Source: Microglena sp. YARC (taxonomy: Eukaryota > Chlorophyta > Chlorophyceae > Chlamydomonadales > Chlamydomonadaceae). Taken from it: a stretch of DNA of 64,000 bases. The notes under the pieces were generated by a model. That model was not told the origin of the DNA, searched no databases, and was given only the letters and a program-made list of their open reading frames with translations. This document shows positions 1 through 64,000 of this stretch, piece by piece. A program made the position numbers and the translations under genes. Positions within the stretch are counted from its first letter, which is position 1. Every line of letters starts with the position of its first letter. The stretch covers positions 16,118,035 through 16,182,034 of the forward strand of contig CM039466.1 of NCBI GenBank assembly GCA_022414725.1, in the 5' to 3' direction.

Positions 1-3000
1 TCCATGTCTCCACCTAGAGGCTTAGGAAGCTGGCTGTGGAGAGGTGTGGAATGTGGATATGAATGATTCCAAGTAACATTGGGATGGCATTTTCCAACGC
101 GAGGCTTTAGGAAGCTGTGTGGAGACGGTGGTGGTATATGGATTTATACAGGAGTCTTGCTGTAGTAAAATGGGATGGGCGTTGTTCCGCGCTCGGAGGC
201 TTAAGGAAGCTGCTGTGGAGACGGTGGTAGGGAACTGGATTTATACCGCAGTGTCTTCTATAGTAGCGTGGATCCATGTTTCCAACCAACAGAGGCTTAA
301 GGAAGCTGGGCTGTGGAGCAGGTGTGGAAGTGGATTTATACCTAGTCTTCTATATTGTAAGACGGGGATCATGTTGCTAAACGCTGCCAGAGGCTTAAGG
401 AAGCTGCTGTGGAGAGGGTGGTGGGGAATGGATTTTATAACAGTCTTTATAGTAATTTACGGGATGAATGTTCGGCACCCAGGAGGCTTAAGGAAGGCTT
501 CTGTGAGACGGTTGGTGATACTGGATAATAGATTGCTATAGTATAACGACGGGATGCCATGTTCAAGAGGGGTTTATATGGAAGTGAATGTGGGACGGTG
601 GTGAACTGGATTTTATATGGAGTCTTCTGATGGGTAAAGGTTTACGGGTTATCTGTTCGACAGAGAGGCCTTAGAGGATGCTGCTGTGGAGAGGTGTGGT
701 AAACTGGTATAAAGAGGTTGCTGATAGTACGTAGGGATTTATGTTACAGCTGAGAGGCTTTAGTGAGCTGCTGTGGATGACGGTGGTGGTAGCCTGGATT
801 TATACCAGTTTCCTATGTGTAGACGGGATGCCTGTTTCAGCCAGAGGCTTTAGAGAAGCTGCTGTGGAGTAAGGTGGTGAACTGGATTTATACCCAGTCT
901 TCTATAGTAACATGGGATTCCATGTTCCACATGATAGGAGAAGGGCTTAAGGGAAGCGCTGTGGGAGCGGTGGTGAAGTTGGATTTATACCCAGATTTTC
1001 TTCTATTAGTACATGGGTATCATGTTTACGGCCCCAGAGTGGCTTAAGGAATGGCTGCTGTGGAGAGTGGTGGAACTGGAGTTTATAGCAGTGCTTGCTA
1101 TAGTATACATGGATTTGTTCACCGCGGATGGCTTAAGGAAGCTGATGTGGAGTAGGGTGTGGAGACTGGATTATAGACAGTCTTTCTGTAGTACATGGAT
1201 GCTTGTTCCCAGCGGAGGGCTTAAGGAGGCTGGCTGTGGAGACCGTGGGGAACTCTGGATTTATAGCCAGTGCTTTATAGTAACACGGGATCATGTTCGC
1301 ATCACAGAGGTTAAGGAAGTGCTGTGGAGACGGTGGTGGAAAGCTGATTTTCGCAGTCTCTTATAGTAACAGCGGGAGTCATGTTTCACTGGCAGAGGGC
1401 CTTTATGAGGAAGGTGGGATTTGGGAGAGCGGTGGTGGAAGCCTGGATTTATACGGAGTCTTTATAGGTAACACGGGATTGCTGCTATGTTCAGCGTCAG
1501 AGGCTTAAGGAAGCTGCTTCCGGGAGGTGGTGGACTGGATTTATACAGTCTTCTATAGGTATATCGGGATCGCCTGTTGTACCCGCAGAGGCTTGAAGGA
1601 GCTGCTGTGGAGACGGTGGTGGAACCGTGGATTTATACTAGTGCCTTGCTATGAAAGCGGGATCGTATGTCTCCCCAGAGGCTTAAGGAAGGCTGCTGTG
1701 GAGACGGTGTGTGGAGCTGGATAGCATAGACTTCTATAGTAACAGGGAATCGCCATGTTGCGCACCGGGTTATAGGATGCTGCGTGGAGACGGTGGGTGG
1801 ACGTGGATGCCAGATTGCTATAGTAATACGGGATCATGGTTCGGCACAGATGTGCTTAAGGAAGTGGCTGTGGTAGAGGTGGTGGAACGACTGGATTTAT
1901 ACCGTTCCTCTACTAGTAAATGGGAATCTATGTTTCAGTAATGCGCAGTAGGGACTTAAGGAAGGCTTACTGTGGAGAGGGGTGGAACTGGATTTATATA
2001 GTCTTCTATAGTTTTAAGGCATGCATCGACTGTTTCCTCGAGGGCTTAAGGAAGTGGCTGTGGAGACAGTGGTGGAGACACTGGATTGTATACTAGTCTT
2101 TGTATAGTAACATGAGATCGTTCGACCCAGGAGGTTAAGGAAGAATGTCTGTGGAGACGGTGGTGGAACCGTGGATTTATAATCCAGTCTTCTTATAGTA
2201 AACGAATATGTTCAGTAGAAGGCTTAAGGATGCTGGTGTGGAGACGGTGTGGAGATGGATTTATAGCGAAGTCTTTCTATAGGTAACACGGGATCTATGT
2301 TCGAAGTCAGTAGGCTTAAGGGCTGTGTGGATGACGGTGTGGATGGATTTATACGAGGTTCTTCTATGTTACGGGATGCATGTTCAGCGCAGAGGTTAGG
2401 AAGCTGCTGTGGAGCGGTGGTTGAGAACTGGCTAGAAGAGATTGCTATAGTAAACGGGGATGGCTGTTCAAGCGGAGGCTTAGGAAGCTGGCTGTGAGAC
2501 CGGTGGTGGAAGTGATAAAGACTTCTATGTAAGGGGTATGCATGTTGCGCGGACAGAGGCTTAGGAAGCTGATGTGGAGTACGGTGTGGAGACTGGATTT
2601 ATAGACTAGTCTTCTAGGTACACGGGTATTATGTTATAGCAAGAGCTTAAGGAAGTGCTGTTGGGACGGTGGTGGGAATAGATAAAGTACTTATATAAGT
2701 AAACGGGTATCATGGTTCAATCCAGCAGAGGCTAGGATGCTGTCTGTGGAGCCGGTGGTGGATGGATTTATACCCAGTTTCTATGGTAAAGGGATCCGCT
2801 GTTCTATGTGTGACGAGAGGCTTAAGGAAGCTTGTGTGGAGAAGGGTGGTGGACTGGATTTTACATAGTCTTTTATAGTAGATGGGATACATGTGTTGGA
2901 CAGAGGTTATAGGAAGTGTGTGGAGAGCCGGTGTGGAAATGGATTTATCCAGTTTCTATAGTAAGAATTGGGGTGCATGTTTATCCCAGAGGCTTAGGAG
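1..3000. repeat. Degenerate ~86-bp tandem array
   Basis: About 35 units, each with the core AGGCTTAAGGAAGCTGCTGT, then GGATTTATAC, CTTCTATAGTAA and ATGTTC. Units differ mainly by single-base insertions and deletions, which looks like unpolished long-read sequence rather than natural divergence. A rough consensus of 87 bp is open in one frame and reads RLKEAAVETVVELDLY, which resembles a leucine-rich repeat strand. The array might therefore come from an exon boundary like those further right; this is an inference from a noisy consensus. It ends in the assembly gap. Confidence 0.85.
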
Positions 3001-4000
3001 NNNNNNNNNNNNNNNNNNNNNNNNNNNNNNNNNNNNNNNNNNNNNNNNNNNNNNNNNNNNNNNNNNNNNNNNNNNNNNNNNNNNNNNNNNNNNNNNNNNN
3101 NNNNNNNNNNNNNNNNNNNNNNNNNNNNNNNNNNNNNNNNNNNNNNNNNNNNNNNNNNNNNNNNNNNNNNNNNNNNNNNNNNNNNNNNNNNNNNNNNNNN
3201 NNNNNNNNNNNNNNNNNNNNNNNNNNNNNNNNNNNNNNNNNNNNNNNNNNNNNNNNNNNNNNNNNNNNNNNNNNNNNNNNNNNNNNNNNNNNNNNNNNNN
3301 NNNNNNNNNNNNNNNNNNNNNNNNNNNNNNNNNNNNNNNNNNNNNNNNNNNNNNNNNNNNNNNNNNNNNNNNNNNNNNNNNNNNNNNNNNNNNNNNNNNN
3401 NNNNNNNNNNNNNNNNNNNNNNNNNNNNNNNNNNNNNNNNNNNNNNNNNNNNNNNNNNNNNNNNNNNNNNNNNNNNNNNNNNNNNNNNNNNNNNNNNNNN
3501 NNNNNNNNNNNNNNNNNNNNNNNNNNNNNNNNNNNNNNNNNNNNNNNNNNNNNNNNNNNNNNNNNNNNNNNNNNNNNNNNNNNNNNNNNNNNNNNNNNNN
3601 NNNNNNNNNNNNNNNNNNNNNNNNNNNNNNNNNNNNNNNNNNNNNNNNNNNNNNNNNNNNNNNNNNNNNNNNNNNNNNNNNNNNNNNNNNNNNNNNNNNN
3701 NNNNNNNNNNNNNNNNNNNNNNNNNNNNNNNNNNNNNNNNNNNNNNNNNNNNNNNNNNNNNNNNNNNNNNNNNNNNNNNNNNNNNNNNNNNNNNNNNNNN
3801 NNNNNNNNNNNNNNNNNNNNNNNNNNNNNNNNNNNNNNNNNNNNNNNNNNNNNNNNNNNNNNNNNNNNNNNNNNNNNNNNNNNNNNNNNNNNNNNNNNNN
3901 NNNNNNNNNNNNNNNNNNNNNNNNNNNNNNNNNNNNNNNNNNNNNNNNNNNNNNNNNNNNNNNNNNNNNNNNNNNNNNNNNNNNNNNNNNNNNNNNNNNN
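3001..4000. other. Assembly gap (1,000 N)
   Basis: Exactly 1,000 unknown bases, a typical scaffold placeholder, so the true distance is unknown. It separates two different tandem arrays, so both array lengths are minimum estimates. Confidence 1.
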
Positions 4001-4607
4001 CACAAAAAAGAGGAGAGATATGTGATGTGATGTACAACAGCTTGGTGATGTTATGTGATATGATGTGAGTTGTGATGTACAAGCACTTGTGTGATGTTCA
4101 TGTGAATATGATGTGATGTTAAGAACTAAGGCACTGGACGTGGTGTGATGTGAATGTGATGTGAATATGATGGTGATGTTACAAGGCACTTGGTGTGATG
4201 TGATTGTGATAAAGATGTGATGTGATGTACAAGCACTTGGTGGGTAGATTGTGATGTGATATGATGTGATGTTAGGCAAAATACTTGGTGTGAATTGAAT
4301 GTGATTATGAATGTGAATTAGCAAGCAGCTTGGTGTGATGGTGATGTACGCAAGCACTTGGTGTGTTTGTGATGTGATATGAATGTGATGTGATGTTACA
4401 AGCGCTTGTGTGATGTTGATGTGAATATGAATGTGAATTTTATCAAAGCATCTTGTGTTGAATGTGATGTGATATGATGTGTATGTGATGTACAAGCACT
4501 TGTGTGTGTATGTGAATGTGTATTTTGTTATATTTGTTTAATGTGTATGTATTTTATTTTTTTTTTTATGTATTAGTGTTGATTGTGTATATTGAGTTGA
4601 TATGTTA

Positions 4608-4638
<31 letters not shown>

Positions 4639-4646
4639 TTTTTTGG

Positions 4647-4680
<34 letters not shown>

Positions 4681-7600
4681 GGGTGTATTTTTTTTTATGT
4701 GATGTGTGATTTTGATGTGATGTATATTTTCAAGCACTTGGGGTGTGGATGTGATGTTTATATTGAATGTGATGTATCAAGTATTTTTAGTTGTGATTTT
4801 GTTTTGATGTGATGTGATATGATGTTGATGTACAAGCACTTGGTGTGATTTTCATGTGATATGGATGTTGATGTATTTTCAACATTTGATGTTGATGTGA
4901 TGTGATAAGCATGTGATGTTCAAGCAGCTTGGGTGATGTGATGTGATAGGTGATGTGATGTACAAGGCACTTGGTGTGATTATGTGATATTGATGATGTA
5001 ACAAGCACTTTGGTGTGATGTGAATGTTGATATTGATGTGATGTGATGTACAAGGCACTTTGGTGTGATGTGATGTGATATGAGTGTGTGATGTACAAGG
5101 CATGTGATGTTTTGCACTGGTGTGATTGTGATGTTGATATGATGTGATGTACAGGCACTTGGTGTGATGTGATGTGATGTGATATGAGGATGTGATTAAA
5201 CAAAGCAGCTTGGTGATGGTGATGATTTATGATGGTGATAGTGATTGATGTGATGTACAGCAGCTTGAGTGTGATGTGATGTGATAGGAGATGTGACTGT
5301 GAATGTACAAGCACTTGGTGTGATGTTGATGTGATAATGATGTGAGTGTACAAGATGTGTGATGTGATGTGATTATGATGTTCGTATGGTAGGATAGGCA
5401 ATGTGGACTTAGTGTGTGTAGAGATAGAGTACACAGCAGATTGATGGGTAGTAAAAAAAGGAAGTGTACAAATGTGATGATGTGGTATCAAGCACACTTG
5501 GTGTGATTTGAGTGTAGTGTGCAAGGCACTTGGTGGATGTGATGAGATATTTGGTGTAATGTGATGTGATGTGCAAGCAAGAATGCAGAGCACTTGGTAA
5601 GTTGGTGTGATGTGATGTGTAATGGATGTAGATGCTATGATTGATGTGTATCATCACTTAGGATGGTGTGATGTAAATGATGTGAACCTATCAAGCACTT
5701 GGTGTGTTGATGTGATGTGATGTTGAATGTGAGATGCTTGGAGTCGTTGTGATCTGATATGATGAATGTAACAAAGCATATCTCATCGTGATGTGGATGT
5801 GATGTACGAGTAGCATCGGGTGAATTGTGAATGTGTGCATGATGATACAGATTGGGTGTGATGTGATGTGATTTGCTTGGGTTGATTGTGGATGAGAGGT
5901 GAATTGATGTGATCATATATGTCTGCGGTGTTGTTGATGTACAAGCATCATGTGATGAGATGATGATGTGATCGCTGAGTGACTGGGTTGGATATATGAT
6001 TTATGTAATGGTATCAAACACTGGTGTTTGATCGTGAATGTAAATGATGTGATTGTACAAGCACTTGTTAATGTGATGTGATGTGATGATTGTACACTAG
6101 CACATTGGTGTATCGATGTGAGTATGATGTAATACAAGCACTTGCATAGATTGGTGGATGTGACTGTGTGTGGATGTGTTTGTACAAGCTTGGTGATGCT
6201 GGTGTAACAAGATGACTTGGTGATTGTGGATATAATGTGATTACAAGTTGATGTGAGCATCTTGGCTGATGTGAATGTGATATGTACAAGCACTCTGATG
6301 TGATCTGCATGTGAGATGTAATGTTTGATTTTACACAATGGTATTGAATGTGTTGTACCAGCATTTGGTGGATGTATGAGGGTTGGAGTGGTGTTGTACC
6401 CAATAGCTACCATGTGATATGCATGTGGTGATGTACTAGTACAACACTTGTGTAGGATTGTATGTGCAATGATTGTGTGATGTACATAGCGGTGTTGATG
6501 TGATTGTGCACTACTGGGTGTCGTGATGGATGAATGGTACCAGTGACAGATGCGACTTGGAATGTCAACACTTGGTGATGTGATTTGTGATACATGATAA
6601 GCCACACACACCTGGAGATGTGATAAGCACTTTGGTAATGTGATTCAATCACTTGTAAACCTATATGCACCTGGTGTGTGATGTGAATTGTGTGATGTAT
6701 TGGGTGAGTTATTGAATCTGTGATGTCGCATCAAAGCACTTGGTGTGATGTGACTTGTGATATGATGTGATGATGTGAATTGATAGTGTGTACAAGCACT
6801 TAGTGTGATGTGATGTGATGTGATATGATGTGATGTACAAGCACTTGGTTGGATGTGATGTGATTTGTTGATGTGATGTGATGTGATGTATGCTGATGTG
6901 ATGTACAAGCACTTGGTGTGATGTGATGTGATTGATGTGATGTACAAGCATTTGGTGTGTGTGATGTGATATGAATGTGGATGTGATGTACAAGCACTTG
7001 GGTGTGATGTGATGTGACTATGATGTGATGTACAAGCACTTGTGTGTGATGATGTTGACAGTGATGTGATGTACAAGCACTTGGTGTGATGTGATTGTGA
7101 TGTGATGTGATGATGTGACTACAAGCACTTGGTGTGATGTGATGTGATGTGATGTGATGTACAAGCACTTGGTGTGTGATGTGATGTGATATGATGTGAT
7201 GTATCGTGATGTGTGATGTGATGTACAAGCAGCTTGGTGTGATGTGATGTGATATGATGTGATGTACAAGCAATGTGGTGTGATGTGATGATGTGTGATG
7301 TGATGTACAAGCACTTGGTGTGATGTGATGTGATATGTGATGTGATGTACACTTGGTGTGATGTGATGTGATATGAATGTGATGTACAAGCACTTGGTGT
7401 GGTGTGATGATGTGATGTACAAGCACTTGGTGTGATGTGATGTGATATGATGTGATGTGCACTTGGTGTGATGTGATATGATGTGATGTGATGTACAAGC
7501 ACTTGGTGTGATGTGATGTGATATTTGATGTGATGTGATGTACGAGCACTTGGTGTGATGTGATGTGATATATGATGTGTGATGTGATGTACAAGCACTT

Positions 7601-10600
7601 GGTGTGATGTGATGTGATATGATGTGATGTGAACAAGCACTTGGTGTGATGTGATGTGATATGATGTGATGTACAAGCACTTGGTGTGATGTGATGTGAT
7701 ATGATGTGATGTACAAGCACTTGGTGTGATGTGATGTGATATGATGTGATGTGATGTACAAGCACTTGGTGTGATGTGATGTGATATGATGTGATGTGAT
7801 GTACAAGCACTGTGTGATGTGATGTGATATGATGTGATGTACAAGCACTGGTGTGATGTGAGTGTGATGTGATGGTGATGTGATGTGATGATGATGTGAT
7901 GTACAAGCACTTGGTGTGATGTGATGTGATATGATGTGATGTACAAGCACTGTGTGTGTGATGTGTGTGAGTGTGATATGTGATGTGATGTACAAGCACT
8001 TGGTGTGATAATTGTGTGTGTGTGATGTGATGATGTGATGTGCACTTGGTGTGATGTGATGTGTGATGTGATGTACAAGCACTTGGTGTGATGTGATGTG
8101 ATGATGATGTGATGTAGCAAGCACTTGGTGTGATGTGATGTGATATGATGTGATGTACAAGCACTTGGTGATGTGATGTGATATGATGTGATGTACAAGC
8201 ACTTGTGTGATGTGTGTGATGTGATATGATGTGATGTACAAGCACTTGGTGTGATGTGATGTGATATGTGATGTGATGTACAAGCACTTGGTGTGATGTG
8301 ATGTGATATATGATGTGATGTACAAGCACTTGGTGTGATGTGTGTGATGTGATTGATGTGATGTACAAGCACTTGGTGTGATGTGATGTGATATGATGTG
8401 ATGTACAAGCACTTGTGATGTGATGTGATGTGATGATGATGTGATGTACAAGCACTTGGTGTGATGTGATGTGATATGATGTGATGTGATGTACAAGCAC
8501 TTGGTGTGATGTGATGTGATGTATGATGTGATGTGATGTACAAGCACTTGGTGTGATGTGATGTGATATGATGTGATGTGATGTACAAGCACTTGGTGTG
8601 ATGTGATGTGATGTGATGTGATGTGATGTACAAGCACTTGGTGTGATGTGATGTGATATGATGTGATGTACAAGCACTTGGTGTGATGTGATGTGATGAA
8701 TGTGATGTGATGTACAAGCACTTGGTGTGATGTGTGTGATGTGATATGATGTGATGTACAAGCACTGTGATGTGATGTGATGTGATGTATGATGTGATGT
8801 GATGTGATGTACAAGCACTTGGTGTGATGTGATGTGATATGATGTGATGTACAAGCACTTGGTGTGATGTGATGTGATATGATGTGATGTACAAGCACTT
8901 GGTGTGATGTGATGTGATATGATGTGATGTGATGTACAAGCACTTGGTGTGATGTGATGTGATGTGATATGATGTGATGTACAAGCACTTGGTGTGATGT
9001 GATGTGATGTGATATGATGTGATGTACAAGCACTTGGTGTGATGTGATGTGATATGATGTGATGTACAAGCACTTGGTGTGATGTGATGTGATATGATGT
9101 GATGTGATGTACAAGCACTTGGTGTGATTGTGATGTGATATGATGTGATGTGATATGATGTGATGTGATGTACAAGCACTTGGTGTGAATTGGTGTGATG
9201 TGATGTGATATGATGTGATGTACAAGCACTTGTGTGTGTGATGTGATGTGATGTGATGTGATCGATGTGATGTACAAGCACTTGGTGTGAATGTGATGTG
9301 ATGTGATGTGATGTACAAGCACTGTGTGTGAGTGTGATGTGATGTGATATGATGTGATGTACAAGCACTTGGTGTGATGTGATGTGATGTGATATGATGT
9401 GATGTACAAGCACTTGGTGTGATGTGATGTGATATGATGTGATGTACAAGCACTTGGTGTGATGTGATGTGATATGATGTGATGTGATGTACAAGCACTT
9501 GGTGTGATGTGATGTGATGTGATATGATGTGATGTACAAGCACTTGGTGTGATGTGATGTGATATGATGTGATGTACAAGCACTTGGTTGTGTGATGTGA
9601 TGTGATGTGATGTGATGTGATGTGATGTACAAGCACTTGGTGTGTGATGTGATGTGATATGATGTGATGTACAAGCACTTGTGTGTGATGTGATGTGATT
9701 GATGTGATGTGATGTACAAGCACTTGGTGTGATGTGATGTGATATTGTGATGTGATGTACAAGCACTTGGTGTGATGTGATTGTGATATGATGATGTGAT
9801 GTACAAGCACTTGGTGTGATGTGATGTGATATGTGATGTGATGTGATGTACAAGCACTTGGTGTGATGTGATGTGATGTGATGATGTGATGTGATGTACA
9901 AGCACTTGGTGTGATGTGATGTGATATGATGATGATGTGATGTACAAGCACTTGTGTGATGTGATGTGATGATGTGATGTGATGTACAAGCACTTGTGTG
10001 ATGTGATGTGATGTGATTGATGTGATGTACAAGCACTTGGTGTGATGTGATGTGATATGATGTGATGTACAAGCACTTGGTGGTGATGTGATGTGATATG
10101 ATGTGATGTACAAGCACTGTGTGATGTGATGTGTGATGTGATGTACAAGCATGTGATGTGATGTGATGTGATGTGATGTACAAGCACTTGGTGTGATGTG
10201 ATGTGATATGATGTGATGTACAAGCACTTGGTGTGATGTGATGTGATATGATGTGATGTGATGTACAAGCACTTGGTGTGATGTGATGTGATATGTGATG
10301 TGATGTACAAGCACTTTGGTGTGATGTGATGTGATGTGATATGTGATGTGATGTACAAGCACTTGGTGTGATGTGATGTGATATGTGATGTGATGTACAA
10401 GCACTTGGTGTGATGTGATGTGATGATGTGTGATGTGATGTACAAGCACTTGGTGTGATGTGATGTGATATGATGTGATGTACAAGCACTTGGTGTGATG
10501 TGATGTGATATGATGTGATGTGATGTACAAGCACTTGGTGTGATGTGATGTGATGTATGATGTGATGTACAAGCACTGTGGTGTGATGTGATGTGATATG

Positions 10601-13600
10601 ATGTGATGTACAAGCACTTGGTGTGATGTGATGATGTGATGATGTGATGTACAAGCACTTGGTGTGATGTGATGTGATATGATGTGATGTACAAGCACTT
10701 GGTGTGATGTGATGTGATATGATGTGATGTACAAGCACTTGGTGTGATGTGATGTGATGATGTGATGTGATGTAGCAAGCACTTGGTGTGATGTGATGTG
10801 ATATGATGTGATGTACAAGCACTTGTGTGTGATGTGATGTGATGATGATGTGATGTACAAGCACTTGGTGTGATGTGATGTGATATGATGTGATGTACAA
10901 GCACTTGGTGTGTGATGTGATGTGATATGATGTGATGTACAAGCACTTGTGTGTGATGTGATGTGATATGATGTGATGTACAAGCACTTGGTGTGATGTG
11001 ATGTGATGATGATGTGATGTACAAGCACTTGGTGTGATGTGATGTGATGTGATGTGATGTACAAGCACTTGGTGTGATGTGATGTGATATGATGTGATGT
11101 ACAAGCACTTGGTGTGATGTGGTGTGATGTGATGTGATATGATGATGTGATGTACAAGCACTTGGTGTGATGTGATGTGATGATGTGATGTGATGTACAA
11201 AGCACTTGGTGTGATGTGATGTGATATGATGTGATGTACAAGCACTTGGTGTGATGTGATGTGATGTGATGTGATGTGATGTACAAGCACTGTGTGATGT
11301 GATGTGATATGATGTGATGTGATGTACAAGCACTTGGTGTGATGTGATGTGATATGATGTGATGTACAAGCACTTGGTGTGATGTGATGTGATATGATGT
11401 GATGTACAAGCACTTGGTGTGATGTGATGTGATGTGATGATGTGATGTACAAGCACTTGGTGTGATGTGATGTGATATGATGTGATGTGATGTACAAGCA
11501 CTTGGTGTGATGTGATGTGATATGATGTGATGTACAAGCACTTGGTGTGATGTGATGTGATGATGTGATGTGATGTACAAGCACTTGGTGTGATGTGATG
11601 TGATGTGATATGATGTGATGTACAAGCACTGATGTGATGTGATGTGATGTATGATGTGATGTGATGTACAAGCACTTGGTGTGATGTGATGTGATGATGT
11701 GATGTGATGTACAAGCACTTGGTGTGATGTGATGTGATATGATGATGTGATGTACAAGCACTTGTGTGTGATGTGATGTGATATGATGTGATGTACAAGC
11801 ACTTGGTGTGATGTGATGTGATGTGATATGATGTGATGTACAAGCACTGGTGTGATGTGATGTGATATGATGTGATGTACAAGCACTTGGTGTGATGTGA
11901 TGTGATGTGATGTGATGTGATGTACAAGCACTTGGTGTGATGTGATGTGATATGATGTGATGTACAAGCACTTGGTGTGATGTGATGTGATGTGATGATG
12001 TGATGTGATGTACAAGCACTTTGTGTGTGATGTGATGTGATATGATGTGATGTACAAGCACTTGGTGTGATGTGATGTGATATGTGATGTGATGTACAAG
12101 CACTTGGTGTGATGTGATGTGATATGATGTGATGTACAAGCACTTGGTGTGATGTGATGTGAATGTGATGTGATGTACAAGCACTTGTGTGATGTGATGT
12201 GATATGATGTGATGTACAAGCACTTGGTGTGATGTGATGTGTGATGTGATGTGATGTACAAGCACTTGTGTGTGATGTGATGTGTGATGTGATGTACAAG
12301 CACTTGGTGTGATGTGATGTGATATGATGTGATGTACAAGCACTTGGTGTGATGTGATGTGATGTGATGTGATGTGATGTACAAGCACTTGGTGTGATGT
12401 GATGTGATATGATGTGATGTACAAGCACTTGGTGTGATGTGATGTGATATGATGTGATGTACAAGCACTTGGTGTGATGTGATGTGATGATGATGTGATG
12501 TGATGTACAAGCACTTGTGTGATGTGATGTGATGTGATATGATGTGATGTACAAGCACTTGGTGTGATGTGATGTGATATGATGTGATGTACAAGCACTT
12601 GGTGTGATGTGATGTGATGATGATGTGATGTGATGTACAAGCACTTGGTGTGATGTGATGTGATATGATGTGATGTACAAGCACTTGGTGTGATGTGATG
12701 TGATATGATGTGATGTACAAGCACTTGGTGTGATGTGATGTGATGATGATGTGATGTGATGTACAAGCACTTGGTGTGATGTGATGTGATATGATGTGAT
12801 GTACAAGCACTTGGTGTGATGTGATGTGATATGTGATGTGATGTACAAGCACTTGGTGTGATGTGATGTGATGTATGATGTGATGTACAAGCACTTGGTG
12901 TGATGTGATGTGATATGATGTGATGTACAAGCACTTGGTGTGATGTGATGTGATGATGATGTGATGTGATGTACAAGCACTTGGTGTGATGTGATGTGAT
13001 ATGATGTGATGTACAAGCACTTGGTGTGATGTGATGTGATATGATGTGATGTACAAGCACTTGGTGTGATGTGATGTGATATGATGTGATGTGATGTACA
13101 AGCACTTGGTGTGATGTGATGTGATATGATGTGATGTACAAGCACTTGGTGTGATGTGATGTGATATGATGTGATGTGATGTACAAGCACTTGGTGTGAT
13201 GTGATGTGATGATGTGATGTGATGTACAAGCACTTGGTGTGATGTGATGTGATATGATGTGATGTACAAGCACTTGGTGTGATGTGATGTGATATGTGAT
13301 GTGATGTACAAGCACTTGGTGTGATGTGATGTGATATGATGTGATGTACAAGCACTTGGTGTGATGTGATGTGATATGATGTGATGTACAAGCACTTGGT
13401 GTGATGTGATGTGATATGTGATGTGATGTACAAGCACTTGGTGTGATGTGATGTGATATGATGATGTGATGTACAAGCACTTGGTGTGATGTGATGTGAT
13501 GATATGATGTGATGTACAAGCACTTGGTGTGATGTGATGTGTGATGTGATGTGATGTGATGTGATGTACAAGCACTTGGATGTGATGTGATGTGATATGA

Positions 13601-16600
13601 TGTGATGTACAAGCACTTGGTGTGATGTGATGTGTGATGTGATGTGATGTACAAGCACTGTGTGATGTGATGTGATGTGATATGATGTGATGTACAAGCA
13701 CTTGGTGTGATGTGATGTGATATGATGTGATGTACAAGCACTTGGTGTGATGTGATGTGATGATGTGATGTGATGTACAAGCACTTTGGTGTGATGTGAT
13801 GTGATGATGATGATGTGATGTACAAGCACTTGGTGTGATGTGATGTGATATGATGTGATGTACAAGCACTTGGTGTGATGTGATGTGATATGATGTGATG
13901 TGATGTACAAGCACTTGGTGTGATGTGATGTGATTGATGTGATGTACAAGCACTTGGTGTGATGTGATGTGATATGATGATGTGATGTACAAGCACTTGG
14001 TGTGATGTGATGTGATGATATGATGTGATGTACAAGCACTTGGTGTGATGTGATGTGATGATGTGATGTGATGTACAAGCACTTGGTGTGATGTGATGTG
14101 ATATGATGTGATGTACAAGCACTGATGTGATGTGATGTGATGTGATATGATGTGATGTGATGTACAAGCACTTGGTGTGATGTGATGTGATATGATGTGA
14201 TGTGATGTACAAGCACTTGGTGTGATGTGATGTGATATGATGTGATGTACAAGCACTTGGTGTGATGTGATGTGATGTGATATGATGTGATGTACAAGCA
14301 CTTGGTGTGATGTGATGTGATATGATGTGATGTACAAGCACTTGGTGTGATGTGATGTGATATGATGTGATGTGATGTACAAGCACTTGGTGTGATGTGA
14401 TGTGATGTGATATGATGTGATGTACAAGCACTTGGTGTGATGTGATGTGATATGATGTGATGTACAAGCACTTGGTGTGATGTGATGTGATGTGTGATGT
14501 GATGTACAAGCACTTGGTGTGATGTGATGTGATATGATGTGATGTACAAGCACTTGTGTGTGATGTGATGTGATATGATGTGATGTACAAGCACTTGGTG
14601 TGATGTGATGTGATATGATGTGATGTGATGTACAAGCACTTGGTGTGATGTGATGTGATATGATGTGATGTGATGTACAAGCACTTGGTGTGATGTGATG
14701 TGATATGATGTGATGTACAAGCACTTGGTGTGATGTGATGTGATGTGATGTGATGTGATGTACAAGCACTTGGTGTGATGTGATGTGATATGATGTGATG
14801 TGATGTACAAGCACTTGGTGTGATGTGATGTGATATGATGTGATGTACAAGCACTTGGTGTGATGTGATGTGATGATGATGTGATGTACAAGCACTTGGT
14901 GTGATGTGATGTGATATGATGTGATGTGATGTACAAGCACTTGGTGTGATGTGATGTGATATGATGTGATGTACAAGCACTTGGTGTGATGTGATGTGAT
15001 GTGATGTGATGTGATGTACAAGCACTTGGTGTGATGTGATGTGATATGATGTGATGTACAAGCACTTGGTGTGATGTGATGTGATATGATGTGATGTACA
15101 AGCACTTGGTGTGATGTGATGTGATATGATGTGATGTGATGTACAAGCACTTGGTGTGATGTGATGTGATATGATGTGATGTACAAGCACTTGGTGTGAT
15201 GTGATGTGATGTGATATGATGTGATGTACAAGCACTTGGTGTGATGTGATGTGATATGATGTGATGTACAAGCACTTGGTGTGATGTGATGTGATGTGAT
15301 GTGATGTACAAGCACTTGGTGTGATGTGATGTGATATGATGTGATGTACAAGCACTTGGTGTGATGTGATGTGATATGATGTGATGTACAAGCACTTGGT
15401 GTGATGTGATGTGATGTGATATGATGTGATGTACAAGCACTTGGTGTGATGTGATGTGATATGATGTGATGTGATGTACAAGCACTTGGTGTGATGTGAT
15501 GTGATATGATGTGATGTACAAGCACTTGGTGTGATGTGATGTGATGTGATATGATGTGATGTACAAGCACTTGTGTGTGATGTGATGTGATATGATGTGA
15601 TGTACAAGCACTTGGTGTGATGTGATGTGATATGATGTGATGTGATGTACAAGCACTTGGTGTGATGTGATGTGATATGATGTGATGTACAAGCACTTGG
15701 TGTGATGTGATGTGATATGATGTGATGTACAAGCACTTGGTGTGATGTGATGTGATATGATGTGATGTGATGTACAAGCACTTGGTGTGATGTGATGTGA
15801 TATGATGTGATGTGATGTACAAGCACTTGGTGTGATGTGATGTGATATGATGTGATGTACAAGCACTTGGTGTGATGTGATGTGATATGTGATGTGATGT
15901 ACAAGCACTTGGTGTGATGTGATGTGATATGATGTGATGTGATGTGATGTACAAGCACTTGGTGTGATGTGATGTGATATGATGTGATGTACAAGCACTT
16001 GGTGTGATGTGATGTGATATGATGTGATGTGATGTACAAGCACTTGGTGTGATGTGATGTGATATGATGTGATGTACAAGCACTTGGTGTGATGTGATGT
16101 GATGATGTGATGTGATGTACAAGCACTTGGTGTGATGTGATGTGATGTGATATGATGTGATGTACAAGCACTTGGTGTGATGTGATGTGATATGATGTGA
16201 TGTACAAGCACTTGGTGTGATGTGATGTGATGTGATGTGATGTGATGTACAAGCACTTGGTGTGATGTGATGTGATGTGATGATGTGATGTGATGTACAA
16301 GCACTTGGTGTGATGTGATGTGATGTGATGTGATGTGATGTACAAGCACTTGGTGTGATGTGATGTGATATGATGTGATGTACAAGCACTTGATGTGATG
16401 TGATGTGATATGATGTGATGTACAAGCACTTGGTGTGATGTGATGTGATGTGATATGATGTGATGTACAAGCACTTGGTGTGATGTGATGTGATGTGATA
16501 TGATGTGATGTACAAGCACTTGATGTGATGTGATGTGATATGATGTGATGTACAAGCACTTGGTGTGATGTGATGTGATATGATGTGATGTACAAGCACT

Positions 16601-19354
16601 TGGTGTGATGTGATGTGATATGATGTGATGTACAAGCACTTGGTGTGATGTGATGTGATATGATGTGATGTACAAGCACTTGGTGTGATGTGATGTGTGA
16701 TGTGATGTGATGTACAAGCACTTGGTGTGATGTGATGTGATGATGATATGATGTGATGTACAAGCACTTGGTGTGATGTGATGTGATATGATGTGATGTA
16801 CAAGCACTTGGTGTGATGTGATGTGATATGATGTGATGTGATGTACAAGCACTTGGTGTGATGTGATGTGATAATGATGTGATGTGATGTACAAGCACTT
16901 GGTGTGATGTGATGTGATGTGATATGATGTGATGTACAAGCACTTGGTGTGATGTGATGTGATATGATGTGATGTACAAGCACTGTGATGTGATGTACAA
17001 GCACTTGGTGTGATGTGATGTGATATGATGTGATGTGATGTACAAGCACTTGGTGTGATGTGATGTGATATGATGTGATGTACAAGCACTTGGTGTGATG
17101 TGATGTGATATGATGTGATGTACAAGCACTTGGTGTGATGTGATGTGATGTGATATGATGTGATGTACAAGCACTTGGTGTGATGTGATGTGATATGATG
17201 TGATGTGATGTACAAGCACTTGGTGTGATGTGATGTGATATGATGTGATGTGATGTACAAGCACTTGGTGTGATGTGATGTGATATGATGTGATGTACAA
17301 GCACTTGGATGTGATGTGATGTGATATGATGTGATGTACAAGCACTTGGTGTGATGTGATGTGATATGATGTGATGTACAAGCACTTGGTGTGATGTGAT
17401 GTGATATGATGTGATGTACAAGCACTTGGTGTGATGTGATGTGATATGTGATGTGATGTACAAGCACTTGGTGTGATGTGATGTGATATGATGTGATGTA
17501 CAAGCACTTGGTGTGATGTGATGTGATGTGATATGATGTGATGTACAAGCACTTGGTGTGATGTGATGTGATATGATGTGATGTACAAGCACTTGGTGTG
17601 ATGTGATGTGATATGATGTGATGTACAAGCACTTGGTGTGATGTGATGTGATATGATGTGATGTACAAGCACTTGGTGTGATGTGATGTGATATGTGATG
17701 TGATGTACAAGCACTTGGTGTGATGTGATGTGATATGATGTGATGTACAAGCACTTGGTGTGATGTGATGTGATATGATGTGATGTACAAGCACTTGGTG
17801 TGATGTGATGTGATGTGTGATGTGATGTGATGTGATGTACAAGCACTTGGTGTGATGTGATGTGATATGATGTGATGTGATGTACAAGCACTTGGTGTGA
17901 TGTGATGTGATGTGATGTGATGTACAAGCACTTGGTGTGATGTGATGTGATATGATGTGATGTACAAGCACTTGGTGTGATGTGATGTGATGTGATATGA
18001 TGTGATGTACAAGCACTTGGTGTGATGTGATGTGATATGATGTGATGTACAAGCACTTGGTGTGATGTGATGTGATATGATGTGATGTACAAGCACTTGG
18101 TGTGATGTGATGTGATATGATGTGATGTGATGTACAAGCACTTGGTGTGATGTGATGTGATGTGATATGATGTGATGTACAAGCACTTGGTGTGATGTGA
18201 TGTGATATGATGTGATGTGATGTACAAGCACTTGGTGTGATGTGATGTGATGATGATGTGATGTGATGTACAAGCACTTGGATGTGATGTGATGTGATAT
18301 GATGTGATGTACAAGCACTTGGTGTGATGTGATGTGATATGATGTGATGTACAAGCACTTGATGTGATGTGATGTGATATGATGTGATGTACAAGCACTT
18401 GGTGTGATGTGATGTGATGTGATATGATGTGATGTACAAGCACTTGGTGTGATGTGATGTGATATGATGTGATGTGATGTACAAGCACTTGGTGTGATGG
18501 ATGTGATATGATGTGATGTACAAGCACTTGGTGTGATGTGATGTGATATGATGTGATGTACAAGCACTTGGTGTGATGTGATGTGATATGATGTGATGTA
18601 CAAGCACTTGGTGTGATGTGATGTGATATGATGTGATGTACAAGCACTTGGTGTGATGTGATGTGATATGATGTGATGTGATGTACAAGCACTTTGGTGT
18701 GATGTGATGTGATATGATGTGATGTACAAGCACTTGGTGTGATGTGATGTGATATGATGTGATGTACAAGCACTTGGTGTGATGTGATGTGATATGATGT
18801 GATGTACAAGCACTTGGTGTGATGTGATGTGATATGATGTGATGTGATGTACAAGCACTTGGTGTGATGTGATGTGATATGATGTGATGTGATGTACAAG
18901 CACTTGGTGTGATGTGATGTGATATGATGTGATGTACAAGCACTTGGTGTGATGTGATGTGATATGATGTGATGTACAAGCACTTGGTGTGATGTGATGT
19001 GATATGATGTGATGTGATGTACAAGCACTTGGTGTGATGTGATGTGATATGATGTGATGTGATGTACAAGCACTTGGTGTGATGTGATGTGATATGATGT
19101 GATGTACAAGCACTTGGTGTGATGTGATGTGATGTGATGTGATGTGATGTACAAGCACTTGGTGTGATGTGATGTGATATGATATGATGTGATGTACAAG
19201 CACTTGGTGTGATGTGATGTGATATGATGTGATGTACAAGCACTTGGTGTGATGTGATGTACAAGCACTTGGTGTGATGTGATATGATGTGATGTGAAGT
19301 GATGTGATGTGATGTACACGCACTTGGTGTAATGTTATGTGGTGTGCTAGACAC
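4001..19354. repeat. 15-kb satellite-like array, 40/45-bp unit
   Basis: The unit is ACAAGCACTTGGTGTGATG followed by GTGAT-type pentamers and one ATATGATG. In the clean part (about 13-19 kb) units are 40 bp, for example at 18,561, 18,601 and 18,641, or 45 bp with one extra pentamer. That is roughly 350 units. Left of about 8 kb indels become frequent, and left of 7 kb the repeat is barely periodic. No coding exon was seen inside. The last units carry changes (GTACACGCACTTGG, GTGTAATGTTATG) before unique sequence begins. Confidence 0.95.
4545..4690. repeat. T-rich low-complexity tract inside the array
   Basis: Several long poly-T runs interrupt the noisy part of the GTGAT array close to the gap. 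It may be real low-complexity DNA or homopolymer error in uncorrected reads; I favour error because the surrounding units are also corrupt. Confidence 0.6.
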
Positions 19355-19436
19355 AGGTGTACAGAGCAGTGTCTTTTATTTCAGATTTATGTAGGCCAGG
19401 TTGAATAGATACTTGTACATATAAGTTTAAGGACTT

Positions 19437-19654
19437 AGCCCCTTTCAGTGCTATACAATGGTCTAGTGGTAGACCAGATCGCTTGAGGATGAAGAGTCGG
19501 GGGGTCGACTCCCCCTTCGGTCGCTCTTGGCGCTGTAGATCGTTGTAAACCGCGATGATAGCTTGTCCAGTTGAGGTAGGAGACCGCTCCCCACCCGCGT
19601 ACGACAGGCTCCCTTAGCACCACGCCCCACCGAGCGTTATCATTACTTTTTTTG
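19437..19654 (+). mobile_element. tRNA-derived SINE, copy 1 (full length, with TSD)
   Basis: The head has an A-box-like TGGTCTAGTGG and a B-box-like GGGGTCGACTCC. The body continues through a segment shared with copies at 29,977, 36,955, 47,095 and 61,074, and ends GCGTTATCATTAC plus a T run. The element is flanked by the direct repeat TTAAGGACTT at 19,427-19,436 and 19,655-19,664, a clear target-site duplication. This fits LINE-dependent retroposition; the partner LINE is not in the window. Confidence 0.85.
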
Positions 19655-19704
19655 TTAAGGACTTGGTTTCCATGCTAGTGCAGCGCAACAATTCTCTCGT
19701 GGCA

Positions 19705-19910
19705 GACAGTGGCCTACTTGAGGTGAGATCAGTGTTTTCTATTTTGTAGCCCCTCGGTGTGCTAGCACTTCGTGTGATGTGATGTGGTGGGCTGGCACTT
19801 GGCGTAATGTTATGTGGCCTACTTGAGGTGAGATCGGTGTTTTCTTCTTTTAGCCCGTCGGTTTGCTAGCACTTGGTGTGATGTGATGTGATGTGGTGTG
19901 CTGGTGTTCA
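19705..19910. repeat. Two ~100-bp direct repeats bordering the big array
   Basis: The phrase GTGGCCTACTTGAGGTGAGA occurs twice, each followed by a T-rich stretch, TAGCCC(C/G)TCGGT, GCTAGCACTT and a few GTGAT units. It looks like the ancestral form, or an outlying island, of the 40/45-bp array. The TAGCCC(C/G)TCGG part resembles the end of the short dispersed repeat seen at 60,233. Confidence 0.7.
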
Positions 19911-19921
19911 GACATATTTGT

Positions 19922-19922
19922 T

Positions 19923-19969
<47 letters not shown>
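19922..19969. repeat. (ATG)n microsatellite
   Basis: About sixteen ATG/GAT trinucleotides in a row. No gene was recognised over it. Sequence from here to 20,045 holds nothing else that can be named. Confidence 0.95.
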
Positions 19970-20045
19970 ATTTTACCTGGTTCCCTACTGGACTCCAAAT
20001 GTGCCCGTGGCTTGACAAAGTCAAGGCGGACTTCTGCATATCATG

Positions 20046-20263
20046 CACAAGAAATAAAAGTTGTATGCAGCGTCGCCTGTGACACTAAAACATGGCGGAG
20101 GGTGATCGCGAGGGAGTGACAGGTGGCAACGGAAGCGAGTTCGTTACAAGGCCGTTGGCTGACGTGTCAGGCTTCATCACGGTCAGATGGATGGATGGTC
20201 GGGCGGACAAATGGTTAACACTGGGGGCTCCTGCCCCCCAGAAGGGGTGGCTCCGCCAAAAAG
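20046..20263 (+). mobile_element. Dispersed repeat family B, copy 1
   Basis: Shares GCAGCGTCGC, a GGTGGCAACG block, GGCTGACGTGTCAGGCTTC and a GC-rich end (GGGGGCTCC.GCCCCC then GGCTCCGCCAAAAA) with copies at 47,334 (same strand) and 27,203 (opposite strand). The end can fold as a hairpin. No coding capacity is visible. The class is unknown; a non-autonomous transposon is likely from the dispersed positions on both strands. Confidence 0.75.
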
Positions 20264-20324
20264 AAAACAAGAATTGCTTCCATGAAGCCATATCATATCT
20301 CATGCATTCACACTCTAGCCATCA

Positions 20325-20545
20325 TTGTTTGTCTTTTCTCCCACATGCATCATTGAGTGTTGCTCTTTTCTCCCACATCCGTCATTGAGTGTTGCTCTTT
20401 TCTCCCACTTCCGTTTTTCTCCCACATGCATCATTGTTGCACTTTTCTCCCACATCCATCATTGTTGCTCTGATCTCCCACTTCCGGTTTTCTCCCACAT
20501 CCATCATTGATTGTTGCTCCTTTCATCCACATCCGTTCTTCGACA
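20325..20545. repeat. Short array TTTTCTCCCACATCC
   Basis: Roughly seven diverged units of TTTTCTCCCACATCCATCA (often with TTGAGTGTTGCTC). The array is pyrimidine-rich on the plus strand and sits directly upstream of the candidate exon at 20,564, so it could serve as part of a 3' splice region. Confidence 0.8.
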
Positions 20546-20563
20546 TCCAATCCACACCACACC

Positions 20564-20666
20564 ATGGAAGTGGTCACCATACTTCAGCCTCTGTCCATCT
20601 GGCCCCCACTGGTTATTCGGGGGGTCATCAGCACCCTTTCATTTTACTTGGAAGGGCTTATTATAG
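20564..20666 (+). CDS. Candidate upstream exon of the LRR gene (weak)
   Basis: An open stretch of about 34 codons begins MEVVTILQPLSIWPP and ends STLSFYLEGLII just before GTGAAAGG. It lies upstream of the VYYWLDI exon, where a helix is expected in this TIR-like family, and a 42-bp array starts exactly at its end, as seen at better-supported exon ends. Against it, the end is phase 1 whereas the next exon starts in phase 0, so it cannot join directly. It may be part of a missing exon chain, or chance. Confidence 0.25.
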
Positions 20667-21540
20667 GTGAAAGGGGTGCCAAAGGGGTGCAGGATGGGTG
20701 CATTATGGGTGAAAGGGGTGCCAAAGAGGTGCAGGATGGGTGCATTATGGGTGAAAGGGGTGCCAAAGAGGTGCAGGATGGGTGCATTATGGGTGAAGGG
20801 GGTGCCAAAGAGGTGCAGGATGGGTGCATTATGGGTGAAAGGGGTGCCAAAGAGGTGCAGGATGGGTGCATTATGGGTGAAAGGGGTGCCAAAGAGGTGC
20901 AGGATGGGTGCATTATGGGTGAAAGGGGTGCCAAAGAGGTGCAGGATGGGTGCATTATGGGTGAAAGGGGTGCCAAAGAGGTGCAGGATGGGTGCATTAT
21001 GGGTGAAAGGGGTGCCAAAGAGGTGCAGAAAAGGGTGCATTATGGGTGAAAGGGGTGCCAAAGAGGTGCAGGATGGGTGCATTATGGGTGAAAGGGGTGC
21101 CAAAGAGGTGCAGAAAAGGGTGCATTATGGGTGAAAGGGGTGCCAAAGAGGTGCAGGATGGGTGCATTATGGGTGAAAGGGGTGCCAAAGTGGTGCAGAA
21201 AAGGGTGCATTATGGGTGAAAGGAGTGCTATGGGGGTGCAGAAAAAGGTGCATTGTGGGTGAAAGGGGTGCCAAAAGGGTGCAATATGGGTGAAAGGGGT
21301 GTCAAAGGGGTACAGAAAGGGTGCATTATGGGTGAAAGGGGTGCCAAAAGGGTGCAGGAAAGGGTGCAATATGGGTGAAAGGGGTGTCAAAGGGTTGCCA
21401 AAAGGGTGCAATATGGGTGAAAGGGGTGCCTAAGGGGTGCAGGAAAGGGTGCATTATGGGTGAAAGGGTTGCCAAAAGGGTGCATTATGGGTGAAGTGGG
21501 TGCCAAAGGGGTGCAGAAAAAGGTGCCGAAGACCTCCTAA
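20667..21540. repeat. 42-bp tandem array
   Basis: About twenty units of GTGAAAGGGGTGCCAAAG followed by GTGCAGGATGGGTGCATTAT. The period is 42 bp in the left part (20,667, 20,709 and so on); shorter variants appear on the right. Because 42 is divisible by three, one frame stays open as a 14-residue repeat, but its perfect periodicity and lack of any other coding sign argue against a protein. Confidence 0.95.
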
Positions 21541-21563
21541 ATTTGCAATGCCCCCCTGCATAG

Positions 21564-21651
21564 GTCTACTACTGGCTAGACATCATGGCCCTTGACCAGA
21601 ATAGCGCGATTGGGAGCAAGATGTCGGAGAACCCAGATGCGGACTTGAGAG
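21564..21651 (+). CDS. LRR gene exon: VYYWLDI motif
   Basis: Acceptor GCATAG, donor GTGAGC. Encodes 29 residues plus one base (phase 0 in, phase 1 out): VYYWLDIMALDQ then a polar stretch ending DADLR. The WLDI...Q pattern matches the conserved strand of the TIR-like domain in algal and protist proteins (family knowledge, not searched). Preceding exons should carry the first strand of the domain but were not found. Confidence 0.8.
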
Positions 21652-21675
21652 GTGAGCGCAGTGTCTGTCTGTCAA

Positions 21676-21738
<63 letters not shown>

Positions 21739-22035
21739 GCATCAGTCGGCGCATACCTGCTTTGTTCATTCTGCTTGTTGCACTGCCTGGTTTTGCTTGC
21801 ACCCTGCTACCTAAATTTATGTTACAGTCCAGGGGTATGCCTAATAGGCTAAAGGGACTTGCCACCCCGCGGCAGGAAGGGCTAAAAAGAAAAAGCTGTG
21901 GGCACTGTTTTCATTTTCAGCGACGTGTCGCCATTCCGTCGCTGGATGACGATGCAAAGGTCTGGCTAAACTAGTCAGAATGGGCACCCCGAACCCCCAG
22001 GCCCTGCGCTCCCTTTTTTTCGTAGCCCAATAGGT

Positions 22036-22069
<34 letters not shown>

Positions 22070-25000
22070 GAGACAGAGAGAGAGACAGAGACAGAGACAG
22101 AGACAGAGGGAGAGAGGTATCCTCAGGGGTGCAACTGTTCAAGGAATCTGATGCTCACTCATGCAGCCTCTTGGGAGCATCCCCCCACTCCCACACCCAT
22201 GCCCACTGATTTATTTGTTTTCTTGGGAAGCACACCCGCACCAACCCACACCCACCAACCCACTGATTTTATATTAGCTTTAGCTAGTCTATAAGCTTTG
22301 GGTTCCCGTCCTTTCTTCCTTTTCTTTGGACGGGGGGCAGGAAGTGGGGACCCCCTTTTTTTTTCTTTCCGCAACTCAACTGAACTCAACAACTCGCAAA
22401 ATAAGGACTGAGCAACTCGGATGTCAACTAAACTCAACGACTCGCAACTCATCCCAACACAACTCAGTAACTCGCAACACAGCAAATCAACAACAGGGAA
22501 CTCAACAACTCGCAACTCGCGACTCAGTAACTTAGCAGCAACTCATCAATTCGCAAGTCAACAACAAGCAACTCAACTCGCACCTTGCAACAAGTACCTG
22601 CAGCTAGCATGCGCGCAGTCAAAATCCTAGCTGCAGGCGCTAGGATTTCGGCAGCTAGGATTCCGACACCTAGGATTCCGTACCTTCTGTCATTAACCCC
22701 TGTCACACTTATCACTCTGCCCATTCTGAACAATGAGCTATTAAAAAAAACCAGACAAAACATGGAGAATTCACTTTTATTCTGTTTCGAGCCAAGACAT
22801 CATCAAATCGCGGAGCGCAAAGACCGCGCTCAGCGCATAGGCAAGATGGAAGTACCTAGCATACGCCATTCGGCTCCCCCCGTCCCTCGCCCCCACCCCC
22901 ACCCCACCCCACCCCTTCACCCCCAGAAGCTAATCTCCTTCTCTGTACGTGCCAGCTGTATTTGTTTTCTTAGGGTTCCCCCCCCCCCCCCCCCCCCCTC
23001 CCCCTACGCCCCCTCCCCACCCCACACACACACCCGGGTTTTGCAGGTGTCATCAAGGGAGTGAAGAGTGTGCTGTTCACTCTACATTCACATTGTGCTC
23101 ACTCTTTTCACTCTTTTCACTCTTTTCACTCTTTATTGCAGGTGTCATCAAGGGAGTGAAGAGTGTGCTGTTCACTCTACATCCCCTGTTGCGACCCATG
23201 GCCACCACTCGTATCTGGTGCTTGTATGAGGCTTTGGTGGCACATCAAACAGAAGGCGTGCAGCTTCAAATAATCGTAAGTGTCCATCAGGACTCGGTGT
23301 CCATGGATTGTTTTATTACAAGAAAAGAAAGGCAGCGCACCAAGCCGGCATGAATTAAGGAAGCTGTCCAAAAGGGGTTCTCGGACAACACCTTAGGAGG
23401 GGGGGGGGAGGGGGCTAGGGAGGGCCCCACGAATTAATTAGAAATGTCCATGGATAGTTTATTAATAACAAACAAAAAAGGCCAAGCCACACGCCAAGCC
23501 GCACGCCAAGCATGAATTAAGAAAGCTGTCCAAAGGGGGTCCTCGGACAATACTTTGCTTTCCTTCCCACTCCCCCACAGTTTGATAGCAGTGTCCCAGC
23601 CAACATAGAATTTGCCGTCCAACACTATGCTTTCCTTTCCACTATTCCCTCCCCACTCCCCACTCCCCACTCTCCACACCTCACTCCTCACTCTCCACTT
23701 CCCAGTCCCCACTCCCACTCTCCACCCCCACCCCCCGCTCCCCACTCCCCACAGTTTGATAGCAGCTTTCTTTCCATTTTTCATTTCCCAGCAGGGGGGT
23801 GCAAAAAACTGCGCTTAAAGCGAAGAGGGGGTAAAAAAGTCGGCGCTCAAAAGCGCAAAAGCGCGCGCTTTGATTTACCCTGGTTCAATCATTTGAAATT
23901 TGTGTTTTCCTACAGCCACATTAGTGTTTTCCTACAGCCACATTAGTGTTTTCCTACAGCACATTAGTGTTTTCCTACAGCCACATTAGTGTTTTCCTAC
24001 AGCCACATTAGTGTTTTCCTAGAGCCACATTTGTGTTTTCCTACAGCCACATTAGTGTTTTCCTACAGCCACATTTGTGTTTTCCTACAGCCACATTTGT
24101 GTTTTCCTACAGCACATTTGTGTTTTCCTACAGCCACATTTACTTCCCACTCCCTCACAGTTTGATAGCGGCTTACCAGCCAATTGGAATTTGCCGTACA
24201 GCACTTAGCTTTCCTTTCCACTCTCCCCTCCCCACTCTCCCCTCCCTACTCCCCACAGTTTGACAGCAGCTTCCCAGCCACTGTGGCCGGGGGAACCCAC
24301 AAGGATGCTTGCAAAAAAAATGTGATTTGTAGTTCGATCATTTGTACCTGTTTTCCTCCAGCCACATTTCCTTCCCACTCCCACACGGTTTGATAGCAGC
24401 TTACCAGCCAATATAGAATTTGCCGAACAGCACTTAGCTTTCCTTTTGACTCTCCCCTCCTTACTCCCCACTCCCCACTCCCCACAGTTTGATAGCAGCT
24501 TACCAGCCAATATAGAATTTGCCGTACAACACTTAGCTTTCCTTGCCACTCTCCCCTCCTTACTCCCCACTCCCCACTCCCCACAGTTTGATAGCAGCTT
24601 CCCAGCCACTGCAGCTGGGGTAATCCACAAGGATGCTTGCAAAACAAAATGTAATTTAAAAGTTAAATAATTCCAGGATTAATTTGAAATTGTTTTCCTA
24701 CAACCACATTTCCTTCCCACTCCCCCACAGTTTGACAGCAGCTTACCAGCCACTGCGGCCGGGGGAACCCACAAGGATGCTTGCCTCTCTCTCATGGAAC
24801 GCTTCAGAACATCCTCCGTGGGTCGCTTGAATGTGTCAAAAGCTCGTGCCAGCAGCGACGATGACAGGCAGTACATTCTGAGGATGATCAAGTCAGGCAT
24901 TGGGTATGCAAAGGTCAGTAGATGGAATAGTTCTTGAATGTGTGAAAGGCACGTACACCCAGTGACGATGACAGGCAGTACATTCTGACCATGATCAAGT

Positions 25001-28000
25001 CAGGCATTGGGTATGTAAAGGTCAGTAGATGGAATTGTTTTTTGAAAGTGTCAAAGGCACGTGCACGCAGTGGCGATGATAGGCAGTTCATTCTGACAAT
25101 GATCAAATCAGGCATTGGGTATGCAAAGGTCAGTAGATGGAATTGTTCTTGAATGTGTCAAAGGCACGTGCACATAGTGATGATGACAGGCAGTCCATTT
25201 TGAGGATGATCAAGTCAGGCATTGGGTATGCAAAGGTCAGCAGATATAATTGTTTCTATTTGGGGCTGCACGTAGTTGCTTCTAGGCATGTACACCAACC
25301 CTACCCCAACCCAACCAACCCAACCCAACCCAACCCAACCCAACCCAACCAACCCAACCCAACCCAAACCCAATTCAATGACCTCATCCGCGTGCTACTG
25401 GAGGATTGCATGCTCGAGGCGTTGTTGAGACATGCGCTACAAATTGGCTAAAATGACAATAACACTGATTAACTGAATCTCAAACAATCCCACCCCAACC
25501 ACCCCACCCCACCCCAGTTCGATGACCTCATCTGCGTGCTACTGGAAGATTGCATGCTCGAGGCGCTGTTGAGACATGCACTGCACGTTGGCTAAAACGA
25601 AAATTTACTGATTAACTGGACCTCAAACAATCCCAACCCACCCCAACCTAAACCCAACCCAACCCAACCCAACCAAAGCTAACCCAACCCAACCCTACCC
25701 AAACCAAACCAAACCAAACCAACCCGACCAAACCCAACCCAACCAAAGCTAACCCAACCCAACCCAACCCAACCCAACCCAAACCAAACCAAACCAAACC
25801 AAACCAACAACCAAACCAACCCAAACCAACCCAACCCAACCCAACCCAACCCAACCCGAACCAACCCAACCCAACCCAACCCAACCCAACCCTGCCCTGC
25901 CCTGCCCTACCCTACCCTACCCTACCCATCCCAACTCAACCAACCCAACCAACCCATCCCAGTTCAATGACCTCATCCGCGTGCTACTGGAGGATTGCAT
26001 GCTTGTGGCGCTATTGAGACATGCGCTGTACATTGGCTAAAATGAAAATAACACTGATTAACTGAATCTCAAACAATCCCACCCCACCCCACTCCAGTTC
26101 AATGACCTCATCCGCGTGCTACTGGAGGATTGCATGCTTGAGGCGCTGTTGAGACGTGCACTGAACATTGGCTAAAACTAAAATAACACTGATTAACTGA
26201 ACCTCAAACAATCGCACCCCACCCCAGTTCAATGACCTCATCCGCGTGCTACTGGAGGATTGCATGCTCGAGGCGCTGTTGAGGCATGCATTGCGCATTG
26301 GAGATGCCCCGGCTGCAGAAGCTGTTGTGAGCATGGGCGGTAGCATACATTCGAGCCACTACTTCCTCACAGGGTCAGCTGGTAGAGCGGATGCAGTAGC
26401 CCCTGTCCTTGCAAGGGTGAGTCTAGACCATGGATAAGGCGAGGTGGTAGAGGGCAGCGTGCATTTCCAATTTGCAGTGTCCCATTTGCAAGTCCCAATT
26501 TGTAGTGTCCAATCTACAAGGTCCAATTTGCAATGTTCGGTTCTTCCTTGCTGGGTCAGCTGGTAGAGCGGATGCTATAGCGCCTGTCCTTGCAAGGGTG
26601 AGTCTAGACCATGGATAAGGCGAGGTGGTAGAGGGCAGCGTGCATTTCCAATTTGCAGTGTCCAATTCACAAGGTCCAATTTGCAGTGTCCAATTTGCAG
26701 TGTCCAATTTGCAAGGTCCAATCTACAAGGTCCAATTTGCAATGTTCGGTTCTTCCTTGCTGGGTCAGCTGGTGGAGCGGATGCAGTAGCACCTGTTCTT
26801 GCAAGGGTGAGTCTAGATGATGGATATATCAACATGGGGGGTAGCATCTGTGCAAGTGATTTCTTTCTCACTGGGTCAGATGGTGGAGCAGATGCAGTAG
26901 CGCCTGTCCTAGCAAGGGTGAGTCTAGACCATGGATAGGGCGAGGTGGTAGAGGGCAGCGTGCACAACCAATTTGCAGTGTCCAATTCACAAGGTCCAAT
27001 TTGCAGTGTCCAATTTGCAGTGTCCAGTTTGCAAGGTCCAATTTGCAGTGTCCAATTTGCAATGTTCGGTTCTTCATTGCTGGGTCAGCTGGTAGAGGGA
27101 ATGCAGTTGTGCCTGTCATAGAAAGGGTGCGTCTAGATGATGGATAGGTCAACATGGCAGAGGGCAGTATGCATATCCTATATAACCTGACTGTGTGTGT
27201 CATTTGCGGATCCCCCCCTTCTGGGGGGGCTGGATCCCCCAGGGTCACCCCGTTGTCGGTCCGACTGCCCCCCCCCCCCCCCCCCCTACCGAGACGAAGC
27301 CTGACACGTCAGCCAACGGTCTTGTAACTAACTGGCTTCGGTCCACTTGATTCCATTGCCAACACTCTCCGCCAATTTTTCGTTTCGCTTGCGACGCTTC
27401 CTAGGACTTGTTCCCCTATCCCCTTACATGTCATAATATGTAACAACAGTTGCATGTTAAATCTATGCATATGTGAATCCAGGACCTAGTACTGTACTCG
27501 ATAAGCACTACAACCTGACAATGTGTGCCATTCCCTTATGCCCTTACATGTCATCGCTGTCAACAGTTGCATGCTAAATCTATGAATATGTGAATCCAGG
27601 ACCTAGTACTGTACTCGATAAGCACTACAGCCTAACTGTGTACATCATTACCTTATCCCCTTCAAGGAAATAGCTAACAGCATTCGTATGACCAGTGTAC
27701 TGCAGCGGTGTGAACTCAGGGTGCAAGCTTGAAAAGTCTTGTCCGAAGCACTACAGCCTGACTGATAAGCACTACGGCCTGACTGTGTGCGTCTTTCCCG
27801 TACCCCTTCAAGGTAATAGCTAACAGCAGTTGTATGACGAGTGTCAAACTGCAGCGATGTGAGCTGAAGGTGCAAGCTGGAAAAGTCTTGTCCGAAGCAC
27901 TACAGCCTGACTGATAAGCACTACAGCCTGACTGTGTGCGTCATTCCCGTATCCCCTTTCAGGTCATCGCTGACAGCAGTTGCATGACCAGTGTCGTGCA

Positions 28001-31000
28001 AAACTGCAGCGATGTGAGCTGAAGGTGCACGCTGGAAAAGTCTTGTCCGAAGCACTACAGCCTGACTGATAAGCACTACAGCCTGACTGTGTGCGTCATT
28101 CCCGTACCCCTTTCAGGTCATCGCTGACAGCAGTTGCATGTTAAATCTATGAAATGTGAATCCAGGACCTAGTACTGTACTCGATAAGCACTACAGCCTG
28201 ACTGTGTGCATCATTCCCGTACCCCTTTCAGGTCATCGCTGACAGCAGTTGCATGACCAGTGTCAAGCTGCAGCGATGTGAACTGAAGGTGCAAGCTGGA
28301 AAAGTCTTGTCCGAAGCTTTGACTATGAATGAAACGCTGCTGGAGCTTGACCTTAGCAACAATCCGGAGGTGAGTACAGGAAGTGCTTAAGCTTGCTTAT
28401 AATTGGAAATCAATGCTACCATGCATGTTGTTACAGTCCAGGGGTAGCGAACTAGACTTGAGTCGTGTAAGTATGTAGAGTCTTGTCCGAAGCTCTGACA
28501 ATTAATGAAATACTATTGCAGCATAACCTTAGCGACAACCCGGAGGTGAGTACAGGAAGTGCTTAACCTTGCTTATAATTGGCAATCAATACTACCATGT
28601 ATGTTGCAACAGTCCAGGGGTAGCCAAATAGGCTGGAAGAGTCTTGTACGAAGCTCTAACTAAGAATGAAACACTATTGCTGCTTGACCTTAGCGATAAC
28701 ATGGAGGTGAGTACAGGAAGTGCTTGACCTTACTTATAATTGGAAATCAATGCTACCATGTTTGTTGTTATAGTCCAAGGGTAGCCAAAGAGGCCAAAGG
28801 GACCTGCCCAACCATGTATGCTGTTACAGTCCAGGGGTAGCCGAATAGGCTAGAAGAGTCTTGTATGAAGCTCTAACTATGAATGAAACACTATTGCTGC
28901 TTGACTTATCGACAATCCGGAGGTGAGTACAGGAAGTGCTTGACCTTACTTATAATTGGAAATCAATGCTACCATGTTTGTTGTTATAGTCCAAGGGTAG
29001 CCAAAGAGGCCAAAGGGACCTGCCCAACCATGTATGCTGTTACAGTCCAAGGGTAGCCAAAGAGGCCAAAGGGACCTGCCCAACCATGTTTGTTGTTATA
29101 GTCCAAGGTTAGCCAAACAGGCCAAAGGGACCTGCCCAACCATGTATGCTGTTACAGTCCAAGGGTAGCCAAAGAGGCCAAAGGGACCTGCCCAACCATG
29201 TATGCTGTTACAGTCCAAGGGTAGCCAAAGAGGCCAAAGGGACCTGCTCAACCATGTATGCTGTTATAGTCCAAGGGTAGCCAAAGAGGCCAAAGGGACC
29301 TGCCCAACCATGTATGCTATTACAGTCCAAGGGTAGCCAAAGAGGCCAAAGGGACCTGCTCAACCATGTATGCTGTTACAGTCCAAGGGTAGCCAAAGAG
29401 GCCAAAGGGACCTGCTCAACTATGTATGCTGTTACAGTCCAAGGGTAGCCAAAGAGGCCAAAGGGACCTGCCCAACCATGTATGCTGTTACAGTCCATAG
29501 GTAGCCAAAGAGGCCAAAGGGACCTGCCCAACCATGTATGCTGTTACAGTCCAAGGGTAGCCAAAGAGGCCAAAGGGACCTGCCCAACCATGTATGCTGT
29601 TACAGTCCAAGGGTAGGCAAACAGGCCAAAGGGACCTGCCCAACCATGTATGTCGTTACAGTCCAAGGGTAGCCAAACAGGCCAAAGGGACCTGCCCAAC
29701 CATGTATGCTGTTACAGTCCAAGGGTAGCCAAAGAGGCCAAAGGGACCTGCCCAACCATGTATGCTGTTACAGTCCAAGGGTAGGCAAACAGGCCAAAGG
29801 GACCTGCCCAACCATGTATGCTGTTACAGTCTAAGGGTAGCCAAACAGGCCAAAGGGACCTGCCCAACCATGTATGCTGTTACAGTCCAAGGGTAGCCAA
29901 AGAGGCCAAAGGGACCTGCCCAACCATGTATGCTGTTACAGTCCAAGGGTAGCCAAACAGGCTACAAGAGTCTTGTGATGATAACGCCTGGTGGGGGGTG
30001 GTGTTAAGAGAGCCCGTCGTACACGGGTGGGGAGCGGTCTCCTACCTCAACCGGACAAGCTACCATCGCGGTTGACAACGACCTGCAACGCCAAGAGTGA
30101 CCGAAGGGGGGGTCGAACCCCCGACTCTTCGTCCTCAAGCAATCTGGTCTACCACTACACCATTGTATATCACTGAAAGGGGCTAAGATTCTTGTAAGTA
30201 TGTAGAGTCTTGTATGGAGCTCTGACAATGAATAAAACACTATTGCAGCTTGACCTTAGCGACAACCCGGAGGTGAGTACAGGAAGTGCTCGAGCTTGCT
30301 TATAATTGGCAATCAATACCAACATATACGTTGTTACAGTTCAGGAATAGCCAAACTGGCTAAAGGGACCTGCCCAACCGTGTATGTTGTTACAGTCCTG
30401 GTGTAGCCAACTAGGTTAGAAGAGTATTGTATGTACGTACTTGAACTTGGTTACATAGCTTCAGCCAGCAATTTGGTGGCCGTCTTCGGCAGTAAAGAAA
30501 TGGTTACCAGGAAAATGTAAACTCGAACAAATCACTTTTTTCTTTTTTCTTTTTCTTTTTCTTTTTTTCTTTTTCATTTTTATGTATGTACAGTCTTGTT
30601 TGAAGCTCTGACTATGAATGAAACGCCGCTGGAGCTTGACCTTAGAGATAACTCGAGGTGAGTGCAAGAAGTACACGCCTTGCCACATCAGCTGCAGTAC
30701 AAAATGCTGCTGCAGATTCACTGTAGACATTGTAATTGTTTTTGTATTTGCCATTGCAATTGGCATTGGCATTGGGATTGGCATTATCATTCTCATTGGG
30801 TTGCAGCTCGAAGACGATTGGACGGCTGCACCCAAACACCAACCCACCAAACACCAACCCACCAACATCAAACCCAAACCCAAACCCAAACCCAAACCCA
30901 AACCCAAACCCAAACCCAAACCCAAACCCAGCAACACCATCACCAATACACCCACACCCACCCTTACCATTATCATTATCATGTTCCTTTTCATTGGGTT

Positions 31001-34000
31001 GCAGCTTGGAGACGATGGACGGCTGTCATTGCCCCAAACACCAAACCCACACCAAACACCAACCCACACCAAACACCAACCCGCACCAAACACCAACCCG
31101 CACCAAACACCAACCCACACCAAACACCAACCCGCACCAAACACCAACCCACACCAAACACCAACCCACACCAAACACCAACCCACACCAAACACCAACC
31201 CACACCAAACACCAACCCACACCAAACACCAACCCACACCAAACACCAACCCGCACCAAACACCAACCCACACCAAACACCAACCCACACCAAACACCAA
31301 CCCACACCAAACACCAACCCACACCAAACACCAACCCGCACCAAACACCAACCCGCACCAAACACAAACCCACACCAAACACCAACCCACACCAAACACC
31401 AACCCACACCAAACACCACACCACCACACCAAACACCAACCCACACCAAACACCGACCCACACCAAACACCAACCCACACCAAACACCGACCCACACCAA
31501 ACACCAACCCACACCAAACACCAACCCACACCAAACACCAACCCACACCAACCCACACCAAACACCAACCACACCAAACACCAACCACACCAAACACACC
31601 AACCCACACCAAACACCAACCCACACCAAACACCAACCCACCAACCCACACCAACCCACACCAAACACCAACCCACACCAAACACCAACCCACACCAAAC
31701 ACCACCACACCAAACACCAACCCACACCAAACACCAACCCACACCAAACACCAACCCAACCCACACCAACACCAACCACCAAACACCAACCCACACCAAA
31801 CACCAACCCACACCAAACACCAACCCACACCAAACACCAACACCACCAACCCACACCAAACACCAACCCACACCAAACACCAACCCACACCAAACACCCC
31901 ACAAAACACCAACCCACATTAAACACCAACCCACACCAAACACCAACCCACACCAAAGACCAACCCACACCAAACACCAACCCACACCCAACCCACACCA
32001 CCCCACACCAAACACCAACCCCACACCAAACACCAACCCACACCAAACACCAAACCACACCAACACCAACCCACACCAAACACCAAACACCAACACCAAC
32101 CCACACCAAAACACCAACCACACCAAACACCAACCCACACCAAAACGCCCAACCCACACCAAACACCAACCCACACCAAACACCAACCCACACCAACACA
32201 ACCCACACCAAACCCACACCAAACACCAACCCAACCAAACACCAACCCACACCAAACACCAACCCACACCAAACAAACCCACACCAACATAACCACACCA
32301 CACCAACACCAACCCACACCAAACACCCAACCCACACCAAACACCAACCCACACCAAACACCAACCCACACCACCGAACACCACCCACACCAAACACCGA
32401 CCCACACCAAAACACCAACCCACACCAAACACCAACCCACACCAAACACCACCCACACCAAACACCAACCCACACCAAACACCAACCCACACCAAAACAC
32501 CAACCCACACCAAACACCGACCCCACCCACCACCAAAACACCAACCCACAAAACAACCCACACCAAACACCAACCCACACCAAACACCAACCCACACCAA
32601 ACACCAACCCACACAAACACCAACCCACACCAAACACCAACCCACACCAAACACCGACACCAAACACCGACCCACACCAAAACAGACCCACACCAAACAC
32701 CAACCCACACCAAACACCAACCCCCACCAAACACCAACCCACACCAAACACCAACCCACACCAAACACCAACCCACACCAAACACCAACCCACACCAAAC
32801 ACCAACCCACACCCAAACACCAACCCACACCCACCAACCCACACAAACACCAACCCACACCAAACACCAACCCACACCAAACACCAACCCCACCCACAAA
32901 CACCAACCCACATCAAACACCACCCCACACCAAACACCAACCCACACCCACCAACCCACACCAAACACCCACACCAAACACCAAACCCACACCAAACACC
33001 ACCCGCACCCAAACACCAAACACCACACCAACCCAACACAACAAACACCAACCCACACCAAACACCACACCCACACCAAACCAAACACCAACCCGACCAA
33101 CCCAACACCAAACACCAAACCCACACCAAACACCAACCCACACCAAACACCAACCCACACCAAACACCAACCCACACCAACATTAAACCAACACCAAACA
33201 CCAACCACACACCAACCCACACCCCCAAACCCCACCCACACCACAAACACCACCACACCAAACACCAACACAAACACCAACCGCACCAAACACCAACAAC
33301 CGCACCAAAACACCAACCCACACCAAACACCAACCCACACCAAACACCAACCCACACCAAACACCAACCCACACCAAACACCAACCCACACCAAACACCA
33401 ACCCACACCAAACACCGACCCACACCAAACACCGACCCACACCAAACACCGACCCACACCAAACACCGACCCACATCAAACACCAACCCACACCAAACAC
33501 CAACCCACACCAAACACCAACCCACACCAAACACAGACCCACACCAAACACCGAAACCCACACCAAAAACACCGACCCACACCAAAACACCAACCCACAC
33601 CAAACACCGACCCACACCAAACACCAACCCACACCAAACACCGACCCACACCAAACACCAACCCACACCTAACACCTACCCACACCAAACACTAGCACAC
33701 AACTACACCCAAACCACCCACACCCAAACCAAAACCCCCACATTCAAACCCACCAAACCCTACCCCCCATACACACACCCAAACCAACCCTTATGATTAT
33801 CATGATTACACACCCTAACCGAAACCCCCACATTCAAACCCACCAAACCCTACCCCCCATACCACACACCCAAACCAACCCTTATGATTATCATGATTAC
33901 ACACCCTAACCGAAACCCCCACATTCAAACCCACCAAACCCTACCCCCCATACACACACCCAAACCAACCCTTATGATTATCATGATTACACACCCTAAC

Positions 34001-37000
34001 CGAAACCCCCACATTCAAACCCACCAAACCCTACCCCCCATACACACACCCAAACCAACCCTTATGATTATCATGATTACACACCCTAACCGAAACCCCC
34101 ACATTCAAACCCACCAAACCCTACCCCCCATACACACACCCAAACCAACCCTTATGATTATCATGATTACACACCCTAACCGAAACCCAGCTACACCATC
34201 ACCAACACACCCACACCCACCCTTACCCTTACCATTGTGATTATCATGATTCTTATTATTTGGTTACAGCTTGGAAACAATAGAACAGTTGCCATTGCCC
34301 CACTCACATCTGGATCCCGACTGATCAGCCCACCATTCACACCTTCGCATCAATACACATGAGTAGGGATAGGCAATATGATATCATATGATATCATGTC
34401 ATCATACGATATCATATGATATCATATGATGCCAGCGGTCTGACTAGGTAACTTTGGCCTGGGCCATCATATCATATTATATATTAAATCATATGATTTT
34501 TGAATGATATCATATGATATCATACTCGTCTTTGGTCAACATCATATGATTTACCGTTCCCTACACATGAGTCTTACATGAAGTCCATATGATTGGGTTA
34601 CAGCTTGGGGATGATGGGACAGCTGCCATTGCCTCTTCCATGACTCATCAAAAGACGTTGAAGCACATCAGCCTCTACAACTGCGGTGTTCGAGACAGAG
34701 CAGCATAAGCGCTATTGCTTCATCCATGCCTCATCAAACACTCTCACCTGGCCCTTTATGAGCAGATCCGCCCACCACTAACGCCTTCGCATCCATACAA
34801 ATGAGTCTTACATGAGTCCTTATCGTTTGGTTTCAGCTTTGGGATGATGGGACAGCTGCCATTGCACGGAAATACCAACCCACACCAAACACCAACCCAC
34901 ACCAAACACCAACCCACACCAAACACCAACACACACCAAACACCAGCACACCAACACCAAGCCCTCCAAACCCGAACCCCCACACTTTCGCTCACACCCA
35001 CCCTTATCATTATCACGAATATTATCATTTGGTTGCTGCTTGGAGACAATGGGACGGCTGCCATTGCACCCAAACACCAACCTGCACCAAACACCAACCC
35101 ACCAACATCATACCCAAACCCAAACCCAAACCCAGCAACACCATGACCAACACACCCACACCCAAACCCAAACCCACCCCTTATCATTCTCATGATTATT
35201 ATTATTATTTGGATGCAGCTCGGAGACGATTGGATGGCTGCCATTGCCTCTTCCATATATCATTAGAGTCTAGTCCACCACTCACACCTTAACAGCAATA
35301 CCAATGAGTCTTACATGAAGTCCTTATTATTTGAATGCAGCTCGAAGACGATGGGACGGCTGCCATTGCACCCAAACACCAACTCGCTCCAAACACCAAC
35401 CCACCAACATCATACCAAAACCCAAACCCAGCAACACCATCACGCCCACACCCACACCCACCCTTACCATTATCATTATTATGTTCCTTATCATTTGGAT
35501 GCAGCTTGGAGACGATGGGACAGCTGCCATTGCCTCTTCCATGACTCATCAAAAGACGTTGAAGCGCATCAGCCTCTACAACTGTGGTGTTGGAGACAGA
35601 GCAGCATTAGCACTAGGAAGCGCCCTATCTCCCAACACCAATGCACTGGAGCATCTAGACCTGGGCTGCAACCAACAGGTGTGAGCACTATGAAGTATGG
35701 AGGTGTGCGTGTTGTGTGTGTTGTGCGTGTATGTGTCGTGTGTGCCGTGTGTGTTGTGTGTGTATGTGTTGTGTGTGCCGTGTGTGTTGTGTGTGTTGTG
35801 TGTATATGTGTCGTGTGTGCCATGTGTGTTGTGTGTGTTGTGTGTGTATGTGTTGTGTGTGTATGTGTTGTGTGTGTTGTGTGACGCACCTTGAAAACCA
35901 CTGTAAACCAACCCCAGTGCACCAGCTTCTGTACACCAACCCTACCCATGTGACTTCAACTGGATTGTACACCAACCCTACCCAAGTGAATAGAAAAATA
36001 AAATCTAAACTTCCAAGATATGTCACATATGACACTTTTAAGGACACTTTAAGGACACTTTAACTTGCAAGATACGGACACTTTAAGGACACTTTAACTT
36101 GCAAGATACGGACACTTTAAGGACACTTTAACTTGCAAGATACGGACACTTTAAGGACACTTTAACTTGCAAGATACGAACACTTTGCAAGATAGGACAC
36201 ATTTTAACTTGCAAGATACGACACTTTAAGACACTTTAAGGACACTTTAACTTGCAAGATACGGACACTTTAAGGACACTTTAACTTGCAAGATACGGAC
36301 ACTTTAAGGACACTTTAACTTGCAAGATACGGACACTTTAAGGACACTTTAACTGCAAGATACGGACACTTAAGGACACTTTAACTTGCAAGATACGGAC
36401 ACTTTAAGGACATTTTAACTTGCAAGATACGGACACTTTAAGGACACTTTAACTTGCAAGATACGGACACTTTAAGGACACTTTAACTTGCAAGATACGG
36501 ACACTTTAAGGACACTTTAACTTGCAAGATACGGACACTTTAAGGACACTTTAACTTGCAAGATACGGACACTTTAAGGACACTTTTGCAGGGACACTTT
36601 TAAGGACACTTTAAACTTGCAAGATACTTTAAGACACTTTTAAGGACACTTTAAGGACACTTTATCTTGCAAATACGGACACTTTAAGGACACAGCAAGA
36701 TACACTTTAAGGACACTTTTAAGGACACTTTAACTTGCAAGATATGTCACATATGACACTTTTAAGGACGTAAGGTTAAGGGAACCGGCTCATAAGTATG
36801 CGATGGACGGGCTTACATCACACCTAGAGTCCATTTACCATTCTGGTCGATGGCCCTCCGCGTGGGCCCAGGCGACCTCGATGGGGTTCGAACCAGCAAC
36901 CTGATAAAACCCCGCACCTGCTTCCGTCCGATCCCTAAAAAAGGTAATGATAACGCCTGGTGGGGCGTGGTGTTACGGGAGCCTGTTGTACGCAGGTTGG

Positions 37001-40000
37001 GAGCGGTCTCCTACCTCAACTGGACAAGCTACCATCGACGACCTGTACCTACGACGACCTGTCCAATCCCTAGCCAGGTGACTTAAACTGGATTGTCTGC
37101 TATGCTGGGGGGCTTTATGTCCCTCTGAAGCATGCATCTGACCTCCTGTGTGCATACAGCTTATGTGCAACCACTTGTGTGCAACCTTTGTACAACCAAC
37201 CTTTCTACAACCACCTGTGTACCCCCCCCCCCCCCCCCCCCCTTCCCCCCCCCCTAAGGTCACTCCTGGGGATTGTCTGCCATGTTGGGGGCTTGATCTC
37301 CAGCTCAACATTGCGCCACCTGTGTGCATACAGCCACTGTGCACTAGATTCTGTACAACTCCCTCTATACAACCCCATGTGTAAAACCCCAGTGTATTAG
37401 CCTCTGTATAACTTCTGTGCACCCACCCTACCCAGGTCACTCCAAGTGGATTCCACACACACACACACACACACACACGCACTCACACAAATACCTACAC
37501 ATACACACATACACACGCTCTCTCTCTCACACGCACACACACACACACACAATACCTACACATACACACATACACACTGTACATACGCAACCAACCCTAC
37601 CCAGGTCACTTCAAGTGGATTGTCTGCCATGTTGGGGGGCTTGATGTCCCTCTGAAGCATGCATCTGACCGCATGTGTGCATACAGCCTATGTGCAACCA
37701 CTTGTGTACAACCCCCTGTGTAAAACCACTTGTGTTCAACCCCCTGTGTAAAACCACTTGTGCACAACCACTTGTGTACCAACCCTACCCAGGTCACCCC
37801 AAGTGGATTGTCTGCCATGTTGGGGGGCTTGATGTCCCTCTGAAGCATGCATCTGACCGCATGTGTGCATACAGCCTATGTGCAACCACTTGTGTACAAC
37901 CCCCTGTGTAAAACCACTTGTGCACAACCCCCTGTGTAAAACCACTTGTGCACAACCACTTGTGTACCAACCCTACCCAGGTCACCCCAAGTGGATTGTC
38001 TGCCATGTTGGGGGGCTTGATGTCCCTCTGAAGCATGCATCTGACCGCATGTGTGCATACAGCCTATGTGCAACCACTTGTGTACAACCCCCTGTGTAAA
38101 ACCACTTGTGCACAACCACTTGTGTACCAACCCTACCCAGATCACTCCAAGTGGATTGTCTGCCATGTTGGGGGGCTTGATGTCCCTCTGAAGCACGCAT
38201 CTGACCTCCTGTGTGCACCAACCCAGTGCAACCACTTGTGTACAACCACTTGTGTACCAACCCTACCCAGGTCACTCCAAGTGGATTGTCTGCCATGTTG
38301 GCTGGCTTGATCTCCAACTCAACACTGCGCCACCTGTCTTTGTCTCGGATGCCAGCATCAGTCATGGGCTCCATCCCGGCTGTCAGAGAGATGTTGATGA
38401 AGAACTCCCATATCAGATCTCTGGACCTGTCCAGCTGCAACTTGGGCGACATGCAGCTTGCAGCCATGGCACCAGGTGCGTTAGGATTCATTTGCTGAAA
38501 TAGCCTGAAATAGTCAAAAATAGCCCGAATTCATCTGAAATAGCCCAAAACAGCACGAAATAGCCTGAAAAAAGAGGTGGGATCCAGTAAGTGAAAAAAG
38601 CGATTCTGTAATGAGCGCTAGTTATAGCCTGAAATAAGAGGTGGGATCTAGTCAGTGCTAAAAGCGATTCCGTAATTGGCGCTAGTCATAGCCAAAAAAA
38701 GCCGGAAATAAGAGGTGGGCTCTGGACGTGTCCAGCTGTAACTTGGGCGGCAAGCAGCTTGCAGCCATGGCACCAGGTGCATTAGGATCCATGAGTCATT
38801 GGCCGAAATAGCCCGAAGTAGCCTGAAATAGCCTGAAATAAGAGGTGGGATCTAATTAGTGCTAAACGCGATTCCGTAATTAGCGCTAGATACAGCCTGA
38901 AATAAGAGGTGGGATCTAGTAAGTGCTAAAGGCGATTCCGTAATTGGCACTCGTCATAGCCCGAAACAGCCGGAAATAAGAGGTGGTCTCTAGACCTGTC
39001 CAGCTGTAACTTGGGTGACGTGCAGCTCGCAGCCATGGCACCAGGTGCGTTAGGATCCATGAGTCATTGGCTGGGCACGTCCCTTTAGCCAATTTGTAGG
39101 GTCTGGTGGGGGGTTGGTGGGGTGGGTGTAGGGGGGGGGTAGGAGCTAAAACTAGCACTAAACTAGCACTAAAAGCGATTCCTTAATTAGCGCTAGTCAT
39201 AGCCTAAATAGCCTGAAATAGCCTGAAATAGCCAGAAATAGCCTGAAATAGACTGAAATAGCCTGAAATAGACTGAAATAGACTGAAATAGACTGAAATA
39301 GCCTGAAAAGACTGAAATAGACTGAAGTATACTGAAATAAGAGGTGGTCATTGGACCTGTCCAGCTGTAACTTGGGTGACATGCAGCGGGCAGCCATGGC
39401 ACTAGGTGCGTGATAATGGCGGTGATGGTGGTGATGAGGATAGTGGTGATGATGATGGTGATGGTGGTGATGATGAAGGTGTTGGTCGTGGTGGTGATGA
39501 TAATGGTGATAATGATGATGATAATGATAATGGTGGTGGTGGTGATGGTGGTGATGATGGTGGTCCTTTTTCCTGAAGCCGCGTCAACCGTTGTTCATTT
39601 CTTTCCTTCCTCAGCCCTCAGGACTGGTGATGGTGGTGGTTGTGGAGGTGGTGATGACATTGGTGGTGGTGATGGTGGTCCTTTTTCCTGAAGCCGTCAA
39701 CCGTTGTTCATTTCTTTCCTTCCTCAGCCCTCAGGACTGGTGATGGTGGTGGTTGTGGTGGTGGTGATGACATTGGTGGTGGTGATGGTGGTCCGTCTTC
39801 CTGAAGCCACGCCAACCGGTGATCATTCCTTTCCTTCCTCAACCCGCAGGACTGGTGATGGCCCAGAGCTTGACTGAAATCAATCTTGGAAACAACAATA
39901 TGGGTCAGAAATCTTTATCGACCCTTGCAGCCTATCTCAACGGGAACCCCCGGCTGACAATCTTAAGGCTGGATGGTGAGTCTAGACCCAAAACCAAAAC

Positions 40001-43000
40001 CAAAACACAAAACACAAAACACAAACACAAACCAGACTGAAATCATCCTCGGAGACAACAACCTGGGATAGAAATCTTCATCGGACCCCTTGCAGCCTAT
40101 TCTCGATAGAACCCCCGGCTGACAATCTTGAGGCTAGATGGTGAGTCTAGACCCAAAACCAAAACCAAAACACAAAACACAAACACAAACCAGACTGAAA
40201 TCATCCTCGGAGACAACAACCTGGGACAGAAATCTTCATCGACCCTTGCAGCCTATCTTGATAGGAACCCCCGGCTGACAATCTTGAGGCTGGATGGTGA
40301 GTCTAGAGCCCCAACCAAAAACCTAAACCATAACCAAAACCAAACCCCAAAACCATAACTAATACCAAAACCAGGACCAAAACCCAAACCCCAAACACAA
40401 ACACAAACACCCCAAACCAAAACCAAAGCCAAAACACAAACACAAACCAAACCCAAAACCCAAAACCCAAAACCCAAAACCCAACCCAAAACCCAAACCC
40501 AAACCCAAACCCAAACCCAAACCCAAACCCAACCCAACCCTGAACCCAAAACCAAACCCAAACCCAAGAAGGTCCAAACAAGTTTTCAAAAAGGACTCAA
40601 AATAAGTTTAAAAAGATCCCAACAGTTCGCAAAATGCGGAAAGGGACTAAATATATTTGCGAGAGGGTCCCAACAAGTTCGAGGGACTCCAAAATATAGG
40701 TGCGGAAGGATCCCAACAATGTTCGCAAAATGGAACTGAAATATATTTCGAGAGGGTCCCAACAAGTTCGCAAAAAGGGACTCCAAAATAGGTGCGGAAA
40801 GATCCCAACAAGTTCGCAAAAATGGACTGAAATATATTTGCGAGAGGTCCCAACAAGTTCGCAACAGGGACTCCAAAATAGGTTCCCAACAAGTTCGCAA
40901 AATGGACTGAAATATATATGCGAGAGGGTCCCAACAAGTTCGCAAAAGGGACTCCAAAATAGGTGCGGAAGGATCCCAACAAGGTTCGCAAAATGGACTG
41001 AAATATATTTGCGAGAGGTCCCAACAAGTTCGCAAAAAGGGACTCCAAAATAGGTGCGGAGGTCCCAAAAGTTCGCAAAATGACTGAAATATATTTGCGA
41101 GAGGGTCCCAACAAGTTCGCAAAAGGACTCCAAAATAGTGATCCCAACAAGTTCGCAAAATGGACTGAAATATATTGCAGAGGGTTCCCAACAAGTTCGC
41201 AAAAGGACTCCAAATAGGTGCGGAGGATCCCAACAAGTTCCAAAATGGACTGAAATATATTTTGAAGGGTCCCACAAGTTCGCCAAAAGGGACTCCAATA
41301 GGTGCGGAAGGATCCACAAGTTCGCAATAATGGACACATCCAAAATAGGTGCGGAAGGATCCCAACAAGTTCGCAAAAGACTGAAAAACTATATTTGTGC
41401 GAGAGGGTCCCAACAAGTTCGCAAAAGGGGACCTCCAAAATAGTGCGGAAGGATCCCAACAAGTTCGCAAAATGGACTGAAATATATTTGCGAGAGGGTC
41501 CCAAACAAGTTCGCAAAAGGGACTCCAAAATAGGTGCGGAAGGATCCCAACAAGTTCGCAAAAATGGACTCCAAACTGAAATATATTTGCGAGAGGGTCC
41601 AACAAGTTCGCAAAAGGGACTCCAAAATAGGTGCGGAAGGATCCCAACAAGTTCGCAAAATGGACTGAAATATATTTGCGGAGAGAGGGTCCCAACAAGT
41701 TTCGCAAAAGGGACTCCAAAATAGGTGCGGAAGGATCCCAACAAGTTCGCAAAATGGACTGAAATATATTTGCGAGAGGGTCCCAACAAGTTCGCAAAAA
41801 GGGACTCCAAAATAGGTGCGGAAGGATCCCAACAAGTTCGCAAAATGGACTGAAATATATTTGCGAGAGGGTCCCAAACAAGTTCGCAAAAGGGACTCCA
41901 AAATAGGTGCGGAAAGGATCCAACAAGTTCGCAAAATGGACTGAAATATATTTGCGAGAGGGTCCCAACAAGTTCGCAAAAGGACTCCAAAATAGGTGCG
42001 GAAGGATCCCAACAAAGTTCGCAAAAATGGACTGAAATATATTTGCGAGAGGGTCCCAACAAGTTCGCAAAGGACTCCAAAATAGGTGCGGAAGGATCCC
42101 ACAAGTTCGCAAAAGGACTGAAATATATTTGCGAGAGGTCCCAACAAGTTCGCAAAAAGGGACTCCAAAATAGGTGCGGAAGGATCCCAACAAGTTCGCC
42201 TTGGACTGAAATATAATTTTTCCAAAATATTTGCGAGGAGGGTCCCAACAAGTTCGCAAAAGGGACTCCAAAATAGGTGCGGAAGGATCCCAACAAGTTC
42301 GCAAAATGGACTGAATATATTTTTCCCAACAAGTTCGCAAAGGGACTCCAAGTGCGGAAGGGACGACCCCAACAAGTCGCAAAAGGACCCAACAAGTTCG
42401 CAAAATGGACTGAAATATATTTGCGAGAGGGTCCCAACAAGTTCGCAAAAAGGGACTCCCAAAATAGGTGCGGAAGGATCCCAACAAGTTCGCAAAATGG
42501 ACTGAAATATATTTGCGAGAGGGTCCCAACAAGTTCGTCCCAAAAGTCAAAGGACTCCAAAATAGGTCGCGGAAGGATCCCAACAAGTTCGCAAAATGGA
42601 CTGAAATATATTTGCGAGAGGTCCCAACAACGTTCGCAAAAGGGACTCCAAAATAGGTGCGAAGGATCCAACAAGTTCGCAAAATGGACTGAAATATATT
42701 TGCGAGAGGGTCCAACAATATTCGCAAAAGGGACTCCAAAAATAGGTGCGGAAGGATCCCAACAAGTTCGCAAAATGGACTTGAAATATATTTGCGAGAG
42801 GGTCCCAACAAGTTCGCAAAAGGGGACTCCAAAATAGGTGCGGAAGGATCCCAACAAGTTTCGCAAAATGGACTGAAATATATTTAGGGTCCCAACAAGT
42901 TCGCAAAAGGGACTCCAAAATAGTGCGGAAGATCCCAACAAGTTCGCAAAAATGGACTGAAATATATTTGCGAGAGGGTCCCAACAAGTTCGCAAAAAGG

Positions 43001-46000
43001 ACTCCAAATAGTGCGGAGAAGAGATCCCAACAAGTTCGCAAAACGTTGGACTGAAATATATTTGCGAGAGGGTCCCAACAAGTTTCGTAGAAGGACTCCA
43101 AAATAGGTGCGGAAGGATCCCAACAAGTTCGCAAAATGACTGAAATATATTTGCGAAGGTTTCAAAATGGCTGAAAATTTAAAGGGACTCGCAAAGGGAC
43201 AAAATAGGTGCGGAAGGATCCCAACAAGTTCGCAAAAAATGGACTACAAGTTCGCCAAAAGGGACTCCAAAATAGAGTGCGGAAGGAAGTTGATCCCAAC
43301 AAGTTCGCAAAATGGACTGAATTAGCTGTCCAAACAACTCCAAAATAGGTGCGGAGGATCCCAACAAGTTCGCAAAATGGACTGAAATATATTGCGAGGG
43401 TCCCCAACAAGTTCGCAAAAGGGACTCCAAAATAGGTGCGGAAGGATCCCAACAAGTTCGCAAAAATGGACTGAAATATATTGGCGAGGGGTCCCAACAA
43501 GTTCGCAAAAGGGACTCCAAAATAGGTGCGGAAGGATCCCAACAAGTTCGCAAAATGGACTGAAATATATTTGCGAGAGGGTCCCAACAAGTCGCAAAAG
43601 GGACTCCAAAATAGTGCGGAGGATCCCAACAAGTTCGCAAAATGGACTGAAATATATTTGCGAGAGGGTCCCAACAAGTTCGCAAAAGGGACTCCAAAAT
43701 AGTGTGCGAAAGGATCCCAACAAGTTCGCAAAATGGACTGAAATATATTTGCGAGAGGGTCCCAACAAGTTCGCAAAAGGACTCCAAAATAGTGCGGAAG
43801 GATCCCAACAAGTTCGCAAAATGGACTGAAATATATTTGCGAGAGGGTCCCAACAAGTTCGCAAAAGGGACTCCAAAATAGGTGCGAAGGATCCCAACAA
43901 GTTCGCAAAATGGACTGAAATATATTTGCGAGAGGGTCCCCAACAAGTCGCAAAAAGGACTCCAAAATAGGTGCGGAAGGATCCCAACAAGTTCGCAAAA
44001 TGGACTGAAATATATTTGCGAGAGGGTCCCAACAAGTTCGCAAAAGGACTCCAAAATAGGTGCGGAAGGATCCCAACAATTCCGCAAAAATGGACTGAAA
44101 TATATTTGCGAGAGGTCCCAACAAGTTCGCAAAAGGGACTCCAAAATAGGTGCGGAAGGATCCCAACAAGTTCGCAAATGGACTGAAATATATTTGCGAG
44201 AGGGTCCCAACAAGTTCGCAAAAGGGACTCCCAAAATAGGTGCGGAAGGATCCCAAACAAGTTCGCAAAATGGACTGAAATATATTTGCGAGAGGGTCCC
44301 AACAAGTTCGCAAAAGGACTCCAAAATAGGTGCGGAAGGATCCCAACAAGTTCGCAAAATGGACTGAAATATATTTGCGAGAGGGTCCCAACAACTTCGC
44401 AAAAGGGACTCCAAAATAGGTGCGAAGATCCCAACAAGTTCGCAAAATGGACTGAAATATAATTTGCGAGAGGGTCCCAACAAGTTCGCAAAAGGGACTC
44501 CAAAATAGGTGCGGAAGGATCCCAACAAGTTCGCAAAATGGACTGAAATATATTTGCGGAGAGGGTCCCAACAAGTTCGCAAAAGGGACTCCAAAATAGG
44601 TGCGGAAGGATCCCAACAAGTTCGCAAAATGGACTGAAATATATTTGCGAGAAGGGTCCCAACAAGTTCGCAAAAAGGACTCCAAAATAGGTGCGGAAGG
44701 ATCCCACAAGTTCGCAAAATGGACTGAAATATATTTGCGAGAGGGTCCCAACAAGTTCAAAAGGCAAAACGGGGCAACTCCAAAATGGACAAAATGCGAG
44801 AGTGGTGGAAGGATCCCAACAAGTTCGCAAAATGGACTGAAATATATTTGCGAGAGTCCCAACAAGTTCGCAAAAGGGACTCCAAAATAGGTGCGGAAGG
44901 ATCCCAACAAGTTCAATGTATCGCAAAAATGGACTGAAATATATTTGCGAGCAAAAGGAGGAGGGTCCCAACAAGTTCGCAAAAGGACTCCAAAATAGGT
45001 GCGGAAGGATCCCAACAAGTTCGCAAAATGGACTGAAATATATTTGCGAGAGGGTCCCAACAAGTTCGCAAAGGGACTCCAAAATAGGTGCGGAAGGATC
45101 CAACAAGTTCGCAAAATGGACTGAAATATATTTGCCGAGAGGGTCCCAACAAGTTCGCAAAAGGGACTCCAAAATAGGTGCGGAAAGGATCCCAACAAGT
45201 TCGCAAAATGGACTGAAATATATTTGCGAGAGGGTCCCAACAAGTTCGCAAAAGGGACTCCAAAATAGTGCGGAAGGATCCCAACAAGTTCGCAAAAGGA
45301 CTGAAATATTGCGAGAGGGTCCCAACAAGTTCGCAAAAGGGACTCCAAAATAGGTGCGGAAGGATCCCAACAAGTTCGCAAAATGGACTGAAATATATTT
45401 GCCGAGAGGTCCCAACAAGTTCGCAAAAGGGACTCCAAAAGGTTGCGGAAAGGATCCCCAACAAGTTCGCAAAAATGGACTGAAATATATTTGCGAGAGG
45501 GTCCCAACAAGTTCGCAAAAGGGACTCCAAAATAGGTGCGGAAGGATCCCAACAAAGTTCGCAAAATGGACTGAAATATATTTGCCGAGAGGGTCCCAAC
45601 AAGTTCGCAAAAGGGACTCCAAAATAGGCTGCGGAAGGATCCCAACAAGTTCCGCAAAATGGACTGAAATATATTTGCGAGAGGGTCCAACAAGTTCGCA
45701 AAAGGGACTCCAAAATAGGTGCGGAAGGATCCCAACAAGTTCGCAAAATGGACTGAAATATATTTGCGGAGAGGGTCCCAACAAGTTCGCAAAAGGACTC
45801 CAAAAATAGGTGCGGAAGGATCCCAACAAAATTCGCAAAATGGACTGAAATATATTTGCGAGAGGGTCCCAACAAGTTCGCAAAAGGGACTCCAAAATAG
45901 GTGCGGAAGATCCCAACAAGTTCGCAAAATGGACTGAAATATATTTGCGAGAGGGTCCCAACAAGTTCGCAAAAGGGACTCCAAAATAGGTGCGGAAGGA

Positions 46001-48327
46001 TCCCAACAAGTTCGCAAAATGGACTGAAATATATTTGCGAGAGGGTCCCAACAAGTTCGCAAAAGGACTCCAAAATAGGTGCGGAAGGATCCCAACAAGT
46101 TCGCAAAATGGCTGAAATATATTTGCGAGAGGGTCCCAACAAGTTCGCAAAAGGGACTCCAAAATAGGTGCGGAAGGATCCCAACAAGTTCGCAAAATGG
46201 ACTGAAATATATTTGCGAGAGGGTCCCAACAAGTTCGCAAAAGGGACTCCAAAATAGGTGCGGAAGGATCCCAACAAGTTCGCAAAATGGGCTGAAATAT
46301 ATTTGCGAGAGGGTCCCAACAAGTTCGCAAAAGGGACTCCAAAATAGGTGCGGAAGGATCCCAACAAGTTCGCAAAATGGACTGAAATATATTTGCGAGA
46401 GGGTCCCAACAAGTTCGCAAAAGGGACTCCAAAATAGGTGCGGAAGGATCCCAACAAGTTCGCAAAATGGACTGAAATATATTTGCCGAGAGGGTCCCAA
46501 CAAGTTCGCAAAAGGGACTCCAAAATAGGTGCGAAGGATCCCAAACAAGTTCGCAAAATGGGCTGAAATATATTTGCGAGGAGGGTCCCAACAAGTTCGC
46601 AAAAGGACTCCAAAAATAGGTGCGGAAGGATCCCAACAAGTTCGCAAAATGGCTGAAATATATTTGCGAGAGGGTCCCAACAAGTTCGCAAAAGGGACTC
46701 CAAAATAGGTGCGGAAGGATCCCAACAAGTTCGCAAAATGGACTGAAATATATTTGCGAGATCCCAACAAGTTCGCAAAAGGACTCCAAAATAGGTGCGG
46801 AAGGATCCCAACAATTTCGCAAAATGGGCTGAAATATATTTGCGAGAGGTCCCAACAAGTTCGCAAAAAGGACTCCAAAATAGGTGCGGAAGGATCCCAA
46901 CAAGTTCGCAAAATGGACTGAAATATATTTGCGAGAGGGTCCCAACAAGTTCGCAAAAGGGACTCCAAAATAGGTGCGGAAGGATCCCAACAAGTTCGCA
47001 AAATGGGCTGAAATATATTTGCGAGAGGGTCCCAACAAGTTCGCAAAAGGGACAAAAACAAAATAGGTGCGGAAGGGTCCAAAAATAAATAAAGTAATGA
47101 TAATGCCTGGTGGGGCGTGGTATTAAGGGAGCCCTGTCTTATGGCGCTTGGGAACGGGCTGCTACTTTACCTGGACAAAGCTACCATGGCGGTTGACAGC
47201 GACCGCGATCACTTCAGCGCACCTGTGGGGATTCTAACCCGGCACCTGCGTAGTTCAAGGAGCTCTGTTATTGAGCCATTCGTTGAACAGGGATGTTCCC
47301 AAAATAGGTGCAAGAAGATACCACACATTGAGCAACAAGTCCTATGCAGCGTCGCAAGCGATGCAGTAAATTGGCAGAGTGTGTTGGCAGCGGAACGAAA
47401 GGTGGCAACGATGGAGCTGACCGAAGCAAGTTAGTTACGCGACCGTTGGCTGACGTGTCAGGCTTCAAGTTTTTTTCCGGTCGGATGGACAAAGGGGTAA
47501 ACATGGGGGCTCCCGCCCCCTTGAAGAGGGGGCTCCGCCAAAAAGGTCCCAAAAATATAAGTGCCCCCGCCTGATGCATCATTGCAATGAAAAGCCGGGA
47601 GTCACGATTGCGGGTTTGGCTCACTCAGTATAATCAGTTAATTCAGTTCATTGCCCCTCAGTTAACTGCCCCCTACTGATGAATCATTTACAATGTAAAG
47701 CAGGTAGAAACGATTGAGAGTTTTGCTCACTCAGTAAAATCAGTTAATTCAGTTAATTGCCCCCTCTGCTTACTCTCCCCTCCTGATGCATCGTTGCAAT
47801 GAAAAGCCGGGAGACACGATTGAGGGTTTCGCTCACTTAGTAAAATCAGTTAATCCAGTCAATTGCCCCCTCTGCTTACTCTCCCCTCCTGATGCATCGT
47901 TGCAATGAAAAGCAGGGAGACACGATTGAGATTTTTGCTTCCTCAGTATAATCAGTTAATTCAGTTCATTGCCCCTCTCTGGTGCAGGCAATGAAAAGTT
48001 GGGGGACATGACTACGGGTTTGGCTCACTCAGTTGAATCTGTAAATTCAGTTCATTAGCCCTCCTGATGCATTATTGCAATGTAACGCTGGGAGACGCGA
48101 TTTGAGAGTTTGGCTCACTCAGTAAAACGTTAGCAAAAAAGTCCCCAATATAAACTTACCCCCCCCCCCGCCCCCCCCCCCCCCCTCCCCGGTGCAGGCA
48201 ATGAAAAGCTGGGGATGCGATTGAGAGTTTGGCTCACTCAGTAAAACCATTAGCAAAAACGCTCCCCAAAGTAGCAATAGTTGCAAGAAGGTCCCAACAA
48301 AGTGAAAAGGTCCCCAATATATAACTA

Positions 48328-48358
<31 letters not shown>

Positions 48359-51300
48359 CAGGCAATGAAAAGCTGGGAGATGCAATTGAGAGTTTGGCTC
48401 ACTCAGTAAAACATTAGCAAAAAGGTCCCCAATATATCACTACCCCCCCCCCCCCCTCCCCCCCCGTTGCAGCAATGAAAAGCTGGGAGATGCGATTGAG
48501 AGTTTGGCGGCTGCACTGCCATGCGCGTATGACCTGCACACATTAGGACTCAGATCAATTGGACTGCAACCCGTGAGTACATCCCTTTGGATGCATTTTT
48601 ATGTAAATATATAATATTACTGTCACTGAATTACTGTTACTGTAACTCATCATTACTGATCACAATGACTGTTACTCATCATTACTCATCACAGTTACTG
48701 TTACTCATCATTACTCATCACAATTACTGTTACTCGTCATCACTCATCATTACTTATCACAATTACTGTTACTGATCATCACAATTAGTGTCACTGTCAC
48801 AATTACTATCACTCATCATCACTCATCAATACTAACCACAATTACTGTTACACATCATCACAATTACTGCCACTCATCATCACTCATCACAAAACTGTTA
48901 CTCATCATCACAATTACTGCCACTCATCATCACTCATCACAATAACTGTTATTCATCATCACAATTACTGCCACTCATTATCACTCATCACAATAACTGT
49001 TATTCATCATCACAATTACTGTTACTCATCATCACTCATCACAATTACTGTCCCCCATCATTATGCATCACAATTAAAGTCTCTCATTATCCCCCCTAAC
49101 AATTACTGTCACTCATGGTTACTCATCATTACTCATCACAATTACTGTCACTCATCATCACTCATCACAATTATTGTTACTGATCATCACTCATCATCAC
49201 TCATCATCACTCGTCACAATGACTGTCACTCATCATCACTCATCACAATTACTGTCACTCATCATCACTCATAACAATAACTGTCACTCATCATCACTCA
49301 TCACAATTATTGTTACTGATCATCACTGATCATCACTCATCATCACTCGTCACAATTACTGTCACTCATCATCACTCATCACAATTACTGTCACTCATCA
49401 TCACTCATCACAATTATTGTTACTGATCATCACTCATCATCATCATCATCATCATCACTCATCATCACTCATCACAATTACTGTCACTCTCATCACTCAT
49501 CATCACTCGTCACAATTACTGTCACTCATCATCACTCATCATCACATCATCATCACAATAACTGTCACAATACTGTCACTCATCATCACTCATCATCACT
49601 CATCACAATTACTGTCACTCATCATCACTCATCACAATAACTGTCACTCATCATCACTCATCACAATTATTGTACTGAATCATCACATCATCATCACTCA
49701 TCATCACTCGTCACAATTACTGTCACTCATCATCACTCATCACAATTATTGTTACTGATCATCACTCATCATCATCACTCATCATCACTCTCACAATTAC
49801 TGTCACTCATCATCACTCATCATAATTACTGATCATCACTCATTATCACTCTCATCATCACTCATCACAATAACTGTCACTCATCATCACTCGTCACAAT
49901 TATTGTTACTGATCATCACTCATCATCACTCATCATCACTCATCATCACTCTTCACAATTACTGTCACTCATCATCACTCATCACAATTATTGTTACTGA
50001 TCATCACTCATCATCTCTCATCATCACTCGTCACAATTACTGTCACTCATCATCACTCATCACAATTACTGTCAATCATCATCACTCATCATCACTCATC
50101 ACAATTATTGTTACTGATCATCACTCATCATCACTCATCATCACTCATCATCACTCGTCACAATTACTGTCACTCATCATCACTCATCACAATTATTGTT
50201 ACTGATCATCACTCATCATCACTCATCATCACTCGTCACAATTACTGTCACTCATCATCACTCATCACAATTACTGTCACTCATCATCACTCATCACAAT
50301 AACTGTCACTCATCATCACTCATCACAATAACTGTGACTCATCATCACTCATCACAATTATTGTTACTGATCATCACTCATCATCACTTATCATCACTCG
50401 TCACAATTACTGTCACTCATCATCACTCATCACAATAACTGTCACTCATCATCACTCATCACAATTACTGTCACTCATCATCACTCGTCACAATTACTGT
50501 CACTCATTATCTCTCATCACAATAACTGTCACTCATCATCACTCATCACAATTATTGTTACTGATCATCACTCAACATCACTCGTCACAATTACTGTCAC
50601 TCATCATCACTCATCACAATAACTGTCACTCATCATCACTCATCACAATTATTGTTACTTATCATCACTCACCATCACTCATCATCACTCGTCACAATTA
50701 CTGCTACTCATCATCACTCGTCACAATTATTGTTACTGATCATCACTCATCATCACTCATCATCACTCGTCACAATTACTGTAACTCATCATCACTCATC
50801 ACAATTACTGTCACTCATCATCACTCATCACAATAACTGTCACTCATCATCACTCATCACAATTATTGTTACTGATCATCACTGATCATCACTGATCATC
50901 ACTCGTCACAATTACTGTCACTCATCATCACTCATCACAATTACTGTCACTCATCATCACTCATCACAATTATTGTTACTGATCATCACTCATCATCACT
51001 CATCATCACTCGTCACAATTATTGTCACTCATCATCACTCATCACAATTACTGTCACTCATCATCACTCATCATCACTCATCGTCACTCGTCACAATTAC
51101 TGTCACTCATCATCACTCATCATCACTCATCATCACTCATCACAATTACTGTCACTCATCATCACTCATCACAATAACTGTCAATCATCATCACTCATCA
51201 CAATTATTGTAACTGATCATCACTCATCATCACTCAGCATCACTCGTCACAATTACTGTCACTCATCATCACTCATCACAATAACTGTCACTCATCATCA

Positions 51301-54300
51301 CTCATCACAATTATTGTTACTGATCATCACTCATCATCACTCATCATCACTCATGATCACTCGTCACAATTACTGTCACTCATCATCACTCATCACAATT
51401 ATTGTCACTGATCATCACTCATTATCACTCATCATCACTCGTCACAATTACTGTCACTCATCATCACTCATCATAATTACTGTCACTCATCATCACTCAT
51501 CACAATAACTGTCACTCATCATCACTCATCACAATTATTGTTACTGATCATCACTCATCATCCCTCATCATCACTCATCATCACTCTTCACAATTACTGT
51601 CACTCATCATCACTCATCACAATTATTGTTACTGATCATCACTCATCATCACTCATCATCACAATTACTGTCACTCATCATCACTCATCACAATTACTGT
51701 CACTCATCATCACTCATCACAATAACTGTCACTCATCATCACTAATCACAATTATTGTTACTGATCATCACTCTTCATTACTCATCATCACTCGTCACAA
51801 TTACTGTCACTCATCATCACTCATCACAATTACTGTCACTCATCATCACTCATCACAATTATTGTTACTGATCATCACTCATCATCACTCATCATCACTC
51901 GTCACAATTACTGTCTCTCATCATCACTCATCACAATTATTGTTACTGATCGTCACTCATCATCACTCATCATCACTCTTCACAATTACTGTCACTCATC
52001 ATCACTCATCACAATTACTGTCACTCATCATCACTCATCACAATTACTGTCACTCATCATCACTCATCACAATTATTGTTACTGATCATCACTCATCATC
52101 ACTCATCATCACTCGTCACAATTACTGTCACTCATCAACACTCATCACAATTATTGTTACTGATCATCACTCATCATCACTCATCATCACTCGTCTTTAT
52201 TACTGTCACTCATCATCACTCATCACAATTATTGTTACTAATCATCACTCATCATCACTCATCATCACTCGTCACAATTACTGTCACTCATCGTCACTCA
52301 TTACAATTACTGTCACTCATCATCACTCATCACAATAACTGTCACTCATCATCACTCATCACAATTATTGTTACTGATCATCACTTATCATCACTCATCA
52401 TCACTCGTCACAATTACTGTAACTCATCATCACTCATCACAATTACTGTCACTCATCATCACTCATCACAATTATTGTTTCTGATCATCAATCATCATCA
52501 CTCATCATCACTCGTCACAATTACTGTCACTCATCATCACACATCACAATTATTGTTACTCATCATCACTCATCATCACTCATCATCACTCGTCACAATT
52601 ACTGCCACTCATCATCACTCATCACAATTATTGTTACTGATCATCACTCATCATCACTCATCACCACTCGTCACAATTACTGTCACTCATCATCACTCAT
52701 CACAATAACTGTCACTCATCATCACTCATCACAATAACTGTCACTCATCATCACTCATCACAATTATTGTTACTGATCATCACTCATCATCACTCATCAT
52801 CACTCGTCACAATTACTGTCACTCATCATCACTCATCACAATAACTGTCACTCATCATCACTCATCACAATTATTGTTACTGATCATCACTCATCATCAC
52901 TCATCATCACTCTTCACAATTACTGCTCACTCATCATCACTCATCACAATATCACTCATCATTATCACTTCACAATAACTGTCACTCATCATCACTCATC
53001 ACAATTATTGTTACTGATCATCACTCATCATCACTCATCAACACTCATCATCACTCTTCACAATTACTGTCACTCATCATCACTCATCACAATTATTGTT
53101 ACTGATCATCACTCATCATCACTCATCATCACTCGTCACAATTACTGTCACTCATCATCACTCATCACACTTACTGTCACTCATCATCACTCATCACAAT
53201 AACTGTCACTCATCATCACTCATCACATACTGATCATCATTCACTCATTCATCACTCGTCACAATTACTGATCATCACTCATCATCACTCATCACAATTA
53301 CTGTCACTCATCATCACTCATCACAATTATTGTTACTGATCATCACTCATCATCATCATCACTCGTCACAATTACTGTCACTCATCATCACTCATCACAA
53401 TTATTTGTTACTGATCATCACTCATCACTCATCATCACTCGTCACAATTACTGTCACTCATCATCACTCTCAATCACAATTACTGTCACTCATCATCACT
53501 CATCACAATTATTGTTACTGATCATCACTCATCATCACTCATCATCACTCGTCATCAATACTGTCACTCATCATCACTCATCACAATATACTGATCATCA
53601 CTCATCATCACTCATCATCACACTGTCACTCATTTCATCACTCATCACAATTATTGTTACTGATCATCACTTCATCATCACTCATCATCACTCGTCACAA
53701 TTACTGTCACTCATCATCACTCATTATTACTGTCATCATCATCATCTCATCACAATTACTGTCACTCATCATCACTCATCACAATTATTGTTACTGTCAC
53801 ATCATCACTCGTCACAATTACTGTCACTCATCATCACTCATCACAATTACTGTCACTCATCATCACTCATCACAATTAACTGATCATCAATCATCATCAT
53901 CATCATCATCACAATTACTGTCACTCATCATCACTCATCACAATTATTGTTACTCATCATCACTCATCATCACTCATCATCACTCGTCACAATTACTGCC
54001 ACTCATCATCACTCATCACAATTATTGTTACTGATCATCACTCATCATCACTCATCATCACTCGTCACAATTACTGTCACTCATCATCACTCATCACAAT
54101 TACTGTCACTCATCATCACTCATCACAATAACTGTCACTCATCATCACTCATCACAATTATTGTTACTGATCATCACTCATCATCACTCATCATTCACTC
54201 GTCACAATTACTGTCACTCATCATCACTCATCACAATACTGTCACTCATCATCACTCATCACAATTATTGTTACTGATCATCACTCATCATCACTCATCA

Positions 54301-57300
54301 TCACTCGTCACAATTACTGTCACTCATCATCACTCATCACAATTACTGTCACTCATCATCACTCATCACAATAACTGTCACTCATCATCACTCATCACAA
54401 TTATTGTTACTGATCATCATCATCATCACTCATCATCACTCGTCACAATTACTGTCACTCATCATCACTCATCACAATTATGTTACTGATCATCACTCAT
54501 CATCACTCATCATCACTCGTCACAATTACTGTCACTCATCACTCATCACAATTACTGTCACTCATCATCACTCATCACCAATACTGTCACTCATCATCAC
54601 TCATCACAATTATTGTTACTGATCATCACTCATCATCATCATCATCACTCGTCACAATTACTGTCACTCATCATCACTCATCACAATTACTGTCACTCAT
54701 CATCACTCATCACAATTATTTTACTGATCATCACTCATCATCACTCATCATCACTCGTCACAATTACTGTCACTCATCATCACTCATCACAATTACTGTC
54801 ACTTTCATCACTGTCACTCACATCATCACATTATTGTTACTGTCACTCATCATCATCACAATTGTTACTGTCACTCATCATCACTCATCACACTGTCACT
54901 CATCACACTGTCAACTCATCATCCACTCATCACAATTATTGTTACTGATCATCACTCATCACTCATCATCACTCGTCACAATTACTGTCACTCATCATCA
55001 CTCATCACAATTATTGTTACTGATCATCACTCATTCATCACTCATCATCACTCGTCACAATTACTGTCACTCATCATCACTTCATCACTACATCATCACT
55101 CATCACAATAACTGTCACTCATCATCACTCATCACAATTATTGTTACTGATCATCACTCATCATCACTCATCATCACTCGTCACAATTACTGTCACTCAT
55201 CATCACTCATCACAATAACTGTCACTCATCATCACTCATCACAATTATTGTTACTGATCATCACTCATCATCACTCATCATCACTCGTCACAATTACTGT
55301 CTCTCATCATCACTCATCACAATTATTGTTACTGATCATCACTCATCATCATCATCATCATCACTCGTCACAATTACTGTCACTCATCATCACTCATCAC
55401 AATTATTGTTACTGATCATCACTCATCATCACTCATCATCACTCGTCACAATTACTGTCACTCATCATCACTCATCACAATTACTGATCACTCATCATCA
55501 CTCATCACAATAACTGTCACTCATCATCACTCATCACAATTATTGTTACTGATCATCACTCATCATCACTCATCATCACTCGTCACAATTACTGTCACTC
55601 ATCATCACTCATCACAATAACTGTCACTCATCATCACTCATCACATTTATTGTTACTGATCATCACTCATCATCACTCATCATCACTCATCATCACTCGT
55701 CACAATTACTGTCACTCATCATCACTCATCACAATTATTGTTACTGATCATCACTCATCATCACTCATCATCACTCGTCACAATTACTGTCACTCATCAT
55801 CACTCATCACAATTACTGTCACTCATCATCACTCATCACAATAACTGTCACTCATCATCACTCATCACAATTATTGTTACTGATCATCACTCATCATCAC
55901 TCATCATCACTCGTCACAATTACTGTCACTCATCATCACTCATCACAATTACTGTCACTCATCATCACTCATCACAATTACTGTCACTCATCATCACTCA
56001 TCACAATTATTGTTACTGATCATCACTCATCATCACTCGTCATCACTCGTCACAATTACTGTCACTCATCATCACTCATCACAATTATTGTTACTGATCA
56101 TCACTCATCATCACTCATCATCACTCGTCACAATTACTGTCACTCATCATCACTCATCACAATTACTGTCACTCATCATCACTCATCACAATAACTGTCA
56201 CTCATCATCACTCATCACAATTATTGTTACTGATCATCACTCATCATCACTCATCATCACTCGTCACAATTACTGTCACTCATCATCACTCATCACAATA
56301 ACTGTCACTCATCATCACTCATCACAATTATTGTTACTGATCATCACTCATCATCACTCATCATCACTCGTCACAATTACTGTCACTCATCATCACTCAT
56401 CACAATTACTGTCACTCATCATCACTCATCACAATTATTGTTACTGATCATCACTCATCATCACTCATCATCACTCGTCACAATTACTGTCACTCATCAT
56501 CACTCATCACAATTATTGTTACTGATCATCACTCATCATCACTCATCATCACTCGTCACAATTACTGTCACTCATCATCACTCATCACAATTACTGTCAC
56601 TCATCATCACTCATCACAATAACTGTCACTCATCATCACTCATCACAATTATTGTTACTGATCATCACTCATCATCACTCATCATCACTCGTCACAATTA
56701 CTGTCACTCATCATCACTCGTCACAATTACTGTCACTCATCATCACTCATCACAATTACTGTCACTCATCATCACTCATCATCACTCATCATCACTCATC
56801 ACAATAACTGTCACTCATCATCACTCATCACAATTATTGTTACTGATCATCACTCATCATCACTCATCATCACTCGTCACAATTACTGTCACTCATCATC
56901 ACCCGTCACAATTACTGTCACTCATCATCACTCATCACAATTACTGTCACTCATCATCACTCATCACAATTATTGTTACTGATCATCATCATCACTCATC
57001 ATCACTCATCATCACTCGTCACAATTACTGTCACTCATCATCACTCGTCACAATACCTGTTACTGATCATCACTCATCCAAAATACTGGCACTCATCATC
57101 ACTCATCATCACTCATCATCACTCATCACAATTATTGTTAGTGATCATCACTCATCATCACTCATCATCACTCGTCACAATTACTGTCACTCATCATCAC
57201 TCATCACAATTACTGGTACTGATCATCACTCGTCACAATTATTGGCACTCATCGTTACGCAGCTTGGAGTGAAGGCATTAGCCACAGCAATCACCAAATC

Positions 57301-58430
57301 TCCCAAGCTGGCTGACCTTGATCTGAGCTGCAACGCTGATGTGGGCGACAACTTCATGGCGGTCATCATTAATGCAATCCGAAACCACAAGACACTGACT
57401 AAGGTTTGGATTATTCATGCCTATGCCTTCACTATTTGTTTTGTTGTGTGGCATCGCAAATCGAGCGACTCGGTATGTGTGTGTAGGAGGAAGGGGGGGG
57501 AGGGGTTGCATACCCACCCCACCCCACCACTCCACTCCACTCCACTCCACTCCACTCCACTCCACTCCACAACACACGACAACTTCATGGCGGTCATCAT
57601 TAATTTAATCCGAAACTACAAGACACTGATTAGGGTTTGGATTCTTCATGCCTTCGTCTTCACTTTTTTTTGTGTGTGTCGCGTCGCAAATTGAGCGACT
57701 CGGTGTGTGTGGAATAGGAAGGAAGGGAGGGGGGGGGGGGGGGGGGGGGGGAGGGGGGAGGTGTTGCATACATACCACACACCACTCCACTCCACTCCAC
57801 TCAAAAAAAAAAACGACAAATTAATGGCGGTCATCATTAATGCAATCCAAAACCACAAGACACTGAGTAGGGTTTGGATTCTTCATGCCTTTGTCTTCAC
57901 AGTTTTTTTGTGTGAGACGCGTTGTAAATTGAGCGACTCGGTGTGTGTGTGTGGAGGAGGAAGGGAGCGGGGGGGGGGGGGGGGGGAGAGGGGGAGGTGT
58001 TGCATACACACTACACCACTCCACTCCACTTCACTCCTCAAAACACAACTACTTCATGGCGGTCATCATAAATTTAATCCGAAACTACAAAACACTGACT
58101 AGTGTTTGGATTCTTCATGCCTTCGTCTTCGCTGTTTTTTTGTGTGTGTCGCGTCGCAAATTGAGCGACTCGATATGTGTTTACTTGGTCGGAATCAATC
58201 CTAAACCCTAAACCCTAAACCCTCCCCAATTCCTTGCTGCCCTCCAGCTTAATCTCAGTTTTTGCTCTCTTGGGTCCTCGTGTGCCGCGGCTCTACAAGC
58301 ACTCATATCCTCCTCTTCCTCTGGGTTGAAGGAGATAGTCCTCAGTGGCTGCTCGGAGGGACTTGGAGAAAGCATGGTGCAGGAAGTTGCCAAGTGGTGC
58401 AGCCGGCAGAATCAGGCAGCGCCTTCATAG
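21564..58430 (+). CDS. TIR-like / leucine-rich repeat protein gene (multi-exon, 5' incomplete)
   Basis: Eleven exons can be joined: 21,564-21,651; 23,142-23,275; 24,731-24,913; 26,228-26,416; 28,232-28,369; 35,505-35,678; 38,271-38,475; 39,850-39,975; 48,473-48,572; 57,263-57,403; 58,248-58,430. They total 1,661 nt (about 553 residues). Phases agree at every junction except entry to 48,473 (one base short). The first three exons resemble, from memory of the family, the TIR-like domain with WLDI and WCL(Y/W)E motifs in algal and protist LRR or TPR proteins. The rest is RNI-type LRR, with several introns falling at the same point of the repeat. A sensing or scaffolding role is only inferred from domains. 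Exons before VYYWLDI are missing. Introns are filled with tandem arrays and partial exon copies. Confidence 0.8.
21665..21739. repeat. (CTGT)n microsatellite
   Basis: About eighteen CTGT units starting 13 bases after the donor of the preceding exon. From here to 21,820 nothing else is recognised. Confidence 0.97.
21821..21893 (+). repeat. Short dispersed repeat C, full-type copy in an intron
   Basis: Reads GTTACAGTCCAGGGGTA, AATAGGCTAAAGGGACTTGCC, then GGCAGGAAGGGCTAAAAAGAAA (interrupted here). Matches the copy at 60,565 (plus) and 60,233 (minus); a shortened form makes the 56-bp array at 28.8 kb. No terminal repeats or coding sequence are visible. Confidence 0.8.
22034..22109. repeat. (GA)n / (GAGACA)n microsatellite
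   Basis: A purine run of GA dinucleotides with CAGA interruptions. From 22,110 to 22,365 there is plain intron sequence with a short imperfect duplication around CCCACTGATTT and no gene. Confidence 0.95.
22370..22590. repeat. Irregular CAACTCGCAACTCA array
   Basis: Many imperfect units of CAACTCGCAACTCA with AACAA variants. The following stretch to 22,700 has three or four copies of GCAGCTAGGATTCCG. Both are intronic. From 22,700 to 22,978 nothing is recognised except C-rich sequence. Confidence 0.8.
22979..23000. repeat. Poly-C run
   Basis: About twenty C residues in a row, followed by C-rich and CA-rich sequence up to 23,040. Its length is unreliable in any assembly. Confidence 0.9.
23047..23141 (+). 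repeat. Acceptor-side partial copy of the next exon
   Basis: TTTTGCAG is followed by GTGTCATCAAGGGAGTGAAG, identical to the start of the exon at 23,142 for about 40 bases (through CTCTACAT). Then (TTTTCACTC)n leads into the true acceptor TTATTGCAG. This is the simplest case of the boundary duplication found at nearly all exons of this gene. Confidence 0.9.
23142..23275 (+). CDS. LRR gene exon: WCLYE motif
   Basis: 134 nt, phase 1 in and phase 0 out, acceptor TTGCAG, donor GTAAGT. Encodes GVIKGVKSVLF, HPLLRPMATTRIWCLYEAL and VAHQTEGVQLQII. The R-x-WC-L-x-E motif after a hydrophobic strand is the hallmark of the TIR-like domain of this family (family knowledge). The glycine codon is completed across the intron from the VYYWLDI exon. 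Confidence 0.85.
23276..24730 (+). repeat. Intron with seven acceptor-side copies of the next exon
   Basis: Copies of the exon start (TTTGA(T/C)AGCAGC) begin at 23,581, 23,755, 24,161, 24,259, 24,389, 24,488 and 24,597. All but 24,389 (ACACGG) keep a CCCCACAG-type acceptor. The copies at 24,259 and 24,597 extend about 50 bases into the exon, to AAGGATGCTTGC, and then diverge. Between 23,890 and 24,145 lies a 22-bp array of GTTTTCCTACAGCCACATTA units, which repeats another CCTACAG acceptor. The stretch 23,276-23,560 contains two copies of an intron segment (GTCCATGGAT ... TCCTCGGACAA). Poly-G around 23,400. Confidence 0.85.
24731..24913 (+). CDS. LRR gene exon: end of TIR-like region
   Basis: 183 nt, phase 0 both ends, acceptor CCCCCACAG, donor GTCAGT. 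Encodes 61 residues from FDSSLPATAAGG to IGYAK, including a conserved-looking KARASSDDDRQYILRMIKSG. In the family this block (acidic DDR or EDR, then a helix, then G-hydrophobic) follows the WCLYE strand. It is the last and only complete one in a series of partial copies. Confidence 0.85.
24914..25240 (+). repeat. Three donor-side copies of the preceding exon
   Basis: The exon end (GATGACAGGCAGT ... GGGTATGCAAAG) and its GTCAGTAG donor are repeated with a period near 107 bp. Donor-like GT starts at 25,021, 25,129 and 25,236, after the true one at 24,914. Confidence 0.9.
25241..26227 (+). repeat. (AACCC)n tracts with four acceptor-side copies of the next exon
   Basis: Exon-start copies begin at 25,374 (AG lost), 25,518, 25,963 and 26,098. 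Each has about 75 bases of exon and then reads GGC TAA, an in-frame stop, followed by a conserved linker ACTGATTAACTGAA. Pentamer AACCC arrays occupy 25,300-25,373 and 25,640-25,957, with AAACC and CCCTG variants. Confidence 0.9.
26228..26416 (+). CDS. LRR gene exon: linker helix region
   Basis: 189 nt, phase 0 both ends, acceptor CACCCCAG, donor GTGAGT. Encodes 63 residues: FNDLIRVLLEDCMLEALLRH, an alanine-rich stretch, GGSIHSSHYFLTGSAG and DAVAPVLAR. The start fits the last helix of the TIR-like family; the remainder links to the LRRs and was not recognised. Confidence 0.85.
26417..27135 (+). repeat. Four donor-side copies of the preceding exon plus TCCAATTTGCA array
   Basis: Exon-end copies (CTGGGTCAGCTGGTAGAGCG ... 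TTGCAAGG) with donors at 26,598, 26,807, 26,918 and 27,127 (the last GTGCGT). The copy at 26,830 reaches furthest back into the exon (GGGGGTAGCATC). Between them runs an array of GTCCAATTTGCA(A/G)G, about 13 bp per unit. Confidence 0.9.
27203..27412 (-). mobile_element. Dispersed repeat family B, copy 2 (inverted)
   Basis: Reading the minus strand: AACAAGTCCTA, AGCGTCGCAAGCG, GACCGTTGGCTGACGTGTCA, a poly-G run, then GGGGGATCC.GCCCCCCC and GGGGGGATCCGC. Same order as the copies at 20,046 and 47,334, opposite strand, inside an intron of the LRR gene. Confidence 0.75.
27413..28231 (+). repeat. Six acceptor-side copies of the next exon
   Basis: Exon-start copies (GTCATCGCTGACAGCAGTTG and variants) begin at about 27,430, 27,550, 27,667, 27,813, 27,963 and 28,117. 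They are separated by a repeated intron phrase, AAGCACTACAGCCTGACTGT. The copy at 28,117 runs to TTGCATG TTA AAT CTA TGA, an in-frame stop. The copies at 27,963 and 27,813 also include the middle of the exon (GATGTGAGCTGAAGGTGCA). Confidence 0.9.
28232..28369 (+). CDS. LRR gene exon: first LRRs
   Basis: 138 nt, phase 0 both ends, acceptor CCCTTTCAG, donor GTGAGT. Encodes 46 residues: VIADSSCMTSVKLQRCELKV, a helix part (GKVLSEALTMNETL) and LELDLSNNPE. The L-x-L-x-x-N-N pattern at the end is an RNI-type LRR strand, split by the intron exactly after NNPE; the next exon supplies LGDDG. Confidence 0.9.
28370..28790 (+). repeat. Donor-side copies of the preceding exon (first group)
   Basis: Copies of AAGAGTCTTGT(C/A)(C/T)GAAGC ... 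CCGGAG with donors at 28,546 and 28,707; three more occur further on at 28,923, 30,273 and 30,658. Each is followed by the same intron phrase GTGAGTACAGGAAGTGCTT and by short repeat C (GTTACAGTCCAGGGGTAG). Confidence 0.9.
28791..29965. repeat. 56-bp array derived from short repeat C
   Basis: About twenty units containing GTTACAGTCCAAGGGTAGCC, AAAGAGGCCAAAGGGACCTG and CCCAACCATGTATGCT, period 56 bp (29,161 and 29,217 for example). Units differ by a few point changes (AGAGG/ACAGG, CCCAA/CTCAA). It contains the first part of dispersed repeat C, so this is a mobile-looking repeat turned into a minisatellite. One donor-side exon copy (donor 28,923) lies in its left part. Confidence 0.95.
29977..30184 (-). 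mobile_element. tRNA-derived SINE, copy 2 (full length, with TSD)
   Basis: On the minus strand: AGCCCCTTTCAGTG start, A box TGGTGTAGTGG, B box GGGTTCGACCC, body, tail GGCGTTATCATC. Flanked by AAGAGTCTTGT (29,966-29,976) and AAGATTCTTGT (30,185-30,195), a target-site duplication with one mismatch. It interrupts the exon-end copy array. Not a functional tRNA gene: it has the full SINE body behind the head. Confidence 0.85.
30196..30806 (+). repeat. Last donor-side exon copies, repeat C fragments, pyrimidine tract
   Basis: Exon-end copies with donors at 30,273 (GTGAGT) and 30,658 (GTGAGT). Short repeat C fragments occur at about 30,338-30,425. A TTTTTC-rich tract spans 30,533-30,580. From 30,660 to 30,795 is ordinary intron with GGCATT repeats. 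Confidence 0.8.
30807..31030 (+). repeat. Two acceptor-side copies of the exon at 35,505
   Basis: GGTTGCAG then CTCGAAGACGATTGGACGGC at 30,807, and GGGTTGCAG then CTTGGAGACGATGGACGGC at 31,005. Both turn within about 30 bases into A/C repeats. An (AAACCC)n tract lies between them (30,863-30,935). Confidence 0.9.
31030..33705. repeat. 2.7-kb A/C-only 18-bp array
   Basis: The unit is AACACCAACCCACACCAA, about 145 copies, with indel-rich parts between 31.5 and 33.3 kb. The plus strand has almost no G or T, an extreme strand bias. The minus strand reads GGTGTGGGTTGGTGTTTGG, which could fold as a two-layer G-quadruplex. It grows directly out of an exon-start copy. Six-frame openness here is a composition effect. 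Confidence 0.97.
33706..34190. repeat. 90-bp tandem array
   Basis: Five to six near-identical units with CTTATGATTATCATGATTAC, CCCTAACCGAAACCCCC, ACATTCAAACCCACCAAACC and CCATACACACACCC. The period is 90 bp, so one frame is open as a 30-residue repeat; no sign of selection for protein. High identity suggests recent expansion. Confidence 0.95.
34191..35504 (+). repeat. Six further acceptor-side copies of the next exon
   Basis: Exon-start copies begin at 34,270, 34,604, 34,837, 35,039 (acceptor CTG instead of CAG), 35,219 and 35,341. The 34,604 copy extends to ACTGCGGTGTTCGAGACAGAGCAGCATAAG and there meets a TAA stop. Units share a preceding intron phrase (AATGAGTCTTACATGAAGTCC). Together with 30,807 and 31,005 this makes eight copies. 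Confidence 0.9.
34364..34563. mobile_element. hAT-type MITE with perfect 8-bp TSD
   Basis: A 200-bp element starts TAGGGATAGGCAATATGATA and ends, on the opposite strand, TAGGGAACGGTAAATCATAT. It is flanked by CACATGAG at 34,356-34,363 and 34,564-34,571. The 8-bp duplication and TAGGG termini fit hAT transposons. The inside is mostly ATATGATATCATATGATATC palindromes around a short unique core (AACTTTGGCCTGGGCC). It has no coding capacity. Neighbouring tandem units show the unfilled site. Confidence 0.9.
35505..35678 (+). CDS. LRR gene exon: LGDDG...GCNQQ
   Basis: 174 nt, phase 0 both ends, acceptor GGATGCAG, donor GTGTGA. Encodes 58 residues: LGDDGTAAIASSM, TLKRISLYNCGVGDRAALAL, then NALEHLDLGCNQQ. 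Two LRR units of RNI type with L-x-x-L-x-L strands. Joins NNPE before and VTPSG after without a break. It is the only complete member of nine acceptor-linked copies. Confidence 0.92.
35697..35885. repeat. GTGTGTTGTGTGT-type microsatellite
   Basis: Irregular (GT)n with TGCCGTGTG and TATGTG interruptions, starting about 20 bases after the donor. Confidence 0.95.
35924..36000 (+). repeat. Decayed acceptor-side copies of the exon at 38,271
   Basis: Two short units, ACCAACCCTACCCA followed by TGTGACTTCAACTGGATTG and AAGTGAAT, resemble the CCAACCCTACCCAG|GTCACTCC junction at 38,271 but have lost the AG. Confidence 0.6.
36022..36770. repeat. 34-bp tandem array
   Basis: About twenty units of GGACACTTTAAGGACACTTT and AACTTGCAAGATAC, period 34 bp (TAACTT at 36,061 and 36,095). 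It has an internal 10-12-bp sub-repeat (GGACACTTTAA). Indels increase around 36,180 and 36,580-36,720. Confidence 0.95.
36780..36954 (-). other. tRNA-like segment next to a SINE tail
   Basis: The minus strand contains GGTTCGAACCCC, a good B box, but no convincing A box at the right distance. It is either the decayed head of another SINE or unrelated. No cloverleaf was found by eye. Confidence 0.3.
36955..37072 (-). mobile_element. tRNA-derived SINE, copy 3 (5'-truncated)
   Basis: Only the body and tail are present: minus strand ... GTAGGAGACCGCTCCCAACC, ACCACGCCCCACCAGGCG, TTATCATTACC then a T run. The tRNA head is absent. Flanks TCCGATCCCTA (left) and TCCAATCCCTA (right) may be an 11-bp target-site duplication with one mismatch, as expected for a truncated retroposition. 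Confidence 0.7.
37073..38270 (+). repeat. Seven acceptor-side copies of the next exon
   Basis: Copies of GTCACTCCAAGTGGATTGTC begin at 37,078, 37,259, 37,436, 37,605, 37,793, 37,981 and 38,141, mostly preceded by CCAACCCTACCCAG. The last units are about 160-190 bp long. Most run on to GGCTTGATGTCCCTC TGA, an in-frame stop absent from the true exon. Each also carries repeated ACCACTTGTGTACAACC phrases. A (CA)n tract sits at 37,454-37,560 and a poly-C run at 37,222-37,252. Confidence 0.92.
38271..38475 (+). CDS. LRR gene exon: VTPSG...LAAMAP
   Basis: 205 nt, phase 0 in, phase 1 out, acceptor CTACCCAG, donor GTGCGT. Encodes 68 residues plus one base: VTPSGLSAMLAGLISNSTLR, HLSLSRMPASVMGSIPAV, MLMKNSHIRSLDLSSCNLGD, LAAMAP. 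Two LRR strands (LRHLSLS and IRSLDLSSCNL) are clear. Confidence 0.92.
38476..39412 (+). repeat. Three donor-side copies of the preceding exon plus TAGCCTGAAA array
   Basis: Exon-end copies (GGAC(C/G)TGTCCAGCTGTAACTT ... GCCATGGCACCAG) with donors at 38,777, 39,045 and 39,406. Between them are repeats of AAGAGGTGGGATCTAGT, CGATTCCGTAATTGGCGCTA and a 10-bp TAGCCTGAAA array (39,195-39,345). A minus-strand fragment resembling short repeat C (CAAATTGGCTAAAGGGACGT) lies at 39,071-39,100. Confidence 0.9.
39413..39849 (+). repeat. (GGTGATGGT)n tracts with two acceptor-side copies of the next exon
   Basis: The junction CCTCAGCCCTCAG|GACTGGTGATGG occurs at 39,622 and 39,735 and again, diverged, at the true exon. 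In each copy the exon start GGTGATGG dissolves into (GGTGAT)n. The repeated intron part includes CTTTTTCCTGAAGCC and TTTCTTTCCTTCCTCAG. Confidence 0.9.
39850..39975 (+). CDS. LRR gene exon: INLGNNNMGQ
   Basis: 126 nt, phase 1 at both ends, acceptor ACCCGCAG, donor GTGAGT. Encodes GLVMAQSLTEINLGNNNMGQ, KSLSTLAAYLNGNPRLTILR and LDG (first and last glycines split by introns). A textbook RNI-type LRR: L-x-x-I-x-L-x-x-N-x-M. Confidence 0.92.
39976..40305 (+). repeat. Two donor-side copies, one almost a full exon
   Basis: Copies of ACTGAAATCATCCTCGGAGA through GGCTGGATG with donors at 40,141 and 40,297. The first has a TAG and frame changes. The second is open throughout and would read TEIILGDNNLGQKSSSTLAA and onward, a good LRR, but lacks the first exon bases after the acceptor. 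Its AG (ACAAACCAG) would place it out of phase. Confidence 0.85.
40306..40570. repeat. (AAACCC)n-rich tract
   Basis: Runs of CCAAAACC, ACACAAACAC and AAACCC between the exon-end copies and the large 90-bp dimer array. No gene. Confidence 0.9.
40571..47090. repeat. 6.5-kb dimeric array (45+45 = 90 bp)
   Basis: About 70 copies of a 90-bp unit made of two related halves: GGATCCCAACAAGTTCGCAA-AATGGACTGAAATATATTTG and GGGTCCCAACAAGTTCGCAA-AAGGGACTCCAAAATAGGTG. Clean copies occur at 45.9-47.0 kb; indels increase leftward to 41-43 kb. ORFs on both strands are periodic by-products. The right end is interrupted by a SINE, after which one unit remnant (CCCAAAATAGGTGCAAGAAG) continues. Confidence 0.97.
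47095..47292 (-). mobile_element. tRNA-derived SINE, copy 4 (different tRNA head)
   Basis: The minus-strand tail (ACCACGCCCCACCAGGCATT ATCATTAC) and body match the other SINEs. The head differs, however: A-box-like TGGCTCAATAAC and B-box-like GGGTTAGAATCCC. The A-box variant suggests a different parent tRNA joined to the same body. Inserted at the right end of the 90-bp array, whose unit resumes on the far side. Confidence 0.75.
47334..47544 (+). mobile_element. Dispersed repeat family B, copy 3
   Basis: ACAAGTCCTATGCAGCGTCG, GGTGGCAACG, CGACCGTTGGCTGACGTGTC, CGGTCGGATGGACAAAGGGG and the GC-rich end GGGGGCTCCCGCCCCC, then GGGGGCTCCGCCAAAAA. The best-preserved copy for defining the ends. Confidence 0.8.
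47545..48472 (+). repeat. Acceptor-side copies of the next exon and poly-C runs
   Basis: About eight copies of (TG/GG)CAATGAAAAGC(C/T)GGGAGA, beginning near 47,586, 47,692, 47,797, 47,906, 47,986, 48,078, 48,198 and 48,365, followed by TTGAGAGTTTGGCTCACTCA. The later units have GGTGCAG|GC acceptors after long poly-C runs (48,160-48,185; 48,329-48,353; 48,443-48,465). Phrases such as AAAAAGGTCCCCAATATA resemble the 90-bp array unit. Confidence 0.88.
48473..48572 (+). CDS. LRR gene exon: NEKLGDAIESL (one base short)
   Basis: Acceptor CGTTGCAG, donor GTGAGT. In the LRR frame it reads NEKLGDAIESLAAALP, AYDLHTLGLRSIGLQP (33 codons from 48,474). The preceding exon ends in phase 1, so two bases are needed before AAT. 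Only C is present here, whereas the partial copies at 47,986, 48,198 and 48,365 have GC after their AG. A lost G next to a poly-C run, real or from sequencing, explains it. The frame after this exon is normal. Confidence 0.85.
48573..57262. repeat. 8.6-kb TCATCACTCATCACAATTACTG array
   Basis: Fills one intron. The main unit is 29 bp (CACAATTACTGTCACTCATC plus ATCACTCAT). It alternates with longer units that contain TTATTGTTACTGATCATCAC and two to three ATCATCACTC blocks, so there is a higher-order pattern. Units are tidy at 55.4-57.2 kb and 49.9-52.7 kb and indel-rich at 52.9-55.1 kb. The plus strand has very few G. The 48.6-49.4 kb part is the most diverged. Serine/histidine/leucine-rich frames are artefacts. 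Confidence 0.97.
57263..57403 (+). CDS. LRR gene exon: LGVKALATAI...LDLSCN
   Basis: 141 nt, phase 0 both ends, acceptor TTACGCAG. The donor is GTTTGG, weak but repeated in the downstream copies. Encodes 47 residues: LGVKALATAITKSPKLADLD, LSCNADVGDNFMAVIINAIR, NHKTLTK. One complete RNI-type LRR (LADLDLSCNADVGD) and the helix of the next. Confidence 0.9.
57404..58199 (+). repeat. Three donor-side copies of the preceding exon with G and CACTC runs
   Basis: Copies of ACTTCATGGCGGTCATCATT through ACACTGA(T/G/C)TA followed by GTTTGGATTCTTCATGCC, with donor-like GT at 57,635, 57,872 and 58,104. Each is followed by TTGAGCGACTCGGTGTGTGT, a poly-G tract and a (CACTC)n tract, so the whole ~230-bp block is duplicated. 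Confidence 0.9.
58200..58223. repeat. Interstitial telomere-type repeat (CCCTAAA)3
   Basis: Three and a half plant-type telomere heptamers on the plus strand, ending 24 bases before the last acceptor of the LRR gene. Short but perfect. Confidence 0.9.
58248..58430 (+). CDS. LRR gene last exon and stop
   Basis: 183 nt including TAG, acceptor CCTCCAG, phase 0. Encodes 60 residues: LNLSFCSLGSSCAAALQALI, SSSSSGLKEIVLSGC, EGLGESMVQEVAKWCSRQNQ and AAPS. It completes the strand begun by TLTK in the previous exon. The stop TAG lies in the first unit of a minisatellite (GGCAGCGCCTTCATAGGCAC) that continues downstream. Confidence 0.92.
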   Translation, partial: LNLSFCSLGSSCAAALQALISSSSSGLKEIVLSGCSEGLGESMVQEVAKWCSRQNQAAPS

Positions 58431-59172
58431 GCACTACAGGCAGCACCTTCATAGGCAGTACAGGCAGCGTCCTCATAGGCACTACAGGCTGCATCATGCA
58501 GCACCCTCATTGGCAGTACAGGCAGCGCCCTCATTTGGCATTACAGGCAACGCCCTCATAGGCACTACAGCCAGCATCAAGCAGCGTCCTAATTGGCACT
58601 ACAGGCAACGCCCTCATAGGCACTAAATCCAGCATCAAGCAGCGTCCTCATAGGCACTACAGGTATCATCAAGCAGCGTCCTCATTGGCACTACAGGCAG
58701 CGCCCTCGTAGGTACTCTAGCATAGAACCAGAATTTGTGTTACCTCTGCATATCGTAGCTTCAAGGAGAGGGGCAAAGCTCAGGTCCCTCCTTGACAGTA
58801 GCAAGACTATCATCATTGGAATACCACACCTACAAGCACCCAATGTTTATGGTCCATCAGGCAGCGCCGTCATTAGGCACTACAGGCAGCACCTTTGTAG
58901 GCACTACAAGCACCCAATGTTTGTGGTCCATCAGGCAGCGCCGTCATTAGGCACTACAGGCAGCACCTTTGTAGGCACTACAAGCACCCAATGTTTGTGA
59001 TCCATCAGGCAGCGCCGTCATAGGCACTACAGGCAGCACCTTTGTAGGCACTACAAGCACCCAATGTTTGTGGTCCATCAGGCAGCGCCGTCATTAGGCA
59101 CTACAGGCAGCACCTTTGTAGGCACTACAAGCACCCAATGTTTGTGGTCCATCAAGCAGCGCCGTCAATAGG
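58411..59172. repeat. 3'-end minisatellite CAGGCAGCGCCCTCATAGGC
   Basis: From 58,411 about twelve units of CAGGCAGCGCCCTCATAGGC plus ACTA, roughly 24 bp. From 58,840 there are five larger units (about 74-75 bp) with CACCCAATGTTTGTGGTCCA, TCAGGCAGCGCCGTCATTAG and CAGCACCTTTGTAGGC. The first unit includes the last codons and stop of the LRR gene. It is the exon-end duplication again, here at the 3' end of the gene. Confidence 0.92.
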
Positions 59173-59179
59173 TTCTGGC

Positions 59180-59265
59180 CATAGCTTATCTTTTCCGCTA
59201 CGAGCAGCAGCTTCTAGGCAGCTCTCTGAGCCAACCATTGGGCTTTGACACGTTGGCCATACATT
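59180..59265. repeat. Dispersed repeat D, copy 1
   Basis: CTTATCTTTTCCGCTACGAG, CAGCTTCTAGGCAGCTC and GAGCCAACCATTGG. Related sequences lie inside the kinase intron at about 63,225-63,290 and 63,515-63,575. Confidence 0.6.
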
Positions 59266-59279
59266 TAGTGTAATATCAC

Positions 59280-59411
59280 TAGGAACCGGCATATCATATG
59301 ATGTTGACCAAAGGCGAATATGATATCATATGATGACACGAGATTATATGATATAATACTGACTAGGTCTCATAACAAGAGTTATTTACAATACACTGAC
59401 TGACTATTCCC
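59280..59411. mobile_element. Degenerate relative of the hAT-type MITE (inverted)
   Basis: Starts TAGGAACCGGCATATCATAT and shares GATGTTGACCAAAG(G/A)CGA, ATATGATATCATATGATG and CTGACTAGGT with the element at 34,364 read on its other strand. The right end is unclear (about CTATTCCCT at 59,411) and no target-site duplication was found. Confidence 0.65.
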
Positions 59412-60232
59412 TCCGGGCTGTAGTGCGGTAGTCCAAGCTCAGGCGCAGAGGGTGTGTGAAACCAAATAAATCCAACATGGTAGCTATTCTCCAGTATGTA
59501 CACATGCATGCAAACGGGAGGGTTCCCTCAATCTCACGCCTGTGGCATGGCGTACTAATTTTCAATTTCCACTGACTGACTGATTGACTGACCATTTCGA
59601 GATTCCAAGTTTGCTACCCCGATACTTGATATTTGTTACTCTCCACGTTCATTGGTTAGATTTGAATTTGAACTTGAATTGTTGCATGGTACTAGAGATA
59701 TGTGTTGTTCTTCATGTTCACTATTTCAGACAAGAGAGTCGGCCATGAAGCCATGCTGGTGGTCGGCCCCAGTGCAAGCAAACGAGCTGGCCCCCTCAAC
59801 CGCACGCCTTTTAATAAGGTGTACTATTTATTTATTTTATGCTATTTATTTGGTCGGTCCCTGTCTTGTGTAGTTAGTTAAGTTAGTTAAGGGTGACTGC
59901 AGTAGTGCAACAAATTATAATGATGTGCTTAATTCATTAACCAATAAGTGAGCACACTCGTATATAAAATCATATGATGAATAATTGAATATGCATACAT
60001 GTACACCTACTTGATTCGTCGAGGATGGTTGGAAGACCCCCCCCACCCACCCACCCACCCACCCCACCCCACCCCCACACCCCCGGAAGTTGTGGAGTGA
60101 GCTTTTCTTGTGCCAACTGCCTATGACAATGTAATTAAATTTAATGTAATGTATTTTTTATTAATTATTACTGTATCACTAACTCAGATCCCCCGTCGGT
60201 AAAACGGGGTTCGTTTCATCAGTTCATCCTTT
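59412..60232. other. Intergenic, no gene seen
   Basis: Unique AT-leaning sequence. The phrase GGCCCCCTCAACCGCACGCC with TTTATTTATTTTATGC (59,788-59,860) recurs, diverged, at 63,152-63,215 in the kinase intron. A (CCCACC)n tract lies at 60,039-60,085. Small open frames lack any recognisable domain. Confidence 0.7.
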
Positions 60233-60300
60233 TCGTTTTAGCCCCTCGACGGCTAGGCAGGTCCCTGTAGCATATTTGGATTTTCCCTGGACTGTAACAA
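60233..60300 (-). repeat. Short dispersed repeat C, minus-strand copy
   Basis: Minus strand: TTGTTACAGTCCAGGG, then GCTACAGGGACCTGCCTAGC and CGAGGGGCTAAAACG. Same order as 21,821 and 60,565. It shows the element is dispersed in both orientations, outside the LRR gene as well as inside. Confidence 0.75.
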
Positions 60301-60564
60301 CACACCTACATACATACATACATACTACACTCCCTAGATGATTCACAGGCGTTACAAACAAGCTGCTGCGGTCTCAGCATGAAATATTAGTCATGAATCT
60401 TAAGATGCTGGTATAGTTTAGCGTTTGAAACTTGAATTTGAAGTGTTACATCTTTTTTAGCTAACTCTTTGATACCGGTATTGATTTGGCTTTTATAGCT
60501 ATGCTTTCTTTTGCGCCAAGTGGGATTGTGGGTTAGTAAACTTTCAAGTCCAGTTGTAAGTATA

Positions 60565-60636
60565 TTACAGTCCAGGGGTAGGCCAAATAGGCGCAAGAGG
60601 CCTGCCCAACCGGGACAGGAAGGGCTAAAAAGAAAC
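60565..60636 (+). repeat. Short dispersed repeat C, full-type copy
   Basis: TTACAGTCCAGGGGTAGGCC, AAATAGGCGCAAGAGGCCTG, CCCAACCGGGACAGGAAGGG, CTAAAAAGAAA. The best copy for defining the ~72-bp unit. Between 60,301 and 60,564, and from 60,637 to 61,073, I see no gene; ATATATTAGTAGGAT recurs three times there. Confidence 0.8.
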
Positions 60637-61073
60637 TGCATTTATGGAGTGAGCCCCAAAAAATCGTTTTCCGACGGGGCCGTGAGTTCGAGCTACAACG
60701 ATAATTGTATTATGCAATATATATTAGTAGGATTTGGGGATAAAAATATAGGGCTGTAATCGAGGACCCTTCTTTTTGTGGATTTGTCGTTTTGTCGTTT
60801 CGAGTCTTTCCAATTTCCATTTTTCTCAATTTGTTACAAGTCATAAAGGTGTCAAGTCAAGTTTACTAAGCTGATCATGCGCAATATATATAGGGCCGTA
60901 ATGGCGATGCTCGATTGCTCGAATCCTCGAATTCAACGTTTTCTAATTTTCTAATTTTTTGATTTTGAATATTTGCTTAGTCTTTATTACTTTTACATGT
61001 AGTTAGATTTTTAAACTGGAAACCATAGTTGTGAATCTGAAACTAATCAAACCCGTTATATATTAGTAGGATA

Positions 61074-61290
61074 TAATGATAACGCCTGGTGGGGCGTGGT
61101 ATTAAGGGAACCCGTCGTACGCAGGCAAAGAACGGTCTACCACCTCGACTGGACAAGGTACTGACGCGGTTGACAACGACCTGCAACGCTCAGGGTGACC
61201 GTAGGGGGTATCCATTTATCCAACCCCCGACCCCGCTTCTTTTCAGCGATATGGTGTACCACTAGACCAATCGCATCACTGAAACGGGCC
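61074..61290 (-). mobile_element. tRNA-derived SINE, copy 5
   Basis: Minus strand: CCCGTTTCAGTG, A box TTGGTCTAGTGG, a diverged B box (GGTCGGGGGTTGG), body, and tail ACCACGCCCCACCAGGCG TTATCATTA. Full length but older than copies 1 and 2; no clear target-site duplication. An insertion in the T arm region breaks tRNA-like folding. Confidence 0.75.
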
Positions 61291-61354
61291 TTTTCTACAA
61301 TACAAGTATCCCCAAACGAGATGATAATTTAATTGTGCGATTCTTATCGCATTT

Positions 61355-61558
61355 TTAATCAAATTTACAAGGTCTTTCAAAACAAATCCCATCCTGCAAA
61401 TGAATCAGGATTTCAGGATTCATGACCAGCATCATGTTCGAGTCTTTATCAACCAATTCAGGTTCAATGTTCAGTTTCTCGCAAATAATGTTTCTTTCCT
61501 TAGGGTATTGAGGCCATTGAATTTCATCTTCAACCACTCTTCTACCCTCAATCACCAA
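61355..61558 (-). CDS. Unrecognised 67-residue ORF, probably a gene fragment
   Basis: Starts MVIEGRRVVEDEIQWPQYP and ends DGICFERPCKFD. The composition is protein-like (balanced charged and hydrophobic residues, AT-rich codons), unlike the repeat frames elsewhere. The frame can be read a little further upstream without ATG. A second open stretch (61,552-61,656) precedes it in another frame, so it may be one broken gene. No domain was recognised. Confidence 0.35.
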   Translation of the reverse strand: MVIEGRRVVEDEIQWPQYPKERNIICEKLNIEPELVDKDSNMMLVMNPEILIHLQDGICFERPCKFD

Positions 61559-61656
61559 ATCACAGGATTCATAGCACCTTCAAATTCTACCAGAGCGAGA
61601 TTCTGATTCAAAATGCAAATTGTAATGCCCACTCCTTGGTTATAAACAAGTTTCAT
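61552..61656 (-). pseudogene. Short ORF in a second frame upstream of 61,558
   Basis: 34 codons, starting MKLVYNQGVGITICILNQ, then NLALVEFEGAMNP, ending at TGA 61,552-61,554. It overlaps the start of the 67-residue ORF by 7 bases in a different frame. Both have plausible composition, suggesting one ancestral reading frame with a frameshift. Identity unknown. Confidence 0.3.
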
Positions 61657-61659
61657 TAG

Positions 61660-62611
61660 TGCGCCTACTTTGCACTTTGCAGGAGGGGCAACGCCATTCG
61701 AACTGAATCCTCCAGGTCGCTGGTTTGTGTCGGGAGGCCCACCTCCTGGGGCGAAAGTCCTTTAACAACTAAAAAAAGGGATAACCAGTCGATGGCTGCT
61801 ATTTTAGAGATGCCTTCATTATTTTTTCCCAAGTCAATCTGGCTCAGTGACGTCTGGTTCTCCTGAAGAATAACAGAGACATTATATAAACCAACCTACC
61901 GGTTATCTCTGAATGCATCTTCGTAATTCACGATACCGTCATTGTTTGTTTCTATCTCTGGTTGCCAATGGTAACTTGCCATTAGAGCATTATGTAGCAA
62001 CGCTCTTTTCATAAGTTATATGTCCTACCTCCTGACACCCACCGGCACATGCCAATACCCCCCAACGCTGGCCAGCCCCGTCACCTTACCGGTCAGGTCG
62101 GGTCAGGTCGGGGTCGGTGGCAGGTCAGGGCAGCCCCATCACCTCCGGGTCAGGTCACTCTTCTCCCTTATCTTCTAGCTTCCTTTTCTTCCCGGAGAAA
62201 AAGTGCCCCCCCGCTCCAGAGCCCTGGTTCCTCTATGGCCTCCGCTCAAGTGCCCACGTACTCGTACAATTCGAAGAGTCAGCGCATTTCGAAACCCTCA
62301 TCAACAGCGCCAAGAGGCGTGGCATTATACATCGCTGGTGCAAGCAAGTGCTAGACTGGACCGATCGAAGCAACACACATTTTCTACCGGTCCGCAAAGG
62401 CCTGCTACTAACGTTTATCTTCCGTTCCCCCGACCTTTCGCTTGTTTCATCGCATCTCCTCTGTTTCTCCAGTTCTTTTGGTACAACGATTAATCCCTCG
62501 CCTGTTCTAGCATCGAAGAAGTAGCTTAAAAGTAGCTCGCGGGATTGCGCTTGCCTTGATCCTACCTATCGCTCCCCACCAACTCGCTGCGTGTATGTAG
62601 ATTAGCAGAAT
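61660..62611. other. Region upstream of the kinase gene
   Basis: No repeat array and no convincing gene. A CCGGTCAGGTCGGGTCAGGT duplication lies at 62,088-62,130. GC content rises toward the kinase start. It should contain the kinase promoter and 5' UTR, but no TATA box or other element could be identified with confidence. Confidence 0.6.
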
Positions 62612-62740
62612 ATGGACATGGAAGTGAATCCACTGCTAGAGGCGGGGCGGTATGAGAAGGTGCAGACGCTTGGGAAAGGCTCATTCGGATTCGTCCTCCT
62701 GGCAAGGAGCAAAGAGTCGGGGGAGCTAGCAGCGATAAAG
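62612..62740 (+). CDS. SnRK2-like Ser/Thr protein kinase, exon 1
   Basis: Begins ATG at 62,612 (a second ATG at 62,618 is also possible) and encodes 43 residues: MDMEVNPLLEAGRYEKVQTL, GKGSFGFVLLARSKESGE, LAAIK; donor GTAGGC, phase 0. GKGSFG (residues 21-26) is the ATP-binding glycine loop and K43 in AAIK is the phosphate-anchoring lysine. Order and spacing are standard for subdomains I-II. With exon 2 the best match from memory is the SnRK2/SnRK family of plants and green algae, which phosphorylate targets in stress and nutrient signalling. The C-terminal part that would decide the subfamily is beyond the window. Confidence 0.88.
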
Positions 62741-63047
62741 GTAGGCGCCGAGCGTGCGTTGCTTGGACGTGGTGACAGCCTCTCCCTGTAGTGAAGCATA
62801 ACTGGCACACTGGAATCTATAGCCTCGCCCTAACTCAAGTCCACAGCCTCTCACAAAATCTGAAGCCCCAAGACTCATGCTAACTGTGTTCTATATCCTC
62901 ATCCTAACCTAAGTCCACAGCCCCACCCTCACATCAGTCAAACAGTCAACCCCATGCATCGACCAGAAAGAGCCTAGCCTTGCCCTCACTTCCCCGACGC
63001 CCTGCCACCACCCTGACAATCTCCCCCCCTCCTCCTTCTCTCCCCAG
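62741..63047 (+). other. Kinase intron 1
   Basis: Starts GTAGGC, ends CTTCTCTCCCCAG. Contains a loose repeat of CTAACTCAAGTCCACAGCC-like phrases (three units, about 62,830-62,930) but no exon copies like those of the LRR gene. Confidence 0.8.
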
Positions 63048-63136
63048 TTTCTCAAGCGAGGCGTAGTGAACAAATACGTCGAGACCGAGATCGTTAACCA
63101 CAGCTTGTTGCGGCATCCTCATGTCATCCAATTCAA
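63048..63136 (+). CDS. SnRK2-like protein kinase, exon 2
   Basis: 89 nt, phase 0 in, phase 2 out, acceptor CTCCCCAG, donor GTAAGG. Encodes FLKRGVVNKYVETEIVNHSL and LRHPHVIQF plus AA of a lysine codon completed in the next exon. This is subdomains III-IV: the helix-C glutamate is in VETEIVNH, followed by the RHPHVI strand typical of SnRK2 proteins (RHPNIV in land plants). The gene continues beyond 64,000, so catalytic HRD and DFG motifs are not visible. Confidence 0.9.
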
Positions 63137-64000
63137 GTAAGGAGTCAACTGTTGGCCCCCTCAACCTCACGCCTCCTTTATAAGGCATAATATTTTTATT
63201 CTTTTTATTTAGTCAACTGTTGCATAGCTTTTCTTTTGAGCTACAAGCACCAGCTTCCAGGCAGCTCCCCAAGCCAGCCACTGGCTTAAGCCCCAGCTCC
63301 AGCTCCGGAATATGCCAAAGCCCCAGCTCCGGAATACGCATTATTGTCAGGAATAGCCAGGCTACAGGAGCTCTTTAGGATATCTAGATCTAGATGCCGG
63401 TACAGCATCCGTGTGCCTGTAGTTCACCACTCTAACAGATTTCAGCATGACTGGGAAGACTATCCTGTTAGTTCCAGATACAATTAGCTGCTATGTGTCT
63501 GCTGTTGCCACTGTTTCTTTTGTGTGCTACACATGGCAGCTTCCAGCCAGCTCCATTTGCCAGCCATTGAGTAAAGTACACAAAGTACAGCTTTGTTGGA
63601 GAGAGTGTTGTGTCAGCATCAAGAACTACTAGCTGTGTGTGTGCGTGCGTGCGTGTGTGTGTGTGTATGTGTGTGTGCATGTGTGTGTGTGTACGTGTGT
63701 GTGTATGTGTGTTTATGTATGTGTGTGTGTGTATGTGTGTTTATGTATGTGTGTGTGTGTGTGTGTGATGTCAGCATCCAGAAGTACTAGCCGTGTGTGT
63801 GTGTGTTATATCAACAACCAGATATACTAGCTGTGTCTGTCTGTCTGTGTGTCTGTCTGTCTGTGTGTGTGTGTGTGTGTGTTATATCAACAACCTGATA
63901 TACTAGCTGTGTCTGTCTGTCTGTGTGTGAGTGTGTGTGTGTTATGTCTCCAATCAGATTTACCAGCTGTGTCTGCATTTTAGGGTGTGTGTACAGGGTT
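63137..64000 (+). other. Kinase intron 2 (continues past the window)
   Basis: Holds two diverged copies of dispersed repeat D (about 63,225-63,290 and 63,515-63,575), a duplicated AGCCCCAGCTCCGGAATA (63,290-63,340), and from 63,630 tandem blocks of (GT)n or (CTGT)n separated by a phrase like ATACTAGCTGTGTCTGTCTG. The block phrase recurs near 63,600, 63,775, 63,815, 63,890 and 63,955. Confidence 0.85.
63636..63770. repeat. (GT)n microsatellite
   Basis: Interrupted GT repeat with TATG and TTTATG variants inside the kinase intron. Confidence 0.95.

Follow-up and report, generated by a model that had tools for sequence, protein, structure and literature searches.

The LRR gene and its surroundings

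The window, a stretch of 64,000 nucleotides on contig CM039466.1 of the 568-Mb assembly of the green alga Microglena sp. YARC, carries on its forward strand an LRR gene, for which the following model was built.

21564-58430, + strand: LRR gene, 11-exon model, one open frame of 553 aa with a TAG end at 58430
21564..21651, + strand: exon 1, the first exon of the model, without junction copies
23142..23275, + strand: exon 2
24731..24913, + strand: exon 3
26228..26416, + strand: exon 4
28232..28369, + strand: exon 5
35505..35678, + strand: exon 6
38271..38475, + strand: exon 7
39850..39975, + strand: exon 8
48472..48572, + strand: exon 9
57263..57403, + strand: exon 10
58248..58430, + strand: exon 11, including the stop codon

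The model is incomplete on its 5′ side, where the beginning of the gene was not found. Pfam analysis placed LRR_6, LRR_1 and LRR_4 domains in the predicted protein, whose nearest relative (the best of 28 listed) shares 32% identity over 58% of the query. The intron borders are GT..AG throughout, with the exception of the exon 9 acceptor (48460-48480), at which one G is missing compared to the upstream copies and the frame is broken if AG/CAATG is used; this is probably a base error of the assembly, because a poly-C run adjoins the site.

The window is rich in repeats. Positions 1-3000 contain an array of ~85-95 bp units with dense indels and the look of unpolished long reads, the consensus of which resembles, by eye, a 28-codon LRR-like repeat. 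An array of 40-bp units extends over 12.5 kb (6771-19341), and two further arrays, of ~6.5 kb (40560-47090) and ~8.7 kb (48600-57260), both lie within introns of the LRR gene. Similar dispersed elements sharing a common core motif were observed at 29983, 36952, 47101 and 61081; they are SINE-like by eye, some with tRNA-like sequence, and no tRNA was called in them by ARAGORN. N gaps of the assembly are located at 3001-4000 and, in the 5 kb past the window, at 64001-69000. In the mitochondrial cox1 of the same assembly (C1118:47442-48770), all 14 Trp codons are TGA and none is TGG, and the nearest named proteins are those of Chlorogonium and Chlamydomonas moewusii (83%), which places the alga in Chlamydomonadales. 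Passages of PMC11228838 describe UGA as Trp in Limnomonas spitsbergensis, of the same order, and a 532-Mb genome in the related strain ICE-L, and passages of PMC12574857 enumerate the small number of green algae that have this reassignment.

Partial copies of exon edges and their divergence

Anchored alignment under strict settings gave 35 acceptor-side copies, each consisting of an intron end and an exon start, for exons 2-9 (1, 6, 4, 4, 8, 8, 2 and 2, respectively), and 19 donor-side copies, each consisting of an exon end and a donor, for exons 3, 4, 5, 7, 8 and 10 (3, 3, 5, 3, 2 and 3, respectively). A looser blastn search added ~7 acceptor-side copies (two of exon 5 and five of exon 9) and one donor-side copy (exon 4), raising the totals to ~42 and ~20, in good agreement with the first-pass annotation, which had counted ~43 copies upstream of eight exons and ~20 downstream of six.

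23041..23087, + strand: one exon 2 copy, acceptor and first 41 bp, 100% identical over 47 bp
23559..24640, + strand: six exon 3 copies, acceptor and 22 or 54 bp (anchored alignment)
24933..25255, + strand: three tandem exon 3 copies with a 107 bp period, last 87-88 bp and donor (anchored alignment)
25346..26171, + strand: four exon 4 copies, acceptor and 62-74 bp (anchored alignment)
26543..27181, + strand: three exon 4 copies and a weaker fourth by blastn, last 55 bp and donor
27411..28140, + strand: four strict (~6 looser) exon 5 copies, acceptor and 24-86 bp
28479..30672, + strand: five exon 5 copies, last 67-75 bp and GTGAGT donor (anchored alignment)
30793..35369, + strand: eight exon 6 copies, acceptor and 23-111 bp, split by a large array at 31034-33692
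35935..38185, + strand: eight exon 7 copies, acceptor and 17-67 bp (anchored alignment)
38720..39411, + strand: three exon 7 copies, last 54-58 bp and donor (anchored alignment)
39531..39746, + strand: two exon 8 copies, acceptor and 12 bp (anchored alignment)
40035..40346, + strand: two exon 8 copies, last 104 bp and donor (anchored alignment)
47539..48398, + strand: two strict and ~5 diverged exon 9 copies, acceptor and 37 bp
57577..58180, + strand: three exon 10 copies, last 53-58 bp and donor (anchored alignment)
58444..59133, + strand: copies of the CDS end, stop and 3′ flank, with eight probe matches from 58444 and blastn matches at 58544-59133

The last entry, which was missing from the first-pass annotation, reflects the same process at a boundary other than a splice site. 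Fourteen of the 21 splice junctions of the model are copied, or 15 of 22 exon edges with the stop edge included; repeated copying had been described correctly, although its extent falls short of the claimed ‘almost every exon boundary’. No copies were found in the probe scan at either edge of exon 1, at the acceptors of exons 10 and 11, or at the donors of exons 2, 6 and 9. In the probe scans a copy was accepted with at most 15 edits in 60 bases, a threshold at which none of 200 probes of first-order Markov sequence had a copy.

For each LRR exon, acceptor copies occur exclusively on its upstream side and donor copies exclusively on its downstream side, in line with the earlier view of this polarity as geometry, and no copy therefore carries both splice sites. 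Likewise, anchored alignment revealed no whole-exon copy with both splice sites at any LRR exon; the few full-length blastn matches, as we read them, overlap the real exon and span neighbouring partial copies. The exon portion of the copies ranges from 12 to 111 bp, and different junctions carry different units, as had been proposed. It also varies at one and the same junction (22 or 54 bp at exon 3, 24 or 86 bp at exon 5, and 17, 19, 45 or 67 bp at exon 7), which makes several independent duplications likely. TRF arrays with periods of 99-320 bp are found at the exon edges, and their repeats are direct and head-to-tail. An introner-like or transposon insertion carrying exon edges could be envisaged, given the dispersed SINE-like pieces in some introns (29983, 36952 and 47101). 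However, the copies are head-to-tail and adjoin their own exon, and, unlike a near-identical element present at many unrelated loci, all nine matches listed in a genome-wide search with exon 5, in which only the best candidates were scored, lie at the LRR locus; such an origin is scarcely credible.

The copies are 77-100% identical to the corresponding real edges, full identity being confined to the exon 2 copy; over ~6000 sites (exons 9 and 11 left out), the differences between copies and edges amount to 606 substitutions and 125 gap columns. This divergence is rich in substitutions, and most copies are therefore not assembly duplicates. An artefact of mis-joined or unpolished long reads would be in keeping with the indel-rich look of window positions 1-3000 and parts of 40.5-47 kb, where single-base indels appear frequent, with the N gaps at 3001-4000 and just past the window, and with the probable base error at the exon 9 acceptor. 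It is nevertheless very unlikely, as the copies differ mainly by substitutions (~10%) and gaps in their exon parts are few (16 columns vs 2718 sites, compared to 109 vs 3303 sites in the intron parts, perhaps because the introns are of low complexity), as the differences between real exons and copies resemble the effect of selection, and as the same pattern occurs on other chromosomes.

With exons 9 and 11 again left out, changes private to the copies are spread evenly over codon positions 1, 2 and 3 (25/867, 34/861 and 37/860, respectively; p=0.27), and their rate in the exon parts is close to that in the intron parts (43/1150 and 45/1033). In the real exons, private changes favour the third position (7/249, 5/248 and 15/249; positions 1 and 2 together, 12/497, vs position 3, p=0.02). 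The copies thus drift as non-coding DNA, whereas the exons are constrained, a result that fits the earlier proposal that the copies are tolerated since splicing removes them.

Among the splice sites themselves, AG is missing from 5 of the 33 acceptor copies (those of exon 9 not counted), GT was kept in all 19 donor copies and the first six intron bases were unchanged in 17 of these. Conservation of the donors had looked striking, with 3/150 mismatches at +1 to +8, but it was rejected as a finding: changes private to the copies number 2/114 at +1 to +6, which is below the ~4% elsewhere but not significantly so (p=0.33). The near-unchanged donor hexamers could be taken to indicate that the copies are functional, as alternative exon parts or as decoy sites regulating splicing. 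This is improbable in view of the missing third-position bias in the exon parts, the non-significant donor deficit, the lost AGs and the fact that none of the copies carries both splice sites. As these six bases are the same in 17 of the 19 donor copies, the spliceosome can hardly rely on the sequence of the sites alone, while pairing across the exon could direct it.

Other genes and the intron-internal control

The pattern had been presented as an anomaly of one gene, which did not hold. In a neighbouring protein kinase gene, at the right window edge and beyond, two acceptor-side copies were seen by eye upstream of one exon, together with a donor-side copy after that same exon and another after a later exon. 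A PF00493 search returned 27 rows of MCM exons at nine loci, six of which (B, C, E, F, G and I) contain partial exon copies in the flanking introns, while none were found in the flanking introns of loci A, D and H. In the MCM splice models, comprising 16 introns after one poor model was dropped, 4/16 donors, 6/16 acceptors and 421/848 intron probes (50%) are copied. The 2.8-kb intron of locus G consists mostly of eight donor-side followed by four acceptor-side copies, and 97% of its probes are copied. At the other extreme, no copied intron probes were found in the introns of locus D (274 and 530 bp) or in two introns of locus F (1052 and 1646 bp), and only 13% are copied in locus H; this little duplication at some loci indicates that the process is uneven. 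An identical 24-aa stretch surrounds the same intron in loci A and H; this intron is 361 bp long in A but reaches 2130 bp in H, and neither locus shows junction copies at it. The two loci are probably paralogues of recent origin whose introns differ six-fold in size.

Kinesin genes gave a similar picture. Of 34 multi-hit clusters, which account for 102 of the 128 search rows (the others being single matches or not entered), eight contain, next to a full HMM match, an additional partial one over the same stretch of the profile. Two of these eight were inspected as sequence, and junction copies are present in both, in one gene at three of four exons; over the two loci 4/8 junctions and 98/178 intron probes are copied. 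Uniqueness to a single gene is therefore rejected, given the junction copies in kinase, MCM and kinesin genes, and the pattern is found on other chromosomes too. Partial exon copies can score above a family cut-off and may therefore mislead gene prediction in this genome.

The bias for junctions over intron-internal sequence that the first-pass annotation had anticipated was not observed in the LRR, MCM or kinesin genes. In the LRR gene, 15/22 exon edges are copied compared to 335/485 (69%) intron-internal 60-mer probes outside six large arrays (Fisher p=1.0); inside these arrays, 658/667 intron probes are copied. Non-array intron probes have 3.9 copies on average, compared to 2.7 for acceptors and 2.4 for the donor and stop edges. 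In the MCM and kinesin genes together, 14/40 junctions are copied vs 519/1026 intron probes (p=0.075), in the direction opposite to junction enrichment, so that the lack of bias in other genes, named beforehand as counting against the first proposal, is what these few families display. Some edges had been dropped before this count: those of an MCM F intron for which no good splice model was obtained (many copies at the acceptor edge, none at the donor edge), of MCM I with its single exon match (acceptor edge copied, donor edge not) and of one kinesin pair, K2 (one copy at the donor edge, none at the acceptor edge). Their omission favoured the reading of no enrichment. Three of these six edges are copied; with all six restored, at HMM edges rather than exact junctions, the ratio is 17/46, still under 519/1026. 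Splice junctions are not preferred targets of duplication in the genes tested, the control genes being three families of one genome.

A process directed specifically at splice junctions, such as R-loop- or splicing-linked recombination, would agree with the 14 of 21 copied LRR junctions and with the almost wholly junction-derived MCM G intron. It is nonetheless an unlikely explanation, because intron-internal probes are copied as often or more often in the LRR gene and in the pooled MCM and kinesin genes, although single introns reverse this order, because the restored edges leave the ratio below that of the introns, and because the boundary of stop and 3′ flank, which has no splice site, is copied as well. 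Moreover, 17-52% of events span a junction when duplications simply fall at random in short introns, as obtained in a simulation in which random tandem duplications with a median of 110 bp were applied to introns of 200-400 bp and kept if wholly intronic or crossing one junction. Once the simulated introns have reached 1-2.5 kb, the copied fraction is 0.44-0.72 for junctions and 0.66-0.81 for intron probes, frequencies similar to those of the LRR gene (0.68 of edges and 0.69 of intron probes), with the reservation that the simulation contains no deletions and that its parameters were chosen rather than fitted. The starting length of 200-400 bp is only plausible, since the uncopied MCM introns include lengths of 274 and 530 bp (D) but also of 1052 and 1646 bp (F).

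Tandem repeats are widespread in the sampled sequence. TRF detected 376 non-redundant arrays across 265 kb (254 kb without N), all arrays together covering 120 of the 265 kb, and 44 of the 141 kb that lie beyond the contig stretch of the window itself. Periods of 80-159 bp account for 84 of the 111 non-redundant arrays with a period of at least 80 bp, which is suggestive of a ceiling on the size of the duplication unit, although the figures are skewed by TRF itself and by some dozen fragments that belong to a single noisy array.

A probable route of intron growth and its relation to known systems

Taken together, the junction arrays are best explained, with a probability of roughly 0.8, as the visible outcome of widespread, repeated short tandem duplication, with introns as the sink. 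The genome would keep producing short tandem duplications with units mostly of 80-200 bp, whether by slippage, unequal exchange or Okazaki-flap misprocessing, and the ancestral introns were probably a few hundred bp long. A new duplication may land in an intron, across one junction or in an exon. In the first two cases the mRNA would remain unchanged as long as the exon-proximal sites, i.e. the last acceptor and the first donor, stay in use, and units crossing one junction would survive because splicing still uses the outer sites. Duplications in an exon or over a whole exon would change the message and be removed by selection. The introns would thereby lengthen, accumulating copies of intron end and exon start upstream and of exon end and donor downstream of each exon, and the copies would then decay neutrally.

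A selective filter against message-changing duplications is what we infer from the LRR gene, in which neither exon-internal nor whole-exon duplication was found although copies reach up to 111 bp into the exons; this absence fits the removal of mRNA-changing events. The exon-proximal choice of splice sites is suggested by the open frame of the spliced model only, and exon definition is its probable basis, because a copied junction has no partner site. How the right splice site is chosen among near-identical ones is a long-standing question, and scores of such contests are present here in a single-celled alga. The duplications also offer a concrete route to longer introns that does not involve transposons, as well as a neutral fossil record of exon edges in the same gene.

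Extended to the whole genome, the proposal would be that introns grow mainly by tandem duplications of 80-200 bp, that arrays of intact and at times identical decoy sites accompany the real ones in a large share of genes and that a unicellular alga achieves correct splicing by exon definition. We put this forward tentatively, as a generalisation that is somewhat more likely to fail than to hold. If true, the fall in unit length above ~160-200 bp would indicate an error at replication scale (Okazaki or nucleosome sized), and each copy would preserve a dated, neutral snapshot of an ancestral exon edge.

Gao and Lynch in 2009 and Hellsten et al. in 2011 reportedly described tandem duplication within genes as a source of new introns and exons. 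A case of such internal gene duplication, in the potato RdRp, is outlined in passages of PMC4974935, with tandem duplication in the gene, segments crossing an intron/exon border and an 83-bp intronic duplication that left the structure unchanged. The LRR gene resembles internal gene duplication, as presented there, in its in-gene tandem duplications that include segments over the intron/exon border, and differs from it in that no new intron or exon arises; instead, existing introns were enlarged repeatedly while the coding sequence stayed intact. In Drosophila, novel intron positions in 31 genes are attributed to sliding or tandem duplication, according to the abstract of PMC2891723. There, as here, coding sequence at splice sites underwent regional tandem duplication, but the study concerns new intron positions, and its abstract makes no mention of arrays of partial junction copies. 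Unlike the Rogers model, in which a duplicated exonic AGGT supplies both sites of a new intron, the copies described here straddle existing junctions, and the 11-exon frame is intact without a new intron.

As in intronic minisatellites, direct head-to-tail repeats lie in introns and evolve neutrally as non-coding DNA; unlike minisatellites, the units hold exon edges and intact-looking splice sites, number one to eight per junction and are mostly ~10% diverged. Exon-derived sequence repeated in introns is likewise a feature of exon duplication and mutually exclusive exons, but the LRR gene has no whole-exon or two-site copy and its copies drift neutrally. No description of gene-wide or genome-wide copying of splice junctions was found in the literature searched, from which its absence from print is not established. 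In scale, the pattern extends to the majority of junctions in the LRR gene and to part of the junctions in several other genes. Intron growth by junction-straddling duplication is thus a variant of the known internal tandem duplication, new in scale and outcome, because introns were enlarged repeatedly at many junctions of several genes while the coding sequence remained unchanged.
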